DNA from: Sanguinoderma infundibulare
Lineage: Eukaryota > Basidiomycota > Agaricomycetes > Polyporales > Polyporaceae
Direction: 5' to 3'
DNA: 64,000 bases
Assembly: GCA_032821775.1 (NCBI GenBank)
Contig: JAVLRN010000002.1
Span: 4,712,001-4,776,000, forward strand
Below are positions 1-64,000 of the stretch, in pieces (the first letter of the stretch is position 1; every line of letters begins with the position of its first letter). The translations under genes and the position numbers were made by a program. The notes beneath the pieces were generated by a model. That model did no database searches. It saw only the letters and a program-made list of their open reading frames with translations, and was not told the DNA's origin.

Positions 1-245
1 CGGGTACGGGTACGGGTACGGGTAACCAGAGTCATAGTGGGGCGGGGGCGGAGCGACCGAGCTGCTCACCCCCTGCAAGACGACGTTCACGTCGCCCGAC
101 GTCGCCCCGCCCGCGAACGTCGCCGTAAACGGGACGTCGGTGCCGCAGACCGCGAACGCCGCCTTGACGCCCTCTGCGTGTCATCAATCCCGTCAGCGCT
201 CGGCCGATACATGCCAACGCCAAAACCAGCTACTCACCCTGGAAG
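1..245 (-). pseudogene. 3' part of a small secreted-protein gene split by the giant transposon
   Basis: On the minus strand the 8-bp duplication CTTCCAGG (245-238) is followed at once by a consensus splice donor (GTGAGT from 237). A 64-bp intron ends at 174, and exon 3 runs from 173 to base 1, open to the window edge. Exon 3 starts with the two bases that complete the codon left by the upstream half at 34242-34100, so both halves join in one phase. The encoded stretch contains AFAVCGTDVPFTATF, an apparent beta-strand-rich region with one cysteine, then a Pro/Tyr-rich tail (YPYPYP). A possible further donor (GTGAGC near 66) means the exon may end earlier. No known function. The split is read directly; the original gene is inferred. 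Confidence 0.75.
238..245. repeat. target site duplication, left copy
   Basis: CCTGGAAG, identical to 34100-34107. It abuts the first base of the left terminal inverted repeat (246). On the minus strand it reads CTTCCAGG, the last eight bases of exon 2 of the interrupted gene. Confidence 0.85.
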
Positions 246-262
246 CACCCCAGGCAGGACCC
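246..262 (+). repeat. left terminal inverted repeat
   Basis: CACCCCAGGCAGGACCC reads inward from the left edge and matches the inward-reading right end at 14 of 17 positions. Confidence 0.8.
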
Positions 263-354
263 TGACGCCTCTCTAAGACTCCTTCCAGTGCCGTGTGAAA
301 CTAGTCAAAGAGACCTCCCACCCAGTTGTTCGCTCTCCCTGTAGCCCAAAAATA

Positions 355-545
355 GTCTGTCCAGAATTGCTTCCTCCGACACTGTCCGCACGACCGTTAG
401 CGCGACCGTCCGCACGACCGTTAGCGCGACCATCTGTTAGCGCGGCCATCCGCACGCCCGAAAAATAGCCTGTCCAGAATTAGTTCCTTGCGTGGGTCCA
501 CAACACTGTCCGCACGACCGTTAGCCCGAGCTTGCGATGTCGATA
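355..545. repeat. left subterminal repeats: CpG-rich 12-bp units in two near-duplicate blocks
   Basis: Two blocks share the segment AATAGYCTGTCCAGAATT (from about 353 and 463) followed by CTGTCCGCACGACCGTTAG. Copies of CCGTCCGCACGA and CCGTTAGCGCGA recur from 383 on. The array starts about 137 bp inside the left end. The same unit occurs in opposite orientation about 143 bp inside the right end, so it may be a transposase-binding region (inference). From 546 to 763 I see only AT-richer sequence without a gene. Confidence 0.7.
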
Positions 546-763
546 TAGCTGTTGTTATTGCGGCGAATTTTCCGATGATGGATGACACACATTCATTGAG
601 GGTTATTTCTCTGAACAACGAAAGCTACAATTAATCAGCTTCAAAAGAGTTTGCATCATTCAGTGCTACAGCAAGACATGAAACATTCGCAAGACATGAA
701 ACATTCGCATGACAATTGACCAAAGTATCACCACATTTGGAGACACAAATAACGACATGAATA

Positions 764-3700
764 CTACGTCTCAGGTACAGATGGATGGCTAGCAGCGGGT
801 GGTAGTTGCATATATGGATGGATGGGTGTCGAGGGTGGCATGGGCGGCGGTGGCGGAGGTTGGCCGAGTTGTGTTCCTGCCGGGGGCTGCACGTGGGCCT
901 GGATAGGCGTTGTGGGATAATATATTAATGGTACGCTCGAGCCTGCTGTGATATTGTGAGGCATGTAGGGAGGAGCGTTCGGAGTGTGCTGTATGATAGG
1001 AGGACCATACATGTATGCTCCTGTGAACCGGCAGTGAGGGACGCCGTTCCACAGGTGATGGGTTCCGTCCTGGTGTCCGCCGTTGAGCGCGGGGTGGTTG
1101 TGTGCCGGGGGAGCTGCGACTTGCAGACCGTAGCCTCCTTCCTGAAAGGCAGGGTTAATGGAAGGCCCAGGCATGCCTGGCTCTTGCACCGTAGCGCTCA
1201 AGCCCAAGCGATCGTCTGCGCGACCGTTCCCGCGATCGTCCGCGCGACCGTCCCCGCGACCGTCCCCGCGATCGTCCGCGCGACCGTCCCCGCGACCGTC
1301 CCCGCGACCGTCCCCGCAACCGTCCGCGCGATCGTCCGCGCTATAGTCCGCGCGGTAGTCTGCGGGGTAGTCTGTGTGGTAGTTCGGGTGGCCCGTAGAT
1401 GCATCCTTGGGACGCGGTCCTCCAGTGGTATCCTGACCAAGTAGTGGTGTTGGGTGTTGGGGCTCAAGGGTGCGGGGCCGCTTGTTAGGTCGGTTGACGC
1501 CAGGATCGCCAGGGTGCTCCTTCAACATCTCCTTCGACGACGAAGCTCCAGTTGATCCCAAGGACGTCTCCAAAAGTTGGATTTTTCTTTTGAAAACGGG
1601 CTTCGGCTTCGGACTGCCAGATGGCGCAGCCTGGTTGTTCCAAGATTGGGGCTGTGGGGTTGGTTCATCGTCCGAGATCTCCATGTACTCCTGGCGTGGT
1701 CTCGACTTCGCCATAACGGGTGAAGTCCGGATGGGAACAGTCAACGGATGGAACAAGGTGTCCCGTTGCTTCTTTTGCTGGTGAGCCCGACCGTCCGAAT
1801 GGGAAACGTCCGAGTCAGAGGAGTAATCGTCCGACGAGTTTTCGGTCTCAGATGTGTCAGCGGTTACGTTCCTCTTCCTCCTGGCCTTCTCCTTCTCCTT
1901 CCCCTTCCCCTTCCCCTTCCCCTTCCCCTTCCCCTTCTCCCTCTCCTTCTCCCTCTCCCTCTCCTTCTCCTTCCCCTTATCCCTCTTCCCTAAGGTAGTG
2001 TGCGCACCGTCAAGACGTTGGGCGCCGCTGCTGTCATTGCCACCGTCAGAATGGTCTTGGTCTTCGTCCGAGTCATAGCCGGCAGGCCGTCGTTTACGTG
2101 CCGGACCCAAGCGGTCCACACGACCATCGATGAACAGGCGACGACCACATAAGTGCGAAGAGGTGTGCTCTGGTGGCGCGCCCAAAACAACAGCCTCAAT
2201 CCCGTCGTCCATCCCTACAACGCAAAGCGCACTGCATTAGTGAAACGCCTGTAAAGGTTCAAGGAAATGCTCGCCTTCCGCGATGGTGTCGTCGAGCCGC
2301 TCAAAGCCTAGGGGATGCTCCGTGTCTAAAATCCCACGGACAAGGAAATTCAAGTCGTTGCGCAGGAGGTTGTGAATGCTCCTCGCGATCCGTCGGTTCG
2401 ATTTATCGCCTTTAGGCGCGGCGATCGGTGGTAAAGGCACAGCTTCCGGCCAGTTGCGCCAGCGGACCTTCCTGCTCACAAATGTGGGCCCGGCCGACTT
2501 CCAGGGGAGCTTCTTGAACTTGTCACCCGGAATTCCCAAACCATCTGGAACGCGCAATGATGGTTAGCTACAAGACGTGTTTGAACATCCTAGGAATATC
2601 ACACATACTCAGCTCCTTGAGGAGGTGTTCGGAACACCACGAAGCTAGTTCCTTCTGATCAAACGCCAGAAGTGTCTTGAGACTCGGAAGATCCTGCTCT
2701 TTGGTCGTTCGCGTCACTTTGGAAGAACCGGCAGCCCGCGCCTCGACCCGCTTGCTAGCGTATCCACACGCGAAGTCATCGGCTATCTGGATTGCGCGCG
2801 AACCCTCAGTGCAACTCGCGTCGAAGGCCTTCTCGACGCGATCCAAGGAGCCATTATGACTATGTAACACGTTGGTTAGGACTTGAAAAGAACGTAGGGG
2901 GATGGGGCGACGGATAGACTTACTAAATGTGTGCCTTAAGATGCGAGAGGACGCCGTCTCGATCTGTGCGACACCGCATCTCGAAAAACTGCAAAAGATG
3001 AGTTGATCGGACAAATCGCAAACGATTAGCTTTGATTACTTACGCCAGTCGCGTCCTTCGTCTCATGCACGGTGGCGAGCCCACCGTCGGAATTGGGATT
3101 ATTGCCAACAAGGGCGACTATGCCACTAAAGCCATACATGGACTCGTACGTATTCAGCTGTACAGCCACTATGCATGAGAAGCCATATACATGCTATCAC
3201 CACCACGACTTACGAGTTCTGACAGCTTGCCCGCGGCTTTCCTGAACGAGCTTTTACGTTCGCCAGCCGTCTGGCTGCCTTGGACCATTTGCAACCTTCG
3301 ATGGTTCCCCAACAACGTCTTGGCATCTTCTTCGCCATACACTTCCAGAAACGCTTGGTAGCATCTCCGACGAAGGTGAACGTCGATGGCATTATCTGAG
3401 GTTTTGTCAATTAACGCGATGTCTCTTTCACATACCGTATTGCGGGAACTTACGCGGTTCAGCTATAAAAGAATGCCATAATTGAGAAAGTGCCCTGTTA
3501 TACAACATACAGGAATACTTACAATCTTGGAGACGTGCTAGTTCTTCCTTTTGATGGTCCTTGAAGTAGGCGCCATACAGGTTCCATAGATTCAACTTGA
3601 CGTGAGTACGCTGAGTGGTCGAGTTCCAGAGGTCGAGAACTTGGGATACATGCAAGCCGGTCTTCGACGCCACATCCTTTGCAAGGTTATGAACTGTGCT

Positions 3701-5978
3701 AAATGCTTGATTGACGGTGGCAATGTTTGCATCCGATATGCGGCCAACAGCCTTCTGGTCATTGTCCTGTCCGTCATTTGAATCAAGGTCCCATGACTGC
3801 GTAGACTCTGAGAACCTCTGCTTGGAGGCATTGCTACGACTGTCAGCGCGACCGTCAGCGTGATCGTCGGCGCGGCCTTCAGCGCGGCCTTCAGCGCGGC
3901 CTTCAGCGCGGCCATCGACGCGACCGTCGGCGAGACCGGCAGCGCCCCCTTCAGCGCGGCCATCGACGCAACCGTCGGTGCGACCGGCAGCGCCCTCTTC
4001 AGCGCGGCCATCGACGCAACCGTCGGCGAGACCGGCAGCGCCCCCTTCAGCGCGGCCATCGACGCAACCGTCGGCGCGACCGGCAGCGCCCTCTTCAGCG
4101 CGACCGGCAGCGTGATCGTCGGCGCGGCCTTCAGCGCGGCCTTCAGCGCGGCCATCGACGCGACCGTCGGCGAGACCGGCAGCGCCCCCTTCAGCGCGGC
4201 CATCGACGCAACCGTCGGCGCGACCGGCAGCGCCCTCTTCAGCGCGACCGGCAGCGTGATCGTCGGCGCGGCCTTCAGCGCGGCCTTCAGCGCGGCCTTC
4301 AGCGCGGCCATCGACGCGACCGTCGGCGAGACCGGCAGCGCCCCCTTCAGCGCGGCCATCGACGCAACCGTCGGCGCGACCGGCAGCGCCCTCTTCAGCG
4401 CGGCCATCGACGCGACCGTCGGCGAGACCGGCAGCGCCCCCTTCAGCGCGGCCATCGACGCAACCGTCGGCGCGACCGGCAGCGCCCTCTTCAGCGCGAC
4501 CGGCAGCGCCCCCTTCAGCGCGACCGGCAGCGCCCCCTTCAGCGCGACCGGCAGCGCCCCCTTCAGCGCGGCCATCGACGCCCCCTTCAGCGCGGCCATC
4601 GACGCCCCCTTCAGCGCGGCCATCGACGCGACCGGCAGCGCCCCCTTCGGCACACCCGCTCTTATAACCTAAGGATGTACAGGCTTGTTAGCCATGGATT
4701 GCCTGCTAAGGCTATGCGCCAAATGAACCTTCACTCCAACCTTCCACTGGAAACTGGAACTCCGAGAAACCCTCCGGTCTACCATTTAAGCTACCGTCCG
4801 CACTACTGTCCGCACTACCGTTCGCGCCACCGTCCGCGCGACCATTCGCGCTGCCGTCCGCGCGACCATTCGCGCTACCATCCGCGCTACCATTCGCGCT
4901 ACCATCCGCGCTACCGTTCGCGCTACCGTTCGCGCTGCCGTTTGCGCTGCCATTTGCGCGACCGTTTGCGCGACCGTTTGCGCGACAGTTTTCGCGATCG
5001 TTCGCGTGACAGTCTGCGAGGCTGATATCTGGACCTAGGTATGTACAGGTTGGTTAGCCAAAAATCTCCCATGAATGCCACTAACAATACGAACCTTCAG
5101 TAAGACTCTCTATCTGAACACCCGAGACACCCTTCGCCTCGCTCTCCGCACTGCCGTGAGCGCGACCATCCTCGCTGACACCTGCCGCATCATCCACGCA
5201 TCTTCAAGTGTGATCGCCCAAGTAAGTCAAACCGCCATTACAAGAGAAGTTCAAACAACTTACCCGTCACCACGGAGATGGGACAATTCAGCAGGCAGCC
5301 ACGCCAACGGCGGAAGTGTAACGTCCCGGCTAATGCCCACGTGACTGAGGTCCACGCCTCGACCACCATCCATGTCCCCGCTCTCCTTTGCAGCACCTCC
5401 ATCAGAGGAACGGTGGCCAATTACACCGGTGTTTAGACCAAGGACGCTTTCAGGAGTCACAGTGGGGCTTTCTACATGCGCAGAGGCAGGCGGCAGACCC
5501 ATCCCAGGAATACGTAGGGGCAACGACGGTGCTGTGCGTTCCCAACATCAAACACAATGTGTAGCAGACAAGACAAAAAACGAGACTCACAACGCGTCAT
5601 CCTGATTGAGCTGCTACCAACCTGCCGTCCAACCATGGCTCCCACGGGAGGGATGGTAGACAGAGGAGTGGTTGCTTGTGTTCGAGTCGCCAGATCCTCA
5701 GAGCTGGCCAGTGGGGAGGTCGCACTTGATCTTGCCGTAGACGCTCCACCACATCCACCGTCACAGGACCCTACAGCATCTACAGAACTCGACGTCACAC
5801 CAAGAAGACAATTACTCCAAAAATAAATTGCACCTTCTACTTTGACAGCGGACGCGTTAGCCTTGCGCCTCCGCCCGCCCCGCTGGAGTGGGGGTGGAAT
5901 CTGGATGCCAGGGACAAGGGTTGGCGCAGGCGGAACATTCGTGGAGTCAGGTGCCTTGGAACGCCCCCTCAAGTGCAT
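764..5978 (-). CDS. large repeat-rich accessory protein of the transposon (1,518 aa model)
   Basis: Twelve exons close in phase: 5978-5591, 5531-5264, 5201-5095, 5034-4729, 4668-3523, 3462-3454, 3395-3214, 3157-3044, 2988-2924, 2859-2609, 2544-2275, 2214-764. The intron before the last exon starts with GC instead of GT. The tiny exon 3462-3454 could instead extend to 3436 with a shorter intron. The first in-frame ATG is at 5978; an upstream exon cannot be excluded. From memory, the middle part (for example NQAFSTVHNLAKDV, and a later FFEMRCRTDRDGVLSHLKAH) resembles an uncharacterised agaricomycete family often found near large transposons. Exons 3-5 and the last exon contain 12-bp repeats coding DGRA/EGGA-type runs. 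The last exon also has a Lys/Gly and Lys/Glu/Arg run and a Pro-rich tail, suggesting a disordered nuclear protein. No enzyme motif is visible. Confidence 0.65.
1208..1372. repeat. 12-bp minisatellite inside the last exon of the accessory gene
   Basis: Tandem CGCGACCGTCCC / CGCGATCGTCCG units. On the minus strand they code GDGRGDGRADDR-type peptide. The unit is the same as in the subterminal arrays. Confidence 0.85.
1880..1980. repeat. pyrimidine-rich hexanucleotide repeat
   Basis: TTCCCC and TCTCCC hexamers in tandem, within the last exon of the accessory gene. The minus strand codes a Lys/Gly then Lys/Glu/Arg run. Confidence 0.85.
3841..4640. repeat. 800-bp higher-order minisatellite within a coding exon
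   Basis: The array is built of 12-bp modules such as TTCAGCGCGGCC, ATCGACGCGACC, GTCGGCGAGACC and GGCAGCGCCCCC, ordered in repeating 24-, 36- and 48-bp blocks. All three minus frames and one plus frame stay open through it, because every block is a multiple of three. Flanking splice sites and the downstream protein select the frame coding GRAEGGAAGLADGRVD. Confidence 0.85.
4795..5030. repeat. 12-bp minisatellite in exon 4 of the accessory gene
   Basis: Units of the type CGCGACCATTCG / CGCTACCGTTCG. The minus strand codes ANGRANGSADGS-type peptide. The introns on both sides of this exon are also similar to each other. Confidence 0.8.
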
Positions 5979-7112
5979 ATCGTGAGTGGATGTAGCGGGT
6001 GCGTTTAGATGCCACTTTCGGTTTTTGGAGCCATGTTGCGGACGTGTCGGGCTAGAGTGCGCCTCCGGCACCTGACCAGGAATGCTTGAACCTTGTTCAG
6101 ACTGCGAGAAATCAGGTCAAGCAGTAGAAATAGAACAGCTCTGCAACGAACGCACCATAAGCTTATACTGGTTGAAACAGGTGAGTTGAACACGACGACG
6201 CAGAAATTTGCAGCACGGAGCAGAAACGGGAGACGACCAAGAGAGGGGTGACAAGGCCGCTCCCCGAAGCACGCGCTAGAATTCCGGGGTACCATTGAGC
6301 ATTTGGTCAAACGCGGGTATATGCGAGATCGCACCCGACTGCTATAACAGGGAGGTCAATATGCCATGAGGGCAGACATCTTGCGAACAGTGGCGGCATC
6401 AGAGACGGATGCTTCTCTTTTTTCCAGACAGCAAGGAGCCGTAACACATCTGCGAGAGCTCTACACCCATCCATTTAGATGACAAGAGCCAGAGATAAAA
6501 TGTACAGCTCACTTGATTAACTAACAGCCCGGGGACAAAATGCGACCGGCCTACAAACATCAAAGATAAGCACGCGATTCATTCCCAACCACATGAATTC
6601 GCAGGGGTATGCCTTTGGACAGGTGAGTCGTCTTCCAGTCAACAGTCAGTTGGTTCGATCTTGGGGAAGGCACAGCAACTCGTTATGTGAATTGTCTTAC
6701 CTTGAAAGTTACATCCGTGGCCGAACGGAGGATACCACAGACGACGAATCGCGTTAACGTGTGAACGCCACGTAACGTTACACCCATAGACTTGACATCG
6801 AACCTCGTTGTCAGTCCAGTTGGCCACCTTTGATTCATAACACCACAAGAGCCCCCTACCTTAGAGAAAGCGCAGGAAGTATAGTATCGGAGGTGACCGC
6901 GTTAGCAAGGAGAAGAAACGGGGGCATGAGCACTGCCTCTCTGAAAGCGCTCGTGTGGGCTCCGCGGATTTGACGCATTATTCTCGTCCATTCCCATACA
7001 CACGTACGTACAAATACATCCTGCTCGGAGTCGACAAGAACTTGACATGTAAGCGATGAGGGCCCGAAGGATGCATCAGAGACGATGGTGATTTTAGCTA
7101 AGCACGTTGGGA
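5979..7112. other. no supported gene
   Basis: This stretch separates the accessory gene from the CxC2 remnant. Two minus-strand open frames (7116-6856 and 6848-6639) have no recognisable family and no convincing splice link. The first overlaps the stop codon of the upstream gene (ATGA). They may be untranslated or residual sequence. Confidence 0.4.
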
Positions 7113-10100
7113 TCATTCCGCCCCTGCGGTCCGAACAACATCCACGTAACCTTCTTTGTCATACGACGGGAAGCTCTCCAACGAGTCGCCACTGTCACGC
7201 TGACGACCAGACAAACAGTGCTTCATCGAGGCCCACAAGCTGAGGCAGTGTTCCTTCATAGAAAGACGGGTGAAGGCCTGTCGGTTGGCATAGGAGTCGA
7301 CCCCCTCAGAATAATCCGGTCGGTCCTCAAAGTGGCGGCCTACCTGCTGCTCCCACCAGTGCTCACGTCGCTGATGGTGCTTGACGATACGACACATTTC
7401 GTCGTGAAGCAATTTGCACTTCTTCGCGCTGGTGAATGCCCGAGCGCGAGCCTCGCACCACTCAACGCGCAAGGCTGCAAAGAATGTTATTAATGCACAA
7501 GCGCAGCCGCGACAAGCTAAATGACGTACCGTCGTTCAAGTCCCCATTGGCACGAATATCCAGCAGCTTAGATCGATCCAGGACCCCAGTTCGGCAAAAG
7601 CGCCAGATCCACGACACGTCAAGTTCGCTGGCACTCCCATCAGCCTTTGGAATGCCACGCACGTCGCTGTCCCTCAACTCTTCGAGGTATACGATGGTCT
7701 TGCCGAGAGCAGCGGCGAGCTTTCTAAGGCCAGCGTAGGCGCCACGGTAACGAGCTACGTCCATCCCCATTTTTGCCTGGACAATGTCGGCAACCAGGTT
7801 GGTACGCCTCGCCTTCCCTTCCACGTTGGGATACCTATAGGCACATGCGCGGATGTACTCGGTGACCTGAATATGATCGCGAAGATAAGCGAGAGCATCA
7901 AAGGCCTGGGCCTCCCGCATGCGCCATTCGAATTCGAGGAGATTGTTGGGGAGGTGTGATTCGGAAAAAACGACTGAGGGGAAAAATAGTGGCAAATCCT
8001 GGGAGGCCGAGATAGCATTGAAGGCGGGTTTCGTTCGCAGTGACGCGACGATGGGCATGAGGTGCTGCACAAGGTCGTGCCACGCGTTAATTCGGTGTCG
8101 CAGGCGGCCCTGATCCTCCACGAGCCTCGCCCAATGGAGGTCGACAGACTGGGATTCTGACCTGGCCAAAGCAGCACGCAGCCGTCGTCTAGGTACGATG
8201 GGATTGAGAAACGACTTAACTGCTATAGCTAAGAATAACTTACTGCTCGTCTTCGAGATCTAGTCCCATAGCGATGATCTCGCTGGCTGTCTCCCCACTG
8301 GGAGACCCAAACGTAGCCTCGCCGCAATGGATCGCCTTCAGATCCCGCTGGTATAGCTCAAGACGAACGGTCTTCTGGGTTAAGTCTGCAGTAACGCTCG
8401 TGAGACCGGGCCATGGTGCCTAAGACAAGTATACGCACGACTACGTGTTGTCTCAAAGGGGTTGGTAGCCGTCTTGCCCTCCGTCTCCCACGTTGCTATC
8501 ATTTCCCGCCACGACTCCGCATGGCGGGAAGGAACGCACTCGGTAAGAACATGGAAAACCTTGTCGTATAACCGACGCTGGGAGACGGCGTGTTCGGCGT
8601 CCATAAGAAGAGTCATGGCTGCATGCGGTTCAGGTCACAACTACAGCATCAAATTTGGACTAAACGAAACGTACGCAGCATGGTGACCTTGGTCCAGTTC
8701 CAACATCTAAGGGTATGTTCAAGGACATCCTCGCCCCAGCCTCCGTCAATCGGGATGGTCGGGGTTCCCCATACAACGTCCATGGCGTTGCGCTGGCGAG
8801 AGAAGTCGGCGACGCGAGACGGTTCTTGACAGTTACCATCCGGGTCTTCACAGTCGTATACGAGATCAGGAAGAAGCACGCTCGAAGGAAATGCGGAGTC
8901 GCTGTAGGGTGGCGGAATAGGTGAACGATAACAAAGATATGTAGTCGACACGATCGGCTGACATACCTCCCAGTCTCTACTGCGCAAGCGCACACCTCGT
9001 GGTGGGGACATGCGATGGTCATCAGGCCTGAGAAAGCGCGTCGGTAAGCGTGATCGCGCATGACGTGATTTTGCAAACTCCTAACCTCCGTCCCTCCCAG
9101 ATGGAAGATTAGGGCCTCGGTTACCGTGTTCCCCATCGAAGAGTTTGCGCTTCGGGGCATTGGAGTCCGGAGTCCGAGAGAAATGGCGCAGCCGGCTGTA
9201 TCGCGATATATCAGGGTTGGACTATCACGGTGAACTCAAGACTAACCTGTGCTTGGGAGATACCTCGCTATGATCACGGGGTGCGTCTTCGCGGCCTTCC
9301 AGAGTTGCAGCAACACCGTCGGGGTCCTTCTGTGTCCCAGACCTCTTCAACCCCTTCAAGAGTTGCCATTGTCTCGTCATGGTAAGAAAAGCAGTCAGTT
9401 GGTTCTACGCAGGTGTGTGAGTATAGTAATGTTGAAAAAGAAGAAGGTAATGACGCACCATCGAAGCGTTAACACCGGTACTGTGGGTGACGAGGAGCAA
9501 GGAGCGGTAGTAGCCCAAGATAGATATGCTCGACAGAGCGGACAGTGCATGGAAGTGTTCAAGGAGGCGAAACATCGCCACAGTGCAGGGAGCCGTGGCG
9601 GTTGCGGGGAACCAGCGCTGGCGGAGCAGCTGAAGAGACGGTGAAGCAGCGCCCTCACAGCTACAGAACATAACCATGACTTCGCGAATGCCCGACAGGT
9701 CGAGCACGACGATGGGACCAGAAAGGGAGACATGGGGGTGAGGACACTTCCCGTCAAGGTCATGTCCCAACTGGAAACGCAGGCCGAGCAGACTGAGCTC
9801 CTCGGTCTGAAACCGGTTCCCCGTCCACCGCTGAAAGTTAAATACAGTCATTTGGCATGTCATCAACACGTTCTGAATCCGTGAACACGAACCTGAACGC
9901 GATGAAGTGGGTGACGCGTATGGATCGCCAAGCAGCACCCCAAGCAATATAGTGCCCGATCGAAGCAGTCATCGCATCGGAGGCCAACACCGCCAGGGAG
10001 AACCTCACGACAGCCACCGCACTTGTTACTGACGAAGTGGCCTCGCCCATCCAGTCGTATGAGCTCAGCGACATAGTTGTCGTTGTGCTCTCGCCATTGT

Positions 10101-10446
10101 TGGACAGATGTTTCCTGTGATAAATGAATACGATTTCAGATTCGGATTATGAAATTGAACTCACCGCCGCAATGCGGGCATGGACAAGCAAGTCTGACTC
10201 TACCGAAGACAAATAATTGTAGATATGGTTGGTGTCGTGGCCCGTTGCCAAGGGTTCAGCCGAGACGTCAAGCAAAGTTGTGACCGTGGTCGGTGCCGAC
10301 GGAGATGTAGGGTGGAGCCGGCTTTTGAGGGACGCAGAACTAAAGGCGACAGTTGTACCACTGTCGGTAAGGGTGCGAATGGTGGCCTTTGGGGAACTTG
10401 GGAGCTTGCGCTCACCGTAGCTGCCATCACGAGAGAAGGAGCCCAT
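7113..10446 (-). pseudogene. KDZ transposase of CxC2 type with deleted catalytic core
   Basis: The N-terminal exons 10446-10165, 10114-9893, 9830-9459 and 9404-9264 splice in phase. They code a textbook CxC2 zinc module: CGGC, CDDC, CLGCC, then LGLRFQLGH, CPHP, FCSCEG and LLRQRWFPATATAP. The C-terminal exons (ending at 8445, then 8385-8244, 8188-7530, 7474-7113) also match the family tail, including RYRGAYAGLRKL, DLNDALRVEWCEARARAF and EEHWW-like residues. Between 9263 and about 8900 the few hundred residues that should hold the DDE catalytic core are missing. Only a short piece with HTLRCWNWTKV survives before the tail. I infer a dead or domesticated remnant of a second KDZ lineage inside the element. 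Truncated products with the zinc module are possible. Confidence 0.75.
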
Positions 10447-11048
10447 ATTGTTTCCGCGAAATTTGGAATGTTTCGCGGTACTGAATGGGAGGGAGAGATT
10501 GGCGAGGAGGTGCACGAGAGTCGCTGAGACCCCCATGGTAGCAGCGCCGAGGAAGAATGCTGGGAAGAGCGAAAAAATCGTTCGACTATATGAAACAACA
10601 CAACGAGGTATTTTTGATGCGGAAATCCTCTTGGAATGAGGGAACCGAGCACCACTTCAGCAGTGTAAACGTTCTCGAAGTTGGACCCGACGTGAAGGAA
10701 CCCACGTAAGATCATGACGAGATCACCATTAATAGTACCAATTAGCCAAAAACTGTACTCTTCGCGGGCTTCCATAAGGCTTCGCAACAGCCTGTCGATT
10801 TGAAGGGGTAGCGGACGTCGGAGAATCGCTCGGCTAATCACTGACTAGGCCATCCACTGACAACAAGGTCTCGCAAATGTCAATTATATCACCCCCAATG
10901 TTGGAACGATGAAATGTGGTAGATATATTAGGATGGACCAGTCTGGATACGAGTCATGCAACTTCGGATTCCAAGCAGGGTACGCGCGTGTCACGTCAAT
11001 GGGAATCTCCAAGAAAATATATACCGCCCAAGTAAGGCATCAGTACCG

Positions 11049-11525
11049 CTACATATCTATCGATCGTGCCTTCTGAATGACAGCCCCCATGGCCTCTGCG
11101 TTACGGAAATCCTGGACAGCTTCGTCATATGATGTGTAGCGATGAAAGCTCTGTCCTGGCACGCTATTAGTCGAGCAGTGTGCTTCAAACCTGCGTTGGG
11201 AGAATGAGACGGCTGCATATTTGAATCGGAGGTCGGACTATACTCACAGGTGATGGAAGACACCGACGCGTGTGCCAACGGTGACAAGGTACCAGACATT
11301 CGTGGAGGCATCGTATTTGTCCATATGGGCTGAATATGAGGGTAGGGAGACAGGTTGGGGAGTTCGCGTCACCTCAGGGACGGTGGTGGTGTCTGTGGCG
11401 GTGGCGTTGGCGGTGGCGTCGGCGTCGGCGTCGGAGCAAGACTGAACTTGCGGATTCGCGTGAGACGAAATGGAAGGCGAAGCACTGGCTGAGCTTAGGG
11501 CGAAAGCGCGTTCACGAGTGCGGGG
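11049..11525 (-). CDS. viroplasmin / RNase H1 N-terminal-like protein (3' exons)
   Basis: Exons 11525-11248 and 11190-11049 join in phase, ending AVIQKARSIDM. The first has a low-complexity stretch coding Asp-Ala and Thr-Ala runs, then NVWYLVTVGTRVGVF. The second continues SVPGQSFHRYTSYDEA, the usual order of the RNase H1 N-terminal (caulimovirus VI-like) nucleic-acid-binding fold: WY-VT-G-GVF, then V-G-SF-RY-EA. No RNase H catalytic domain follows. The N-terminal exons lie upstream (about 11.57-12.24 kb) but their frame cannot be fixed. Such domains are common in agaricomycete accessory genes; the function here is unknown. Confidence 0.6.
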
Positions 11526-12656
11526 CTGAGGTGCGTCAATGACCCACGATGTACTCACACGAGAAGTGCAGTGAGCAGCACTCTCCTCAGAACTATGATC
11601 GTGGTTCCAAGGACAAGAATGCTTTTGAGAAGGCGTCGAAGGGGATCCTTGATGCCCAATGGGATGAATAGAAGCCTTGAAGTCAGAACCCTGTCAGTCA
11701 GGATGTAGCGACACTCAACGACGAGCCAAATGACAGAGACACGACTACCCAGAAAGAGGTGCCATGATGGGGAGCAGGAGTTGTTCGGCCGTTACCGTTA
11801 CGCACGTTTGATTCGACAGCAAGAGGCCCCTGGTCATGGGATGAGGTTGGACGCGGATGGGTATCTCCGAAGGTGCCATGCGGACACTGAGGTTCTGCGA
11901 GTAGCGTGAATCTCCAGCAGAAGCCTTGATGCTACCAAAAGGGAAGCAAACTTACGATTGAGAGCCATCCGTAAGCAGTGCGTGCAGACAGATGGCCGAG
12001 CCCGAGAATCATTGACTGGTACCTATGTCAAAATGGATAGATGGAGGGGTATGAGATCACTTACAGCAGTCGTTGCATACGAGACAGATTATGAGGCGGA
12101 GTATGAGCTCTAGAAGCTCAACAACTGTGTGATGAGGAACAGGTTGAGGGCCAAGGCCTTTGTGGTCGCGCGTACCGTGACCGTCGTCGTCCACTGCACT
12201 ATCGCTGACCGTCATCGTGAGGAAATGGAAGGCGTACAATGGGAGTCCGCGCAGTTGGGATGCCTTTATACGTTTAGCTCAGCCTGGTTCGGTGAGGGGA
12301 TTGATTCATTGCGGGATGGGGACAACCTTGAGGAATGCTTGTGCGAACCTGCATGGAGACCGCTGTTCCGGATCACTGACGCTGAATTCAGCCCTTTTTG
12401 CACAGAAAAGCTAGACCATCTCACCATGAATGTCAGAACCGTATCCGTGGTACACAAGTGAGCAAGCGCTAGCCTGTCTGTTGCCGAAAGCCGAGTTGCG
12501 GGCATTCCCCGATCTAATTTCCAGCACGTGCCTCCCCTCGTGCGTCGCGACGCGTCTCTCTTCCCTCACCCTTTCAGTCATTTCAAGTATCCTCTTCGAT
12601 TAACAGCGATGATACGTGTCCAGTGGGATAAAGGGATAAACAAACTACAAGGGTAG
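11526..12656. other. unresolved 5' exons of the viroplasmin-like gene; otherwise no clear gene
   Basis: The minus strand has exon-like pieces bounded by plausible splice sites (for example one ending at a GTAGTC donor near 11,750 and one starting after an AG near 11,692). More than one frame is open. A minus open frame near 12239-12057 contains a hydrophobic segment (LELILRLIICLVCNDC). I could not choose a model. Confidence 0.35.
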
Positions 12657-15600
12657 CTAAGCTCTCATGTAGGCATTGTTATCCCAGCCCATGCAGTTGC
12701 GTACCCACTTCATTCCCTCTCTATCAGAATGGCACACCAGGGACGCTCTAGTTCCAGAGTAGGGAAGATTGAAGTGAGTGATGCGATGGGAGAGGAAGAA
12801 AATGAAGTCTCCGCATCGAAGAGGAACCACCAGGCCAAGCTCCTGAAGCGCCAGTTCTCCGCCAGTGAAGGTGCCCACTGGAAGGACCACGCATGCTTCG
12901 AGGTCCTTCCTGTCCCGATGACCGCGTGTGGAAACGTTGAGATTAACAACGAAGCCAGAGAAGGGCTTCACAGGACTGCTCTCGTATCCTGGAAGTGCAC
13001 TGGCGTAGCACTGGATCTTGTCCACAAGGTCAGGGAAGTGCGCCCTCAGCTGCGACGTATACAAAGGTAGTTAGCCGCAGAGCCTCAACTGCAGAGGTCT
13101 TAAAGCCCACAATACTTACGCGCTGTTTCATCTCACCGAAGAATTCCGAGAACGCCTGGCTCAACTTCTGATATAGCTCTGGATGAGACGTAATATCCTT
13201 GGATGGGTAGGGCACGAATTGGCCATAGTTGGTGCGTTTTGCCCGCTTCATCTGCTGTGGATGGACGTCTGTTGGCGCGTCATCACCCTGGGTTGGCATA
13301 GCGTCAAACCCTAAGTGCCATGGCAAGGTAGGCAGAGACGTACCTGAGTACCACATCGTGCCCAGGTGTTCCAATGAGTACTCTCAAAGGTCTGGTCATG
13401 CATTGAATGCTCCACGTGAAGAAGAACGCTTCCTGGATGGTCAGCTTCCACAGCTGCAAACGCGCTCTCCAGGTTCTTCTCCAGGTTGTTGGCAATGCGC
13501 TTTGGGATATCGCCAACGACGAACGCCAGCAAGGAGCCGTCGACGGAGGTGAACGCCACTCTTTGACTGCGTTTGTTCAGTAACTAACAAACAGGCATGC
13601 GCGGGAACAGAACGCACTTATCAATTACGCTTTCGGGAACTCTTAGGTAGCGGCCCTTGGCTTTGACACCGTCAGCGTCAAACAGTTTATCTGCGAGCTA
13701 GAAGGCAGAGATGGTAAATGGTTACGTGTACAGGTCTAGACCACCCTAAAGCCTACCTGCGCCTTGAGATCTTCCAGGTCAGCTGGGACGTAAGCTTGGG
13801 CAGCGAATTGTTGTTCTGCCGATGTCCATGTCATACGTTCCTCACCCGCTGGCGGTAGAGGAACGTTGTTGTGCGGATGGCCTAGGTTCACAGCGACAGG
13901 CACCGTAATGAGGGGAGGCAGGGCCTCCAAGTCTGTGACCTCACTGGCAGCAGCCTCCGCCCTTTGGATGAGGTCGTTCTCATCTGAAAAGTCGAATCCA
14001 GGCAGGTCTCGACCAGAGAAGTCCAAGGCCAGCGGGGGGATAGATAGACTAGGAGAGGTCGACGAGGGCGTTAGAAGTGTGAGCTCGCTTAGAGTCGGCG
14101 TTGACTGATTGGACGAAGCCCGAGAGCTGCCTAGACCAGGAAGAAGCATGCACCTTTGCAGTCCAGCCAAAGGCTGAGAGACCCAAGGTAGGCCGCTGGA
14201 TTCTAGAGACAGAGCTGTAAAAACAGGATCTCAGAGGGACCAGTCTCTATCGATAGGCACGAAGTCCCTAGTTGCATGGGAAAGTAAGGCACTTGATATA
14301 TTCCAGAGCGTTATGAGGGCGTACTTACCGCATCGGTATTTGCTCCCATAACCTGTCGCTCTGCTGAAGGTTGGAGCACGTGATCGTCTCTGGAAGGGAG
14401 TTTTGCTCAAGCTGTTCCGCGCTAAAGAGGTTGGCCAAAGTGAGAGGAGCTCGACGGCCAAACTCCCGTAGCAAGGGGAAAAGCCGATCACAGATTAGTG
14501 CGCGGTTTTGATCCCCAGCACCTGCCCCTCTCAGTTAGCGGAAAAAAATACGGCGAAGACGGGGCGCTAACCTTGGGGCTGACGAAGGTAGTGACTCAGG
14601 GCACGTATGCTCTTGCGAGGGAGAAGTTTGACCGATGACATTTGACTGCGTCCTGCGACCACAAGCAAAAAATATACAGATCCTGTATAACAGAACGATT
14701 TGTGACAAAGTACAAACAGGTGGTACCTGTACCACGTACCTCCGGCGGCCAGGGTGACGTACTTCCTCCCCCATGCCATCCATTTATCGAATTCTTCTTC
14801 CTGTGGAGTAGCTCCAGGGTAGGCTTGAAGCAGGTGATGGTGCAAGTCCTGCCGTTTGATATTCTGGGCAGCACAGACGCTACCAGGGTATGGACGTTAG
14901 ACCGGTAATAGTTATAGCACACGCAGAGACCTACCTCTCAGCCTTGATCACCAGCTGAACGCAGGTTATCATCTGGGTAAAAGATACTGCGCTGCCTACA
15001 CCTTGAATGCCCTGCACTCGCTGCATGAGAGTCTCCAGAGTGTCACACTGGAAGGCGCGACCCAGCATGGAGCAGTCAGCCACCACCTCGACCAAACGAT
15101 TTACCCAACGCTGGCATGAAGGGTCATCCAGGTGACCAGTCTTACCAGACAACAGCTTAAAGAGCGTGTCGTCGGCCTCTTTGTCACGTGCAGGTATGAT
15201 TCGGTCGCCATCCACCGCCACCACGTTCCATCTGACCCTTACAGTATCCTCCTCTTCATTGTCGGCGGCTTCTGCATTGCTCCTCGTCCTCTTCATGGGA
15301 GGCTCCCAAGCCACACCGCCTCGGGCACAGGGTGGTCTTCTTCTAGGCTTGGAGTTCCTCGTGTTGCTCGAGGTCGCCTTAGCCTGAAGGGCAGGCACTT
15401 GCGCCGCGGCATTGGGATTAGCGTTCGAAGAGGCCCATACATTCTCAGTGCCAGGGAGAGAGGTATGAGGGATCCCTGTCCTGGATACGTCGTTCTTCTT
15501 GCGCTTCGTACCGCGTTGAGGGGGTCCAGAAAATTCAGTGGTGACCTCTCCCCTCGCTGAGTGCTGGGCGACAGGTTCCTAAGTTCAGGCTGTCTAAGTA

Positions 15601-15981
15601 AAAGCAAAAAGTCGCAAGACTGTACTCACAGGTTGCTGGAACACATCCTGCGCTTTCTGTCAGCCAAAGGGGAATACACTGGCCTGACGTAGCCGTCACC
15701 TGCATGGACACGTCCTCCTGCGCCTCCTCAGGCCTAGGGGCTAAGTCTGATCAACGATAAGTGCAGAATATTTCTTAGAATGAAGTTAGGCACCTAAGGG
15801 CCCTCCCCAAGCATGCAGTAGGCGTTGCAGAACTGGCTGGTGAGCCAGGTCTGGGGAGCTGCTGAGGTGCGCCCTAAGAACACGAATCTCTTCTTCGTCC
15901 AATGTGTAACTCTGGGTTCCAGTTGGATATAGTATAGTCAATATGAGTACATGATAAGGCCGGCTTACAACTTACCTCCAT
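12657..15981 (-). CDS. TET/JBP-like 2-oxoglutarate/Fe(II) dioxygenase (855 aa)
   Basis: Thirteen exons close in phase: 15981-15976, 15911-15794, 15740-15700, 15656-15630, 15578-14935, 14879-14740, 14652-14572, 14521-14329, 14195-13757, 13697-13618, 13566-13352, 13310-13120, 13049-12657. The C-terminal 130 residues hold the dioxygenase core: the HxD metal motif in GHRDRKD (H769, D771), the distal His in ITHFNLPY (H817), and Arg in TRASLVCHSD (R826, expected 2-oxoglutarate salt bridge), with GGELAL and LRCGDF between. This arrangement is typical of the basidiomycete TET/JBP family, which oxidises 5-methylcytosine or thymine in characterised relatives. About 700 upstream residues have no recognised domain (DDTLFKLLSGKTG, a KRTRSNAEAA basic stretch). 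The first exon is only ATG GAG, so the start is less certain. All catalytic residues are present and no frameshift is seen. DNA-base activity is inference from the family. Confidence 0.75.
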
Positions 15982-16207
15982 TGCGAGGGCACGACGTGGT
16001 GCCGAAAAGTGGCGGCGTGGGCGTTAGGTTGCGAGGGGTGCGCTGTTCAGAAATTCGCAGGTCCCTCCAACATTTCCTAAAATGGAAGGCCTGGGGCGCC
16101 CATACAATATGGGGCCGTAGCTTGTAACCCTACCAGTACACATACAGAGCAGTTGTGATACCTACTAGTCATACTAGATCTACCCCGATGAGTCCCGACA
16201 CCGAAAT

Positions 16208-16892
16208 TTAAGCTTTCCCCACAATGACCCCTGCTTCGAAGAAGCCTACCAGGTCAGCTGACGCCTTTGGCGCGTCGACGACGTTGTCTATAACCTCCGC
16301 CATCCGCGTGAAGCCCTCCTCGAACGACGCTGGTGAGCACAGAATTCGAGCGATGGCAAGACCGAAGAGGTCCGCGATGAGCTGAGCGTCCGCCCGCTTC
16401 GACTCGATCGCCCTTGTCGACCAGCAGATGTCGGTGTTCTGTCGGGAGCTTCGTGAAGTACACCTCTGCCTCCTCGAGATCACGAATCGAGAAGAACGCC
16501 TTCAAGTCCTCCATGATACACGTCTTGGCCTCAGACTCAGATGTCGATGGCGTGCCAGACGGCTCTTCCTCGCCCTCGCCCTCGCCCTCGCCCTCGGAGT
16601 TGACCGTAGGTGCAGCAGGGGTAGACTCTGACTTGTTGTCCAGGGGAACTGTGCGAGGCAGCAGCTGGAGCCTTCTCCGCTGGGGAGCGCTGCCCTGGGG
16701 AGCACCACTAGGTCCAAGATCAGTAAAGCGCTTCCTGCTCGGGAGACGGCTCGACTTGCCTGTGACCTCCGCAGTATTCTCCGGGTTCCCGCTGAGCATC
16801 GAGAACATGTTCGTCGGACCGTCGGACGATTCCCGGCTCTTCCTCTTGTCGCCTTTCCGGAAGACAACGGTGACGTTGAACTCGGCCAGCTA
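16208..16892 (-). pseudogene. fragment of translation factor eIF4G (linker plus MA3 domain)
   Basis: The minus strand reads GPTNMFSMLSGNPE, then RRRLQLLPRTVPLD, a Glu/Gly run coded by a 6-bp repeat, and the start of the MA3 domain (AEVYFTKLPTEHRHLLVDK). A deletion and frameshift near 16,425 follows; after it the MA3 continues in another frame as AIESKRADAQLIADLFG and LCSPASFEEGF, ending at a stop at 16208. The N-terminal MIF4G half is absent. This is a broken piece of a normally large housekeeping gene, joined without a gap to the phosphatase fragment upstream. Capture by the element is inferred. Confidence 0.75.
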
Positions 16893-17828
16893 CGCAGGGA
16901 GAGCCCCCAACCGGTAAGGTCTGCCCCACATTGACCGTCGGTCAGGGTCCGAAGGGAGAACAAGATGGAGATGCAGGGACGGAAGAGAACACGACGTACC
17001 GTCAGGGTCTGACCATCATAGGTTGCAGATTGCCCCATCGTGCGGCACCTCCTGCTCCCCGTCAATCGTGCGTATCTGGGCGTACAATGGGTTGAGGGGT
17101 CCAGGGGCGCGGTGGTCGAATACGAGTATGATGAAACTCACCTGGTTGATGCTCTGCAGACTGGGACTCAACCCTCCATGCACGCAAAACACCCTTCCAT
17201 CGACGATGGCACCCGGCGCAAGGTAGTAGAAGACCTCACAACACCACCTCCAAACGTTGCTGCTCCCTTACTTTCTTTGACACTCGTCGAAGAAGCCATA
17301 CACCTGGGTGATTTGCCTTGACTCGTGGTTTCCGCGGACGAGGGTCATGCGTTCTGGATAGCGGACTTTGAGGGCAAGCAGGAGGAGGAACGTCTGGACG
17401 CTGTATCGACAAAGTGGCCTGGGGTGCGAAGCTCAGCACAAAGACGCGTCCGACGCGTTATGCACGTACCCATGAACAGGTAATTCGTCTCTGGGCAAGG
17501 CCCGCCGACCTTGAAGAGCTCCATCATGTCCCAGAACTGCCCGTATATGTCCCCACACATCTCGAACCCTGTGTTACTTGGCGCGTTCGTCCGAGCACAC
17601 GACTAACTAGAGATGTGCTCACTGTTACTGGGGAGTCGACCACCTGCACATTGGCCTCCTCGATGAGGATCTCGCGGGTCTTGAGACGGAGCCGCTTGAC
17701 TTGTTCTTCGGAGATGGGCTCGCACCGGAGGAGCTGCTCGATTTGTCTGCCGGGGCACGTCAAGGACTGAGCGGAACGGGTATCGGCTTGCAGACGACGA
17801 TGACGAACTTGTCAAGGTCACTCGGCAT
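16893..17828 (-). pseudogene. PP4/PP2A-type protein phosphatase catalytic subunit, degraded copy
   Basis: From ATG 17828 the exons read [17 protein letters not shown], then [32 protein letters not shown] (GDxHG motif, here GDIYG) and [13 protein letters not shown]. Next should come GDFVDRGYYSV: the sequence gives HFVD and then resumes out of frame at [17 protein letters not shown], so a few bases with the catalytic Asp-Arg-Gly are deleted. Further pieces follow in order: [44 protein letters not shown] and TGWGLSLR. Introns are retained, so it was copied from DNA. The lost DRG block and frameshifts make it nonfunctional. Confidence 0.8.
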
Positions 17829-18690
17829 CCCGCTAGAGCGAGGATAAGTGGGAAGAGCAGCGTGCAAGTCCGCGCCGAGGGAGAGCCTGGAGGATGAAGG
17901 ACGTCGACAACGAAGACGACTAGAGGCGCCCACGACCGGCTAGGAGTGACCGTCTTCGCACCGCACCCTCTCTCGTTTGAGTCCCCAAGGGCCGTTATGG
18001 CTACGGCGACCATGCTTTCTCCTCCAGCTCTAATGCTTTCCGCCTCCCTCTTTCTTGTGATCACACTCGCCTCGAGCACAAGGCGCCGTCGCACTCCCTC
18101 CACACCGAGTTCTTCGGTACCTCCCTCCTCCCCACCGAGCATCCGCTCTATCTCTCACTCCCGCACCACCAGCCTCCGACGACTCGGGACGCTCTGCCAA
18201 CTCCCGCGACACCTCCCTCTCGCCCCCACCCCACCGCGCCGCCCTGCCGCCCCTCAGCTGCTTCTTCCCCTCACGCGCCCGCTACGGCAACCAGTCCGAC
18301 GCTCCGCAAGGGTCTTCTTCCCTGACCCACGTGCGACGGCAGTTTGTTCACTTGGATGATGGATCGTGACCCTAGCTCCCCCCGGAGCCCGCCCGCGGAC
18401 CTTTATCACGCTGGTGAGTAGACCGAATTCCCGGTGGACGATCTCCACATTCTCCATCCGCTGCATTCGGAATTCCCATCCGCCTTCTGCACATCTCACG
18501 CCGACCGGACTGCACCCCCAGAACAAGCACGAGCACAAGGGCCAGAACTCGTTCCCAAATCCGCTTCCGCTTTCTCTCACCGTCCGCCGACTCCGCCTCA
18601 GTCCGAGCCGGAGCAGGCCCCGGCCCCGACGCTCGAGCCCGGCGTCACCTTGTCCAGCTCTTCCCTCTTCCTAGAGCTCACCGAAACTCG
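17829..18690. other. no supported gene; C-rich low-complexity sequence
   Basis: The stretch is rich in CTC/CCG and coding-like in several frames (Ser/Pro/Arg-rich), probably remnants of further captured exons. I recognise no family. Confidence 0.4.
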
Positions 18691-19753
18691 CTCAGCAACC
18701 CTCCGTACCCGGGCTACACCGCCGTCGGCGGCACGAACTGGATCGACGTCGACACGACCGTGTACAACAACTCGCTCATCCTGACGTACAACTACGCGCA
18801 CGGCGGCGCGACGATCAACGGTCGCTAGTCGCGCCATACGAGGCGACGGTGCTGTCGCTGATCGACCAGGTGAACGAGTTCCTGGATGGCGGGGTCGCGG
18901 ACAAGCCCGCGATGGCGTCGTGGACGAGCAAGAACGCGTTGTTCTCGGTGTGGATCGGGATCAACGACATCGGAAACAGCTACTACCAGAGCGGAGACCA
19001 GGACGCGTGAGTACATGGTGAACGGTTGCGATGCGGAAGGTGATGTATTAAACGTACGGGACAGGTTCTCGGACGTGCTCCTGGACTCGTACTTTGGCCA
19101 GGTTCAGGAGCTTGTGAGTCGTTTCGTTCTTCCGCCTGCAGTAGTATGCACAAGCATCAGTGAGGCCTTTCGTTTTGTTGGCTGACCGCGTCCTCGCAGC
19201 GATGTCAGCGCGAGGAACTTCCTCTTCATCAACGTTCCGCCTCTCGACCGGTCCCCACTGGTCAGTTATGATGCAATACGTCATCATAAAGAAGCTCACC
19301 ATTTCTCTTCCCCAGATGCTGGCTCAGAGCGCTGACACGCAGGCTCTTGAGAAGACTGTTATCGCAGGCTTCAACGCGAAGCTCGCGGAGAGGGCACAAT
19401 CATTCGCCGCTACGAACGCTGGAGTGCGTATTCCGTCAATGAACCGGCGAGGTGGTGCACGGCGGTGGCTTACGTTTTGCTGAAGGTCCGGACTTGGCTT
19501 TGGGACTCGAACGCGGTGTTCACCACGGTCTTGGACGATTCGACGGCGTACGGGTTCGTCGACAACACCTCGTACGGGGGCACGGGCGACTTCTGGGGGA
19601 ATAACTACCATCCGTCCAGTGCGTCTTCGTAGACTTTCATCTGTGCTTCTACATCGGCTCATCGAAAACATGTTCTCACCTTTTGGTGCAGGTGCGGCAC
19701 AGGCGCTATGGGGACAAGGCGTGGCCGCGGTGCTGAACGAAACGGTCTGGTAA
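18691..19753 (+). pseudogene. GDSL/CE16-type carbohydrate esterase, 5'-truncated and frameshifted
   Basis: The first exon piece codes NPPYPGYTAVGGTNWIDV and ends GGATIN. A one-base loss then puts a stop in frame, while the next frame continues LVAPYEATVLSLIDQVNEF and FSVWIGINDIGNSYY. Later exons carry FSDVLLDSYFGQVQEL, ARNFLFINVPPLDR, ADTQALEKTVIAGFN and GGTGDFWGNNYHPSS, with the DxxH-type end motif of the SGNH hydrolase fold, and stop at 19753. Four introns are retained. The first block with the GDS nucleophile is missing, so it cannot be an active enzyme. An acidic open frame (19754-19895) follows and may be another gene tail. Confidence 0.75.
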
Positions 19754-19895
19754 AAGGTTGGAATACGAGGACGGTAGCAGGGAGAAGGATGAACAGTCCT
19801 CGGACGATGAGGACGATCTCGGGGCGGAGGACGAGGAGGACAGGGATGGTGGGGACGACTACGGGTACGCTTGCGCCGGCTACGCACCCATGTAA

Positions 19896-20138
19896 CGACT
19901 ACGTACACTTTTGTCAAATCGCACACTATTATTTCGGACGGGAATGCCACTAAGACTTTTGTCCATACCATTTGTGTCCATACCATTGTTGCTCAGGAAT
20001 TGCTCCATGCCATTCCGAAAAATCTTGTGTGCGTGAAACTGAGTAGCAAATCGTAACTCTATGCGCGCAAGTCCACGTCCATGACGTGCATCCACTTTCT
20101 GTCTCCGCGTCCTCTTCCTCACCCTGCTCTTCATCTTC
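19896..20138. other. short spacer, nothing recognised
   Basis: AT-richer sequence between the esterase remnant and the next minus-strand gene. Confidence 0.5.
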
Positions 20139-21538
20139 CTACTCACCCCAGTCTGTGCGAGTGCGATAGTCCAGCTGGTAAGCGGCACCCCAAGCAAAGC
20201 GAAGATAGTCCCATCCCCATCGCCCGGCCTCCGCCCCCTCCAAGCTGACCTCCCAGTTGCCGTTCCTCCGCGTCCAGTCATATTCCAGCAACTCTGACGA
20301 CAGAAAGTCTTCAGTGTCTTCTGCTTCCAGGGGCAGGTAGCCCCACTGCTTTGCGGCATCTAGGACCATGTCGTCATTGACCACGACCTCAGCGTCGCCA
20401 CCCAGCTCTTCAGAGAGGTCGCCACGAACACTCTTCACAGCCACCTCGATGTCCTCCCCCTCCTGTGGGTGAAACAAGGTGACTGCGATGGTGGTTAGCT
20501 TCCCCCCCCCCTCTACCTGACCAGTCCATGAGGAGAACGCCGTCTTCGCAGCTGTAGCGGAGTAGGGAGGCCACACAACGTACACCGATGCGTGAATGTG
20601 TATGGTGGGTATGTTCTGAAAGATCTTGACCTGCGCTGCCCACTCTGGTTTTTGCCAGAATCGTAAGCACCGGTCTACGATCTGTGAAGCCCATAAGTCT
20701 GGCCCATCACTCTTGTTCATGAAAAAAAGATATACCTGGCCCTCCTTTCCATATGTGAGGTCTTGGAAGTAGCGGTATTCCTTGGACAACCACTTCAGAG
20801 TCACGTCCTCACAAAAAAAAGTCCAGAGCTCACCTTGTCATCGCAGTATGGCCAAAGTCGCAGGAGTGCCAGTGAGGGTGGCAAATAGGGGGCAATGGGA
20901 CCGTAGCAGCAAAGGGGTTGAACGTCTCTGTATCCGACGTACGCGAGGGTGAGTGTCCTTAGCCTTGAGAAGGAGGACCATGCTTCTTTGTTTGCATCCC
21001 AGTTGAACTGGATAGCCATCTCATGTGAGAGAACGAGGTTGAGGTCCTGAACACAGTGGGCGCGACTGGTCCTAACAGTACGTGTCTGCAGGGGATGAGA
21101 AATCAGCAGGGATGCAAACAGATGTATGCACGCACATTAAGCAGAGACTCTAAAGCACCCAAGGAAAAGATAATGGGACGCTTGTACAAGTCTGCCTCGA
21201 ATTGCTCGTATGCTCCTTCAAAGCTGGCTGCCCACTGAGCCTTCTTCCGCCAGGCCTGGAGCTGCTCTTCATCCATTGGAAACTCGCCAGAGGGAAAGTC
21301 GCCCAGTCCTGGGGGACGGCGGCGGCACTTTTTACAGTCTTGGTCTACGTCTGCTTTGACCTAAACAGCATGTTAGAATACACCAGTTCTGAGATGCGTC
21401 GATAGCAATACTCGCAATAACCCATATCTTGACCCATAACTCGTATGGTAGCCTCTCCTTAGCACGTCGAGGGCGAGCGACCTGGAAACGGCCGGGCTGT
21501 CCTCGGAGCGCGTAGGCCTTTCCTCGTCGAGCAGCCAT
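20139..21538 (-). pseudogene. hypothetical agaricomycete protein (F-box-like start), broken at an A8/T8 run
   Basis: Exons 21538-21422, 21360-21136 and 21085-20139 splice in phase. The start MAARRGKAYAL is followed by ERLPYELWVKIW, like the first helix of an F-box (weak). Then come a CKKCRRRPPG motif and long plain sequence (WDYLRFAWGAAYQLDYR near the end). At 20813-20820 a run of eight A on the plus strand shifts the frame: after YCDDKVSSGLFF the frame stops, and one extra base would restore CEDVTLKWLSKEYR. The only alternative, a 26-bp intron (20833-20808), is too short. This is either a real mutation or a homopolymer reading error. Function unknown. Confidence 0.55.
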
Positions 21539-21679
21539 GACAAGGATGTAGAGTAGAGTATACAACTAGAGTACACGACAGGACCTTCAGGTTCGGGCGG
21601 TTCGGGCTTTCCGGGCGGTTCGGGCTTTCCGGGCTGTTCGCTGCCTATTAGGCATCTGGCGCGTGCAGCTCCCGTGGAT

Positions 21680-22760
21680 AGATGCCGTAAAGCGCGTTTC
21701 CCCCTTGGACGACCCCATACCTCCCTTGGACGACCCGACGCCTCCCTTGGACAACCCAATCCTGCCCTTGCCTCACCACTCCTGAGTCCTCCGCATCCCC
21801 GTCATCTGCGCTGGTCGCCGCGGAGGACTTCCCCACCGCCTTCGGTGCAGCCTGTCAGCAACGCTCCTTTCTCCGTAATGTGGACTGTAGCACCAGTACG
21901 CCCCGCTCAACAACGCCCCTCAGCGCCGCGGAATATGCGCACTTCTCCAAGATTTCTGGTACCTTAGGTTTACGCATGCTGGCGAAGATGTGTTGGCAGA
22001 CTGGGCAGGGTCTGGGCACGATCGGAGGCGGTATCGTGACCCCGGTGGAGAGCAAGCTGTGGCCGAAAGGTATGGATCTCACTTTAAGGAAAAGACCGAG
22101 CAGTCCAAGGCTGAGGCGCGCCGTCAGGGCAAAGTTGTCAGTGATGGAAAGGATTCGAAGGCGACGGCTCGCAAAACGTGCAAAGTCTCAAAGGCGCATG
22201 AAGCCCGTACGGATGCTCGGAAGAAGACGAAGACTCGCGTTGAGCACAAGACGTACGAAGCAATCGTCGCAGAGGCGGGTCAAGATGCTCCTCAAGCCAG
22301 CGTTGGTCCTATCGTCGATGCCACGGGTGCGATGGTGAGTACATGCGTGGCTTTCGTCTTGTCAGGTCGTGCTGACGATGTGCTGTAGCTCAGGGAGGTG
22401 TCTTCGTTGGCTGATGTAGCCAAGGCATCATGGACACCCTCTACGGATCCCATGCGCCTCCCGAAATCCGACACAACCTGCGCCTAGTCACTGAGTCAAG
22501 TCGTACTGACCCGGACAGTCTCGCAAGGTGGCCCGCGCATCCGAGGAGCGCAAGAAGTGGATTCGAGCAGAAGATGCGAGGTTACGCAAGCAGGTGGACG
22601 ACGAGGCCGAATGTAAGTACATCTTGCTTCTTTGCGTCTTCGTTGCTGCTTACAGAGTGGTAGTCATTGCTCGCATGCCACAGATTCATGTCGTCGTCGA
22701 GGAGATTAACACCCAAAGCGTCGCTCGAGCTATTCTCCTCAAGCTTCAATGAGCTCCTCG
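21680..22760 (+). pseudogene. TFIP11/STIP (Ntr1) spliceosome factor fragment
   Basis: The plus strand shows RKARF at the start, then ALVAAEDFPTAFGAA and AEYAHFSKISGTLG, and a G-patch-like RMLAKMCWQTGQGLG with GGGIVTPVESKL. A frameshift near 22,065 leads to HFKEKTEQSKAEARRQGKV, KTRVEHKTYEAIVAEAGQD and, across an intron, LREVSSLADVAKASWTPSTD. Two more frameshifts precede RKKWIRAEDARLRKQVDDEAE and, after another intron, IHVVVEEINT. This order matches the N-terminal third to half of TFIP11. Stops, frameshifts and the missing remainder make it a dead copy. Confidence 0.8.
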
Positions 22761-23605
22761 GTCAACACGCAAATCTGTTCTGGGGGTCATCTCTGGAATG
22801 GACGTCGAAGGGAGTCGTGGGCCTCAGCGCGGGCCACCCGCCCAAGGTCTCCTAGGTACGGTAGTATTTACCACCAGTGAGTATTTCCCATTTTGGAACC
22901 CCAACAGGCGCAGGGGGTGGGAGGTCCAGGCCTGAGCCGGCGCTTAGTCCCCAGGGGAGGCGCCCATAGGCAGTAGTTCAGTCCAGGATTACAAAGAGCT
23001 ACACGCTGGGTTTTGATAGATATAAATCGCCTCACGCTTTGCTTCGTTCTGCTAACCAAGGCTTACAGCCACTTTCATACGTATACGAAAAACGCATTTT
23101 TCGCGGGCCCGGCGCTCTCAAGGTGTCTCTGGAGATGCTGGAGATCACGAGATCCAAACCCTGAAGGGTGTGATGAGTGACTCTGTGTGACCCAGAGGTG
23201 ACCGACAGCATGTCCCTTACCGGTGCCGTTCCTCTCATCCAAACGGCATATTTCTCACTTCTTCTTGTCTACGGCACAACATTAACTGAACTGACATGAT
23301 CTTTTCTGTTTCTATTGAGGATAATGGCTCCGAGAGTGGTATCGAGCAAATGAGTGATGCGGTGACTCTTCAGTTCTCCGGCTTTATCGGCGGTCCGTCA
23401 GGCCGGCTCAGCGTTCCGGTAGCCCAGCGCTCTACAGACACTGGCTCGCCAAAAAACCGTTTTTTCTGTATCGTCCTGAAAAGCGCGGTAAACTGGATAA
23501 AAGTACATGTTACGCGTAAACGGTTTCGCTTCGTCCCAGATATAAGTACATTAGTCATGTCTGCTTCTGCTTCTTCATCCTCGCTCGCGACGGGGCCGCG
23601 CGTGG
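22761..23605. other. no supported gene
   Basis: No open frame with a recognisable family and no repeats were noticed. Confidence 0.45.
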
Positions 23606-24391
23606 CTAGGCCGGAACGTTCTCCACGGCATTCCCGTAAGCATCCTCCCAGGCCTCAAGGAAGCGGCGCGCAACCCACTCCCGGGTCGCCAGTGACTGCT
23701 CGGCCGTCGTCATATGCACCTCCAACCAGACTGACCCTAGGTGGGTCCCAGGCTCATGAAACGAAAGGAGCCAACCCGAGCCATCGGATTTAAGCAGGGT
23801 AGACATCTGGAGGCCCTCCATCGTTCGGGTCCCTAGACCCCTAGCTTGGATCTTCTTCCCCGAGCTGGAGGCTAAATCGATGGTCTCCAACGGCCGAAAG
23901 GTCATAAGCCTCTCAATGGCACCCCTTAACTCTCTCTTTTGGGACGCCTGCTTCAAACCTGGTAAGTTCCGCACAGAAAGGTAAGGGTTCAGACTCACCT
24001 TAAGTATCGAGGCGTGGGAGGAAGGGGGTGCATTCATCGTTTTTTCAGAGGGAGACTGCAGGACAGAGTAGGGTCAGAACGGTGAGGACCAGGAGTGCAG
24101 ATGAAAGGGGGCCTTACCTTCGTGGAGAGCACAGAAGCTGGGGAAACGATACCCAGGTCCCAGCTTAAGTACGCTCTTCTTCCGGGAACCTACAGTTCGC
24201 TCACGCCCGTAGCGCACCCACGTTGCTATTTTAGCCGCGGGGAAGCTGTCGAACGGGGGAATGGTGAGTTCCTCGCCGCAATGCTGACCGACGACCGCAC
24301 ACCCCCCAGCACGAGAGAGAAGATCCTTCGTGCTGAGCACCGGGTGTGCGACCTGGGCGCGGGAGCGGAAGACGTTGGGGAGGTCCTGCAC
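23606..24391 (-). CDS. hypothetical protein pieces, divergent from the kinase-like gene
   Basis: Two minus-strand coding-like blocks. The upstream one (24388-24115) begins after a splice-acceptor-like CAG and reads DLPNVFRSRAQVAHPVLST to FPSFCALHE. The downstream one (24037-23606) starts at an ATG (MNAPPSSHASILK), may contain a short intron, and ends NAVENVPA. Their junction reaches an early stop under the obvious splice, so they may be two genes or one decayed gene. No family recognised. Confidence 0.3.
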
Positions 24392-24522
24392 AGGAATACC
24401 TCATGCATACCGGAAGAGGCATCCCGCGACGGGTAAGTTCCGTTCTTCTGCCGCAGAATAAGTCAGCAAGCGCCACGTATCGAGGAGGAAAACACCTTTC
24501 TTCCCTCGACCCTCGAATCCCC

Positions 24523-25437
24523 ATGGACCCTGGCCCTACGTTCTCGCCTGGCGAGAAAGTCGTTATACAAGCAGCAGACCGCACCCTCGTCTTCACCGTC
24601 GACAGACCTTGCGTGCCGTTCACCCAAACGGTCGTGCTCATCGCCCGCTCTCCGCAGCTGGGTCCCCAGCCCGTCCTCGTCAAGATATACGATCCCCGAT
24701 TCTTGAACGAGAGGCTCCCCTTCCCACCGTACCTACCCTTACGCCCATGGAGCATGGAGGCGGAGAGAGCAGGGGCTGCCCTAGGGGAAGACAGGTTCGA
24801 AGAGGAATGGGAGGCCCGCTACGACCCGGTGCCGACCGATGCTGAAGGTCTCGCTACGCGCGCCGCGGTCTGGGAGAAGCATTACCAGAGGCTCTCCAGC
24901 TCCGCGTTCCGTACGGAGCACACAGCATACGAACGGTTGGCCCACCTCCAGGGCTCCGCGATCCCACTGCTGCTCCTCGTCGGCACCTACCTTCCACCGG
25001 ACGAGCGAGTCATCCACTTGCCCGCGATAGTCTTCGAGTTCATCCCGGACGCCATCGAGGCGTGCGACGTAAACCCCACCACGCTGGATCCCGAGGTGTG
25101 CACCACGCTTCTGCGCGCCGTTGACAGCTTCCCGTCATGCGGCGTATTCCACGCGGACCTCAGATACGACCACATCCTGTTCACTCCTAGGAACCGACCT
25201 ACACGTGGAGTCATCATAGACTTCGGTGCCGCAGGAATCAAGGAGGAGGATCACGACGAAGAATCATGGCAGGTAGACGTGGAGTTCTACGACGACAGTG
25301 GCTTTGTGCGTAAACTGTTGCAGGCGAAGGGGGTCCTGGTGGAAGGTGTAGAGATCTGCGAGGACAGTAGCAGTAGCGAGGACAGTAGCAGTAGCGAGGA
25401 CAGTAGCATGGACAGTAAGTGGTGTGTAGTAGCGTAG
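24523..25437 (+). CDS. protein kinase-like (possibly pseudokinase) protein, 304 aa, single exon
   Basis: The start ATG (CCCATGGAC context) gives MDPGPTFSPGEKVV. VLVKIYDPRF offers the ATP-site lysine. AYERLAHLQGSAIP and IVFEFIPDA fit the hinge region of the small kinase-like family common in agaricomycetes. The catalytic loop is FHADLRYDHILF and the metal-binding motif is IIDFGAAG. The catalytic Asp is kept, but the usual loop Asn (family NILF) is replaced by His, so activity is doubtful. The C-terminus has a 15-bp repeat coding EDSSS (25371-25410). It lies between captured fragments and the coiled-coil gene, transcribed opposite to the transposase. Role in the element unknown. Confidence 0.6.
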   Translation: MDPGPTFSPGEKVVIQAADRTLVFTVDRPCVPFTQTVVLIARSPQLGPQPVLVKIYDPRFLNERLPFPPYLPLRPWSMEAERAGAALGEDRFEEEWEARYDPVPTDAEGLATRAAVWEKHYQRLSSSAFRTEHTAYERLAHLQGSAIPLLLLVGTYLPPDERVIHLPAIVFEFIPDAIEACDVNPTTLDPEVCTTLLRAVDSFPSCGVFHADLRYDHILFTPRNRPTRGVIIDFGAAGIKEEDHDEESWQVDVEFYDDSGFVRKLLQAKGVLVEGVEICEDSSSSEDSSSSEDSSMDSKWCVVA

Positions 25438-26113
25438 ACGGTCTGGCGGCAAGGTTTGATACTTTACCCCATATGTTATCCCTTACGTCGTCGTTTTGGC
25501 GGTTGGACGCGTTACCGCGGCGCAGGAAAACTGGTGAGGGTGGGCAGAACTTTGCCATGTCCAGGAAATAACGTCAGAAAAGTCGCAGAAAAGTCACGTG
25601 AACAAGGGTCTCGACCACGTGCTACGGACTAGGAAGTAACGCGCGCAGACCGTTCGCGACTATGCCCTCCTCCCTCCCCATCACGCCCTTGTCCCGTATG
25701 CGTTCTACTGTTATCCTCTTGCACTGCGACGGCATGCTTTGAATCTCTGCCTCCTCCAACTTGGCTAGTACTTGGCGGTCTGACAGCGCTTTGTCGGGAC
25801 GCAAAAGCCACTTGGGTCTCCTTATGAAAACAACAGAACCTTTCCCAATTTATCGTAGACCGCAGTATACGAAGTTATCGTTCAGTCGTATGTGCCGTGT
25901 TTTCAAGGTAAGTGAGTTGTTTCTCCAGGATCATTGAGGACTGATGTCTCCGGATTCAACATTGATAGTTCGCTTCTGGCATCATGTTCGGCTTCCATGC
26001 CTCGACGTCCTGTGCGGCCGTCCACGCCGTCCACAACGCGATTGGATGGCAGCACTATAAGGCCCCCTCAGTGGCGCCGTCCTGCACGGTTGCCTTGCTA
26101 TTCTCCCCCCACC
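25438..26113. other. intergenic, no supported gene
   Basis: An upstream open frame continues into the next gene but its first well-placed ATG is at 26114. A 13-bp match to a lox-type half-site occurs at 25866-25878 (see rejected items). Confidence 0.45.
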
Positions 26114-27953
26114 ATGGCCGATAACACCCCCGCCAATGCTGCTCCTCAGGCCCCGAAAATCATGCCCTTCGCGCAGTGCGACCTCACTCCGCTGGGCATC
26201 GGAGACATGGTTGTACACCTGCGCACCCAGCCCTTGCTTCACGACCTCCCCCAAGGTCCCCTCGTGGCTATGGCCATCGCCCTCATTACCCACGGCGGGT
26301 CCTCCGATAAGGAGGATACTGTCCCCCACGGACGTCTCTATCCCGCCTTTTACGCCGCCCACTCGTCACAGTCGACCACGACCTGGCGGAGCGGCATGCG
26401 TGATGATTACATGAGACTAATCATGGACCTAGTAAGTCATTCGAGCATAAATTCGTTGATCTTTTCGCTCACTTCATCTGCAGCTTACTTGGCACGACCG
26501 GGTCTCTGGTGGATCTTCTTTCTTCATCTCGACTCAAGCGACCCGCCGTCCCGGCTCGCGTCCTCTTGTCTCGGAGGCCAAAATGGACGTTTTCCTCCCC
26601 GTCGTCCTTCGTAAAGAACAGCCACGTATCGCCAGCCACCTCGCTCGCATGGTTCAGTGCTTCGCGCACGAGATCGCCGTCCCTACGATGATTCGCATGG
26701 ACAAGGCAAAGTCGACGTACACCAACAGGTTACCGACGATACCCGAGCCACCTTCGCGCGTCGATTCCCAGCTCGGACTGATACCTTACTCGACGACAAA
26801 CTGGTTGACCTTCTATGGTCGGGACGATGCTGTGCTCGAACGACTCATCTCTGAGCAGACAGGCGGCACGCAGCTGACCGCGGCCGTTGTCCCTGCCCCC
26901 ATCCCTCCTCCGCCAACGCCTTCTGCTACGTTCCCTCCTCCTGTCTCGGTCCCGCCCGTTGTCCATTCCCCCATCCCTCCTCTGTCAGCCCCTTCCGCTA
27001 CGCTCTCTCCTTCTGTTCAGTCGAGCTCGGCATCCCTCCACGGAAAGGGGAAGCGGCGCGAGATAGAAGACAGGCCTTGGACCATAGACGATCTCAGACG
27101 CTGCGCGGAGCTGCTGTCCGATACCGGTGCGTTCGGCCAGGACATTCGACCTCAGATCTGTGAGCAACTGGCGAACAAGTTGCCGGATATATTCGCCATT
27201 ATCTCCCAACTCGAGAACCGTGTCGAAGACCTTGAGAAGATCAAGCACACCCAGCTCGATGAGCTTGAAATACTCCGTGACTCATTGCGGAACACGTTGG
27301 ATGGTTCGTTTGTTTTATCGCGCTACTTGCCTCTTTTGAGCGTTATTAACCACAGTATTTGTCTAGAGCACCATGTGAAGATGGAGCGTGTCAAACACAG
27401 CCGCACGGCAGCCCCCTCGCACTCTGGTACGTTCGGCACGCCGGATAAAGTGAAGCGCTCAACAGGTTCGCCGACGTCGACAGCTACGAGTTCGGTTTCG
27501 TCCGTCTCTTCTGTCACCGAGTCCAGTTGGCATCCCGTCCGTCACCCCAGTCACCAGTCGCGCGGTACTACTCCCATGCAGATGTCCTCGCCTCCTGCCA
27601 CCCACGCTTCTACCGCCGTCTCGCGCCGTTCTACTCCCATGCGATTGGTTTCGCCTCCTGTCACCCCCGCTTCTACTGCCCACAGCGGCCGTCGCCACCA
27701 GGCAGAGCCTGTCTACCGCTCAACTTCAGATGATGAGGAGTCTGAGATATTTGGTCCGCACACCCGTAACGTCATCGACAATTTCTTTCTGTCCCCGGTG
27801 ACGCACAGCACGCTCAACTACATCTGGCGCAAGTATCCGAGGAATGACTGGGCGCAAACAGTGCGCTCCTCCATCACGACCCCTTCAGAGGATGTGACAC
27901 AGCATCTCATCGACGCGATGCTGCGGGACTGTGAGGAGGCTGAACATTCGTGA
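26114..27953 (+). CDS. hypothetical coiled-coil protein of the transposon (574 aa)
   Basis: Exons 26114-26431, 26484-27303 and 27367-27953 join in phase. The start (ACCATGGCC) gives MADNTPANAAPQ. Exon 1 looks globular (GDMVVHLRTQPLLHDLPQG). A Pro-rich linker (PAPIPPPPTPSATFPPPV) precedes RPWTIDDLRRCAELLSD and a coiled coil (AIISQLENRVEDLEKIKHTQ). The tail is Ser/Thr-rich with two similar repeats (PMQMSSPPATHASTA and PMRLVSPPVTPASTA) and ends with a folded-looking NFFLSPVTHSTLNYIWRKYP. Function unknown; it may be a multimerising accessory factor (inference). Confidence 0.55.
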
Positions 27954-28209
27954 GGTAAGATGTGACGTCCTTCCCCTTCCAAAACGGGAGTCCATCGCGG
28001 AGGCTACCAATGGTGCGTCCTGTAACGGGCAGGTCGCGTCGTTAGTATGATGGCTCCATTCGCGCATTCCGCTCAAGTACGCCTCCCCAAAAACCGATAA
28101 CGTTCGCGTTATCGGATGTATCATAGGTCTGTCGCTCGCTGTCTGTCGCCGTGTACTCGCTGTTCTTCTTGTCTCGCTAGTTGCTACGTTCGCTGTCTCC
28201 CTTCTCGTA

Positions 28210-28500
28210 TCACTCGTCTTCCATAACTTCCATAACTCTGTCGTCGCTACGTCGCTGTGACACGTGTCTTCCCTGCTGTCCCCCGCTCAAAATGTACTTC
28301 TCCTGAATATTATCCAACCCCCGATTTTGATCGGACATTGCACTGCGACGGCGGGGTCCATCTTCCATAACTACCGTAACTCTGTCATCGCTACGTCGCT
28401 GTGAAGCGTGTCTTCCCTGCTGTCCCCCGCTCAAAATGTACTTCCCCTGAATATTATCCAACCCCCGATTTTGATCGGACATTGCACTACGACGGCCGGG
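28210..28500. repeat. tandem duplication, 144-bp period, two copies
   Basis: Two nearly identical copies, for example CCTGAATATTATCCAACCCC at about 28,302 and again 144 bp later. The minus strand stays open through both (MSDQNRGLDNIQ repeated), because the period is a multiple of three. The rest of 27,954-29,083 holds nothing recognised. Confidence 0.8.
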
Positions 28501-29083
28501 TCATCTAATGTGTCTCAACGACACCACCGTGGGCTGGTACGAAAGGCTCGACCTCTATGCAGACTAACGTCGTACATCGTTTTCGTCTGTGAGTTTTAGC
28601 TTGAGGACCGGGGCCGTTACGGTGCATTCCGCCACGCGGTCAGCAATAGACTCCGCGTCACTCGGTGTCCATTCAATTGGCAGTCTTTGACGCTTCTAAC
28701 ATACATTGAACGCTTGGTTGCCTGCATTTTGCTTGCATTCAATACAGAGCCTTATGACGGCCTAAGCGGCACATGCTGCTAAGGCTAGCCTGCACAAGGA
28801 GGGCTGTCCTCGACTGCGTCAAAAAGTATACGGTGAAAATTGTAGAGGGTGGATTGACCTCGTTTTGTGCGTCTTCTGTAAAATGTCACGTTCATCTCCA
28901 AATGAAGATTGGGGTTCTCCGCGCTCGACACATAGACGATCACAAGGGCACCGCGGTAGCGAGGAAAGCAATGAAACGGGGATGACAGGGCATACATCTC
29001 TTGCCTGACGGTAAAGTCGTCCGACACAACGCATACGGTCGACAGGACCAAGACTTTGTCAATACATTTCACCTATCTTCAAG

Positions 29084-32000
29084 CTAGGACGCAACATCAG
29101 ACATGGTATATACAAGTGCTGCCATTCTTCGACGGAACTCGGCAATGTCCTGTACCGAAAGCAAGACCGACGTATAACCTCGCAATATCGCTGCGGTGCA
29201 GGCGAGAACCCACACACCACAGTCCCAAGAATTTTTCTGCAAGGGCTCAATCTTCACAGAACGTCAACGGCATGTCAGGGCCTGATGAAATTGCGAGCAA
29301 GGAACTCACCACGAGAGGATACGTCTTCCAGTCGCCATCCAGGGAAGGTGGCGCATATCCGTAGGCTACTGCAAGGCGATGCAAACGGTGGATTAGAACA
29401 AAGATATCCTGGAACTTGGTAGTCAGAGATAGTGCATGCGCGGAGGTTGTTTCCACTATACCTTTGCATTGGACTCGAAGCTCTCCTTATCGCCGAAGCT
29501 GTCGAAGTAAGCGATGCGTCGCTTCCTCCAATATACTACAGCTAGAGTCCAATGGGACCGCTCGCAACTGTGGATCGGAAAGACCCAGATGTCCTTCTCC
29601 CAAAATCGTGTACTCTTCCAGCAGACCCGCCATACACCTTGGTCATCGCCAACTCGATGTTGCACTACTGTCCAAGAAGGAAATAAGGCGGGAGCGCCGC
29701 GCGTGGCAGCCGTGCCGAGGTGTCGAAGGAGAATCTGAGATCCTTCATTAATACAATCGTCATTCAGCCAGGCGGCCGGCTGGTAGAGCCGCTTCAGAGA
29801 GGGGAGATCAAAGACCAGACGGCGATGTTCGACGGTCGCCGAAACCGTACAAGTTTCGCGCGGAAACTGTGGCATATGGGAAGGGGCAGGAGGCAGGCAG
29901 ATCTCAGTGTTATTGCGGACAGTGAACTGTACCCACTCAAAACATAAGAATCGCAGCGACGATGGTATTGGATCGTTACGTACCGGGTTGCGGTCCGACA
30001 GTAACAGTTCCTTCTCGATCAGCGGCATGCCAGAGGGCGTTGATGGGCCGAATGTCGGCTCCGTGTGGCGATCACCGATGTCCTGCCCGTGCTCGTTGCA
30101 GATAACCTCGAGGGTGTCGCGGACAAGGCAGGTCTCCTCGTCGAGCTCCTCCATTCCAGCATCATTAGATACGTCACCCTCCCACTCGTCTTGGAAGCCA
30201 AGATGCACCCAATGAAGAGGTACGGGCTGTGCGGCGCCGGACAGTTTCTCCGCCAGGCGAGTGGCTTCGGAGATCTGTGACTTGAACCGAAGATCCGAGA
30301 CGAGTGTTGTGCGCCACTGGAACTGGAGCAAGAGAAGTTTCTCTTTCTCTTGTTGCAGGAGAAACAGAATTTCCGCATCTGACGGGTGATAATTCGGATG
30401 TGGAACCGGGCGTGAAAGGGAATTGTACTTACTTTTGGGGAGTCGTATGGCCAGCTCGACAGCGGCTAACTCGAGCCCGTACCATCGGCACATGTTATCA
30501 GCTTCTGATCCCAATCTGCGACGCTCTTCTAGGCACCGCTCCCGCGCCAGGACCGCCCGAATTCCGCTGCGTACGTCAGCATCCTTAAGCCACCGCGGAA
30601 GAGTTGGGGAGACTCTTGTGACCCAGACGTCGGCGAGAAGACTCAAATCCTCCCGTAACTCATTGAGCTTGGTCGGTAAGTGGGCAGGTAGAGGGAACTC
30701 CCAGGAAGGATGGTATTGCCCAGCCAAGGCGTCACAATAGCTGTTGAACTTCCGAATAGCAGTTGTCAGCGCCGGGGTACGCTTGGTGATGGCCTTTCGC
30801 GTCTGCTGATGAAGCTTGGTTCCTGAAAACATGTCCGTGTGAGTAACACATTATGCGCAGGAACCGAATGACCCGCCTAAAGGCTGATCACGACCCCCTG
30901 CAGCGCGGTCCAGTTTGTCCCATTCGAAGAACGTTCCAATCGCTCGTTTGCGGATGTTGATCTTCAGATCTCGTGCAAGCAACAGCGTGCGAACGAACTC
31001 CAGCGGTAGTCCCTGAATCTCCGGAAAGGCGTTGGTGACGTTCAGTGACGTGTACAGGCTGTCGACCTTGTTGATGGTATCTTTGTGGGCCTGACGCAAA
31101 CTGTTGAGGAAGTTATGCGCCTCGGGGTTTTCCACGTCCTGGGAGATGGCCTTATGAACGTGTTGGATGTACTCGTCAATTGTATTGAGCTCGGTTTGCA
31201 ACGTGAGTACTGCGTCAAGCTCCTGCTTGATCTTTGCAGGTGCATCTATAGAAGAGCGAGCCTGGTGAGAAAAATTCATTAAGACGAGATTAGACACGTG
31301 CGGTTTCTAACGGACAGCTGTGCCCTCCGTTGTTGCGACCATTGTTGTCGAAGTTCGACAACAGGGGTCTGGACTCCAGCCAGCTCTTGATTGGCTGCTT
31401 GATTACGGGCTTCAACTCCGTTCTTCAGCCGGCCTCGAATCCACCCTCCGAGGTGATCGCGGGCAGCGATGTTGATGACGTCCATGTGTCGGTCGATCAG
31501 CCAAATACGGCGCGAGCGCTGTGGTCGTTCCGTAAGGTAAGTTGTGTTAGAGATAGTCCGAAAACATACCGCAGATGAGCGTGTCACGCCGATCAATTTA
31601 CGCAACTTCGACCAAATCCTTTCTGCACCCTCTCCCTCTGTCAAACCAAGCCCTTTCCGCAATCGTGGATTGTAGACCAATTGGCACGCCCACTGGTGTC
31701 CGTAGGCATGCATCACTGAGGTGGCGAAGAGTAATCTGTCCATGATAGAGGCCGGTAGAATATCAAACTGAATATTGTGTTAGAAAGGCCGGGACGAATA
31801 AGACATAGTCCTGGTTCATTACGCACCTGACGCAGACTGCGATCCATCACGCAACCGATGTCGTAGTACACCACAACTGTTGCTTTGCGTGGGAGGCGGG
31901 AAAAGAGTTCATCAACTAGCGCTATGCCATAGTACTGCCGCTCGCCAGGGGTATCGACGTTCGCCAAGAATAACACGACGTCATGACGACACACAAGGGC

Positions 32001-33876
32001 CATGAGGCCAGTGTCGTCGAACTTTGGCCCGTGGGTCTTCTCCTTTTTCTCATCCGCGGCCTCATACGATTTCTCACACTCGTCAATCGATGTGTCGGGA
32101 ACTTCACTTGTGTGTGGCCGAGGGGGCTTCTTGCGTGCGGCAGTGACGCGAGCCTCCATCATATCGATCTTTTCTTTGGATAAGAAGTATTTCGGCTCAT
32201 AGAACCACGGGCTTTCGCCTGCAGCGACGTTGTGACGTTGGCTGAATGTCGCATCCAGGGCAACGTGGATGTCTCCACCATCACTGGAAAATTTCGTAAG
32301 TACAATACGAAGATCCGTCGAGGTGAACGCACTGTTCGAAGTCGCGCCCAAATCGTGTCCCTCCAAAGCACGCCGGACATAGCTTTTGCAGGTAGTGGGT
32401 ACAGGTTTCCCCGGCGGATTCATCGTCATGGAGGCCTTCTGGTGAGTGCTCACGCGGACGGTCGCTCGAATGGTCGCGTGGATGGTCGCGTGGATGGTCG
32501 CGCGGATGGTCGCTCGAACGGTCGCGCAGATGGTCGCTCGAACGGTCGCGCGGATGGTCGCGCGGATGGTCGCTCGAACGGTCGCGCGGATGGTCGCGCG
32601 GATGGTCGCTCGAATGGTCGCGCAGACGGTAATGGTTGCTGCCCGGGTGCTCTGCAGAAGGATTCTGTTGTTAGAATTCGAATCATGATGGGTATAATGC
32701 AAAACATACCGAGGGACGAAGAGTTCTTCGTGGCGTTTGTCTGAGAGTTCTGCCGCTCGGTGTTGACGAGAGGGATGCACTCATCTACCGCCTTCTCGAG
32801 CATAGCCTCCGGGCGCCGACGGAGGACGTCGTACCATTGGATAGCATGACCCAACCCTCGACGAAAGGGGTCTTGTACAGGCTCGTCCTTGAGTTGAAAA
32901 TCAGTAAAACATAACGGAGCGCAGAACTGACGAAATCATACCTTGTCGTTTAGGATGGGGAATCCACAGCGACTGTACATCGTCTTCAGCGCGCCGGATA
33001 GGGCCCCCACAGCATCTGCAGACCGCTCAAAGAGGGCGAAGTAGAAGTCTAGCAAGTCTATCGATACCGCAAGACGAGGTTGAAGAGGTGACGTGGGGAA
33101 AAGACCGTTGCGCACGAGAGTTTGCGCAATAGTAGCGCACTCGCAAGTTTCGAATGCGATTGTAATCAAGTCTGTTGAAATGAGTTCATGTTGTTACTGC
33201 TTAGAATGAGCAATGACGTACGGTCGACATGAAGACATTGGATATTCAGTTCCTTGGGGGTGCACACTGGCAGTCTTTTGCAGTGGCACATGTTCGTCTT
33301 AACTTCAAGAGGGCGACCCAACCGACCTTGACTTCGCTGCATGTAGCCAAGATAGTCGTGTACCAGAGTGGGGATCAAGGCGAGCCAGTTATTGTATAGG
33401 CGATGAGCGGTATCGTCCGGAAGTACTCTCCGAGAACGCGGTTGTGGGTTTTCTGTCCCTGAACTTGGCTCGTGACCATGCAGGTCGTCGCTGGGATGTG
33501 GAGTGCATCCCTCTTCAGGCGGAGGGCTGCTAACATCCACTACAGGCTGGGTGTCTATGTCGGAAGGCTGGGTGTCTATGTCGGAGCGCTGGTGACGTTT
33601 GCGAATCTCATTTATTTCGCTGAGCAGCTGTTCCGCTTCGAGAGCAAGCCCGGGCCGAATGATCACTTCAGAGTCTTTGCGCCAAGGCCGACGTCTTTTT
33701 GGGCTCTCGAAATGGTGTCCCACCACCTGATGTGAGCGTTTAGAAGGCCGTCGCGGAGGCGTAGCTGGTGGTGGTAACACGGGCGACCTGGAATCCATGT
33801 TGGACCACGAAGGCAAGGCAGGGAGGACCGAAGGATGATGGATCCGGAGAACGTGCAAGCGCCTGACGCGGGCCAT
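29084..33876 (-). CDS. Kyakuja-like KDZ transposase fused to a Ulp1-type cysteine protease (1,388 aa)
   Basis: Thirteen exons close in phase: 33876-33222, 33171-32942, 32887-32710, 32651-32333, 32283-31827, 31767-31570, 31518-31312, 31261-30865, 30822-30433, 30378-29984, 29935-29462, 29408-29310, 29251-29084. Order: a basic N-terminus; a CxC1 zinc module (NMCHCKRLPVC, later TCEC, then CPACFGG at C446 and C449); a minisatellite-coded DHPRDRSS linker (about 363-425); the catalytic core with Asp in HVALDATFSQRH (D471), Asp in VVVYYDIGC (D602) and Glu in LTEGEGAERIWS (E659 or E662); RRIWLIDRHMDVIN; a long helical region; and a C48 protease domain with WLNDDCIN, His in SHWTLAVV (H1270), Asp in YFDSFG (D1287) and Cys in NSWDCGVWVL (C1344). 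All catalytic residues are present with no stop or frameshift, so it may be active. It presumably cuts and joins the element ends and may process SUMO-like modifiers. Confidence 0.85.
32455..32635. repeat. 12-bp minisatellite within the transposase gene
   Basis: Tandem GGTCGCGCGGAT / GGTCGCTCGAAC units. The minus strand codes the DHSSDHPRDHPRDRSS linker between the CxC1 module and the CPACFGG/DDE core. The same unit occurs in the subterminal arrays and in the accessory gene. Confidence 0.85.
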
Positions 33877-33921
33877 CGAACTGTTTGTGTCTTTAATCAA
33901 AACCAAATATCCTATTCAACT

Positions 33922-33956
33922 GACGGTCGCGCGGACGGTCGTGCGGACGGTTCTGC
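33922..33956. repeat. right subterminal 12-bp repeats
   Basis: GACGGTCGCGCG, GACGGTCGTGCG and GACGGTTCTGCG in tandem. In reverse complement they equal the CCGTCCGCACGACCG units of the left subterminal array, at a similar distance (about 143 bp) from the element end. Confidence 0.75.
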
Positions 33957-34082
33957 GACCAGAAGAAATCCAAACCTATATTAGGAGAAGCTATTTATAG
34001 ACTACATGTGAGAAGTTCGCGCGAGGGGGGTCTCTCAGAGTCAATTCCCATGTGCAACCAATACGTCTAAAGGAGGGGACTG

Positions 34083-34099
34083 GGGACCTGCCTTAGGTG
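34083..34099 (-). repeat. right terminal inverted repeat
   Basis: Read inward on the minus strand: CACCTAAGGCAGGTCCC, 14/17 identical to the left end. Confidence 0.8.
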
Positions 34100-34107
34100 C
34101 CTGGAAG
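34100..34107. repeat. target site duplication, right copy
   Basis: CCTGGAAG, identical to 238-245, directly outside the right inverted repeat. Confidence 0.85.
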
Positions 34108-34425
34108 ACGGTTTGGGTGATGTTGACAGTGGCGCCAGACACGGCGGGCGTCACGGTGAACTTGACGCTGCCCGACTGGCCGACGGTGGACGTGGCCGAG
34201 ATCTCCTGCATTGCGGCGTTGGTCGCGGTCGCGTCGAGCGGGCTGCAGGATGACAAGGATACGTGCGTCAGCCGATGTCTATTGGAATATGGGGAAACCA
34301 GCGGGCACTCACGTCTTGCTCGTGCAAACCACGTTCGAGGCAGTCTCGTTGCGGGCGACGAGCGGAGCCCCGTACCCGGAAACGGCAAGGGCGGTGAGAG
34401 CGTACAAGATGGCGGCGGAGCGCAT
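34100..34425 (-). pseudogene. 5' part of the small secreted-protein gene interrupted by the transposon
   Basis: Exon 1 (34425-34313) starts MRSAAILYALTALAVSGYG, a clear signal peptide, and continues to NVVCTSKT. A 70-bp intron follows, then exon 2 (34242-34100) with SVKFTVTPAVSGATVNITQT and VFQ, ending in the duplicated CTTCCAGG. Beyond it the frame runs into the element and stops at 34041, predicting a 104-residue truncated product. Exon 2 leaves one base of a codon, and the distal half at 173 supplies the other two, giving VFQ-EGVKAAF. No stop or frameshift is seen in the host halves, which suggests a recent insertion. The protein looks like a small secreted beta-rich protein of unknown function. 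Confidence 0.75.
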
Positions 34426-34528
34426 TGTTGAGAGTGAAGGATTGAAAGCTTCAAAAGAGCGTGGGTGCTAGATGCAGGAAGGAGAGAAGCGGCGAACCGA
34501 TGAGGTTTGGACAAACGAGACGTTTGCC

Positions 34529-34535
34529 CTTTATA
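34529..34535 (-). promoter_or_regulatory. TATA-like box of the secreted-protein gene
   Basis: TATAAAG on the minus strand, about 105 bp upstream of the ATG at 34425, a usual distance for fungal genes. Confidence 0.5.
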
Positions 34536-36088
34536 CCCCAGTCGCATCCTGGTTCTGGAGGTATTCGACCATCGCACCTCATCACGGTCGGTAGTGCTGG
34601 CCCGCCACCGTTGTGTGTCCGCATGTGCGCCGCAGCACAAATCTTCTGCTGTTCGACGATGTGCGGCCCGCAGTACACGTGTTTCAGAAGCTGGGCTCGC
34701 CATCCCGATCCCGACGGACAGCGAAGCCTTCGCGCGCAACGGTAAAAACACAAAATGGTTCTAAGAAGGTCAAATCCTCAAGCGTCCACAACAGCCAACG
34801 GAACGGAACGTTTGCGTTCAAACGAAACCCTGCAGAAACTGTATCATCGGCCCTTCAGTTCAGACATACGATCGGCCTTACGGGGGGCTCGCAGACGTAC
34901 TCACTCCATATCTCCACCAGCGATGTGCCAGAAGTTTGGTGGGGTACCGTCTCCCAGTTTTACCTTGCGATCAGCGCACGACAAGACAGCCCCGCAACCA
35001 GAAAGATGATCATGAGGCTTGCGAGTTTGGAAATTGGGTTGCAACACTTCCTGGATAGGACGTCGACGTATTTTACGTGGCGGCCTGCTTGAACGCGTGC
35101 AGCCCGGCGGCACAACAGTAAGTACGAGCAACAACGCGTCTCATTTTGCAATATTCACCTTGCGACGGCGCGAACATCGCAAACCGGCGTTCTTGTCCAT
35201 ATCCAACAATGGGTTCTTCCGCTCCGCAGCCTCATCCATTTCGAATCCGAACATCGATTCATGGGCTGCTGGTGAGTTATGTACTTTGTGGACCGACGCG
35301 TTCAGCTGCAGCCAGCCGCCGAGTCTTCAAGCCATACGACAACAAGCAGCTGTTTCCGTCCCAGAGAGAAGAATCCGCGGTCGCGGTACCCAGCGAGGTC
35401 GCGCGGGATATCCGCAGTGCTCCGTCGGTCAGAGGTTGTGGCTGTGCACAGAAGTTGGTGCGTGGTTTCCCGACGTTCGTGGGGAGGATGTCGAAGTATC
35501 CGTGTCAACGGAGACCCTCTGACACTGCCCGGTCGCGTTCTGGAACTGCGTTCGTTCAACAGACGTTTAAGCTTTATGCCCAGGGTAGCGGACGGATGCG
35601 CAGAGAATTCGAGGATGTCGGGGGAAGTTGCGCCAGAGGGTGGGGAAGAGGCGAGGAAAGTGCACGTACGGAAGGCGGACGAGAGCTGAAGAAGACGTGA
35701 CATGGATGACAAATAGTTCAAATTGCGACGAAGGATTCGCTACTTCACTAGGCAACTCTCCGAGCCAACTTCTACGCCCCGACTACTAGGCGTGATCCTT
35801 CTAGGCGCGACGTTGTTCAGTCTCTTGACACTGCGATCAGAGCATATAAACGCACCGTGAGGTTAGGTTTTCATCTCTTGCAGCAACGTCATCGAGCTGT
35901 CTCTCTTTCCAAAGTCAACGTCTCCGATGCGATATCGAATCTCACCCTAATCCACGCTGGGAAGGTTTCGGAGGACGACGATCTGCCGTCCAAGCCACTA
36001 ACGGGGCGCGAACCAGGTAAGATGAGTAGTGAATGCGCATGAGGACTACTCTCTTCAAGCCCGATTATCCCGTCGAGCGTTGTCTGGC
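34536..36088. other. no supported gene
   Basis: Several open frames on both strands overlap without a recognisable family. A minus-strand hydrophobic stretch near 34,960-35,040 (LMIIFLVAGLSCRALIA) may be a relic of a membrane-protein gene. Confidence 0.4.
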
Positions 36089-36741
36089 TCAGCGACCGAA
36101 AACGGGGTGCCACGTGTCGTTAAGGATTTCCGCGTACGAGACGATCCGTTGCTCAAGCAGGGATGCCACTGTGATAACCGCCGGGTACAATTCCGTGCTG
36201 AAATGGCTTGGTTGGCGTACAAATAAGACTGAGGTTAGAAGACAGGGACGCGTGAGTGTCGGGGCACATACGGATACGATCGCGACTTACGATGAGGGTG
36301 CTCAACGCCGAGGTTGGCAAGGTATTCGGATATGTCGTTCAACGGAATTGCCTGGATATTGATCGTGACCCACATGTGCGAGCATGAGGGACCGCTCCAT
36401 AAACGACACGTGGCAAACGCACAGAAAGCTAACCTCTGATGGAACAACCAGCAGCATAAAACAGAGTCCCCAACATGCTCCTTCACGGCGCTCCTGCGCC
36501 AATACTTCCTATAAGCGCCTCTTATTGAGCCACACGGGGTACGACGTACCTTCGTAGTCGATATAACAGTAACTCTCCTCCTTGACGTGGAATCCTAGGA
36601 CGCGGACGATCTCCTCGAGCTACAATTGTCAGTGCGGAGAATACTCTAATCAGCGACGATCGCGTGAGGAACGTAGGACGGGTAACATACAAACCCGATT
36701 ACGGGGACGCTTGCGCAGGCAACTAGAGGAGACCGTGTCAT
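36089..36741 (-). CDS. possible small hypothetical gene
   Basis: The minus ATG at 36741 gives MTRSPLVACASVPVIGF. After a 71-bp intron exon 2 (36619-36550) reads LEEIVRVLGFHVKEESYC. A last exon block (about 36,225-36,089) reads LLFVRQPSHFSTELYPAV to HPVFGR and a stop. The middle exon is ambiguous: two frames are open and neither joins both sides cleanly. No family is recognised, and it may be decayed. Confidence 0.3.
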
Positions 36742-38284
36742 GCCGTGAGAGGCCCTAAAAGGTTCCCGCAGAGCGAGGATGGCATAGGATGTATGGCAGT
36801 TTCCAAGATGGCCCTGGGCCATACGGCAAACATTTGCCCCAGGAGATGTTGGGAGCCGAAGAAACCAAGAGAAGCGCGTCGATCTCGAGCATTGTGAAGC
36901 AATAGAGCTGGGAGCAGACTAGCACGGTGGACTCAGATGTTGAGAAAGAAGCTCCAGAATCACAAAAGACGCACCAAGTTCTCCTCATAAACAACTCCCC
37001 AGTCCCAATCAGAGCATCAAGATGCGCGAGGCCTGCATCCCATGAAACGACTTCGCGTCCGGTGGTGCTAGCTGAAGACGACATAGCGAGGGGGCTGACT
37101 CTGCGCGGCGTTCTTGGAATAGACAGGCCTCTTCGAGTCGAATCTTGATTGTGCGACTGACGTCATGCATGTCAGCCTGTGGGTGGACATGCGTTGAAGA
37201 GAAGAATGCGAATTTTAGCGGGGTTACGATGCAGAAGAGGAGCAGAATGTGGACGAGGTCCCGGCATGGGGAGATGGAGGAAGCGCTGGAGTGCGAAGCG
37301 CCCATGCAGGCGTCGCGATTAAATATCCATCCATCCCGGAGGCGGAACATCGAGGGTCGTTCTTCGAGGTGCTGTGGATCCACAATGTACCGAGGCCTGG
37401 TAGGAAGCACAGAAATGCGGGCATCGTGAAGGAGATCGTGGTCGATAGCGAATGGGAGGAGGCAAGCGCCAGCGTGCATGGCAGGACCGTGCAGTGGTGC
37501 CCGCTTCGGCTGTTGAAACGATGGCTCTTGAGTCCGTTCGCCCACCTCCCAACTGGCGAACGCTACTACTGAAAGTCCACGATCTTCAGGTTCTTGCATG
37601 CGAGCGATTGCAAGCTTGTGAAACACTTCGATACTGGTCGTCGTAAGCGTTTTGCGCTTTGGGGGTCGCTGGAACCTACTTATACTTAAACATCTCGGGT
37701 GAACAGCGCCCTTAGAGTCTACTACAGGGTGCGTGCACTCCTCGGAGTCGCCGTTATTAGTGCCCGCGTTAACACTGGCTAACTCGTTTCAGGCTGGACG
37801 GGGTATTCGAGTCGTAGGCACCGTCAAACAGTCTGTTGACTTGGTTCCCGCATTAGACACCCTCCTCAAGGTCGGACGAGAAGGAGGACTTGCCCAGGGA
37901 TATCAAACTTTGCTTAGACAACATCTCTGAAGGCATAGAAGGTGACCTCGAGAGCAGGCTTATGCGACATGGCTGAGCACGTCCTCGTAGGCTCCTGGTG
38001 ACGAAACCAAATTCGTTGAGATTCATACGTGGTACCAGTTCCAATTCGTTCCACTTTCAATGCTCATCTCTACCCTGCAGCTCTGTCCTGGCCAGCCACT
38101 GGCTAGAGCCTTTCTCTCTCATCGTGGGAATCAAGGACGAAATAGGCGGTTCCGATCCCGCCGCCCGCATTTCTCGCAACCATCTCGCCATCAGAGGTGA
38201 GTGCAATTCACGCGGGGTTTTCGACTTGTTATGCCACATGCGCTGCTAAAGACGGAGCAGTATGCGTGCGTTCGTTTCGCAAGT
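36742..38284. other. no supported gene
   Basis: Open frames occur on both strands but none shows a known family or a consistent splice model. Confidence 0.4.
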
Positions 38285-38941
38285 TCATACAATGGTTATT
38301 TCGATCTCCGGAGTCTTCTCCAGCCACACATCAACTTCACCCTTACCCTCGAAGAATCCGATCCGCCGGTACTTCGCCACCCCTCCTTCCACCTGGGAGA
38401 ACGCGCTGTCCAGGGGTTCCACGACGAGGCCTTGCACAGCACGGTCCGCCGCATCCAAGCCCGGTGTGTGCTCCCAGCGAGAGTACCGTACGGGGATGAC
38501 ACAGACGCACTTCACTCCGCTCGTAATCCCGTCATCGTCGCTGTCGAGTCGATACAACCCGATCTCATGCATCCGTCGCTTATCGACGAGGGACCTCGGA
38601 CCCTCGGTGAGGTCATCCTCAGGTTCAGGCGCGGCCCCGTGTCCGAGGTCCCTCGGACGGTACACCGCCCAGTGCGCCAGTACCACACAGTCCATGACGA
38701 CGGGCGCGCGAAGGACGAGGGTCGCACTGGTGAGTTCACCAAACGGGAGCTCCGGGTTCTTCAACATTGTCTCGCAACGGACGACCTCGGCGATGACCGT
38801 CTCGTCCTCGCTGAGAAAGTACGCGTTCCCGGTGTTGACCGCGCCGTCGACGGCGGCCCACGACCACGACGGCGCGCGGTACGCCTGCGCAGGAGCCCAA
38901 GTTGGTTCGCAATGATGCCCTTCCAGCATGCTCCGCATATG
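38285..38941 (-). pseudogene. C-terminal fragment of a HET (heterokaryon incompatibility) protein
   Basis: The minus strand reads SMLEGHHCEPTWAPAQ, then YRAPSWSWAAVDGAVN, a hallmark of the region after the HET domain in fungal HET proteins. It continues for about 200 residues to EKTPEIEITIV and a stop at 38285. The HET domain itself is not found in the upstream 1 kb, so the gene is 5'-truncated or its first exons are degraded. The long plus-strand frame over the same bases is antisense. Confidence 0.6.
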
Positions 38942-41669
38942 TACGAGGGCCTGCCACTGGCGAAATGTCAGCTCCTCCGAGCGACCTCAATGCGAAATGC
39001 GGTCAATGACCTGATGCGGGTGGGTCGAATTGTGGGCTCGAGTCGGGGGTGGTGCTCATGGTGGTCGGGGATCAAGATAGTGGACGCGTGGCACGAAGGA
39101 CGTCGATACGAACCGGTAACTTTAGGATGCTATGTGCCCGGCGCACGGGCATACCCACGGACCTTGCTAGTCCACTCGTTCTCTCTCGCAGAATTACTGC
39201 GATTAGTTAACGACTTGTCAATGCTGAGGGCCCGTTCCCCCGACTGTCCTCACGCTGGGCGGCATCGTCAAGCTGGTCAAGACGCCATGTCGCACGACCG
39301 TTTGGAAGTCCAGATGCGCACTACGAATTCAGCTACTGAGTCTCGGAAGAAGGAGCGGCAGCGACAACTACCTGTTCTATCCACAAGGTGAGGTCGATCG
39401 ACTTCGACTGGGCCGGCGAGGTGCGGTATCCGGCTGACATCAACATGAAAAATGTGCAGTGGCTCCCGGGGGTGTTATCACAGAAAGCGTATGGTGACTA
39501 CCTCTTGGATGTGAGATCGTGTCTTCTAGGGGAAGCTAGGTGCTGTCGTCATGCGCATGCATAGCTTACAGGTCTAAGCATCTACGACATACTTACATTC
39601 GTATTCGAGACACAACCCTTGACCCAATGCCCCAGTAGTCATCCGCATCATTGCTGTGTAGTAATCTGCAAGCAAGCCTCGAGTAGTCCCCAGCGCTCAG
39701 CGCCAGCAAGTGAGCTGAGGCGTGCGTGCTTACCCCGCCGTCGTCCCTGTGTCCACTGCTATCGCGAAAATTGCAGCAAAGCTTGCGTCTAACAATAGAC
39801 TCAGTTTCTCGGTCGAACAGGTGAAGCTCGACGGATAGGGCATCAATGCATCACCTTCGACGTCCTCCGAGTCCATGCGCAAACTTGAACGGTCTCCTGT
39901 CTCGATTCGCTTAGCGAATTAACGACTATCCTCGGTCATGATGTCAACCCACATACTGAAGCTTGCTGCGTTGCATCCATCCCGTGTCGCCTCGAACCGT
40001 TCCCCATGCGTGCCATGCGCACGAGCTTGAGAGCGGAGAGATACGATACCGACGGCGCGATAGGATAAACAGCGCGATCCATGGCAACGTCAATGCCGCA
40101 ATGCCCGTACATAACCAGAACGCCATCCACTCACCGCGTCTGTCTGTCCATCGCCGTCGACGCAATCGTCCGCGCGGTAAGTACTAGCTAGTACTATATG
40201 CGCAGCCATCCCGACACCCGACGCAAGCACTGGCAGGTCACCTGGCTTGGCGCGGCGGCGATCCTGGAACCAGTCCAGCAAGTAAGTAAGTACACGGGCC
40301 CGTCTTGGCTCTTGGCCTCGCCTGCAGCTGGAGGCCTTCGACGCGACAATGGATCGGATCGCACGAGCCCAAGCATTCATCTGTCTCTCTCTCTGTCTCT
40401 CTCAGGCTCTGTCTCCCTCACGTCCATCACTTTTCGTCTCCATCCGCGCGAACCCACGATGTCGACGTCGACCAAGACCAGTCTGAGTCTGAGTAAGTAA
40501 GTACTAGTACCTCCCTCGGCGTCCTCCCCCTCAAGCCCGCACCGAAGCGGACTCGTCCGCACATGTAGACCGTGTGCGCAGCAAGGCCCCCCCGCCTGTA
40601 TATTGTATATTGAATATTGGATGCTAATCGGAACCCTTGGCACGCCCCGGGACGTCCTCAAACCCGCCTAACCCTCCGACCACGTCACCGATAAAGCGAG
40701 CTGCGATAAAGCAAAGAGTTCCGATTAGAGCTGCCATATCGCTAGCCACTGTCTAGACTGGGCATTGCATTAGCGGATAAGCCCACGGTGCGTCCCGAGT
40801 AAGGCCATGTATAGGTCAAGTCCGTTCAAGTCGACACGGCCGCGCTCCGCATCGAATATCCCCCGCCCTTTCTCTCCTTCTCCCATCTCCCCCATCTCCC
40901 ATCATCCATCATAGTACTCAACGCGGCGTACGGTGTGTGCTCTAAGCTCTCGGCCTTACGAATGTCAACACGACGCATGCTCAGTCCTCCATCCCCCGCT
41001 CTCCAGCCACAGATTCCAAGCTGGCTCGGGAACGAGCCTCTGTTGTACCGGACGGTCGTTAGAACATGCTGGATAGAGCGTCGGTGAGTTGCTCTACGCG
41101 CGGGATGGAGGAGGCCAGTTGGAAAGTCGTCGCCGTCAAAGCGTCACGGCAAGCTCGCACTCTGCACGAAGAGGTTCCGAAATGAAGCTCTATAGTGTTT
41201 GCTTTTATTATACGTCTCTCTTCGTTATGCTAGATACTGTGTACTAAATCATCTGCACTGCCCACCGCTACGCCTAAATCTGTGTGCCTCCATATGTCTG
41301 ATTAGTTCAAAATGATACCGCAAACACGTCGTGATGAGAGAGACACAGGCGCAGGGAGACAGTGCAAGGTGCACATACATGTCATCGTGGTGTAGGTACT
41401 ACTGCAAGAACACGCAGGAGAGGTTTAAGACAGGAGGGACGGAGAGGAACGAACGTGCACAGGCTGGTGGTGGGACTCCGGGGCTCGCGGCCAACAAAAC
41501 GAGGGCAGGGAAGCACACTATGGAGTACGCTCTAAGAGGGGGAAAATGCAGGTGTCGGTCAAGACGGGTATGGGCGTTGGGGGTAAAACGCGGGAGAATG
41601 ACACCACAAGCTGCTGCTGCCTTCGTCTACTACACGCTACACACCGGGCCACGCCGCTCGCGCGTCCAT
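38942..41669. other. intergenic, nothing supported
   Basis: No gene was recognised. A few splice-like GTAAGTA motifs cluster at 40,178-40,505 without a coherent coding frame. The last few hundred bases probably include the 3' UTR of the proton ATPase. Confidence 0.45.
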
Positions 41670-44600
41670 CTATGACGGTCGGGAGGGGTTGCGGGCGAGG
41701 ACGTTGCCGGTGCGTGCAGCCTGGATGGAGCTGAACCGCTGCAGCTCCTCGGGCTTCATCGAGATCTTTTGGCCGAAGCCGACCTTGCGGGCGGCGCGAC
41801 GGATGAACGAGACACGGTTCGAGTACAAGGACTCGTGGATCGACGCAGCGCGCGAAGTAGTGCGCGTCATCGGGACACCACTCTCCTTGGTCTGCGCAAT
41901 GACGGCCGCATGGTGACGAGCACGGAGGTACTTGATGATCGTCGCCTTCATCGCGAACTTGATGAGGTCCAGGGGGAAGAACCAGACGATATCCTGGAAA
42001 AGCCAACAGTAAGCGTCGTTTAGACAAATATGAGGCGTTACGAATCGACGTACCCAAACCCAAACGATACCAATCCAAGTACCAGAAATCGCCTCAATGT
42101 TTGTGAAGCCCCAGTCGCCATACGCAGCAATGATCGATGACACGAGTTGGGCAATGCAGAACGCACCCATGAGGGCGAACGACGGTCGCTCCATGAAGAA
42201 GAAGCCGTGCGAACGGGTGACGAAGATGAGAGCCTGCGAGATGATGGCCACCTGAAGGTAGACGATCATGTGGAGCTGAGGGTCGTTGTGGTTCGTGGCC
42301 TGGTGCGCGCCGCCGGAAAGCGTCGCGCCGAAGGCGTCGAAGAACCAAGTCGTCCGGATGGCGATCGCGACGAGGGCGATGGTCGACAACGTGAGGTAAA
42401 GACCGTAAGCGATGGCGTACGCGAAGATCTCGGCGAGGTCCCATGAGTCAGGGGTGTTCGAGGGCAGGACACGGTCCACCGAGAGGGTCATGATGGTACC
42501 GTCGTTGAGAAGGGCGATGATCAGGACCATGAAAGGAGGGAAATCGTACTTGAACGCGAAGGCGAGGATGGAGAAGCAAACGACGATACGGATCGTGACA
42601 GCGCAAGCGTAGATGGCGTAGTTCCTCATGCGCTGGAAGATGACACGGGAGCCGCGGATGGCGTGAACGATCGTCGAAAGACCAGGCTCCGTCAAAACGA
42701 TATCAGCGGCCGAACGAGCGGCATCCGTAGCACCCTCGACGGCAATACCGACGTTGGCGCGGGACAACGCAGGAGCATCGTTGGCACCGTCACCGGTCAT
42801 CGCGCAAAGGTGGCCGAGAGCCTGGAGGCGCTTGACGATCTCGTACTTGTGCTCGGGGAAGACACCAGCGAAACCGTCGGCGTCGAGGATCATATCGTCG
42901 AGGGTGCGGAAGCGGGACCCGGGCTCAGGTCCGTCCTTGAGTACCTTCGCGGGGTACATGTGGTCACCGAGACCAAGACGACGGCCGGTCTCCTTCGCGA
43001 TGGCAAGCTGGTCACCGGTTACCATCTTGACCTTGACGCCGAGGGCCATAGCATCGTCGATGGTCTGCTTGGTGTCCTCACGAGGGGGGTCGAAGATAGC
43101 GAGTAGACCGATAAGCTCGAACCCGTTACCCTCGCTCTCCGGGTCATCGCCATCAACCTCCTCGTAAGCGACCGCGAGCGCCCGAAGACCGCGCGTGGCG
43201 AACTCCTCGACATCGGCCTCGAGACGCGACTCGATCTCGTCGGTCTTGTTGCGCGTGCAGAGCTCGATGATGATACCGGTCATACCCTTTGTGACACGCT
43301 TGAGCTTGCCGGAGGACTCCTCGCGGTAGGTAATCTCGGTACGCTTGTCGACAGGGTTGAAAGGCTTGAAGTCGAGCAACTTGATACCAGCGCGAGCGCG
43401 GGAAGGGTCACCAATGGCACCAACGACGCAAGTGTCGATGGCGTCCTGGTTCTCGGTACGGGAGGCGTAGGCAGCAAGGAGGACGACGTCCTCAGCAGAG
43501 AAGGGGCCGTACGTGCGAATGGTGTCGCGGTCAATGGTGAGCTTGTTGGTGGTAAGCGTACCAGTCTTGTCGGAACAAAGGATGGTGACGGCGGCGAGCT
43601 CCTCGATGGCGGTGATACGGGTGACGATGGCCTTGTACTTCGCGAGCTGCTGGGCACCGACGGCAAGAGTGACGGACAAGACGGTGGGCATCGCGATGGG
43701 GATACCACCGATCAAGAGGACAAGGATGTTGTCGAGACCGCGGCGGTAGCTGTAGTGGAAACCAGCGTACAAGCAGAGAATCTCCGCAAGGACGAAGATA
43801 CCGATGACAACCAGGCAGAAGGAACCGATCTGGGCGAGAATCTTCTGCAAGTGACCGGTGGTGTCGTCGTCCTGGCCGACGAGGTTGGCGGCACGGCCGA
43901 AGAACGTGTTGGGACCGGTGGAGATAACAACACCCTCAGCCTCGCCCTGCTTGCAGGTCGAGCCGCTGGAAACGGTCAAATGAGAACGACCTCAAGAGAC
44001 ACCGAGATGACAATTGCACGTACGAGAAGCACTGATCGCCGGTCTTCTTGCTCTGGGGCAGCGACTCACCAGTGAGCGCAGCTTGGTCGATCGAGACGTT
44101 GATAGCCTCGGTGAGACGGCAGTCAGCGGGCACGATGTCACCAATCTTGAACGAGATCATGTCGCCAGGCACGAGGTTCGCAGACTCAATCTCGCGCCAC
44201 TGGCCGGCGCGCTTGACCTTTGCCTTAGGGGCGAGGGAGTCCATGAGAGCCTTGACGGCGTTACCGGCATTGCGCTCCTCGTAGAAACCGATGGTCGAGT
44301 TGATAAGCAGGAGGGTGACGATACCGACGAAATCCTCCCAGTCCGGGGGACGGTGCTCTCCGTTGGAAAGGGCGATAGCGACAAGGGCAGCGGCCTCCAT
44401 GACCCAGGAGAGGGGGTTCCACATGAAACTCAAGAACTAAGCGCGCGCATGCGGCCCGTTAGAGCGAGGGGGGCGACGGAAGGGTGCGTAAAGTGGGCGC
44501 ACCTGGAGGAAGGGGTTTTGCTCCTCGTTCTCGAGCTTGTTGGGACCGAAAAGCTCAAGACGACGAGTGGCCTCTTCGTCGGTAAGACCGTTTTCATCGC

Positions 44601-44958
44601 ACTGGAGCAGCTTGAAGACGTCGTCAACCACGATCGTCTCGAGATCAACCTTCTCCTTGTCGTAGAGGTCCTCAGCCTTGAGCTGGATCTGAAACGACGC
44701 ATCAACACCGTCACCACGCGCCAGTGGTGCGCGACGGAGGATTTACCTGGGACATGTCGACTTTGGCGTCTTTTTTTCGTGGCGCGGTTAGAGGAAGGGA
44801 AAGCGAATGAAGCGCGGCAAAGACGTACGACTAGGTTTCTCGTCCTCGTCGTGACCAAAATCCTTGTACTCTCTCTTCTTCTTTCCATTCTCGGTGCTGG
44901 GCGTGTCCGCGGCCGGCGGGGTGGGGCCAGCCTCCTTCTCAACCTGGGGATCGGACAT
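41670..44958 (-). CDS. PMA1: plasma-membrane proton-pumping P-type ATPase (992 aa)
   Basis: Exons 44958-44829, 44760-44747 (14 bp), 44688-44503, 44436-44024, 43965-42054 and 41993-41670 close in phase to 992 residues, normal for fungal Pma1. It starts [11 protein letters not shown] with an acidic/basic N-tail. Transmembrane helices begin [17 protein letters not shown]. Then come TGES in ALTGESLPQ (actuator), the phosphorylated Asp in [13 protein letters not shown] (D380), KGMTG (nucleotide site), [12 protein letters not shown] (hinge) and the C-terminal membrane helices ([20 protein letters not shown]). The regulatory tail has several Ser/Thr and ends NPSRPS. It exports protons using ATP and sets the gradient for nutrient uptake. 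No defect seen. The last 60-bp intron stays open if unspliced, adding 20 residues in a membrane-adjacent segment. Confidence 0.97.
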
Positions 44959-45115
44959 GGTGCGAAGGTGGGGTGCGGGTGGGCGGAAAACCGGGTGGGG
45001 GGCGGCTAACCCTAGACTAAGCTAGCAGCGTCGCGAGCAACGAGGACAGAGGGCGGGACGGCGGCGGGAAGAAGAGGTGGAGGAAGGATGGACAGTCGCC
45101 AGCAGCCGCCAGACA

Positions 45116-45124
45116 TTTAAATAT
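45116..45124 (-). promoter_or_regulatory. TATA-like element of PMA1
   Basis: ATATTTAAA on the minus strand, about 160 bp upstream of the start codon, followed by a pyrimidine-rich leader (CCTCTTCTTCCCGCC) typical of highly expressed fungal genes. Confidence 0.45.
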
Positions 45125-48100
45125 CCTCCTTTCCCATCCTAGATCACGCCAAACACGACCACACACCCTCCCAGCCGCCTCCGCCCGTTTCGCCTTGATC
45201 CGGGCCAATATCTGTCTTTTTACCCCCAGATTCCATCGGCCGCGCACTCGGACCTCGGCAGCTCCATTTCTCGTGCTTTCTACTGGCCACCCAATGCACT
45301 CTCCTCCGTCCTCGCACTCGGGGCCCTTCGGGTCCACACCGTCTCTTATCCACCCTGCCCGACCCATCCAGCCGCGAGCAAGCCGTCCAGCTGCGCATGT
45401 CCGACGCCAACGTTGTTTGCGTCATTATCATGCCCTCGTCTCGATCAGACGCATGTCCACCAGCCTCCGTCCACGATCTATCAGCAGCCCCTCAGCTCGC
45501 GCAGCGATGCCACCTCGCAGCAGTGCCTTCGCGATTTCATCCGTATGATGCGAGTAATGGCCCGGGCCAGGGAGACGGCGAATGGGTGGCAGACGTGGAA
45601 CAGACTTGGCGGTTGCTACCTCGTCGCTCTCATCAGCTTCTCCCTCGAGCTCGTCAACCGTGTCCGTGTCCAAAATCGTGTCCCGTGCGCTCGTCCTTTC
45701 CCCGCTCCTGCCCTCATCCAGACCTCCCGCGCCCCCATTGGCCGCGGCGAGAGAAGCCAATGGACACCCTCCATCCTCATCAGCTCCACTGATGCGCGCC
45801 AGCCAGTTCATGAATGATGTATCATCCCGCTATCATCCGTCTGCAGCTTCCCCGCAAGTGAGTCCTAGCTTTTTTGCCAATCGAGAGCGATGCTCGATCC
45901 CCTTGTACGTCTCCGCTCGGACGCCAACTGTTCGAATACCGTACCTTCCCGCAAGCTCGGGCTAGCTCCTCGGGATCAACTCCCACTTCTTCACAGCGCT
46001 CCGCATTGCGGACCTTCCGGTTGAGATACAGATACCGACGCGGACATGTACACGGGCACGGACACGCGGCGGACCTCTCTCCCCCCTCCGCAGGTGTGTC
46101 CCCTCGTCGGTAATTATGCGGCGATGCAGACACGGAGCGAATGAACGCACAGAATTCTTCTGACCGGCTACGCCAATCCATCTCTTTACATTACATCCCC
46201 GAACGTCCATAGAACGTCATGCCGCCGGTCATGGGCGGACGTAAAGGCCTTGCGGGCGGCGTCCGAGGCTTATACCATCCGACGTCAACCTCTTCTCTTC
46301 ACCAGTCGAGAAACGGGGCTTTGATTCCTAGGCACCACACACGGCACCTGATCCTGGTAAACACTGAACGCGGACAACACGTTTCTGAAGAAATTGTTTA
46401 ACCGCCCCCTTTCGCGTGTCCAATATTATCACAGTCGGCATCGTATCCCCAGCCGCTATGTCCTCCTCACGGCACTCTATATCCGACACTCCGCACTCGA
46501 ACATCTTGAACGCCATTCGCTGCTTTCTAGCAAGTTACTTCTTTTGTGGCATGCTGCGCGCGAGCGACCCAAACAGATACCGTATGTGTCTCGTCGACGG
46601 TCTTGCAACTCGCCAATTTTTCTACACCGCGTCGTCAATGCCCCGTATCCCAGCGACGAAACCTGGCGAATTTGACGACCCACATGTTGCGCAGCCGGTC
46701 CTCACAAAGACAAGTTTCCGGGTCTCCTTCGCTCACACCCGCATTTACGGTAGGAGTATGTACTCGGCAATCCTCGCAAAGCTTCCGTACACTGCGTCAT
46801 GAGGCGAGCACGGTATGCATGCATGCACACTTACGTCCACCGTCCATTCGTGCTTTCCCGGGCCACGAGCCAGAGTGCGTCATAGGCACGGACGCATCGG
46901 ACGATGCAATCGGATCGGAACCGAACGAAGGAACGTCGACTGCCATGGGTGTGGCCAGGGCGATTGCACTCGACGTCGGCTTCCGATCCCGCGTCTTGTT
47001 TCGGAGCGCGTCGCTGCATCCATTTATACACAACTTGAAAGTCAGCATAGCTAGGTCAACCGGTCAGCATTCGATCCTTCGAAGGGCAAGCTTTGATCCA
47101 ATCCGGCCCCACATCGCCTCGCGCACGCGGGGTGGGTGCCCCCGGAAAGACTAGACTTCTTCGACCTGACTGTGCTCTGCTTTGACGTGCTCGCTGCTCG
47201 CTGGCCCAACTCGGTCACGGTGCAGCGCGCAGTCCGTTGGAAATCCGCCGCACGCCCATTGCAAGGCACCTCCCGCAAAACGCGCGCGGGCGGGGGCCAT
47301 GTCTTAGATGAAAAGAAGTTTTTTTTTCTGCTCGAACGCTATCGATCCCAAAGTTAGACAACGCGCGCGCGCCTGCTCCGACTCTTGAGCACAGTGAGCT
47401 GCCGGCCGCTTTGCCGAAAAAAGACGACAATGCGGGCGGGGACGGGCAAAAACATATGGGGGGCTACGGCGGGCTGGCGAATCACAGCGCGCGATGACCT
47501 CACCAGTACCTGATGCGGACGGCGGGGACGCCGACGAGATTGCGATGCGCGTCGTCGTGTTGCATGGATGCGCGTCCGGATCTGATTTCGCGAGATGGGC
47601 ATCGGGAATCTGATTGGCAACTGAACGCTTCGCCGGGAGGCCTCCGCTTATGTAGCCGACCGACGACCGACTACCGACTACCGACGACTTGTCATCATGT
47701 CTCCAAGGTAGCTACTGTGCATACGGAACGATACAGTATATCTTGCTTGTTGGGCAACTTGTCTTCAAGCTTCCGCGCTTGGGCAGCGTCTGTGTCTTTC
47801 AAGACTGTACATGTCGTCGTGCTCCGATGCGTTCTGCTGTCGAAACACAAATGCAGTGCTTTTCTTTGTCTTATGTAAACGTCTACGGCTACGGCGATCG
47901 TGAGGACGCATGTCTTCGTACGTACTCCTTGTCTGCTCACCATCTGCAAGCGTCGATTCTACTTCAAGCGCACGCCGCACGCCGTGAACCTACGAATAAA
48001 CGTCATGTCATAAACCGAACACAGACATAAGCACCACTCGCAGCTGCCACTGCTTTATGGACTTGTTCCGGGTGGCACGATTGCTGCCGCCGGTGTTGAC

Positions 48101-51100
48101 AATGACCGTCGAGTCTGGATTGCACTCGACACCGTCCCCGTCGACCATCTGCCATCCATCCTCCAGTCATAAAAGCGGCCATAATCGCTCGGTGGTTCGG
48201 ATCTGCCGCGCCCTTCGGAATCAGTCGACACGGGCGCAGCTCATCCGGATTCCACACTGCCTTAGCTACATATAGCCCCACACGATAACTCAAACCACAC
48301 CCATTTGTCCTCGCGCACACTCCCGGTCAGGTACTGGTAACTGCAATAGGGTCAGGTACGCCGTCTGTCGCGCGAGCACTGACATTTCCCTTGTCCGGTA
48401 GCGCGGGACGGGTAAGCTCACCACCGCAGGCACCTGCGCATCTGCTCATGTGGACCCGCGCACAGTCCACATAGCCCTCGCGTCTCCGACAGAGCAATGG
48501 CGAAAGAAGCTCGGACGCGCGCATGCCCTGCGCGGGCGGTGGCTCGAATTCGCGAAGCTGGGGCACGTACGTCATGCGCATACGTTGTCGCGCGACTAGT
48601 ACGGAACACACACATAAGAGCTAGTTTCGCGAACCTCTAGGCGTGGACTGACCCCACGAACCGACAAACCACCCACACAGCCCATGCTATGTAAGGTGCG
48701 TGTGCGTCCCCGTTCTCTGCCGATTCCGATTGCGAGGAAAGCTGCACTTGAGAGTCTCGAGTCGGTCCCCGGTTTTTGCGTCATCGAACACGGAGCGCTC
48801 AGGCCTCAGGTCCCCCGTCTCCCAGGTGAACATCCCACATTCCTGTCGGCCCCTTCGGATTCGCGCATGGAAACAAAGCCAACTTGCCCCCTCTCCCCAA
48901 TCCCCGAAGATCCCGTTCTTTCAACCATTTAGGATATGGCCGTGCTGTTAGAGCAAGAGGCTGTTGGAGCAAGAGAGAGAGGAGCGAGTTCCAACGCCGC
49001 GTGTCCACGGTCACTCTCGTCAGTGGTCGTGTGCGCATGCGGTAAAGTTTGCGTGCTATCTTTGGACGCATGTCCAGCGCCGTTTGATGGGCTTCGAGAA
49101 GGACCCCGACTGGCATGCCGAGGATGATGTCGGCCGTAAACCCGACATGCTACCCCGACCCCAGGCTCGCATGTACTGTCCTGTCCTAATCATAGCGCAG
49201 CGTGCCTCGAGGCCGCAACGTTCAGAGGTTCTCGAATATGCAGCGTGATCATGCGCTCGGAGATGTTCGCTGCCAACTGTGTTGTGATACGTACTGTAAA
49301 CGGGGGACGTCCATTGGCAGCGGCGACGCTCGACGCTCGGACGGCAGCGGAAGACTATATCATAGAGCGGCGAGGAACGGCTAGAAGACGACTCGCGCGA
49401 AGATACTGTATGCCAGCCTGCAGCTATCTGTGCACATGCTTGAGTCTGAGAGGACCGGAATGTGAAGGCATGCATGAGTTCTGGTCCGACGCGCAAGTAC
49501 TTTCACTTGGCTTTAGGACGTCCGTGCTGACCGAGGATGACAGCGCTAGCGTTCCTGGCGATAGGTGAGTGCCGGAACGTTGGGGTTAAGTAAAAGTACG
49601 ATCGGTCAAAAATCGCCCGATCATCGCTCGTTGCGGTCCCGACGGCGGGTCTGAAGGGGCGATTGACTCCGCGTCGGCTTCGATCGACTTGAGGCCGATA
49701 ACACCAATGAGCTAGCAAGGCGGCATCCGGGCAGTAGCCGCAGGTACGAATGGCTGAATGCACTCACCATTTCGCAGCATGGAGTGGCACCAACACCCTG
49801 TGTCTAAATCAGACGCAGTGGCACCGAGACAATCGCAAAATGTCCGCGCCATCCAACCTTGACTTTCTCCCGGCCCAAAGAAACGGAAAGATTTGCCTGG
49901 TCGGGGTTCGTTCCACTTCAGCTTGATAAGTCGAGAGCCTCTGCGAGAGCCTCAGGAGCTACTTACATACGATATCGTTGGAAGCCTCGATTTCGGCACG
50001 AATCTCATGCATATATGCCGCACATATGGAGCCAAATGCCGGACGTCAAATCGCGGATGTGTTGAGCACCCAGCCGGCCGATCGTATCGCAGAGGAGGAG
50101 GGTGGAGGAGGGCGACGATGTCGGGTTGTGAGCGAGCCTGCTTACGCGAGGGCAGAAGAGGGGATCGGACTTCGGACCGATGATAGTCACCAGGGCGCCG
50201 GTTGAGGAAAGCGTGTGTCTGTGTCTGATGCTGGCTTTCGGGGTGAGCTCATCGTCTGTTGGCTGACGTTGTCCTCCCCCTGGATCGCGAGCGATAAGCT
50301 CACCCCACACACCCCACGCCCCCTCACCGTCGGCTCTATCAGACGGCTCGCCCCTGGAACTGGTCACTGCCAACTCAAGCGTCAGGCCAAGCTCAGGCTT
50401 CCGTCGCCGACAATTGAACGTTGAGCGTCGACCGCTGACCGACGGCCCCGAGTTCGAGCGGCTGCCACATTCGTCTTTCTTGCCCGTTCAGACGACGGCG
50501 TAGTTTCTTATGCAACGGCACGATTTACTTGCATGCTCCCGGCTCAGCGCCGCTGTCGGCCAAACGTCGGACGACGATCTCTGTGGGCACTGCACGCCGC
50601 CGCCGCCGCCGCCGCGGCGTTTCCAACGACGATCTCGACGATAGCGCAAGTCCTCCGGCCATTCCAGCCCCAGGCATGGGAACGTGCGCCGTCGGAACGT
50701 TCATAGCCCCTGGAGGAATTAGGTGCGCCCAGCAGTAACTACCCGCCGCGACTTCGCAACTTCGCTGACGTGCCTACTCTTTCCACGGATCGTCTTCATG
50801 GCCTGACGTCGGCGCGGCATGGGCGGGGGTTGCCACGCAGAGCAATGGTCGGACGTGGGACGTCGTATAGCCGACCGGCTGAGGGGAGAAGGACGTGGAG
50901 GTGAGTATCCGGTTGTCAGTCGTTGGCTTGGCTTGGCTTTGCGGGGATTTAGGCTTCCTCCATGTCGTCCCACCTCTCTCGACCTCCGCCGCGTCCGTGG
51001 CCCGTGGGGTTCGTGGGCCGTTATCGAACACCCCGTTCTCGTAACCTTTCCATGTGCACCCAGCGGCCAGTTGCAGGCCGGGGCCCTCCATGCGTGTTCC

Positions 51101-52363
51101 CCGTCTGCGTGCGGCCGTCGCATGTCCTGCCAGGGGTCGGTCCGGTGTGCGGTTGCTGGGCCCTCCCACGTGGACGTGACGCATTCGGCAGAAGAATCTC
51201 TGCGCGAATGGCAGCCATTCTGTTTTGTCCAGAATTCGTTCGGGGAACTCTGGAAGAGAAATCCCACTCCTGCAGACCTTGTCTTTCGTGCATTTACTGT
51301 TGTGATCTTCCGTACGACGACAGTTTTGCTATGTATGGGCAAGAAGTAGCGCTACCGCGACTCCAACCTCGTTGCCGAACAGGCCCTTTGGCCGTTGCGG
51401 ACGTGAGGTTGTGTTTGGACTGGGCGTTCGCCCTACTGTCGTTGCGCACCGCTCCTTGCTTCCTACCAGCTGTAACCCTACTGGTTAAACTTATGGAACT
51501 GTCAATTGCATACGTCGATGTCGACATCCGTATGTGAAGTACGGTTTAATACAGCCTACGACCGAGAGGTCGATAACCCCGATCTCCTCGGATGCTCTTG
51601 GCGGATCTATGTGGTTACGCTGTAGACTTGCAAGCGACGTACCAAGCTGTACCAAGACGAGGGGCCCTCGCCTCGAAGTCCGCGGCGGACGTTCCCGTCG
51701 TCTCGCCAAGCTATCATGTGTATTACATATTGAACGTGAACAGTGAAGCCTGCTTCCTCGATCCTGATATTCAAAGTGCTTGGCGAGTTCGATACGGTCT
51801 GGCCTCATGCTCGGCACTGTTCGCGCGGAATGCTGATACGATAACATCTGTCCGCGGTAGCTTGAGAAGTTGATAGCAGGTGTCCACATGGGATATCTGT
51901 CGGACATGAGCCACCGCTCAGCCACTAGTTAGTACCAAGTTGATGCTTGTGTCCCGTACATGGTCTCGTCCACAGTTCGGGGTATGTGCGGTTGTCGTAT
52001 GCGGCTGTGCACGAGCCCATAGCTTTTGCGTTTGATAGTCTGCACGGGGCGGGGCGGTGCGGCCCAGTCCATAGTTCTGAGAAGGTGGGTCGTGACGACT
52101 CTTCAATGTCAGGAGGATGCATGGGAGTCGAGTTGGCATAAAACCGAGGCTTGGGGCATTAGCTTGACTGTGGTACGCTCCACGGAATACATGTATCAGG
52201 CTACGGGAGGTAGTGCGACGTCAGGGATGGGATTCCGTTTGCCTAACAGTGTAGGGCCACAAATCAAGACCGTATTTCGTTTGTGGTGGCTACGCCTTGG
52301 GAATACCTACTGAACGATAGTCAAAAGCGGTCGCCAACAACAACTGGTAAAAACAGACGGACG
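45125..52363. other. gene-poor region of about 7.2 kb
   Basis: I found no open frame with a known family or a consistent exon chain on either strand. The best candidate is a minus acidic frame at 45811-45428 (DTVDELEGEADESDEV). A short (GCC)n run lies at 50,597-50,615. The stretch next to PMA1 may hold its promoter. The rest could be decayed sequence or non-coding RNA, which I cannot judge by eye. Confidence 0.4.
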
Positions 52364-54587
52364 TCACGCCTCCTCTTCCCTCTCGACAGTCAAGTCGATG
52401 ATATCCTCCGGATCCACACAGACCATGCTCCTTTTCTGTCGCTTCGATGCAGGATGCTCGCTGCCGCCGGCACCCGCCTTCTCCGAATCCGGCGCAGTGC
52501 GCTTTTGCGCGCCGCCCGGTCTCTTCGCAGCTCCAGAGCGAGCGGGTCTGTCCTGCCGAGCGAATGTGAAAAGACTGGGCTTTGACGTCTTCATGCCCTC
52601 CGCTACGAGTTCGTACTCCTTCACGTAGCGGTCGATAGCTTCGCAAGTCGCCGCGATCCAGCCAGGAATTTAGGGATTCAGGTCTGAATAAGGAATTCGG
52701 TAGAGGCACATACCGGCGGCGTGCTTTGGGTCCCGCGAGATAGAGTACCACGCGTTCAGCGTTCGCTTACGATTCTGGGGGACCATAATGCAGTAATTGA
52801 TCAGTCAGAAGAGAGGTTCGTCACGGTAACCGGACACACGAGAAACTCCGCTGACCTCTGGACGCTCCGCGAAATCGCGCCAGCGAGAAAGGTTACCGTG
52901 CGTTTGCTCCCATTCCTCGCCCTTGCCGTACTTGTACAGCGCCATCGTGCGGAGGTCGGCCTCGGTAACAGGCAGTCCGCCAGAGGGACGATTCGGATGG
53001 TCGTCCGGCGCCGTTTTGTCATTCCGGGCCCCGCTGCGAGTTGCACGCTTAGGGTGACAGTCGATCAATCCAGGGGGGTGGTCGTCGCCAGGCTCAGCCT
53101 CTTCTGGCAGAGGCGTAAGGGAGTCGTAGAAAGCCTCCCTCTCGACGCGCTTCCGCGCCTCGACGTAAATCCCGTCGGGAACCTCGGGATGGCCGGCCCA
53201 GTGCTTCTTCCACACCTCCGCTGTCCGATGCGGGAGCTGTGTGCATGCGAGGGCGAGACAAGTCGGAGGTCAGCTCGCGAGACAAGACAAGAAGCTTGAG
53301 AGTGCCATCACGGTTTACAGTACCTCAGCTTCCAACTCCTCGAAGAGCGCGTCTTTTTCTGGAAGCGGGCCTTGTCCCAGACGCCAGCGCAGCCAGTGGA
53401 CGAAGAAGACCTTCTCGTCGCTCGTGAGGTTGGCAGCAGTAGCTTTGGAGCTTCGCCGCGGTGGCGTCGGTTTCTCGGATCCATGCGAAGGCGGGACGAC
53501 CACGTCGTCGTGTTCGATTGGCAGCGATTCCCCGAATCCCCTTTTGGACCGGTTAGCGGAGTGGGACGTGAGTGAGGAGTTGGACCATGGGACCTCGTCG
53601 GTCGAAGAATTGTTGGCGATGTGGTTCACGGGAAGTGCTGCCCGGCGGGGAGCGGAACTGGAGCTCAGTTTGGGGGGTTTGGAAATCGCGGCCGGTGGTT
53701 TCTGAACCCTGTAATATGATCACGTTCAACGTCCTGCATACGTTGGCACAGATGTGTCCTACCGAGAGTGCGGCCGATTGTTCGAAGGGACTCGGTCGCC
53801 GGACATTGCATGATGACCGCCGGATAAACGGCTATCACTGGAAGCACTAGCCGCAGTGCTGTCAGTCCCCTCGCGGGACGGTGCACTTGCGGGGGCGACA
53901 ACAACCTTTGGACAAAGCTCTTCGTAGTTTGTCACGAAAAACCTCATAAAACGGTCTGTCTCATGTTAGTCAGTTCCCCATCGGAAGGTTTTTGAACAGA
54001 ACGCAGTGCTAACCCGTCTTTACATGATCGTCCTTTTGATTGGCACACACGCATAGTTAGTGCCACGTATCCTGTAGTTCCAAATAGTTGACAAAGATAC
54101 GCACCTTGCCGAGCCCCTGGAATACCTGCCGCATCGTCAAACCATCTTCCTTCCCTTTCTTGAGAGCGTCAAGCAGCGCCTTCTGGTCCTCTGCAGACAA
54201 GCCCACGGATGCCGCCTTCCTCTCATTGACGTCGCCTGCAGGTAAACGGTCTGCAAGTTCGAACTCCGTCTTGCTTTCATTTCGTACCTCCTCCGACACG
54301 GAAGCCACCAGCGTCCGGAACCGAGGTTGTTGTTGAGGCTGCATCGGACCCATCGGCGGGTGCTGGGCTTGCGACCACTGGTCGACGACGGCTTGTGGCT
54401 GGCATGAGGGCAAGTACATGGGACATCCGAGCTGCGGTGGCTGGGGCTGGGGCTGCATCTGCGGAAGGTGTGCTGCAGCCGCCATCTGGCCTTGCCAATC
54501 ATGACCTTGGAGCGGCTGTTGGAGATTCTTCATCAACGAATTGAAAAGCGTCTGAGCTTGATTCAAGTCCACCAAGTTGGCGTTCAT
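52364..54587 (-). CDS. protein with two Myb/SANT-like modules (598 aa), probable DNA-binding factor
   Basis: Exons 54587-54105, 54032-54014 (19 bp), 53955-53763, 53708-53324, 53236-52856, 52774-52714 and 52638-52364 close in phase. The start MNANLVDLNQAQTLF is followed by a Gln/Pro-rich stretch. Module one: LSAEDQKALLDALKKGKEDG to DRFMRFFVTNYEELC. Module two (about residues 325-385): LTSDEKVFFVHWLRWRLGQG, LPEKDALFEELEAE, LPHRTAEVWKKHW. The spacing of Trp and hydrophobic residues is that of the Rap1-type Myb/homeodomain-like modules seen in agaricomycete proteins. Between and after are basic, disordered segments with likely nuclear signals (KRQKRS). It ends VDPEDIIDLTVEREEEA, where IIDLTV resembles a SUMO-interacting motif. 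Target and role unknown. Confidence 0.65.
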
Positions 54588-55278
54588 TGTAATGGCTTGC
54601 AGAGAGGGACAGAGGTTCGCTTTGGGTGTGTCGAGGATGAAGTGACTAGAAGGGGTCGGAGGGAAGGGACTGGTCCATATGCGCCGCCATCCACAGCTTC
54701 CCGCGAAGCTCCGCAATTTAACGCTAATATGGCAGCACGTACCACGAGCACTTATTTCATCTGGTCCAATCGTGCACGACCGAAGGTGATTTCCTCTAGA
54801 TTTCACTATCCGGGCGCCCAGAGAAGCACGGTTCCCGACCGAACATCCTTATAATATCGCAATCATATCACTGCTATATAAACAAACCACCGACATGGTC
54901 GACAGCATCTTTGCAAACGATTCACAGAAAGATGTCGTCAACTTCTCCAAAATTGCTGAAGGAGAGTCGGTTTGATGACGCACCGTCGACTGCCCGGGAC
55001 GCCTGAGGCCTGAGGCTGATGAAGAAGACCGTGGGTAGCAGTTAGTACGCAGTCACCATCACCGTGGGTAGGTGGACTTCAAACAACGATGCCAACTTCA
55101 TTCCATCTTGAACACCAGGGACGCCTATCTTGACCTTGGGTGATTTGTACAAAAGAGGGCACTGTTCCTTTTCCAGCCGTCGAGCCGAAGCATCCGCCAA
55201 GTCAAGGATCCGAAAAACGATACCTCATAAATTATCTCTAAATCTACCAAGCGTCCTGGATAAAGCCTCGCAGTCGCA
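54588..55278. other. spacer between two genes in tandem
   Basis: Contains the promoter side of the Myb-like gene and the 3' flank of the glucosyltransferase gene. No further gene was recognised. Confidence 0.5.
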
Positions 55279-58200
55279 TTAGAGTTCGACATGCTTCTGA
55301 ATGCGCTCGGAGGCACCACCATCTTCGCTGCTCGCATCACCGGTGTCGCCAGACTGCAGCTTGCGCGCAAAGGCGGCGATCTCCCCGTCGTACACTTCCC
55401 ATTCGGGTATTTGTCGCGCCCTGTCAAGCTTCGGCTCTTTCTGTATCCACAGGAGTTAGCGACGAATCATTTACTCGTGCATGAAGCATGGATGTCATAC
55501 CGTGAGAGGGTTCTGACATAGATCGATAGTCTTCGCGCGATGGAGACGATCTTTGCTGCCTATGGAGCCCACCCATCATCAGCGAGCGCCACAGAGTGAA
55601 AGACACCTTGACTTACACCAGGTTTCGCACTCGACGAGGTCATGCGTTTCAGTCCACACAATCCCTTCAAGCAGCGAAGAAAACTTACCCATAGCCAATC
55701 TTCTGGAAGAGAGAACTGCACAACTTCATTAGTAGCCGAACGGCCTGAGGATATCATTAGACTACTTACGATCGGGACCTCTCGTTGAAGGTTGTTCGGA
55801 AGGTCTAGAAACCCGCTCAGGCGAACGATTCGTCCGTGTCAATATTTAATTTGGGACATACCTTGGTCGAGGTTGGCGAGCGAGTTCGGATCAGCAGACA
55901 GCTGCTGGTAGTGTCCGCGCAATATGTCCTACAAGACCTGGTCAATGTCATATCACGACTCAAGTCGACCCAAGACGTACTCCTGCCGCGATCTGTAAAT
56001 TTGTTTGGAAGAGGTCAGATTGTGGTTCGACGGCGAGAGAAAAAAGCACTTGCTTCACGGAATCGCACAAGATCGATGACATACAAGGCACTGATCATCG
56101 GTTAAACACAAGTGCGCAGGAAATCCGGAGGAAACCAACCTGATATGATACGGCAGGCCGCGCAGGAAGTCGTTCCAATAGCCCGTCTTCCAGAACCGGA
56201 AGCCTTCAGTATCGGGGTTGTCGTCGCCCATAGGAGTGTATCCGTACGGCGCTCCATGGAGATCCAAGTCCACGAGCTCCTTCAAATCCGCGCGGACGAT
56301 CTGGTCGGCGTCGACGAAGATAACCTTTTTCAGGTCCATGGGGAAGAGCACGTCGAGGAAGAGGATCTTGTACGCCCAAATGATGCGTTGCTTCTCGGTC
56401 TGTGCGCGGAGCCACGACGGCCACTTGTACGTGATCAGCTCGTACTGGAATCCGTACTCGGCGGCGAAGTGGGGGATGAATTCCTTCAAGGCTTTGTCAG
56501 CGTGCGCATACACCGGGCAGGATGACTAGTTGGCTCATACCAAGAAGTCGGGCGAAAGGAAGTTCTCGATGAACCAGAATTTCACGCTGCTCTTCGTGTG
56601 GCGGAGGACGCTGAGGATCATTATGGATGCGAAACGCTGCATTCAACCTGGTAAGTATGCGCGGCGCCAGCACCTGACAAACTGATTCACGTGCCTCGTA
56701 CAAGTGTCCGGACGCGACCGTGAAGATGTTGATCTCAGCCTGTCCGTCGTCGACTGGTACGACGGCCGTCTCCTCCTTGTGCTTATGCTTCGAGCCGAAC
56801 AGAGACGAAATCCTACAAACCGTTAGCACGCAGTCGTTTCGAACAAGAATTGCTCAAAACGGACTTTGCAATCAGGTTCTCGACAACGCCCGCCGCTTCA
56901 GTGTCGTCGCGAGTCGCCTGCAGTACATCTTCCCTCTCCATCCCCGGTAGCCTCGCCAAACGCGGGTAGAGAGTCACACCTTCGAAGCTGGTCACTGTAA
57001 CCTCATCACCAGCCTCGCCGACGGTTGGGCTATTCCACCCCTCGTTCCCGACGCTCTCCATTTGGAAGATCTCCCGTCCACGACCGGGGCGGATCTCGAG
57101 CTTGTACACACCGGGCTTGGTCTTGAACTGCACGTAGCCGAGGTTCGCCATGACGAGCGTGTCCGCAATGGGCGTGGAGTCGCTCGTGACGAGTTGCATC
57201 TGCAGACCACGCGGCGGGGCGTTGATCGCACTCTCGCGAGCATGGCCCTCGACAACGAGGTAGTCGAGGTCGAAGACGGCTTTCAGGCCCGACACACGGT
57301 CTTTTGTGGAGAGTTTGCTGAGCTGGATGTTGTCGAGGTCGTAAAGGGCCTCCTTCGGGCGGATCAGCCAGGACTGAGGTGTGTCCATCGCAAGGGTGTA
57401 AATAGGCTCGACGGGGAGTTGGGTGAACTGCGTCTTCGCGCGGACCTCGTTCCTGAAATTGTTGAGCGATATTTATCATTGTAGGACGCAAGGCTGCTTA
57501 CCCGCTCTCGTCGAAAGCCAGTCGCGGGGAGAGGTTGTACCGGTAGAAGCGCTTCAACGGAAGCTGAGAAAAAGAATGAGCCGACCGAAGAGGAAATGAA
57601 CATGAGGTCCTACTTCGTTGAACCTCGTCGGGTTGACATGGAACTCAATGTATACCCCTGGCATCTCCTGCAACCACTGGAAGGCGAGTCAGTACAAGTC
57701 CAGCAGAAACTATTTGATGCAACTCTCGAACCTCGAACAAGCTGGTCCACTTCTGAGCAGCCTCGCTGATCGGGTCAACCAAGACACCAAAATGGTAGAT
57801 CGCGGTCGAGTTGTCTCCGATCGAGAACGACCTATGCCGCCGATTAGTTGAACGAACGGGGCAAATCCTTCCCAACAGGTCGAACGTACGTGTATGTGCC
57901 GCCGAGCATCTGGTAGTTCCTCGAACGCGGCCTCTGCGGCGCGTTGAACAGACCAGCCTCGCTCGGATCAGGTTGCTGAATAGACGAAACGATCGACGAG
58001 GCGATCGAGACAAACTCGGCGAAGTCGGCCCTGCACCCTCACGTCAGTTCTGATCGCGCGCCGCTCTGCAACCTGAATATATGCGCACCGTGTTGCATTC
58101 GCGAGAGCCTCGTGCACGTCGAGCAGACCCTCGACAACCGGCTTCACCCGCTTATGGTTCTCATACGTCGCGAGGGTCTCAAAGTCCCCAGCGACGAACT

Positions 58201-61200
58201 CATCAGGCTTGATCGGCCCAACGACCTACAACCAAACATGCCTCATCAACAAAGGCGCCAGCAACGGTTGGAATCAGACTCACCCTTCCGTTCACGACAA
58301 CAGCATGCTCGCCCGGCTTCAGTTCCAACTGCCGCACGACAAGCCGGCAAGCATTCAAGTATTTTTCGTACTCTCCCACGGTAAACACCTTCTCCCCGGT
58401 CAGCTCGTCCAACACGAACGGCTCCTGCTTCCCGTAGTCGACCGAAACGTCCGATTCGCCCAGTCCGAGAGCGTTGAGGATGCGCTCGGGCGTGGCTTTC
58501 GAAAGGAGATCGGATGTGACCAGTTGTGCGAGGACACGAGACGGGCTCGCGGGTGGGCCAGGCTTGGTGCTCGAGGAGGGCAAGGCAGGGTTGTGGATGA
58601 AGGAGAGACGACTGAGGGAGTCAGGCATCTGCAGGTGAAAGACTGAGCTCGAATATGCCGCGCAAGGTCCCAGCCGGTGCACTTACAATGGACGCCAACG
58701 CTTCTTTGACAAACTTCCCGCCCTCCTCGCTGTCAAAGTCAGTAACGACGTAGGTCGTGAGCGGGACCTGCTCCGATTCGGCTATAACGACAACATCACA
58801 CCCTTGTCCTGGCCTCAAGACCCAAACAACACTCACCTGGGTAAATGAACGCTCCAGGCGTGCTCCTCAACCCATTGCCTTCAATCAGCTCGGGAAGGCT
58901 GAAGATCCGCAGCCCGCCCGATTTCGCAGATGGGTGGATGTACATATTCCGGCGCTTCGCGGTCGTCGGGAGGTCGTAAAAGTACGTCGACATATTCTCC
59001 GCGTGTTCCTCGTCCGTCAGCTCGCCCTTGTAAACCTTCAGCTGGATGTGCTGCAGATGCTCCGCGGCCTCGGCTTGGAGAGACCGCAAGAATTCCTATG
59101 AAATGCACACCCCGTCAGTTACGTTCTATAAGCGCGGCATGTGAGTGGACGTACGTCGTCAAGGTCAAAGTGTTTTCCGTTGAAGAACACGTGGCCCTGC
59201 GACGCAGAGGCAAGCGATGTGCTCAGCCGGGTCGCGTATGCGCGTTGCTTCTCGAGGTCTCCGTCAGTGCCTTCTAGGATCTTGTCCAAGTCCGTCTCTA
59301 CGTCCTCGGCAAGCTCCCCTTCCTTGCGCTCCAGGAGCGCCTTGAAAGCCGACCGAACGAGGGACCAGTCAACTGAAGGGTTGAGTGCCTCGATGGGCTG
59401 GTTGCGTTGCGCGATCTAGCGGAATAGCGCAGGGTGTCATGAAGGGGAGGAAAGAGGACGAGTAAGCGGACGTACATTGTAGAAGAACGCGAGCGTCTCG
59501 TCCTTGAAGTTATCCCTCAAATAGTAGAACAGCCGCGCCATCCGTGCGCCTGCCCAACCCCATCATCAGTCCCTCCGTTTAGATCTGACACATATGGAAG
59601 ATATCGTAGCACGCACCATCCTCAGTCTCAACGATCGGCGCGACACCCCAGCGGAAGGGCAGCCCACGGTTGATGAGCGCGTGAACGGTCGCCGCGATGA
59701 AGTCGACACTGCTCAGTTGGGAAAGGTCGACGGCAAGGACGACGTTGAAGACATTCAGTTTCAGCCCGGGGAACTGCCCAGGGTACATTGGGCGGAGGAC
59801 CTAGTGCAGCACATATTCAGCATACATCCACACATGGACAGAGGAAAGCACTGACGATCTTCAGACTTCCGCCCCAACGCGCGTAGCTTCGCCATGCGCA
59901 AAAGTATTGTCAGACTAAACACGGAAAAGCCCACAACGCGCGCACTTACCGCTCGTCGTTCTCAAAGTCGTTAAACCACCCAATCACACCCCCGCCCTCC
60001 GCGCGGTCGCTCGCATCAAACAGGCCATCCAAAGACCCGCCCTCCGTTTGCCCCTTCGCGATCGCCTTGTGCGTCAGCAGCTCGGTGCTCTGCTCCGACG
60101 AAAGTCCGAGCTCCATGAGGGACGTCATGACCTTGCGCTCCCTCCGTATGAGCTTGAGCAGCCCGAACGGCGTCATGTCCTTCTCCTCGAGCGTCAACCC
60201 GTTGAGCCAGACCACATTGAGCCCGCCGCGCGCGCGGGGCTGGTTCGCGGCGATTTCCTCGAGGAGATCGTTCTGCACGACGACGCGGCGCGCGAGGGCG
60301 CCTGCATAGCGAGGAAAGTTCTGCGCGAGGTGCTTAAGGGTCAAGAGCTTGTCCTCTGCGTCGTATACAAGCTGTGCAGCCTGGATGTCGATTTCTACAT
60401 GAGTGCGCGTGAGTGTGAGGTTGTGCGAGAAATAAATAAAAAGTGTGCCGTCAGAACTGCGGTGGCGTGGCGCGCAACATGTGACGGACGTTCCACAAGT
60501 GACCTGTTACCAGCGAATGCCTCTACGCAAACAACAGGTGCGCATGAATACCGTATGCTGGCAGGCTTGTACTAAGCTGACTTCAACCTAGTCATGCAGG
60601 TGTTGGCAGGAGTAGAAGCGACGATCAGCAGCCCTGCCTTCTACAGCGGCAGCGCGGCGCTGTTCACGCACGCATGCCCCGCGCGCCGGCGAGGACGTAT
60701 AAGAGCTGAAAGGTGTCTCGGGCATAATCTCACGACGCTCATTCCGGACGAGTTTGAGTTGATCTCGCACTCCTACGACTGGGTACGAGATTACAGCCAT
60801 AGGAGTACGAGACCAACAGGTATCCTCTTCTCTGGACTCGGGTCGACACAGGGATGTTCGAGACTGTTGTATGCACTCGGCAGGCTTGTTTCGCTCGCAA
60901 ACACAGGGAAGAAAAAACTTACCGAGCAGCTCGTCCTCGGTAAGAGGGAGGGTGACGTCGACAGACTCGTCGATGGGGTATTGCTGGAGAAGAGTGACGA
61001 TCGGGTCGACTTCTTCATCCGGAACCGCGACACCCGAGTCTTCTTCGTGACTGCCACCGGATTGGAGGCGATCATCGACTGCGAGGTAGTCCATCTTCTT
61101 GAGGTCGAGCGCGACGCCATAGCCAGAAAGGTACGTCCGGTCCTCGGTGTTGCGGTCGACCGAGGGGGGGATGGGACGGAAGACATACGTGAGGTGCGCA

Positions 61201-62003
61201 GTGCGAGAGCGCGCGGCCGCGTACAGGTACGAGTGTAGCTCGCGGAAGTTGGGGGAGTCGAGCGAGGCATAGAGGACCGCTGTCTTTGGCGGGAGCTCGA
61301 GCAGTCTGGCGGGGTCGGGGAGGACGTGGTCGAATGGGAGCAGCCTCGGCGACGACGGAACGGAAGACGACGTTCTAATGAGATTGTTGAAGTCATACAC
61401 TGACTACGCAACATGCCTAGGAACACGTACGCGTTCTCGACTGCTTGCGCGGGGTCCAACGCCTCCGTCTCGACTATCCGTGCCAACGTCGTCGCATCAC
61501 AGACAACCTCACCGTACCAATCTACCCATGACCCGCAGTCTTCCTTGCTCTTCCCCGACCCCTCCTTCATTGCAGCATGATGGTCGATGTAGTATTGGTA
61601 AAAGGCCTCGAGCTTGGGGCTTGCAGAGTGCAGGGCGACGTGCATCTCCGCTGCGACATATGCGCCAGGTGCAGCGAGACGATCCAGGGAAAGTGCAGTG
61701 TCGAAGACATGCTTGTGCGCTTGCTCGGGCGACGATTTGTCCGCTAGGAGCGGAAAGACGTTCGGGTCGGTTATAGCATGGAGGAGGGGGAAGAAGGCTG
61801 ATGGGTCTTCTATTGCCACAGATTCTCTGTTCCAAAATGAAAGTAAGAAGCCAACGCCGCAATGAAGGCTAGGATACGTACAGGCTTTCAAGGAGTATGG
61901 AGGTCGCAGGCCATGATGTCCTGAGCTCAACGTTTACAGGAGGTTTCCCAGCAGATGCGCGAAGAATAGGCCATGCCAGGAGAGGAACAAGAGCCCCAAG
62001 CAT
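55279..62003 (-). CDS. UGGT: UDP-glucose:glycoprotein glucosyltransferase (1,574 aa, 28 exons)
   Basis: ATG 62003 gives a signal peptide ([19 protein letters not shown]), then [13 protein letters not shown]. Exon starts-ends: 62003-61882, 61826-61431, 61374-60923, 60394-59950, 59886-59856, 59800-59617, 59549-59476, 59415-59155, 59095-58837, 58781-58687, 58628-58284, 58225-58089, 58030-57890, 57831-57732, 57676-57614, 57563-57502, 57452-56865, 56812-56695, 56636-56541, 56483-56140, 56090-56054, 55992-55981, 55928-55862, 55804-55770, 55715-55689, 55629-55617, 55559-55501, 55440-55279; every junction is in phase. The thioredoxin-like sensor region includes LSQNFP-like [11 protein letters not shown] and [15 protein letters not shown]. 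The GT24 catalytic domain has [35 protein letters not shown] and the metal-binding DAD (D1381, D1383). The C-terminus HVEL is an HDEL-like ER-retention signal. It re-glucosylates misfolded N-glycoproteins in the ER. Two introns start with GC (after 56695 and 56054); intron 3 is unusually long (528 bp). Confidence 0.96.
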
Positions 62004-63592
62004 GGGACAAGCACAGTATTCGCAGAAAAGAGAGCACTTCTATGAGTCCAGAAAGAAAGCAGAAACCCCAGAGAAAGGTGTAGATGGAGCAGACGGATGA
62101 GTTGGAGGCCGAGCACGCTGTCCACCGTGCGCTCAGCGTCGTCGACGGGCGCTCCAGCTCAATTGCCACGTCCTGCATCACGATCACGTGTAGCTCAGTA
62201 CACTTCGCGTTCAGCACGCCGCCAACGCGTCTTCGCCTGCATTTCGTTCCAACTTTCAGATCTCGCAACTGGCACGCAGAGAACACTGTATATGCACAAG
62301 TGCACGTGTGCTTTCCGATATCTCGAACACACCCACTTCGCAATGTCGCATAAACCCAATTTATCCTGTTTCCACATCTGAAGTACAGGCACAATCGTCA
62401 TGTGGAACAGGACTATGTCCGGTTTAACGGAATGATTTCCCTTCATAACCAAGACCCCCAACACATTCTCCGATTCAAGATTCGGATCTGTAAAGGCGTA
62501 CGTAAAGTAATCCAGCCATCCCTCGAAATCGGGTGTGCTCACCTTCGGTTTGTGACGCATATACAGATCGGCTGTTGACATAATGCCCTCTCGTTGATCA
62601 TCCCCATGCTATTGGATCCGGTGAGTAGATTCTGAATGCATACGTAAACGCTCACCTGATTTCTCTATCACCAAAGTTCAACGGCCCTTGAGTGCGATGC
62701 CACTTGATCAACCGGGAGTGGTGGCATCCGCATTTTGAGTCTTGATGTTGATGCTGGGAGCATGTGAACCGCCCCAGTGATCCTTTCATCAGGTCCTACA
62801 CGAGCTACGCGTAGCAGGAAATGCAGAACATCCAATGGTGCTCACGCACCATTAATATTCTCGGCGGCAACACTGTGCCACATATCAGGCATGATAGGCT
62901 TCTGTCGGTGGCGTTGGTGCTTGCTACGACCGAGCCCCTATCAACGTCTATGAACACTGCAACTGATGGACGAAGAAGCGTCAGCATGTAATTATGGACT
63001 ATGTAGAAACTGGACCGTTTGCATACATGCCTACAGCGGCTGGGAGGGGCCGGGTTAACCCCACGACATTGACATCGACAGACAAACTACTTAGTTCCGC
63101 CTCGTCCGCTAATAGGCTATGTAAAGCATCGCATACATACGGCTCGGTTTGCAGTAACATCCGAGCGGTCGCCGTTGAACATTATGAAGCCTGATGGTGG
63201 AACAGTGTTGAGAAAATCAGGGTGTCGGCTTGTTCTAGATTAGGAATTTGGTATTACACTAATATTAATGACAGCCTTGATCCCTTCAGGGTGTTCCGAA
63301 GAATTGCTAGTACACACCCATATTGCTCCAGAGTTTCCGCTCAGTCTGTTTGTCGCAAGTTTGTCGCCATCCGTTGCGAGGGGACCTGGGGGAGGATTGG
63401 GAGGATGAAACAGGAAAAACTGCGAATCATCATTTAGGCGGTGCAAGCGATAATAAGGGGTTGTCAACAAGTTGTTCCAAACTTATCGGAACAGAATCCT
63501 CACCGAAACTGCTCACCATCATCTTCGACGAGCTCGCTGTTGCCGACGGTCTGGACGGTCTCTACGTGGCTGGGCTTGCACGCTGTCGGCCA
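62004..63592. other. divergent intergenic region, no supported gene
   Basis: Lies between the starts of the glucosyltransferase gene and the next plus-strand gene and should hold both promoters. A minus open frame (62581-62195, MSTADLYMRHKPK onward) has no family I recognise and may be spurious. Confidence 0.45.
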
Positions 63593-64000
63593 TGGCTACC
63601 CAGTCGCCGTCGCCGTCCCCGTTTTCTCGGTTGTCTCGCTTCGCTTCTCCATTCAAAACCAACTCTTCATCTCCCGCGTCGGACCCCAACGTTGAAGACT
63701 GGTACATCCCCTACAACGGCCCGTTGGAACCCCCCAAGGACGAGCGCAACACCGACAGCTGGGGGCACCTCGTCAGTGGCTGGCTTATGGAGGAGGACGA
63801 CGGCGGACTTGCAAGGGCGTCGCCACGGCCGAGGACCACGTCGAACGCCTCGCGAATGACGGCGGAACGCAAGAACTCGCGCGTCCAGACGTCGTTCATC
63901 AAGCTCGACCACGCCGGCGGCGTCGGTGACGTCCCTGTCCCCGCGCGGCCGCGGCGGTCGCAGGAGGCCCCCGTCCAGCACCGTGCGAGCTTCGCCGCGA
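63593..64000 (+). CDS. N-terminus of a hypothetical protein, cut by the window edge
   Basis: The ATG (GCCATGGCT) opens a 136-codon frame that is still open at the last base. It starts MATQSPSPSPFSRLSRFASP, is Ser/Pro-rich and probably disordered, then has DPNVEDWYIPYNGPLEPP and DSWGHLVSGWLMEED, followed by a basic Ser/Thr-rich stretch (SRMTAERKNSRVQTSF). The WYIPYNGP block looks conserved but I cannot name a family. The frame has high third-position GC, unlike the antisense frames. Confidence 0.6.

Follow-up and report, generated by a model that had tools for sequence, protein, structure and literature searches.

Does this stretch of fungal DNA hold one giant transposon that moves as a unit, which proteins would move it, and what does it carry? 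We analysed a 64,000-nt window (the whole stretch under study) from Sanguinoderma infundibulare (GCA_032821775.1, JAVLRN010000002.1, positions 4,712,001-4,776,000, forward strand), for which a first-pass annotation had proposed a complete element with exact ends inside a host gene.

Ends, copies and the interrupted gene

End analysis and the comparison with four other fully read, collinear copies gave the following features.

246-34099, no strand: transposon, 33,854 bp, 5'-CACC...GGTG-3'
238-245, no strand: left target-site duplication, CCTGGAAG
34100-34107, no strand: right target-site duplication, CCTGGAAG
246-262, plus: left terminal inverted repeat, 17 bp, 14 matching
34083-34099, minus: right terminal inverted repeat
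34100-34425, minus: 5' exons of the interrupted secreted-protein gene (gene model and homologue alignment); the remainder lies on 1-245 and past the left edge of the window

The proposal of a complete transposon was borne out, including its 8-bp duplication and the match of the terminal repeats CACCCCAGGCAGGACCC and CACCTAAGGCAGGTCCC at 14 of 17 bases. The span first given, 246-34107, has base-exact ends but includes one duplication; the element itself is 246-34099. A search of the same genome for copies with both ends, which the annotation had recommended, found seven (C2, C3, C4, C6, C10, C12, C18); their flanks differ, their ends agree with no displaced ends, and each has a duplication of its own, exactly 8 bp in six of them and 7 bp in C12. 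Both lengths are those of the KDZ superfamily (7-8 bp according to PMC12730594), and 8 bp is the length in Zisupton or Dileera. All five fully read copies are collinear, at 33.3-34.6 kb; this count covers the five copies other than C4 and C6, which span about 141 and 88 kb. Outside the minisatellite, divergence is 0.32-0.45% among four copies and 1.16-1.26% to the fifth. Copy C3 carries an additional nested element of 23.6 kb, of whose family C4 and C6 contain short relatives.

When the flanks are joined the host gene is open, and a gene finder places a four-exon model across the join that reads VFQ|EGVKAAF in frame, as had been predicted for the restored gene. The homologues that could be aligned (11 out of 18 found) all run through the junction, which is the opposite of what the annotation had named as evidence against it. 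Empty sites, which it had proposed to seek in sister strains and related species, were found as three paralogues in the same genome, uninterrupted at the junction, each with a single CCTGGAAG and 94, 85 and 84% identical across all 172 bases. The restored model carries a long tail of low complexity and, compared with homologues of 132-134 aa, is about 13 residues short. We consider it highly probable that a 33,854-bp KDZ-class transposon, with copies elsewhere, has inserted at an exon end of a secreted-protein gene, and that it is mobile as one unit by means of its own predicted CxC1-KDZ-Ulp1 transposase, which would cut and paste it with an 8-bp staggered cut.

Mirror-image arrays near both tips

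A CpG-dense 12-bp unit is repeated near both ends of the element.

380-470, plus: array closest to the left end, with an exact core match 159 bp from that tip
1206-1364, plus: second left array
3600-5180, plus: long left arrays, the main cause of length differences between copies
32450-32634, minus: right array, inverted, within the predicted transposase reading frame
33920-33962, minus: inverted array closest to the right end, with an exact core match 160 bp from that tip

The left 6 kb hold 54 units on the plus strand and none on the minus strand, and the right 2 kb hold none on the plus and 15 on the minus strand; this one-way orientation is seen in 5/5 fully read copies. We think these mirror-image arrays are likely to be binding sites for the element's own proteins. 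The transposase would then bind the terminal repeats together with the arrays, which start some 135-150 bp in from each tip. Another reading, in which the arrays are ordinary GC-rich minisatellites expanded by slippage and irrelevant to transposition, is a real possibility, if a somewhat doubtful one. Unit number does vary between copies and one array falls within the predicted transposase frame; with six arrays, one-way orientation alone would arise by chance about 1 time in 32; moreover, no unit is present 159 bp from the left ends at C67 and C4:4212412, and at the right ends of C4 and C6 the unit found at 160 bp has two mismatches. Slippage does not account well, however, for a unit that is inverted between the ends and whose exact cores, in all five full copies, lie 159 bp from one tip and 160 bp from the other, nor for its 74 matches in the element, when block-shuffled versions of the element give 3-8 and 30 kb of flanking sequence gives 10.

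This genome also holds a distantly related 23-kb family with inverted subterminal repeats of its own. In the retrieved parts of the literature we found no KDZ element described together with subterminal repeats, and Zisupton is mentioned together with the term subterminal.

Transposase, dioxygenase and cargo

The protein-coding features of the element are as follows.

29083-33798, minus: transposase gene, predicted model of 12 exons in which the final two borders are approximate, with CxC1 zinc cluster, KDZ and Ulp1-type C48 peptidase domains
12657-13067, minus: exon with a Tet_JBP dioxygenase core that includes HxD and the downstream H (profile search, alignment to relatives)
24523-25437, plus: kinase-like ORF, 304 aa (structure prediction, homologues)
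17268-17828, minus: shortened copy of a phosphatase catalytic subunit gene; Metallophos match below the cut-off
26114-27953, plus: predicted 576-aa gene, no family found (search with ORF 26583-27953); open in 5/5 copies
7113-8783, minus: predicted gene, 474 aa, no family found
20139-21276, minus: predicted gene, 309 aa, no family found
764-2212, minus: low-complexity ORF, 482 aa, no family found; open in 5/5 copies

Transposase, protease and dioxygenase had all been claimed, and Pfam finds domains for all three. The KDZ transposase domain (PF18758) scores 93.2 bits in one exon and 63 in another (cut-off 26.6), CxC1 30.1 bits (cut-off 26.9) and C48 47.3 bits (cut-off 20.7). Automatic prediction handled the transposase poorly, and its exon borders were placed by hand; across the ten exons checked (down to 29462) the frame is stop-free in three of the five fully read copies, while C12 has two stops and C3 has three, its nested element interrupting the frame as well. 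Among the matches listed the closest is from Ganoderma leucocontextum (71% identity over 99%), and KDZ and C48 occur together in all of the best nine of at least 120 matches listed. Since the transposase is predicted to be a CxC1-KDZ-Ulp1 fusion, we class the element as a giant KDZ transposon. Starship giant elements are marked by a tyrosine recombinase captain; with a KDZ transposase and 8-bp duplications there is no reason to class this element among them.

The Tet_JBP match (36.6 bits) is barely above its cut-off of 34.9 and is confined to the profile's second half (positions 74-161 out of 164), and a search of the exon against PDB sequences gave nothing meaningful and no dioxygenase. At the iron-site positions, judged by eye against dioxygenase families c and d, the exon has HRD and then THFN, both unchanged in the relative C2:3252061; the more diverged C13:639903 has HWD and THFI. 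Differences among the five copies are nearly all CpG transitions, and dN/dS was therefore computed against diverged relatives: for this exon it is 0.26 against C2:3252061 and 0.38-0.63 with C13:639903, the relative L054 being left out.

The four young copies have 188 CpG transitions among 221 private changes, or 459 of 536 when C3 is added. Presumably the host methylates the element at CpG and the copies would decay by C-to-T change. The predicted Tet_JBP-type dioxygenase would oxidise methylated cytosine, by which CpG-dense binding sites would stay usable and silencing would be escaped; enzymes of the TET/JBP type encoded by transposons are thought to aid escape from methylation, according to excerpts of PMC12730594. 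Our counts bear on this proposal, for CpG decay in carriers of the gene is much like that in a family without it. Two Tet_JBP-carrying families have 108/119 (five copies) and 107/129 (six copies) CpG transitions, and the family without the gene has 47/51 private changes of this kind in 3.5-kb pieces of six copies, 'without' meaning no match nearby (one copy, C4:946921, has a match about 20 kb away). Shielding of the element by its dioxygenase is unsupported: carriers are not clearly less CpG-mutated than the family without the gene when CpG and other C-to-T changes are compared (Fisher p = 0.34). The per-site CpG excess is 25- and 20-fold in the Tet_JBP families, 37-fold without the gene and about 16-fold in the giant element, and we do not read the lower values as protection. 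Shielding of the 12-bp arrays is likewise unsupported, as their CpG sites decay as elsewhere (8 changes observed against 10.5 expected, p = 0.53). The CpG-dense subterminal arrays do give a concrete place where demethylation could matter. One could imagine an epigenetic switch in which they are methylation-sensitive landing sites cleared by the element's own divergent TET-type dioxygenase, with the Ulp1 domain and the kinase-like protein as further regulators, and in which inverted subterminal arrays are a general design of giant KDZ elements, the last point drawing on the 23-kb family; as a whole we hold this scheme to be rather unlikely.

It is improbable that the element is a dioxygenase-carrying Kyakuja, the only TET+ group reported for Polyporales in the excerpts of PMC12730594. 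It resembles TET+ Kyakuja in having a KDZ domain, a Tet_JBP gene, 5'-CA..TG-3' tips (here CACC...GGTG) and an Agaricomycete host. By description, however, Kyakuja has 7-bp duplications and no terminal inverted repeats (PMC12730594, in part), whereas here 6/7 copies have 8 bp and 1/7 has 7 bp, imperfect 17-bp inverted repeats match at 14 bases, and the dioxygenase is divergent. The KDZ region is only 25% identical to those of the two dioxygenase-carrying families in the same genome, and the dioxygenase 24-31% in short local matches. One of these two families does fit Kyakuja, with 7-bp duplications in 4/4 further copies and CA..TG tips.

The annotation had also listed captured genes. The phosphatase fragment, which we take to be of PP2A/PP4 type, supports that description best; the kinase-like gene may have been carried for a long time instead of being captured recently, as it is also present in diverged relatives in the genome, and homologues of it occur in other mushroom-forming fungi. 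Both would be passengers of the giant element. The kinase-like protein falls below the Pfam cut-off, and of three homologues only one passes, with APH alone. Its AlphaFold model has a mean pLDDT of 68.6 (alignment of four sequences), and the PDB matches listed are kinases or kinase relatives (best E 2.9e-6); as TM-scores are only 0.31-0.53, 'kinase-like' stays a prediction. Against diverged relatives its dN/dS is 0.43-0.65 (one relative over the first 245 aa only), and in C4 the ORF is split by about 6.5 kb. Nested insertions are frequent in large elements and the 23.6-kb insertion in C3 and its short relatives in C4 and C6 are examples, but it is very improbable that the element is a small transposon filled up with unrelated nested insertions, 34 kb that are not one mobile unit, because the 33-34 kb are shared in unchanged order by five copies, each at its own site with its own flanks and each with the kinase-like gene, the dioxygenase and the transposase. 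If there are nested pieces in the shared interior, they were fixed before the present expansion.

Comparison with known elements

The subterminal arrays recall En/Spm (CACTA) elements, which have repeated motifs within both ends that are bound by an element-coded protein, a GC-rich part of the motif having been suggested to be methylation-sensitive (excerpts of PMC2613891). These belong to another superfamily, and the soybean element described there duplicates 3 bases; we claim no sequence relation.

Among the matches listed, the nearest to the transposase are Agaricomycete CxC1-KDZ-Ulp1 proteins from G. leucocontextum (P0022 and P0023, 71 and 69% identity) and Trametes pubescens (P0025, 60%), over 99-100% of the searched part. 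The sequences compared are single predicted proteins, and our literature search found no text that combines KDZ, Ulp1 and transposase.

The first-pass annotation had called an element of this size and content unusual, which is partly true. Giant KDZ elements of algae reach 30.3 kb in Ectocarpus, and an active one of 31.7 kb is cited for Chlamydomonas (both in excerpts of PMC12477816); fungal KDZ elements with a TET/JBP gene have also been reported, and Zisupton is named as the only KDZ group for which a complete transposon was well described before 2025 (PMC12730594, in part). What is gained here is a giant KDZ element from a mushroom-forming fungus with five full sequences, empty sites and ends defined to the base. 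With the algal giants, as far as the excerpts of PMC12477816 describe them, it shares superfamily, size class, nested insertions and accessory genes; it differs from them in its length of 33.9 kb and its fungal host.

Element ends, copies and the interrupted gene

In this genome we characterized a KDZ-class DNA transposon of 33,854 bp, lying between two copies of CCTGGAAG (window 238-245 and 34100-34107) and bearing terminal inverted repeats that match at 14 of 17 bases. The window covers C2:4712001-4776000. Named proteins close to those encoded here belong to polypores, and we regard the host as a mushroom-forming fungus akin to the polypores. The first-pass annotation had proposed a complete transposon with exact ends, an 8-bp duplication and a restored host gene, and this structure was borne out. 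It had also suggested looking for further copies sharing both ends; searching the genome with each end separately (48.9 Mb, 87 contigs) returned 10 and 7 matches, and seven copies, named here by contig, have both.

Target-site duplications and lengths of the two-ended copies
C2 (window 246-34099): CCTGGAAG, exact 8 bp; 33,854 bp
C3: GTATATTG, exact 8 bp; spans 56,858 bp, 33,283 bp without a nested element
C4: TCCCATTG, exact 8 bp; about 141 kb end to end
C6: CGGACGTC, exact 8 bp; about 88 kb end to end
C10: GATGAGCA, exact 8 bp; 34,238 bp
C12: CCGCCGC, 7 bp only; 33,644 bp
C18: ATACCGTC, exact 8 bp; 34,592 bp

The span of the C3 copy is due to a 23,567-bp element nested within it. The C4 and C6 copies are known from their ends and gene matches; both contain dioxygenase, kinase-like and transposase matches, the kinase-like gene in C4 being interrupted by about 6.5 kb. 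Two extra left ends, on C67 and at C4:4212412, have identical 25 flanking bases and therefore look like a single site assembled twice; a genome-wide right-end search found no partner for either. With a minisatellite left out, C2, C10, C12 and C18 diverge from one another by 0.32-0.45%, and C3 from these four by 1.16-1.26%. At window 28217-28502 two 142-nt repeats stand in tandem (94% alike), and near this place the C12 copy is missing 144 bp, as though one repeat unit had dropped out.

When the insert is removed, a four-exon secreted-protein gene model spans the insertion site, with protein matches of 51-53% in Trametes, Ganoderma and Dichomitus. Eleven of the 18 homologues found were aligned, and all 11 continue across the proposed junction, passing from ISKGRWEQ into GIKAAF; relative to them the restored model is missing about 13 residues upstream and carries a long tail of low complexity. 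On C2, three paralogues (94, 85 and 84%) are uninterrupted, each with a single CCTGGAAG, and are empty sites of the paralogous, not the allelic, type. The duplication comprises the final eight bases of the host-gene exon, so that the GTGAGT donor has been displaced to the far side of 34 kb; we infer that the insertion silences the gene. The gene belongs to a paralogue cluster at C2:4654049-4790055, and other partial matches occur on C4, C6, C12 and C15.

Genes of the element

Predicted genes (window coordinates)
33798 to about 29083, minus: transposase gene with CxC1, KDZ and Ulp1 (C48) domains
24523-25437, plus: kinase-like protein whose K, H (followed by D in most) and DFG positions are common to its homologues
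17268-17828, minus: shortened copy of a phosphatase catalytic subunit, present in all seven two-ended copies
12657-13067, minus: Tet_JBP dioxygenase exon, its match slightly above the cut-off

The element belongs to the KDZ superfamily. Its predicted transposase contains DATF, YYDIG and GEGAER stretches and its peptidase domain HW, D and DCG, which we take to be the catalytic positions. A search gave 299 relatives; the first nine of 120 listed all combine KDZ with C48, and among the matches listed a Ganoderma leucocontextum protein is 71% identical. Over 108 alignable positions the KDZ region is 60-81% identical to 18 relatives of our own selection from the 120, as against 25-26% when compared with three further KDZ families that the genome contains. 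Across ten exons (3,822 nt; the C3 nested element, also within this gene, excluded) the frame is free of stops in three copies (C2, C10, C18); C12 has two and C3 three. The KDZ transposase probably moves the element, and the mechanism past that step is inferred.

In local matches the predicted dioxygenase is 24-31% identical to the Tet_JBP proteins that two of the genome's other KDZ families carry; the dN/dS of its exon, measured against a diverged relative at C2:3252061, is 0.26. Homologues of the kinase-like protein occur in Ganoderma leucocontextum (55%), Cubamyces lactineus (52%) and Leucoagaricus (31%), and its K, H and DFG positions recur in diverged copies within the genome. Diverged relatives of the kinase-like gene (71-76% DNA identity) lie at C2:3252061-3263708, together with one of the dioxygenase, and at C4:3501162-3523670; these are probably older related elements. 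The phosphatase copy is found at five other places (70-93% DNA identity); outside these and the seven two-ended copies its top protein match is C12:1940528 (68%), possibly the resident gene. For several further predicted genes no known family was found.

Subterminal arrays and CpG decay

Mirror-image, CpG-dense arrays of the 12-bp unit GACCGTCCGCGC
380-5180, plus: left arrays
32450-33962, minus: right arrays

Allowing up to two mismatches, we counted 54 plus and no minus units in the left 6 kb, no plus and 15 minus units in the right 2 kb, and five matches between; block-shuffled controls gave 3-8 and 30 kb of flank gave 10. The other four fully read copies (C3, C10, C12, C18) repeat this one-way pattern (31-86 left, 11-16 right). 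In all five, core matches stand at 135, 147, 159 (exact) and 171 bp inside the left tip; at the right tip the distances are 148, 160 (exact) and 172 bp. C3 has additional exact units at its left end. The C6 left end has the core at 135, 147 and 159 (exact) bp, the C67 and C4:4212412 left ends at 135 and 147 with none at 159, and the C4 and C6 right ends at 148 and, with two mismatches, at 160. In the five shorter arrays 274 of 667 sites are CpG, compared with 4,929 of 32,154 overall.

Private changes in C2, C10, C12 and C18 comprise 188 CpG transitions, 30 other C-to-T changes and three of any other kind (rates of 0.95% at CpG sites, 0.058% at other C or G and 0.0023% for the rest). This spectrum and these rates suggest that the four copies were inserted recently and that their decay is predominantly of the methylation type. 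Mostly CpG decay was seen in all four KDZ families sampled, with a bias about equally strong in families with a Tet_JBP gene and in one without. In Ganoderma sinense, a species with measured CpG methylation, the same bias has been described (PMC4457147); three other basidiomycetes are reported to show a CpG signature (PMC4352252).

Comparison with other KDZ elements and known systems

Genome-wide there are 29 Tet_JBP and 87 KDZ matches, and KDZ families with a Tet_JBP gene nearby, at least three in number, coexist with others without. The KDZ element nested in C3 (C3:3928503-3952069; 23.6 kb) has its own Tet_JBP gene and belongs to a distantly related family with seven copies by end search. 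Both ends of a relative of this family (85-90%), paired by nearness, bound five stretches of 4-5 kb, which are likely non-autonomous derivatives; two of them lie within the C4 and C6 copies, one in each.

Short relatives of the nested family
C13:607282-611798
C4:1161071-1165624
C6:781666-786110
C2:401420-405519
C14:484443-489526

Kyakuja is described with 7-bp duplications, CA..TG tips and no terminal inverted repeats (PMC12730594). The nested family resembles that description: its tips are CA..TG, no inverted repeat is evident, and the duplications measure 7 bp in all four further copies checked. The 34-kb element, in contrast, has inverted repeats and 8-bp duplications in six of seven copies, and does not fit the same description; it may be a Zisupton, a Dileera or a member of a fourth line. 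The nested family's own subterminal repeats, also inverted, are different and longer (0.8-2.6 kb from the tips, 68-93% alike). In the literature searched, no paper mentions KDZ together with subterminal repeats and two mention Zisupton with subterminal sequence; for En/Spm, the element's own TNPA protein is described as binding such repeats (PMC2613891). Both giant KDZ elements and KDZ elements that carry a dioxygenase are known already. This element unites the two and, in a combination that is new, also has duplications of 8 bp, inverted repeats, a dioxygenase that is divergent, and CpG-dense subterminal arrays in mirror image.
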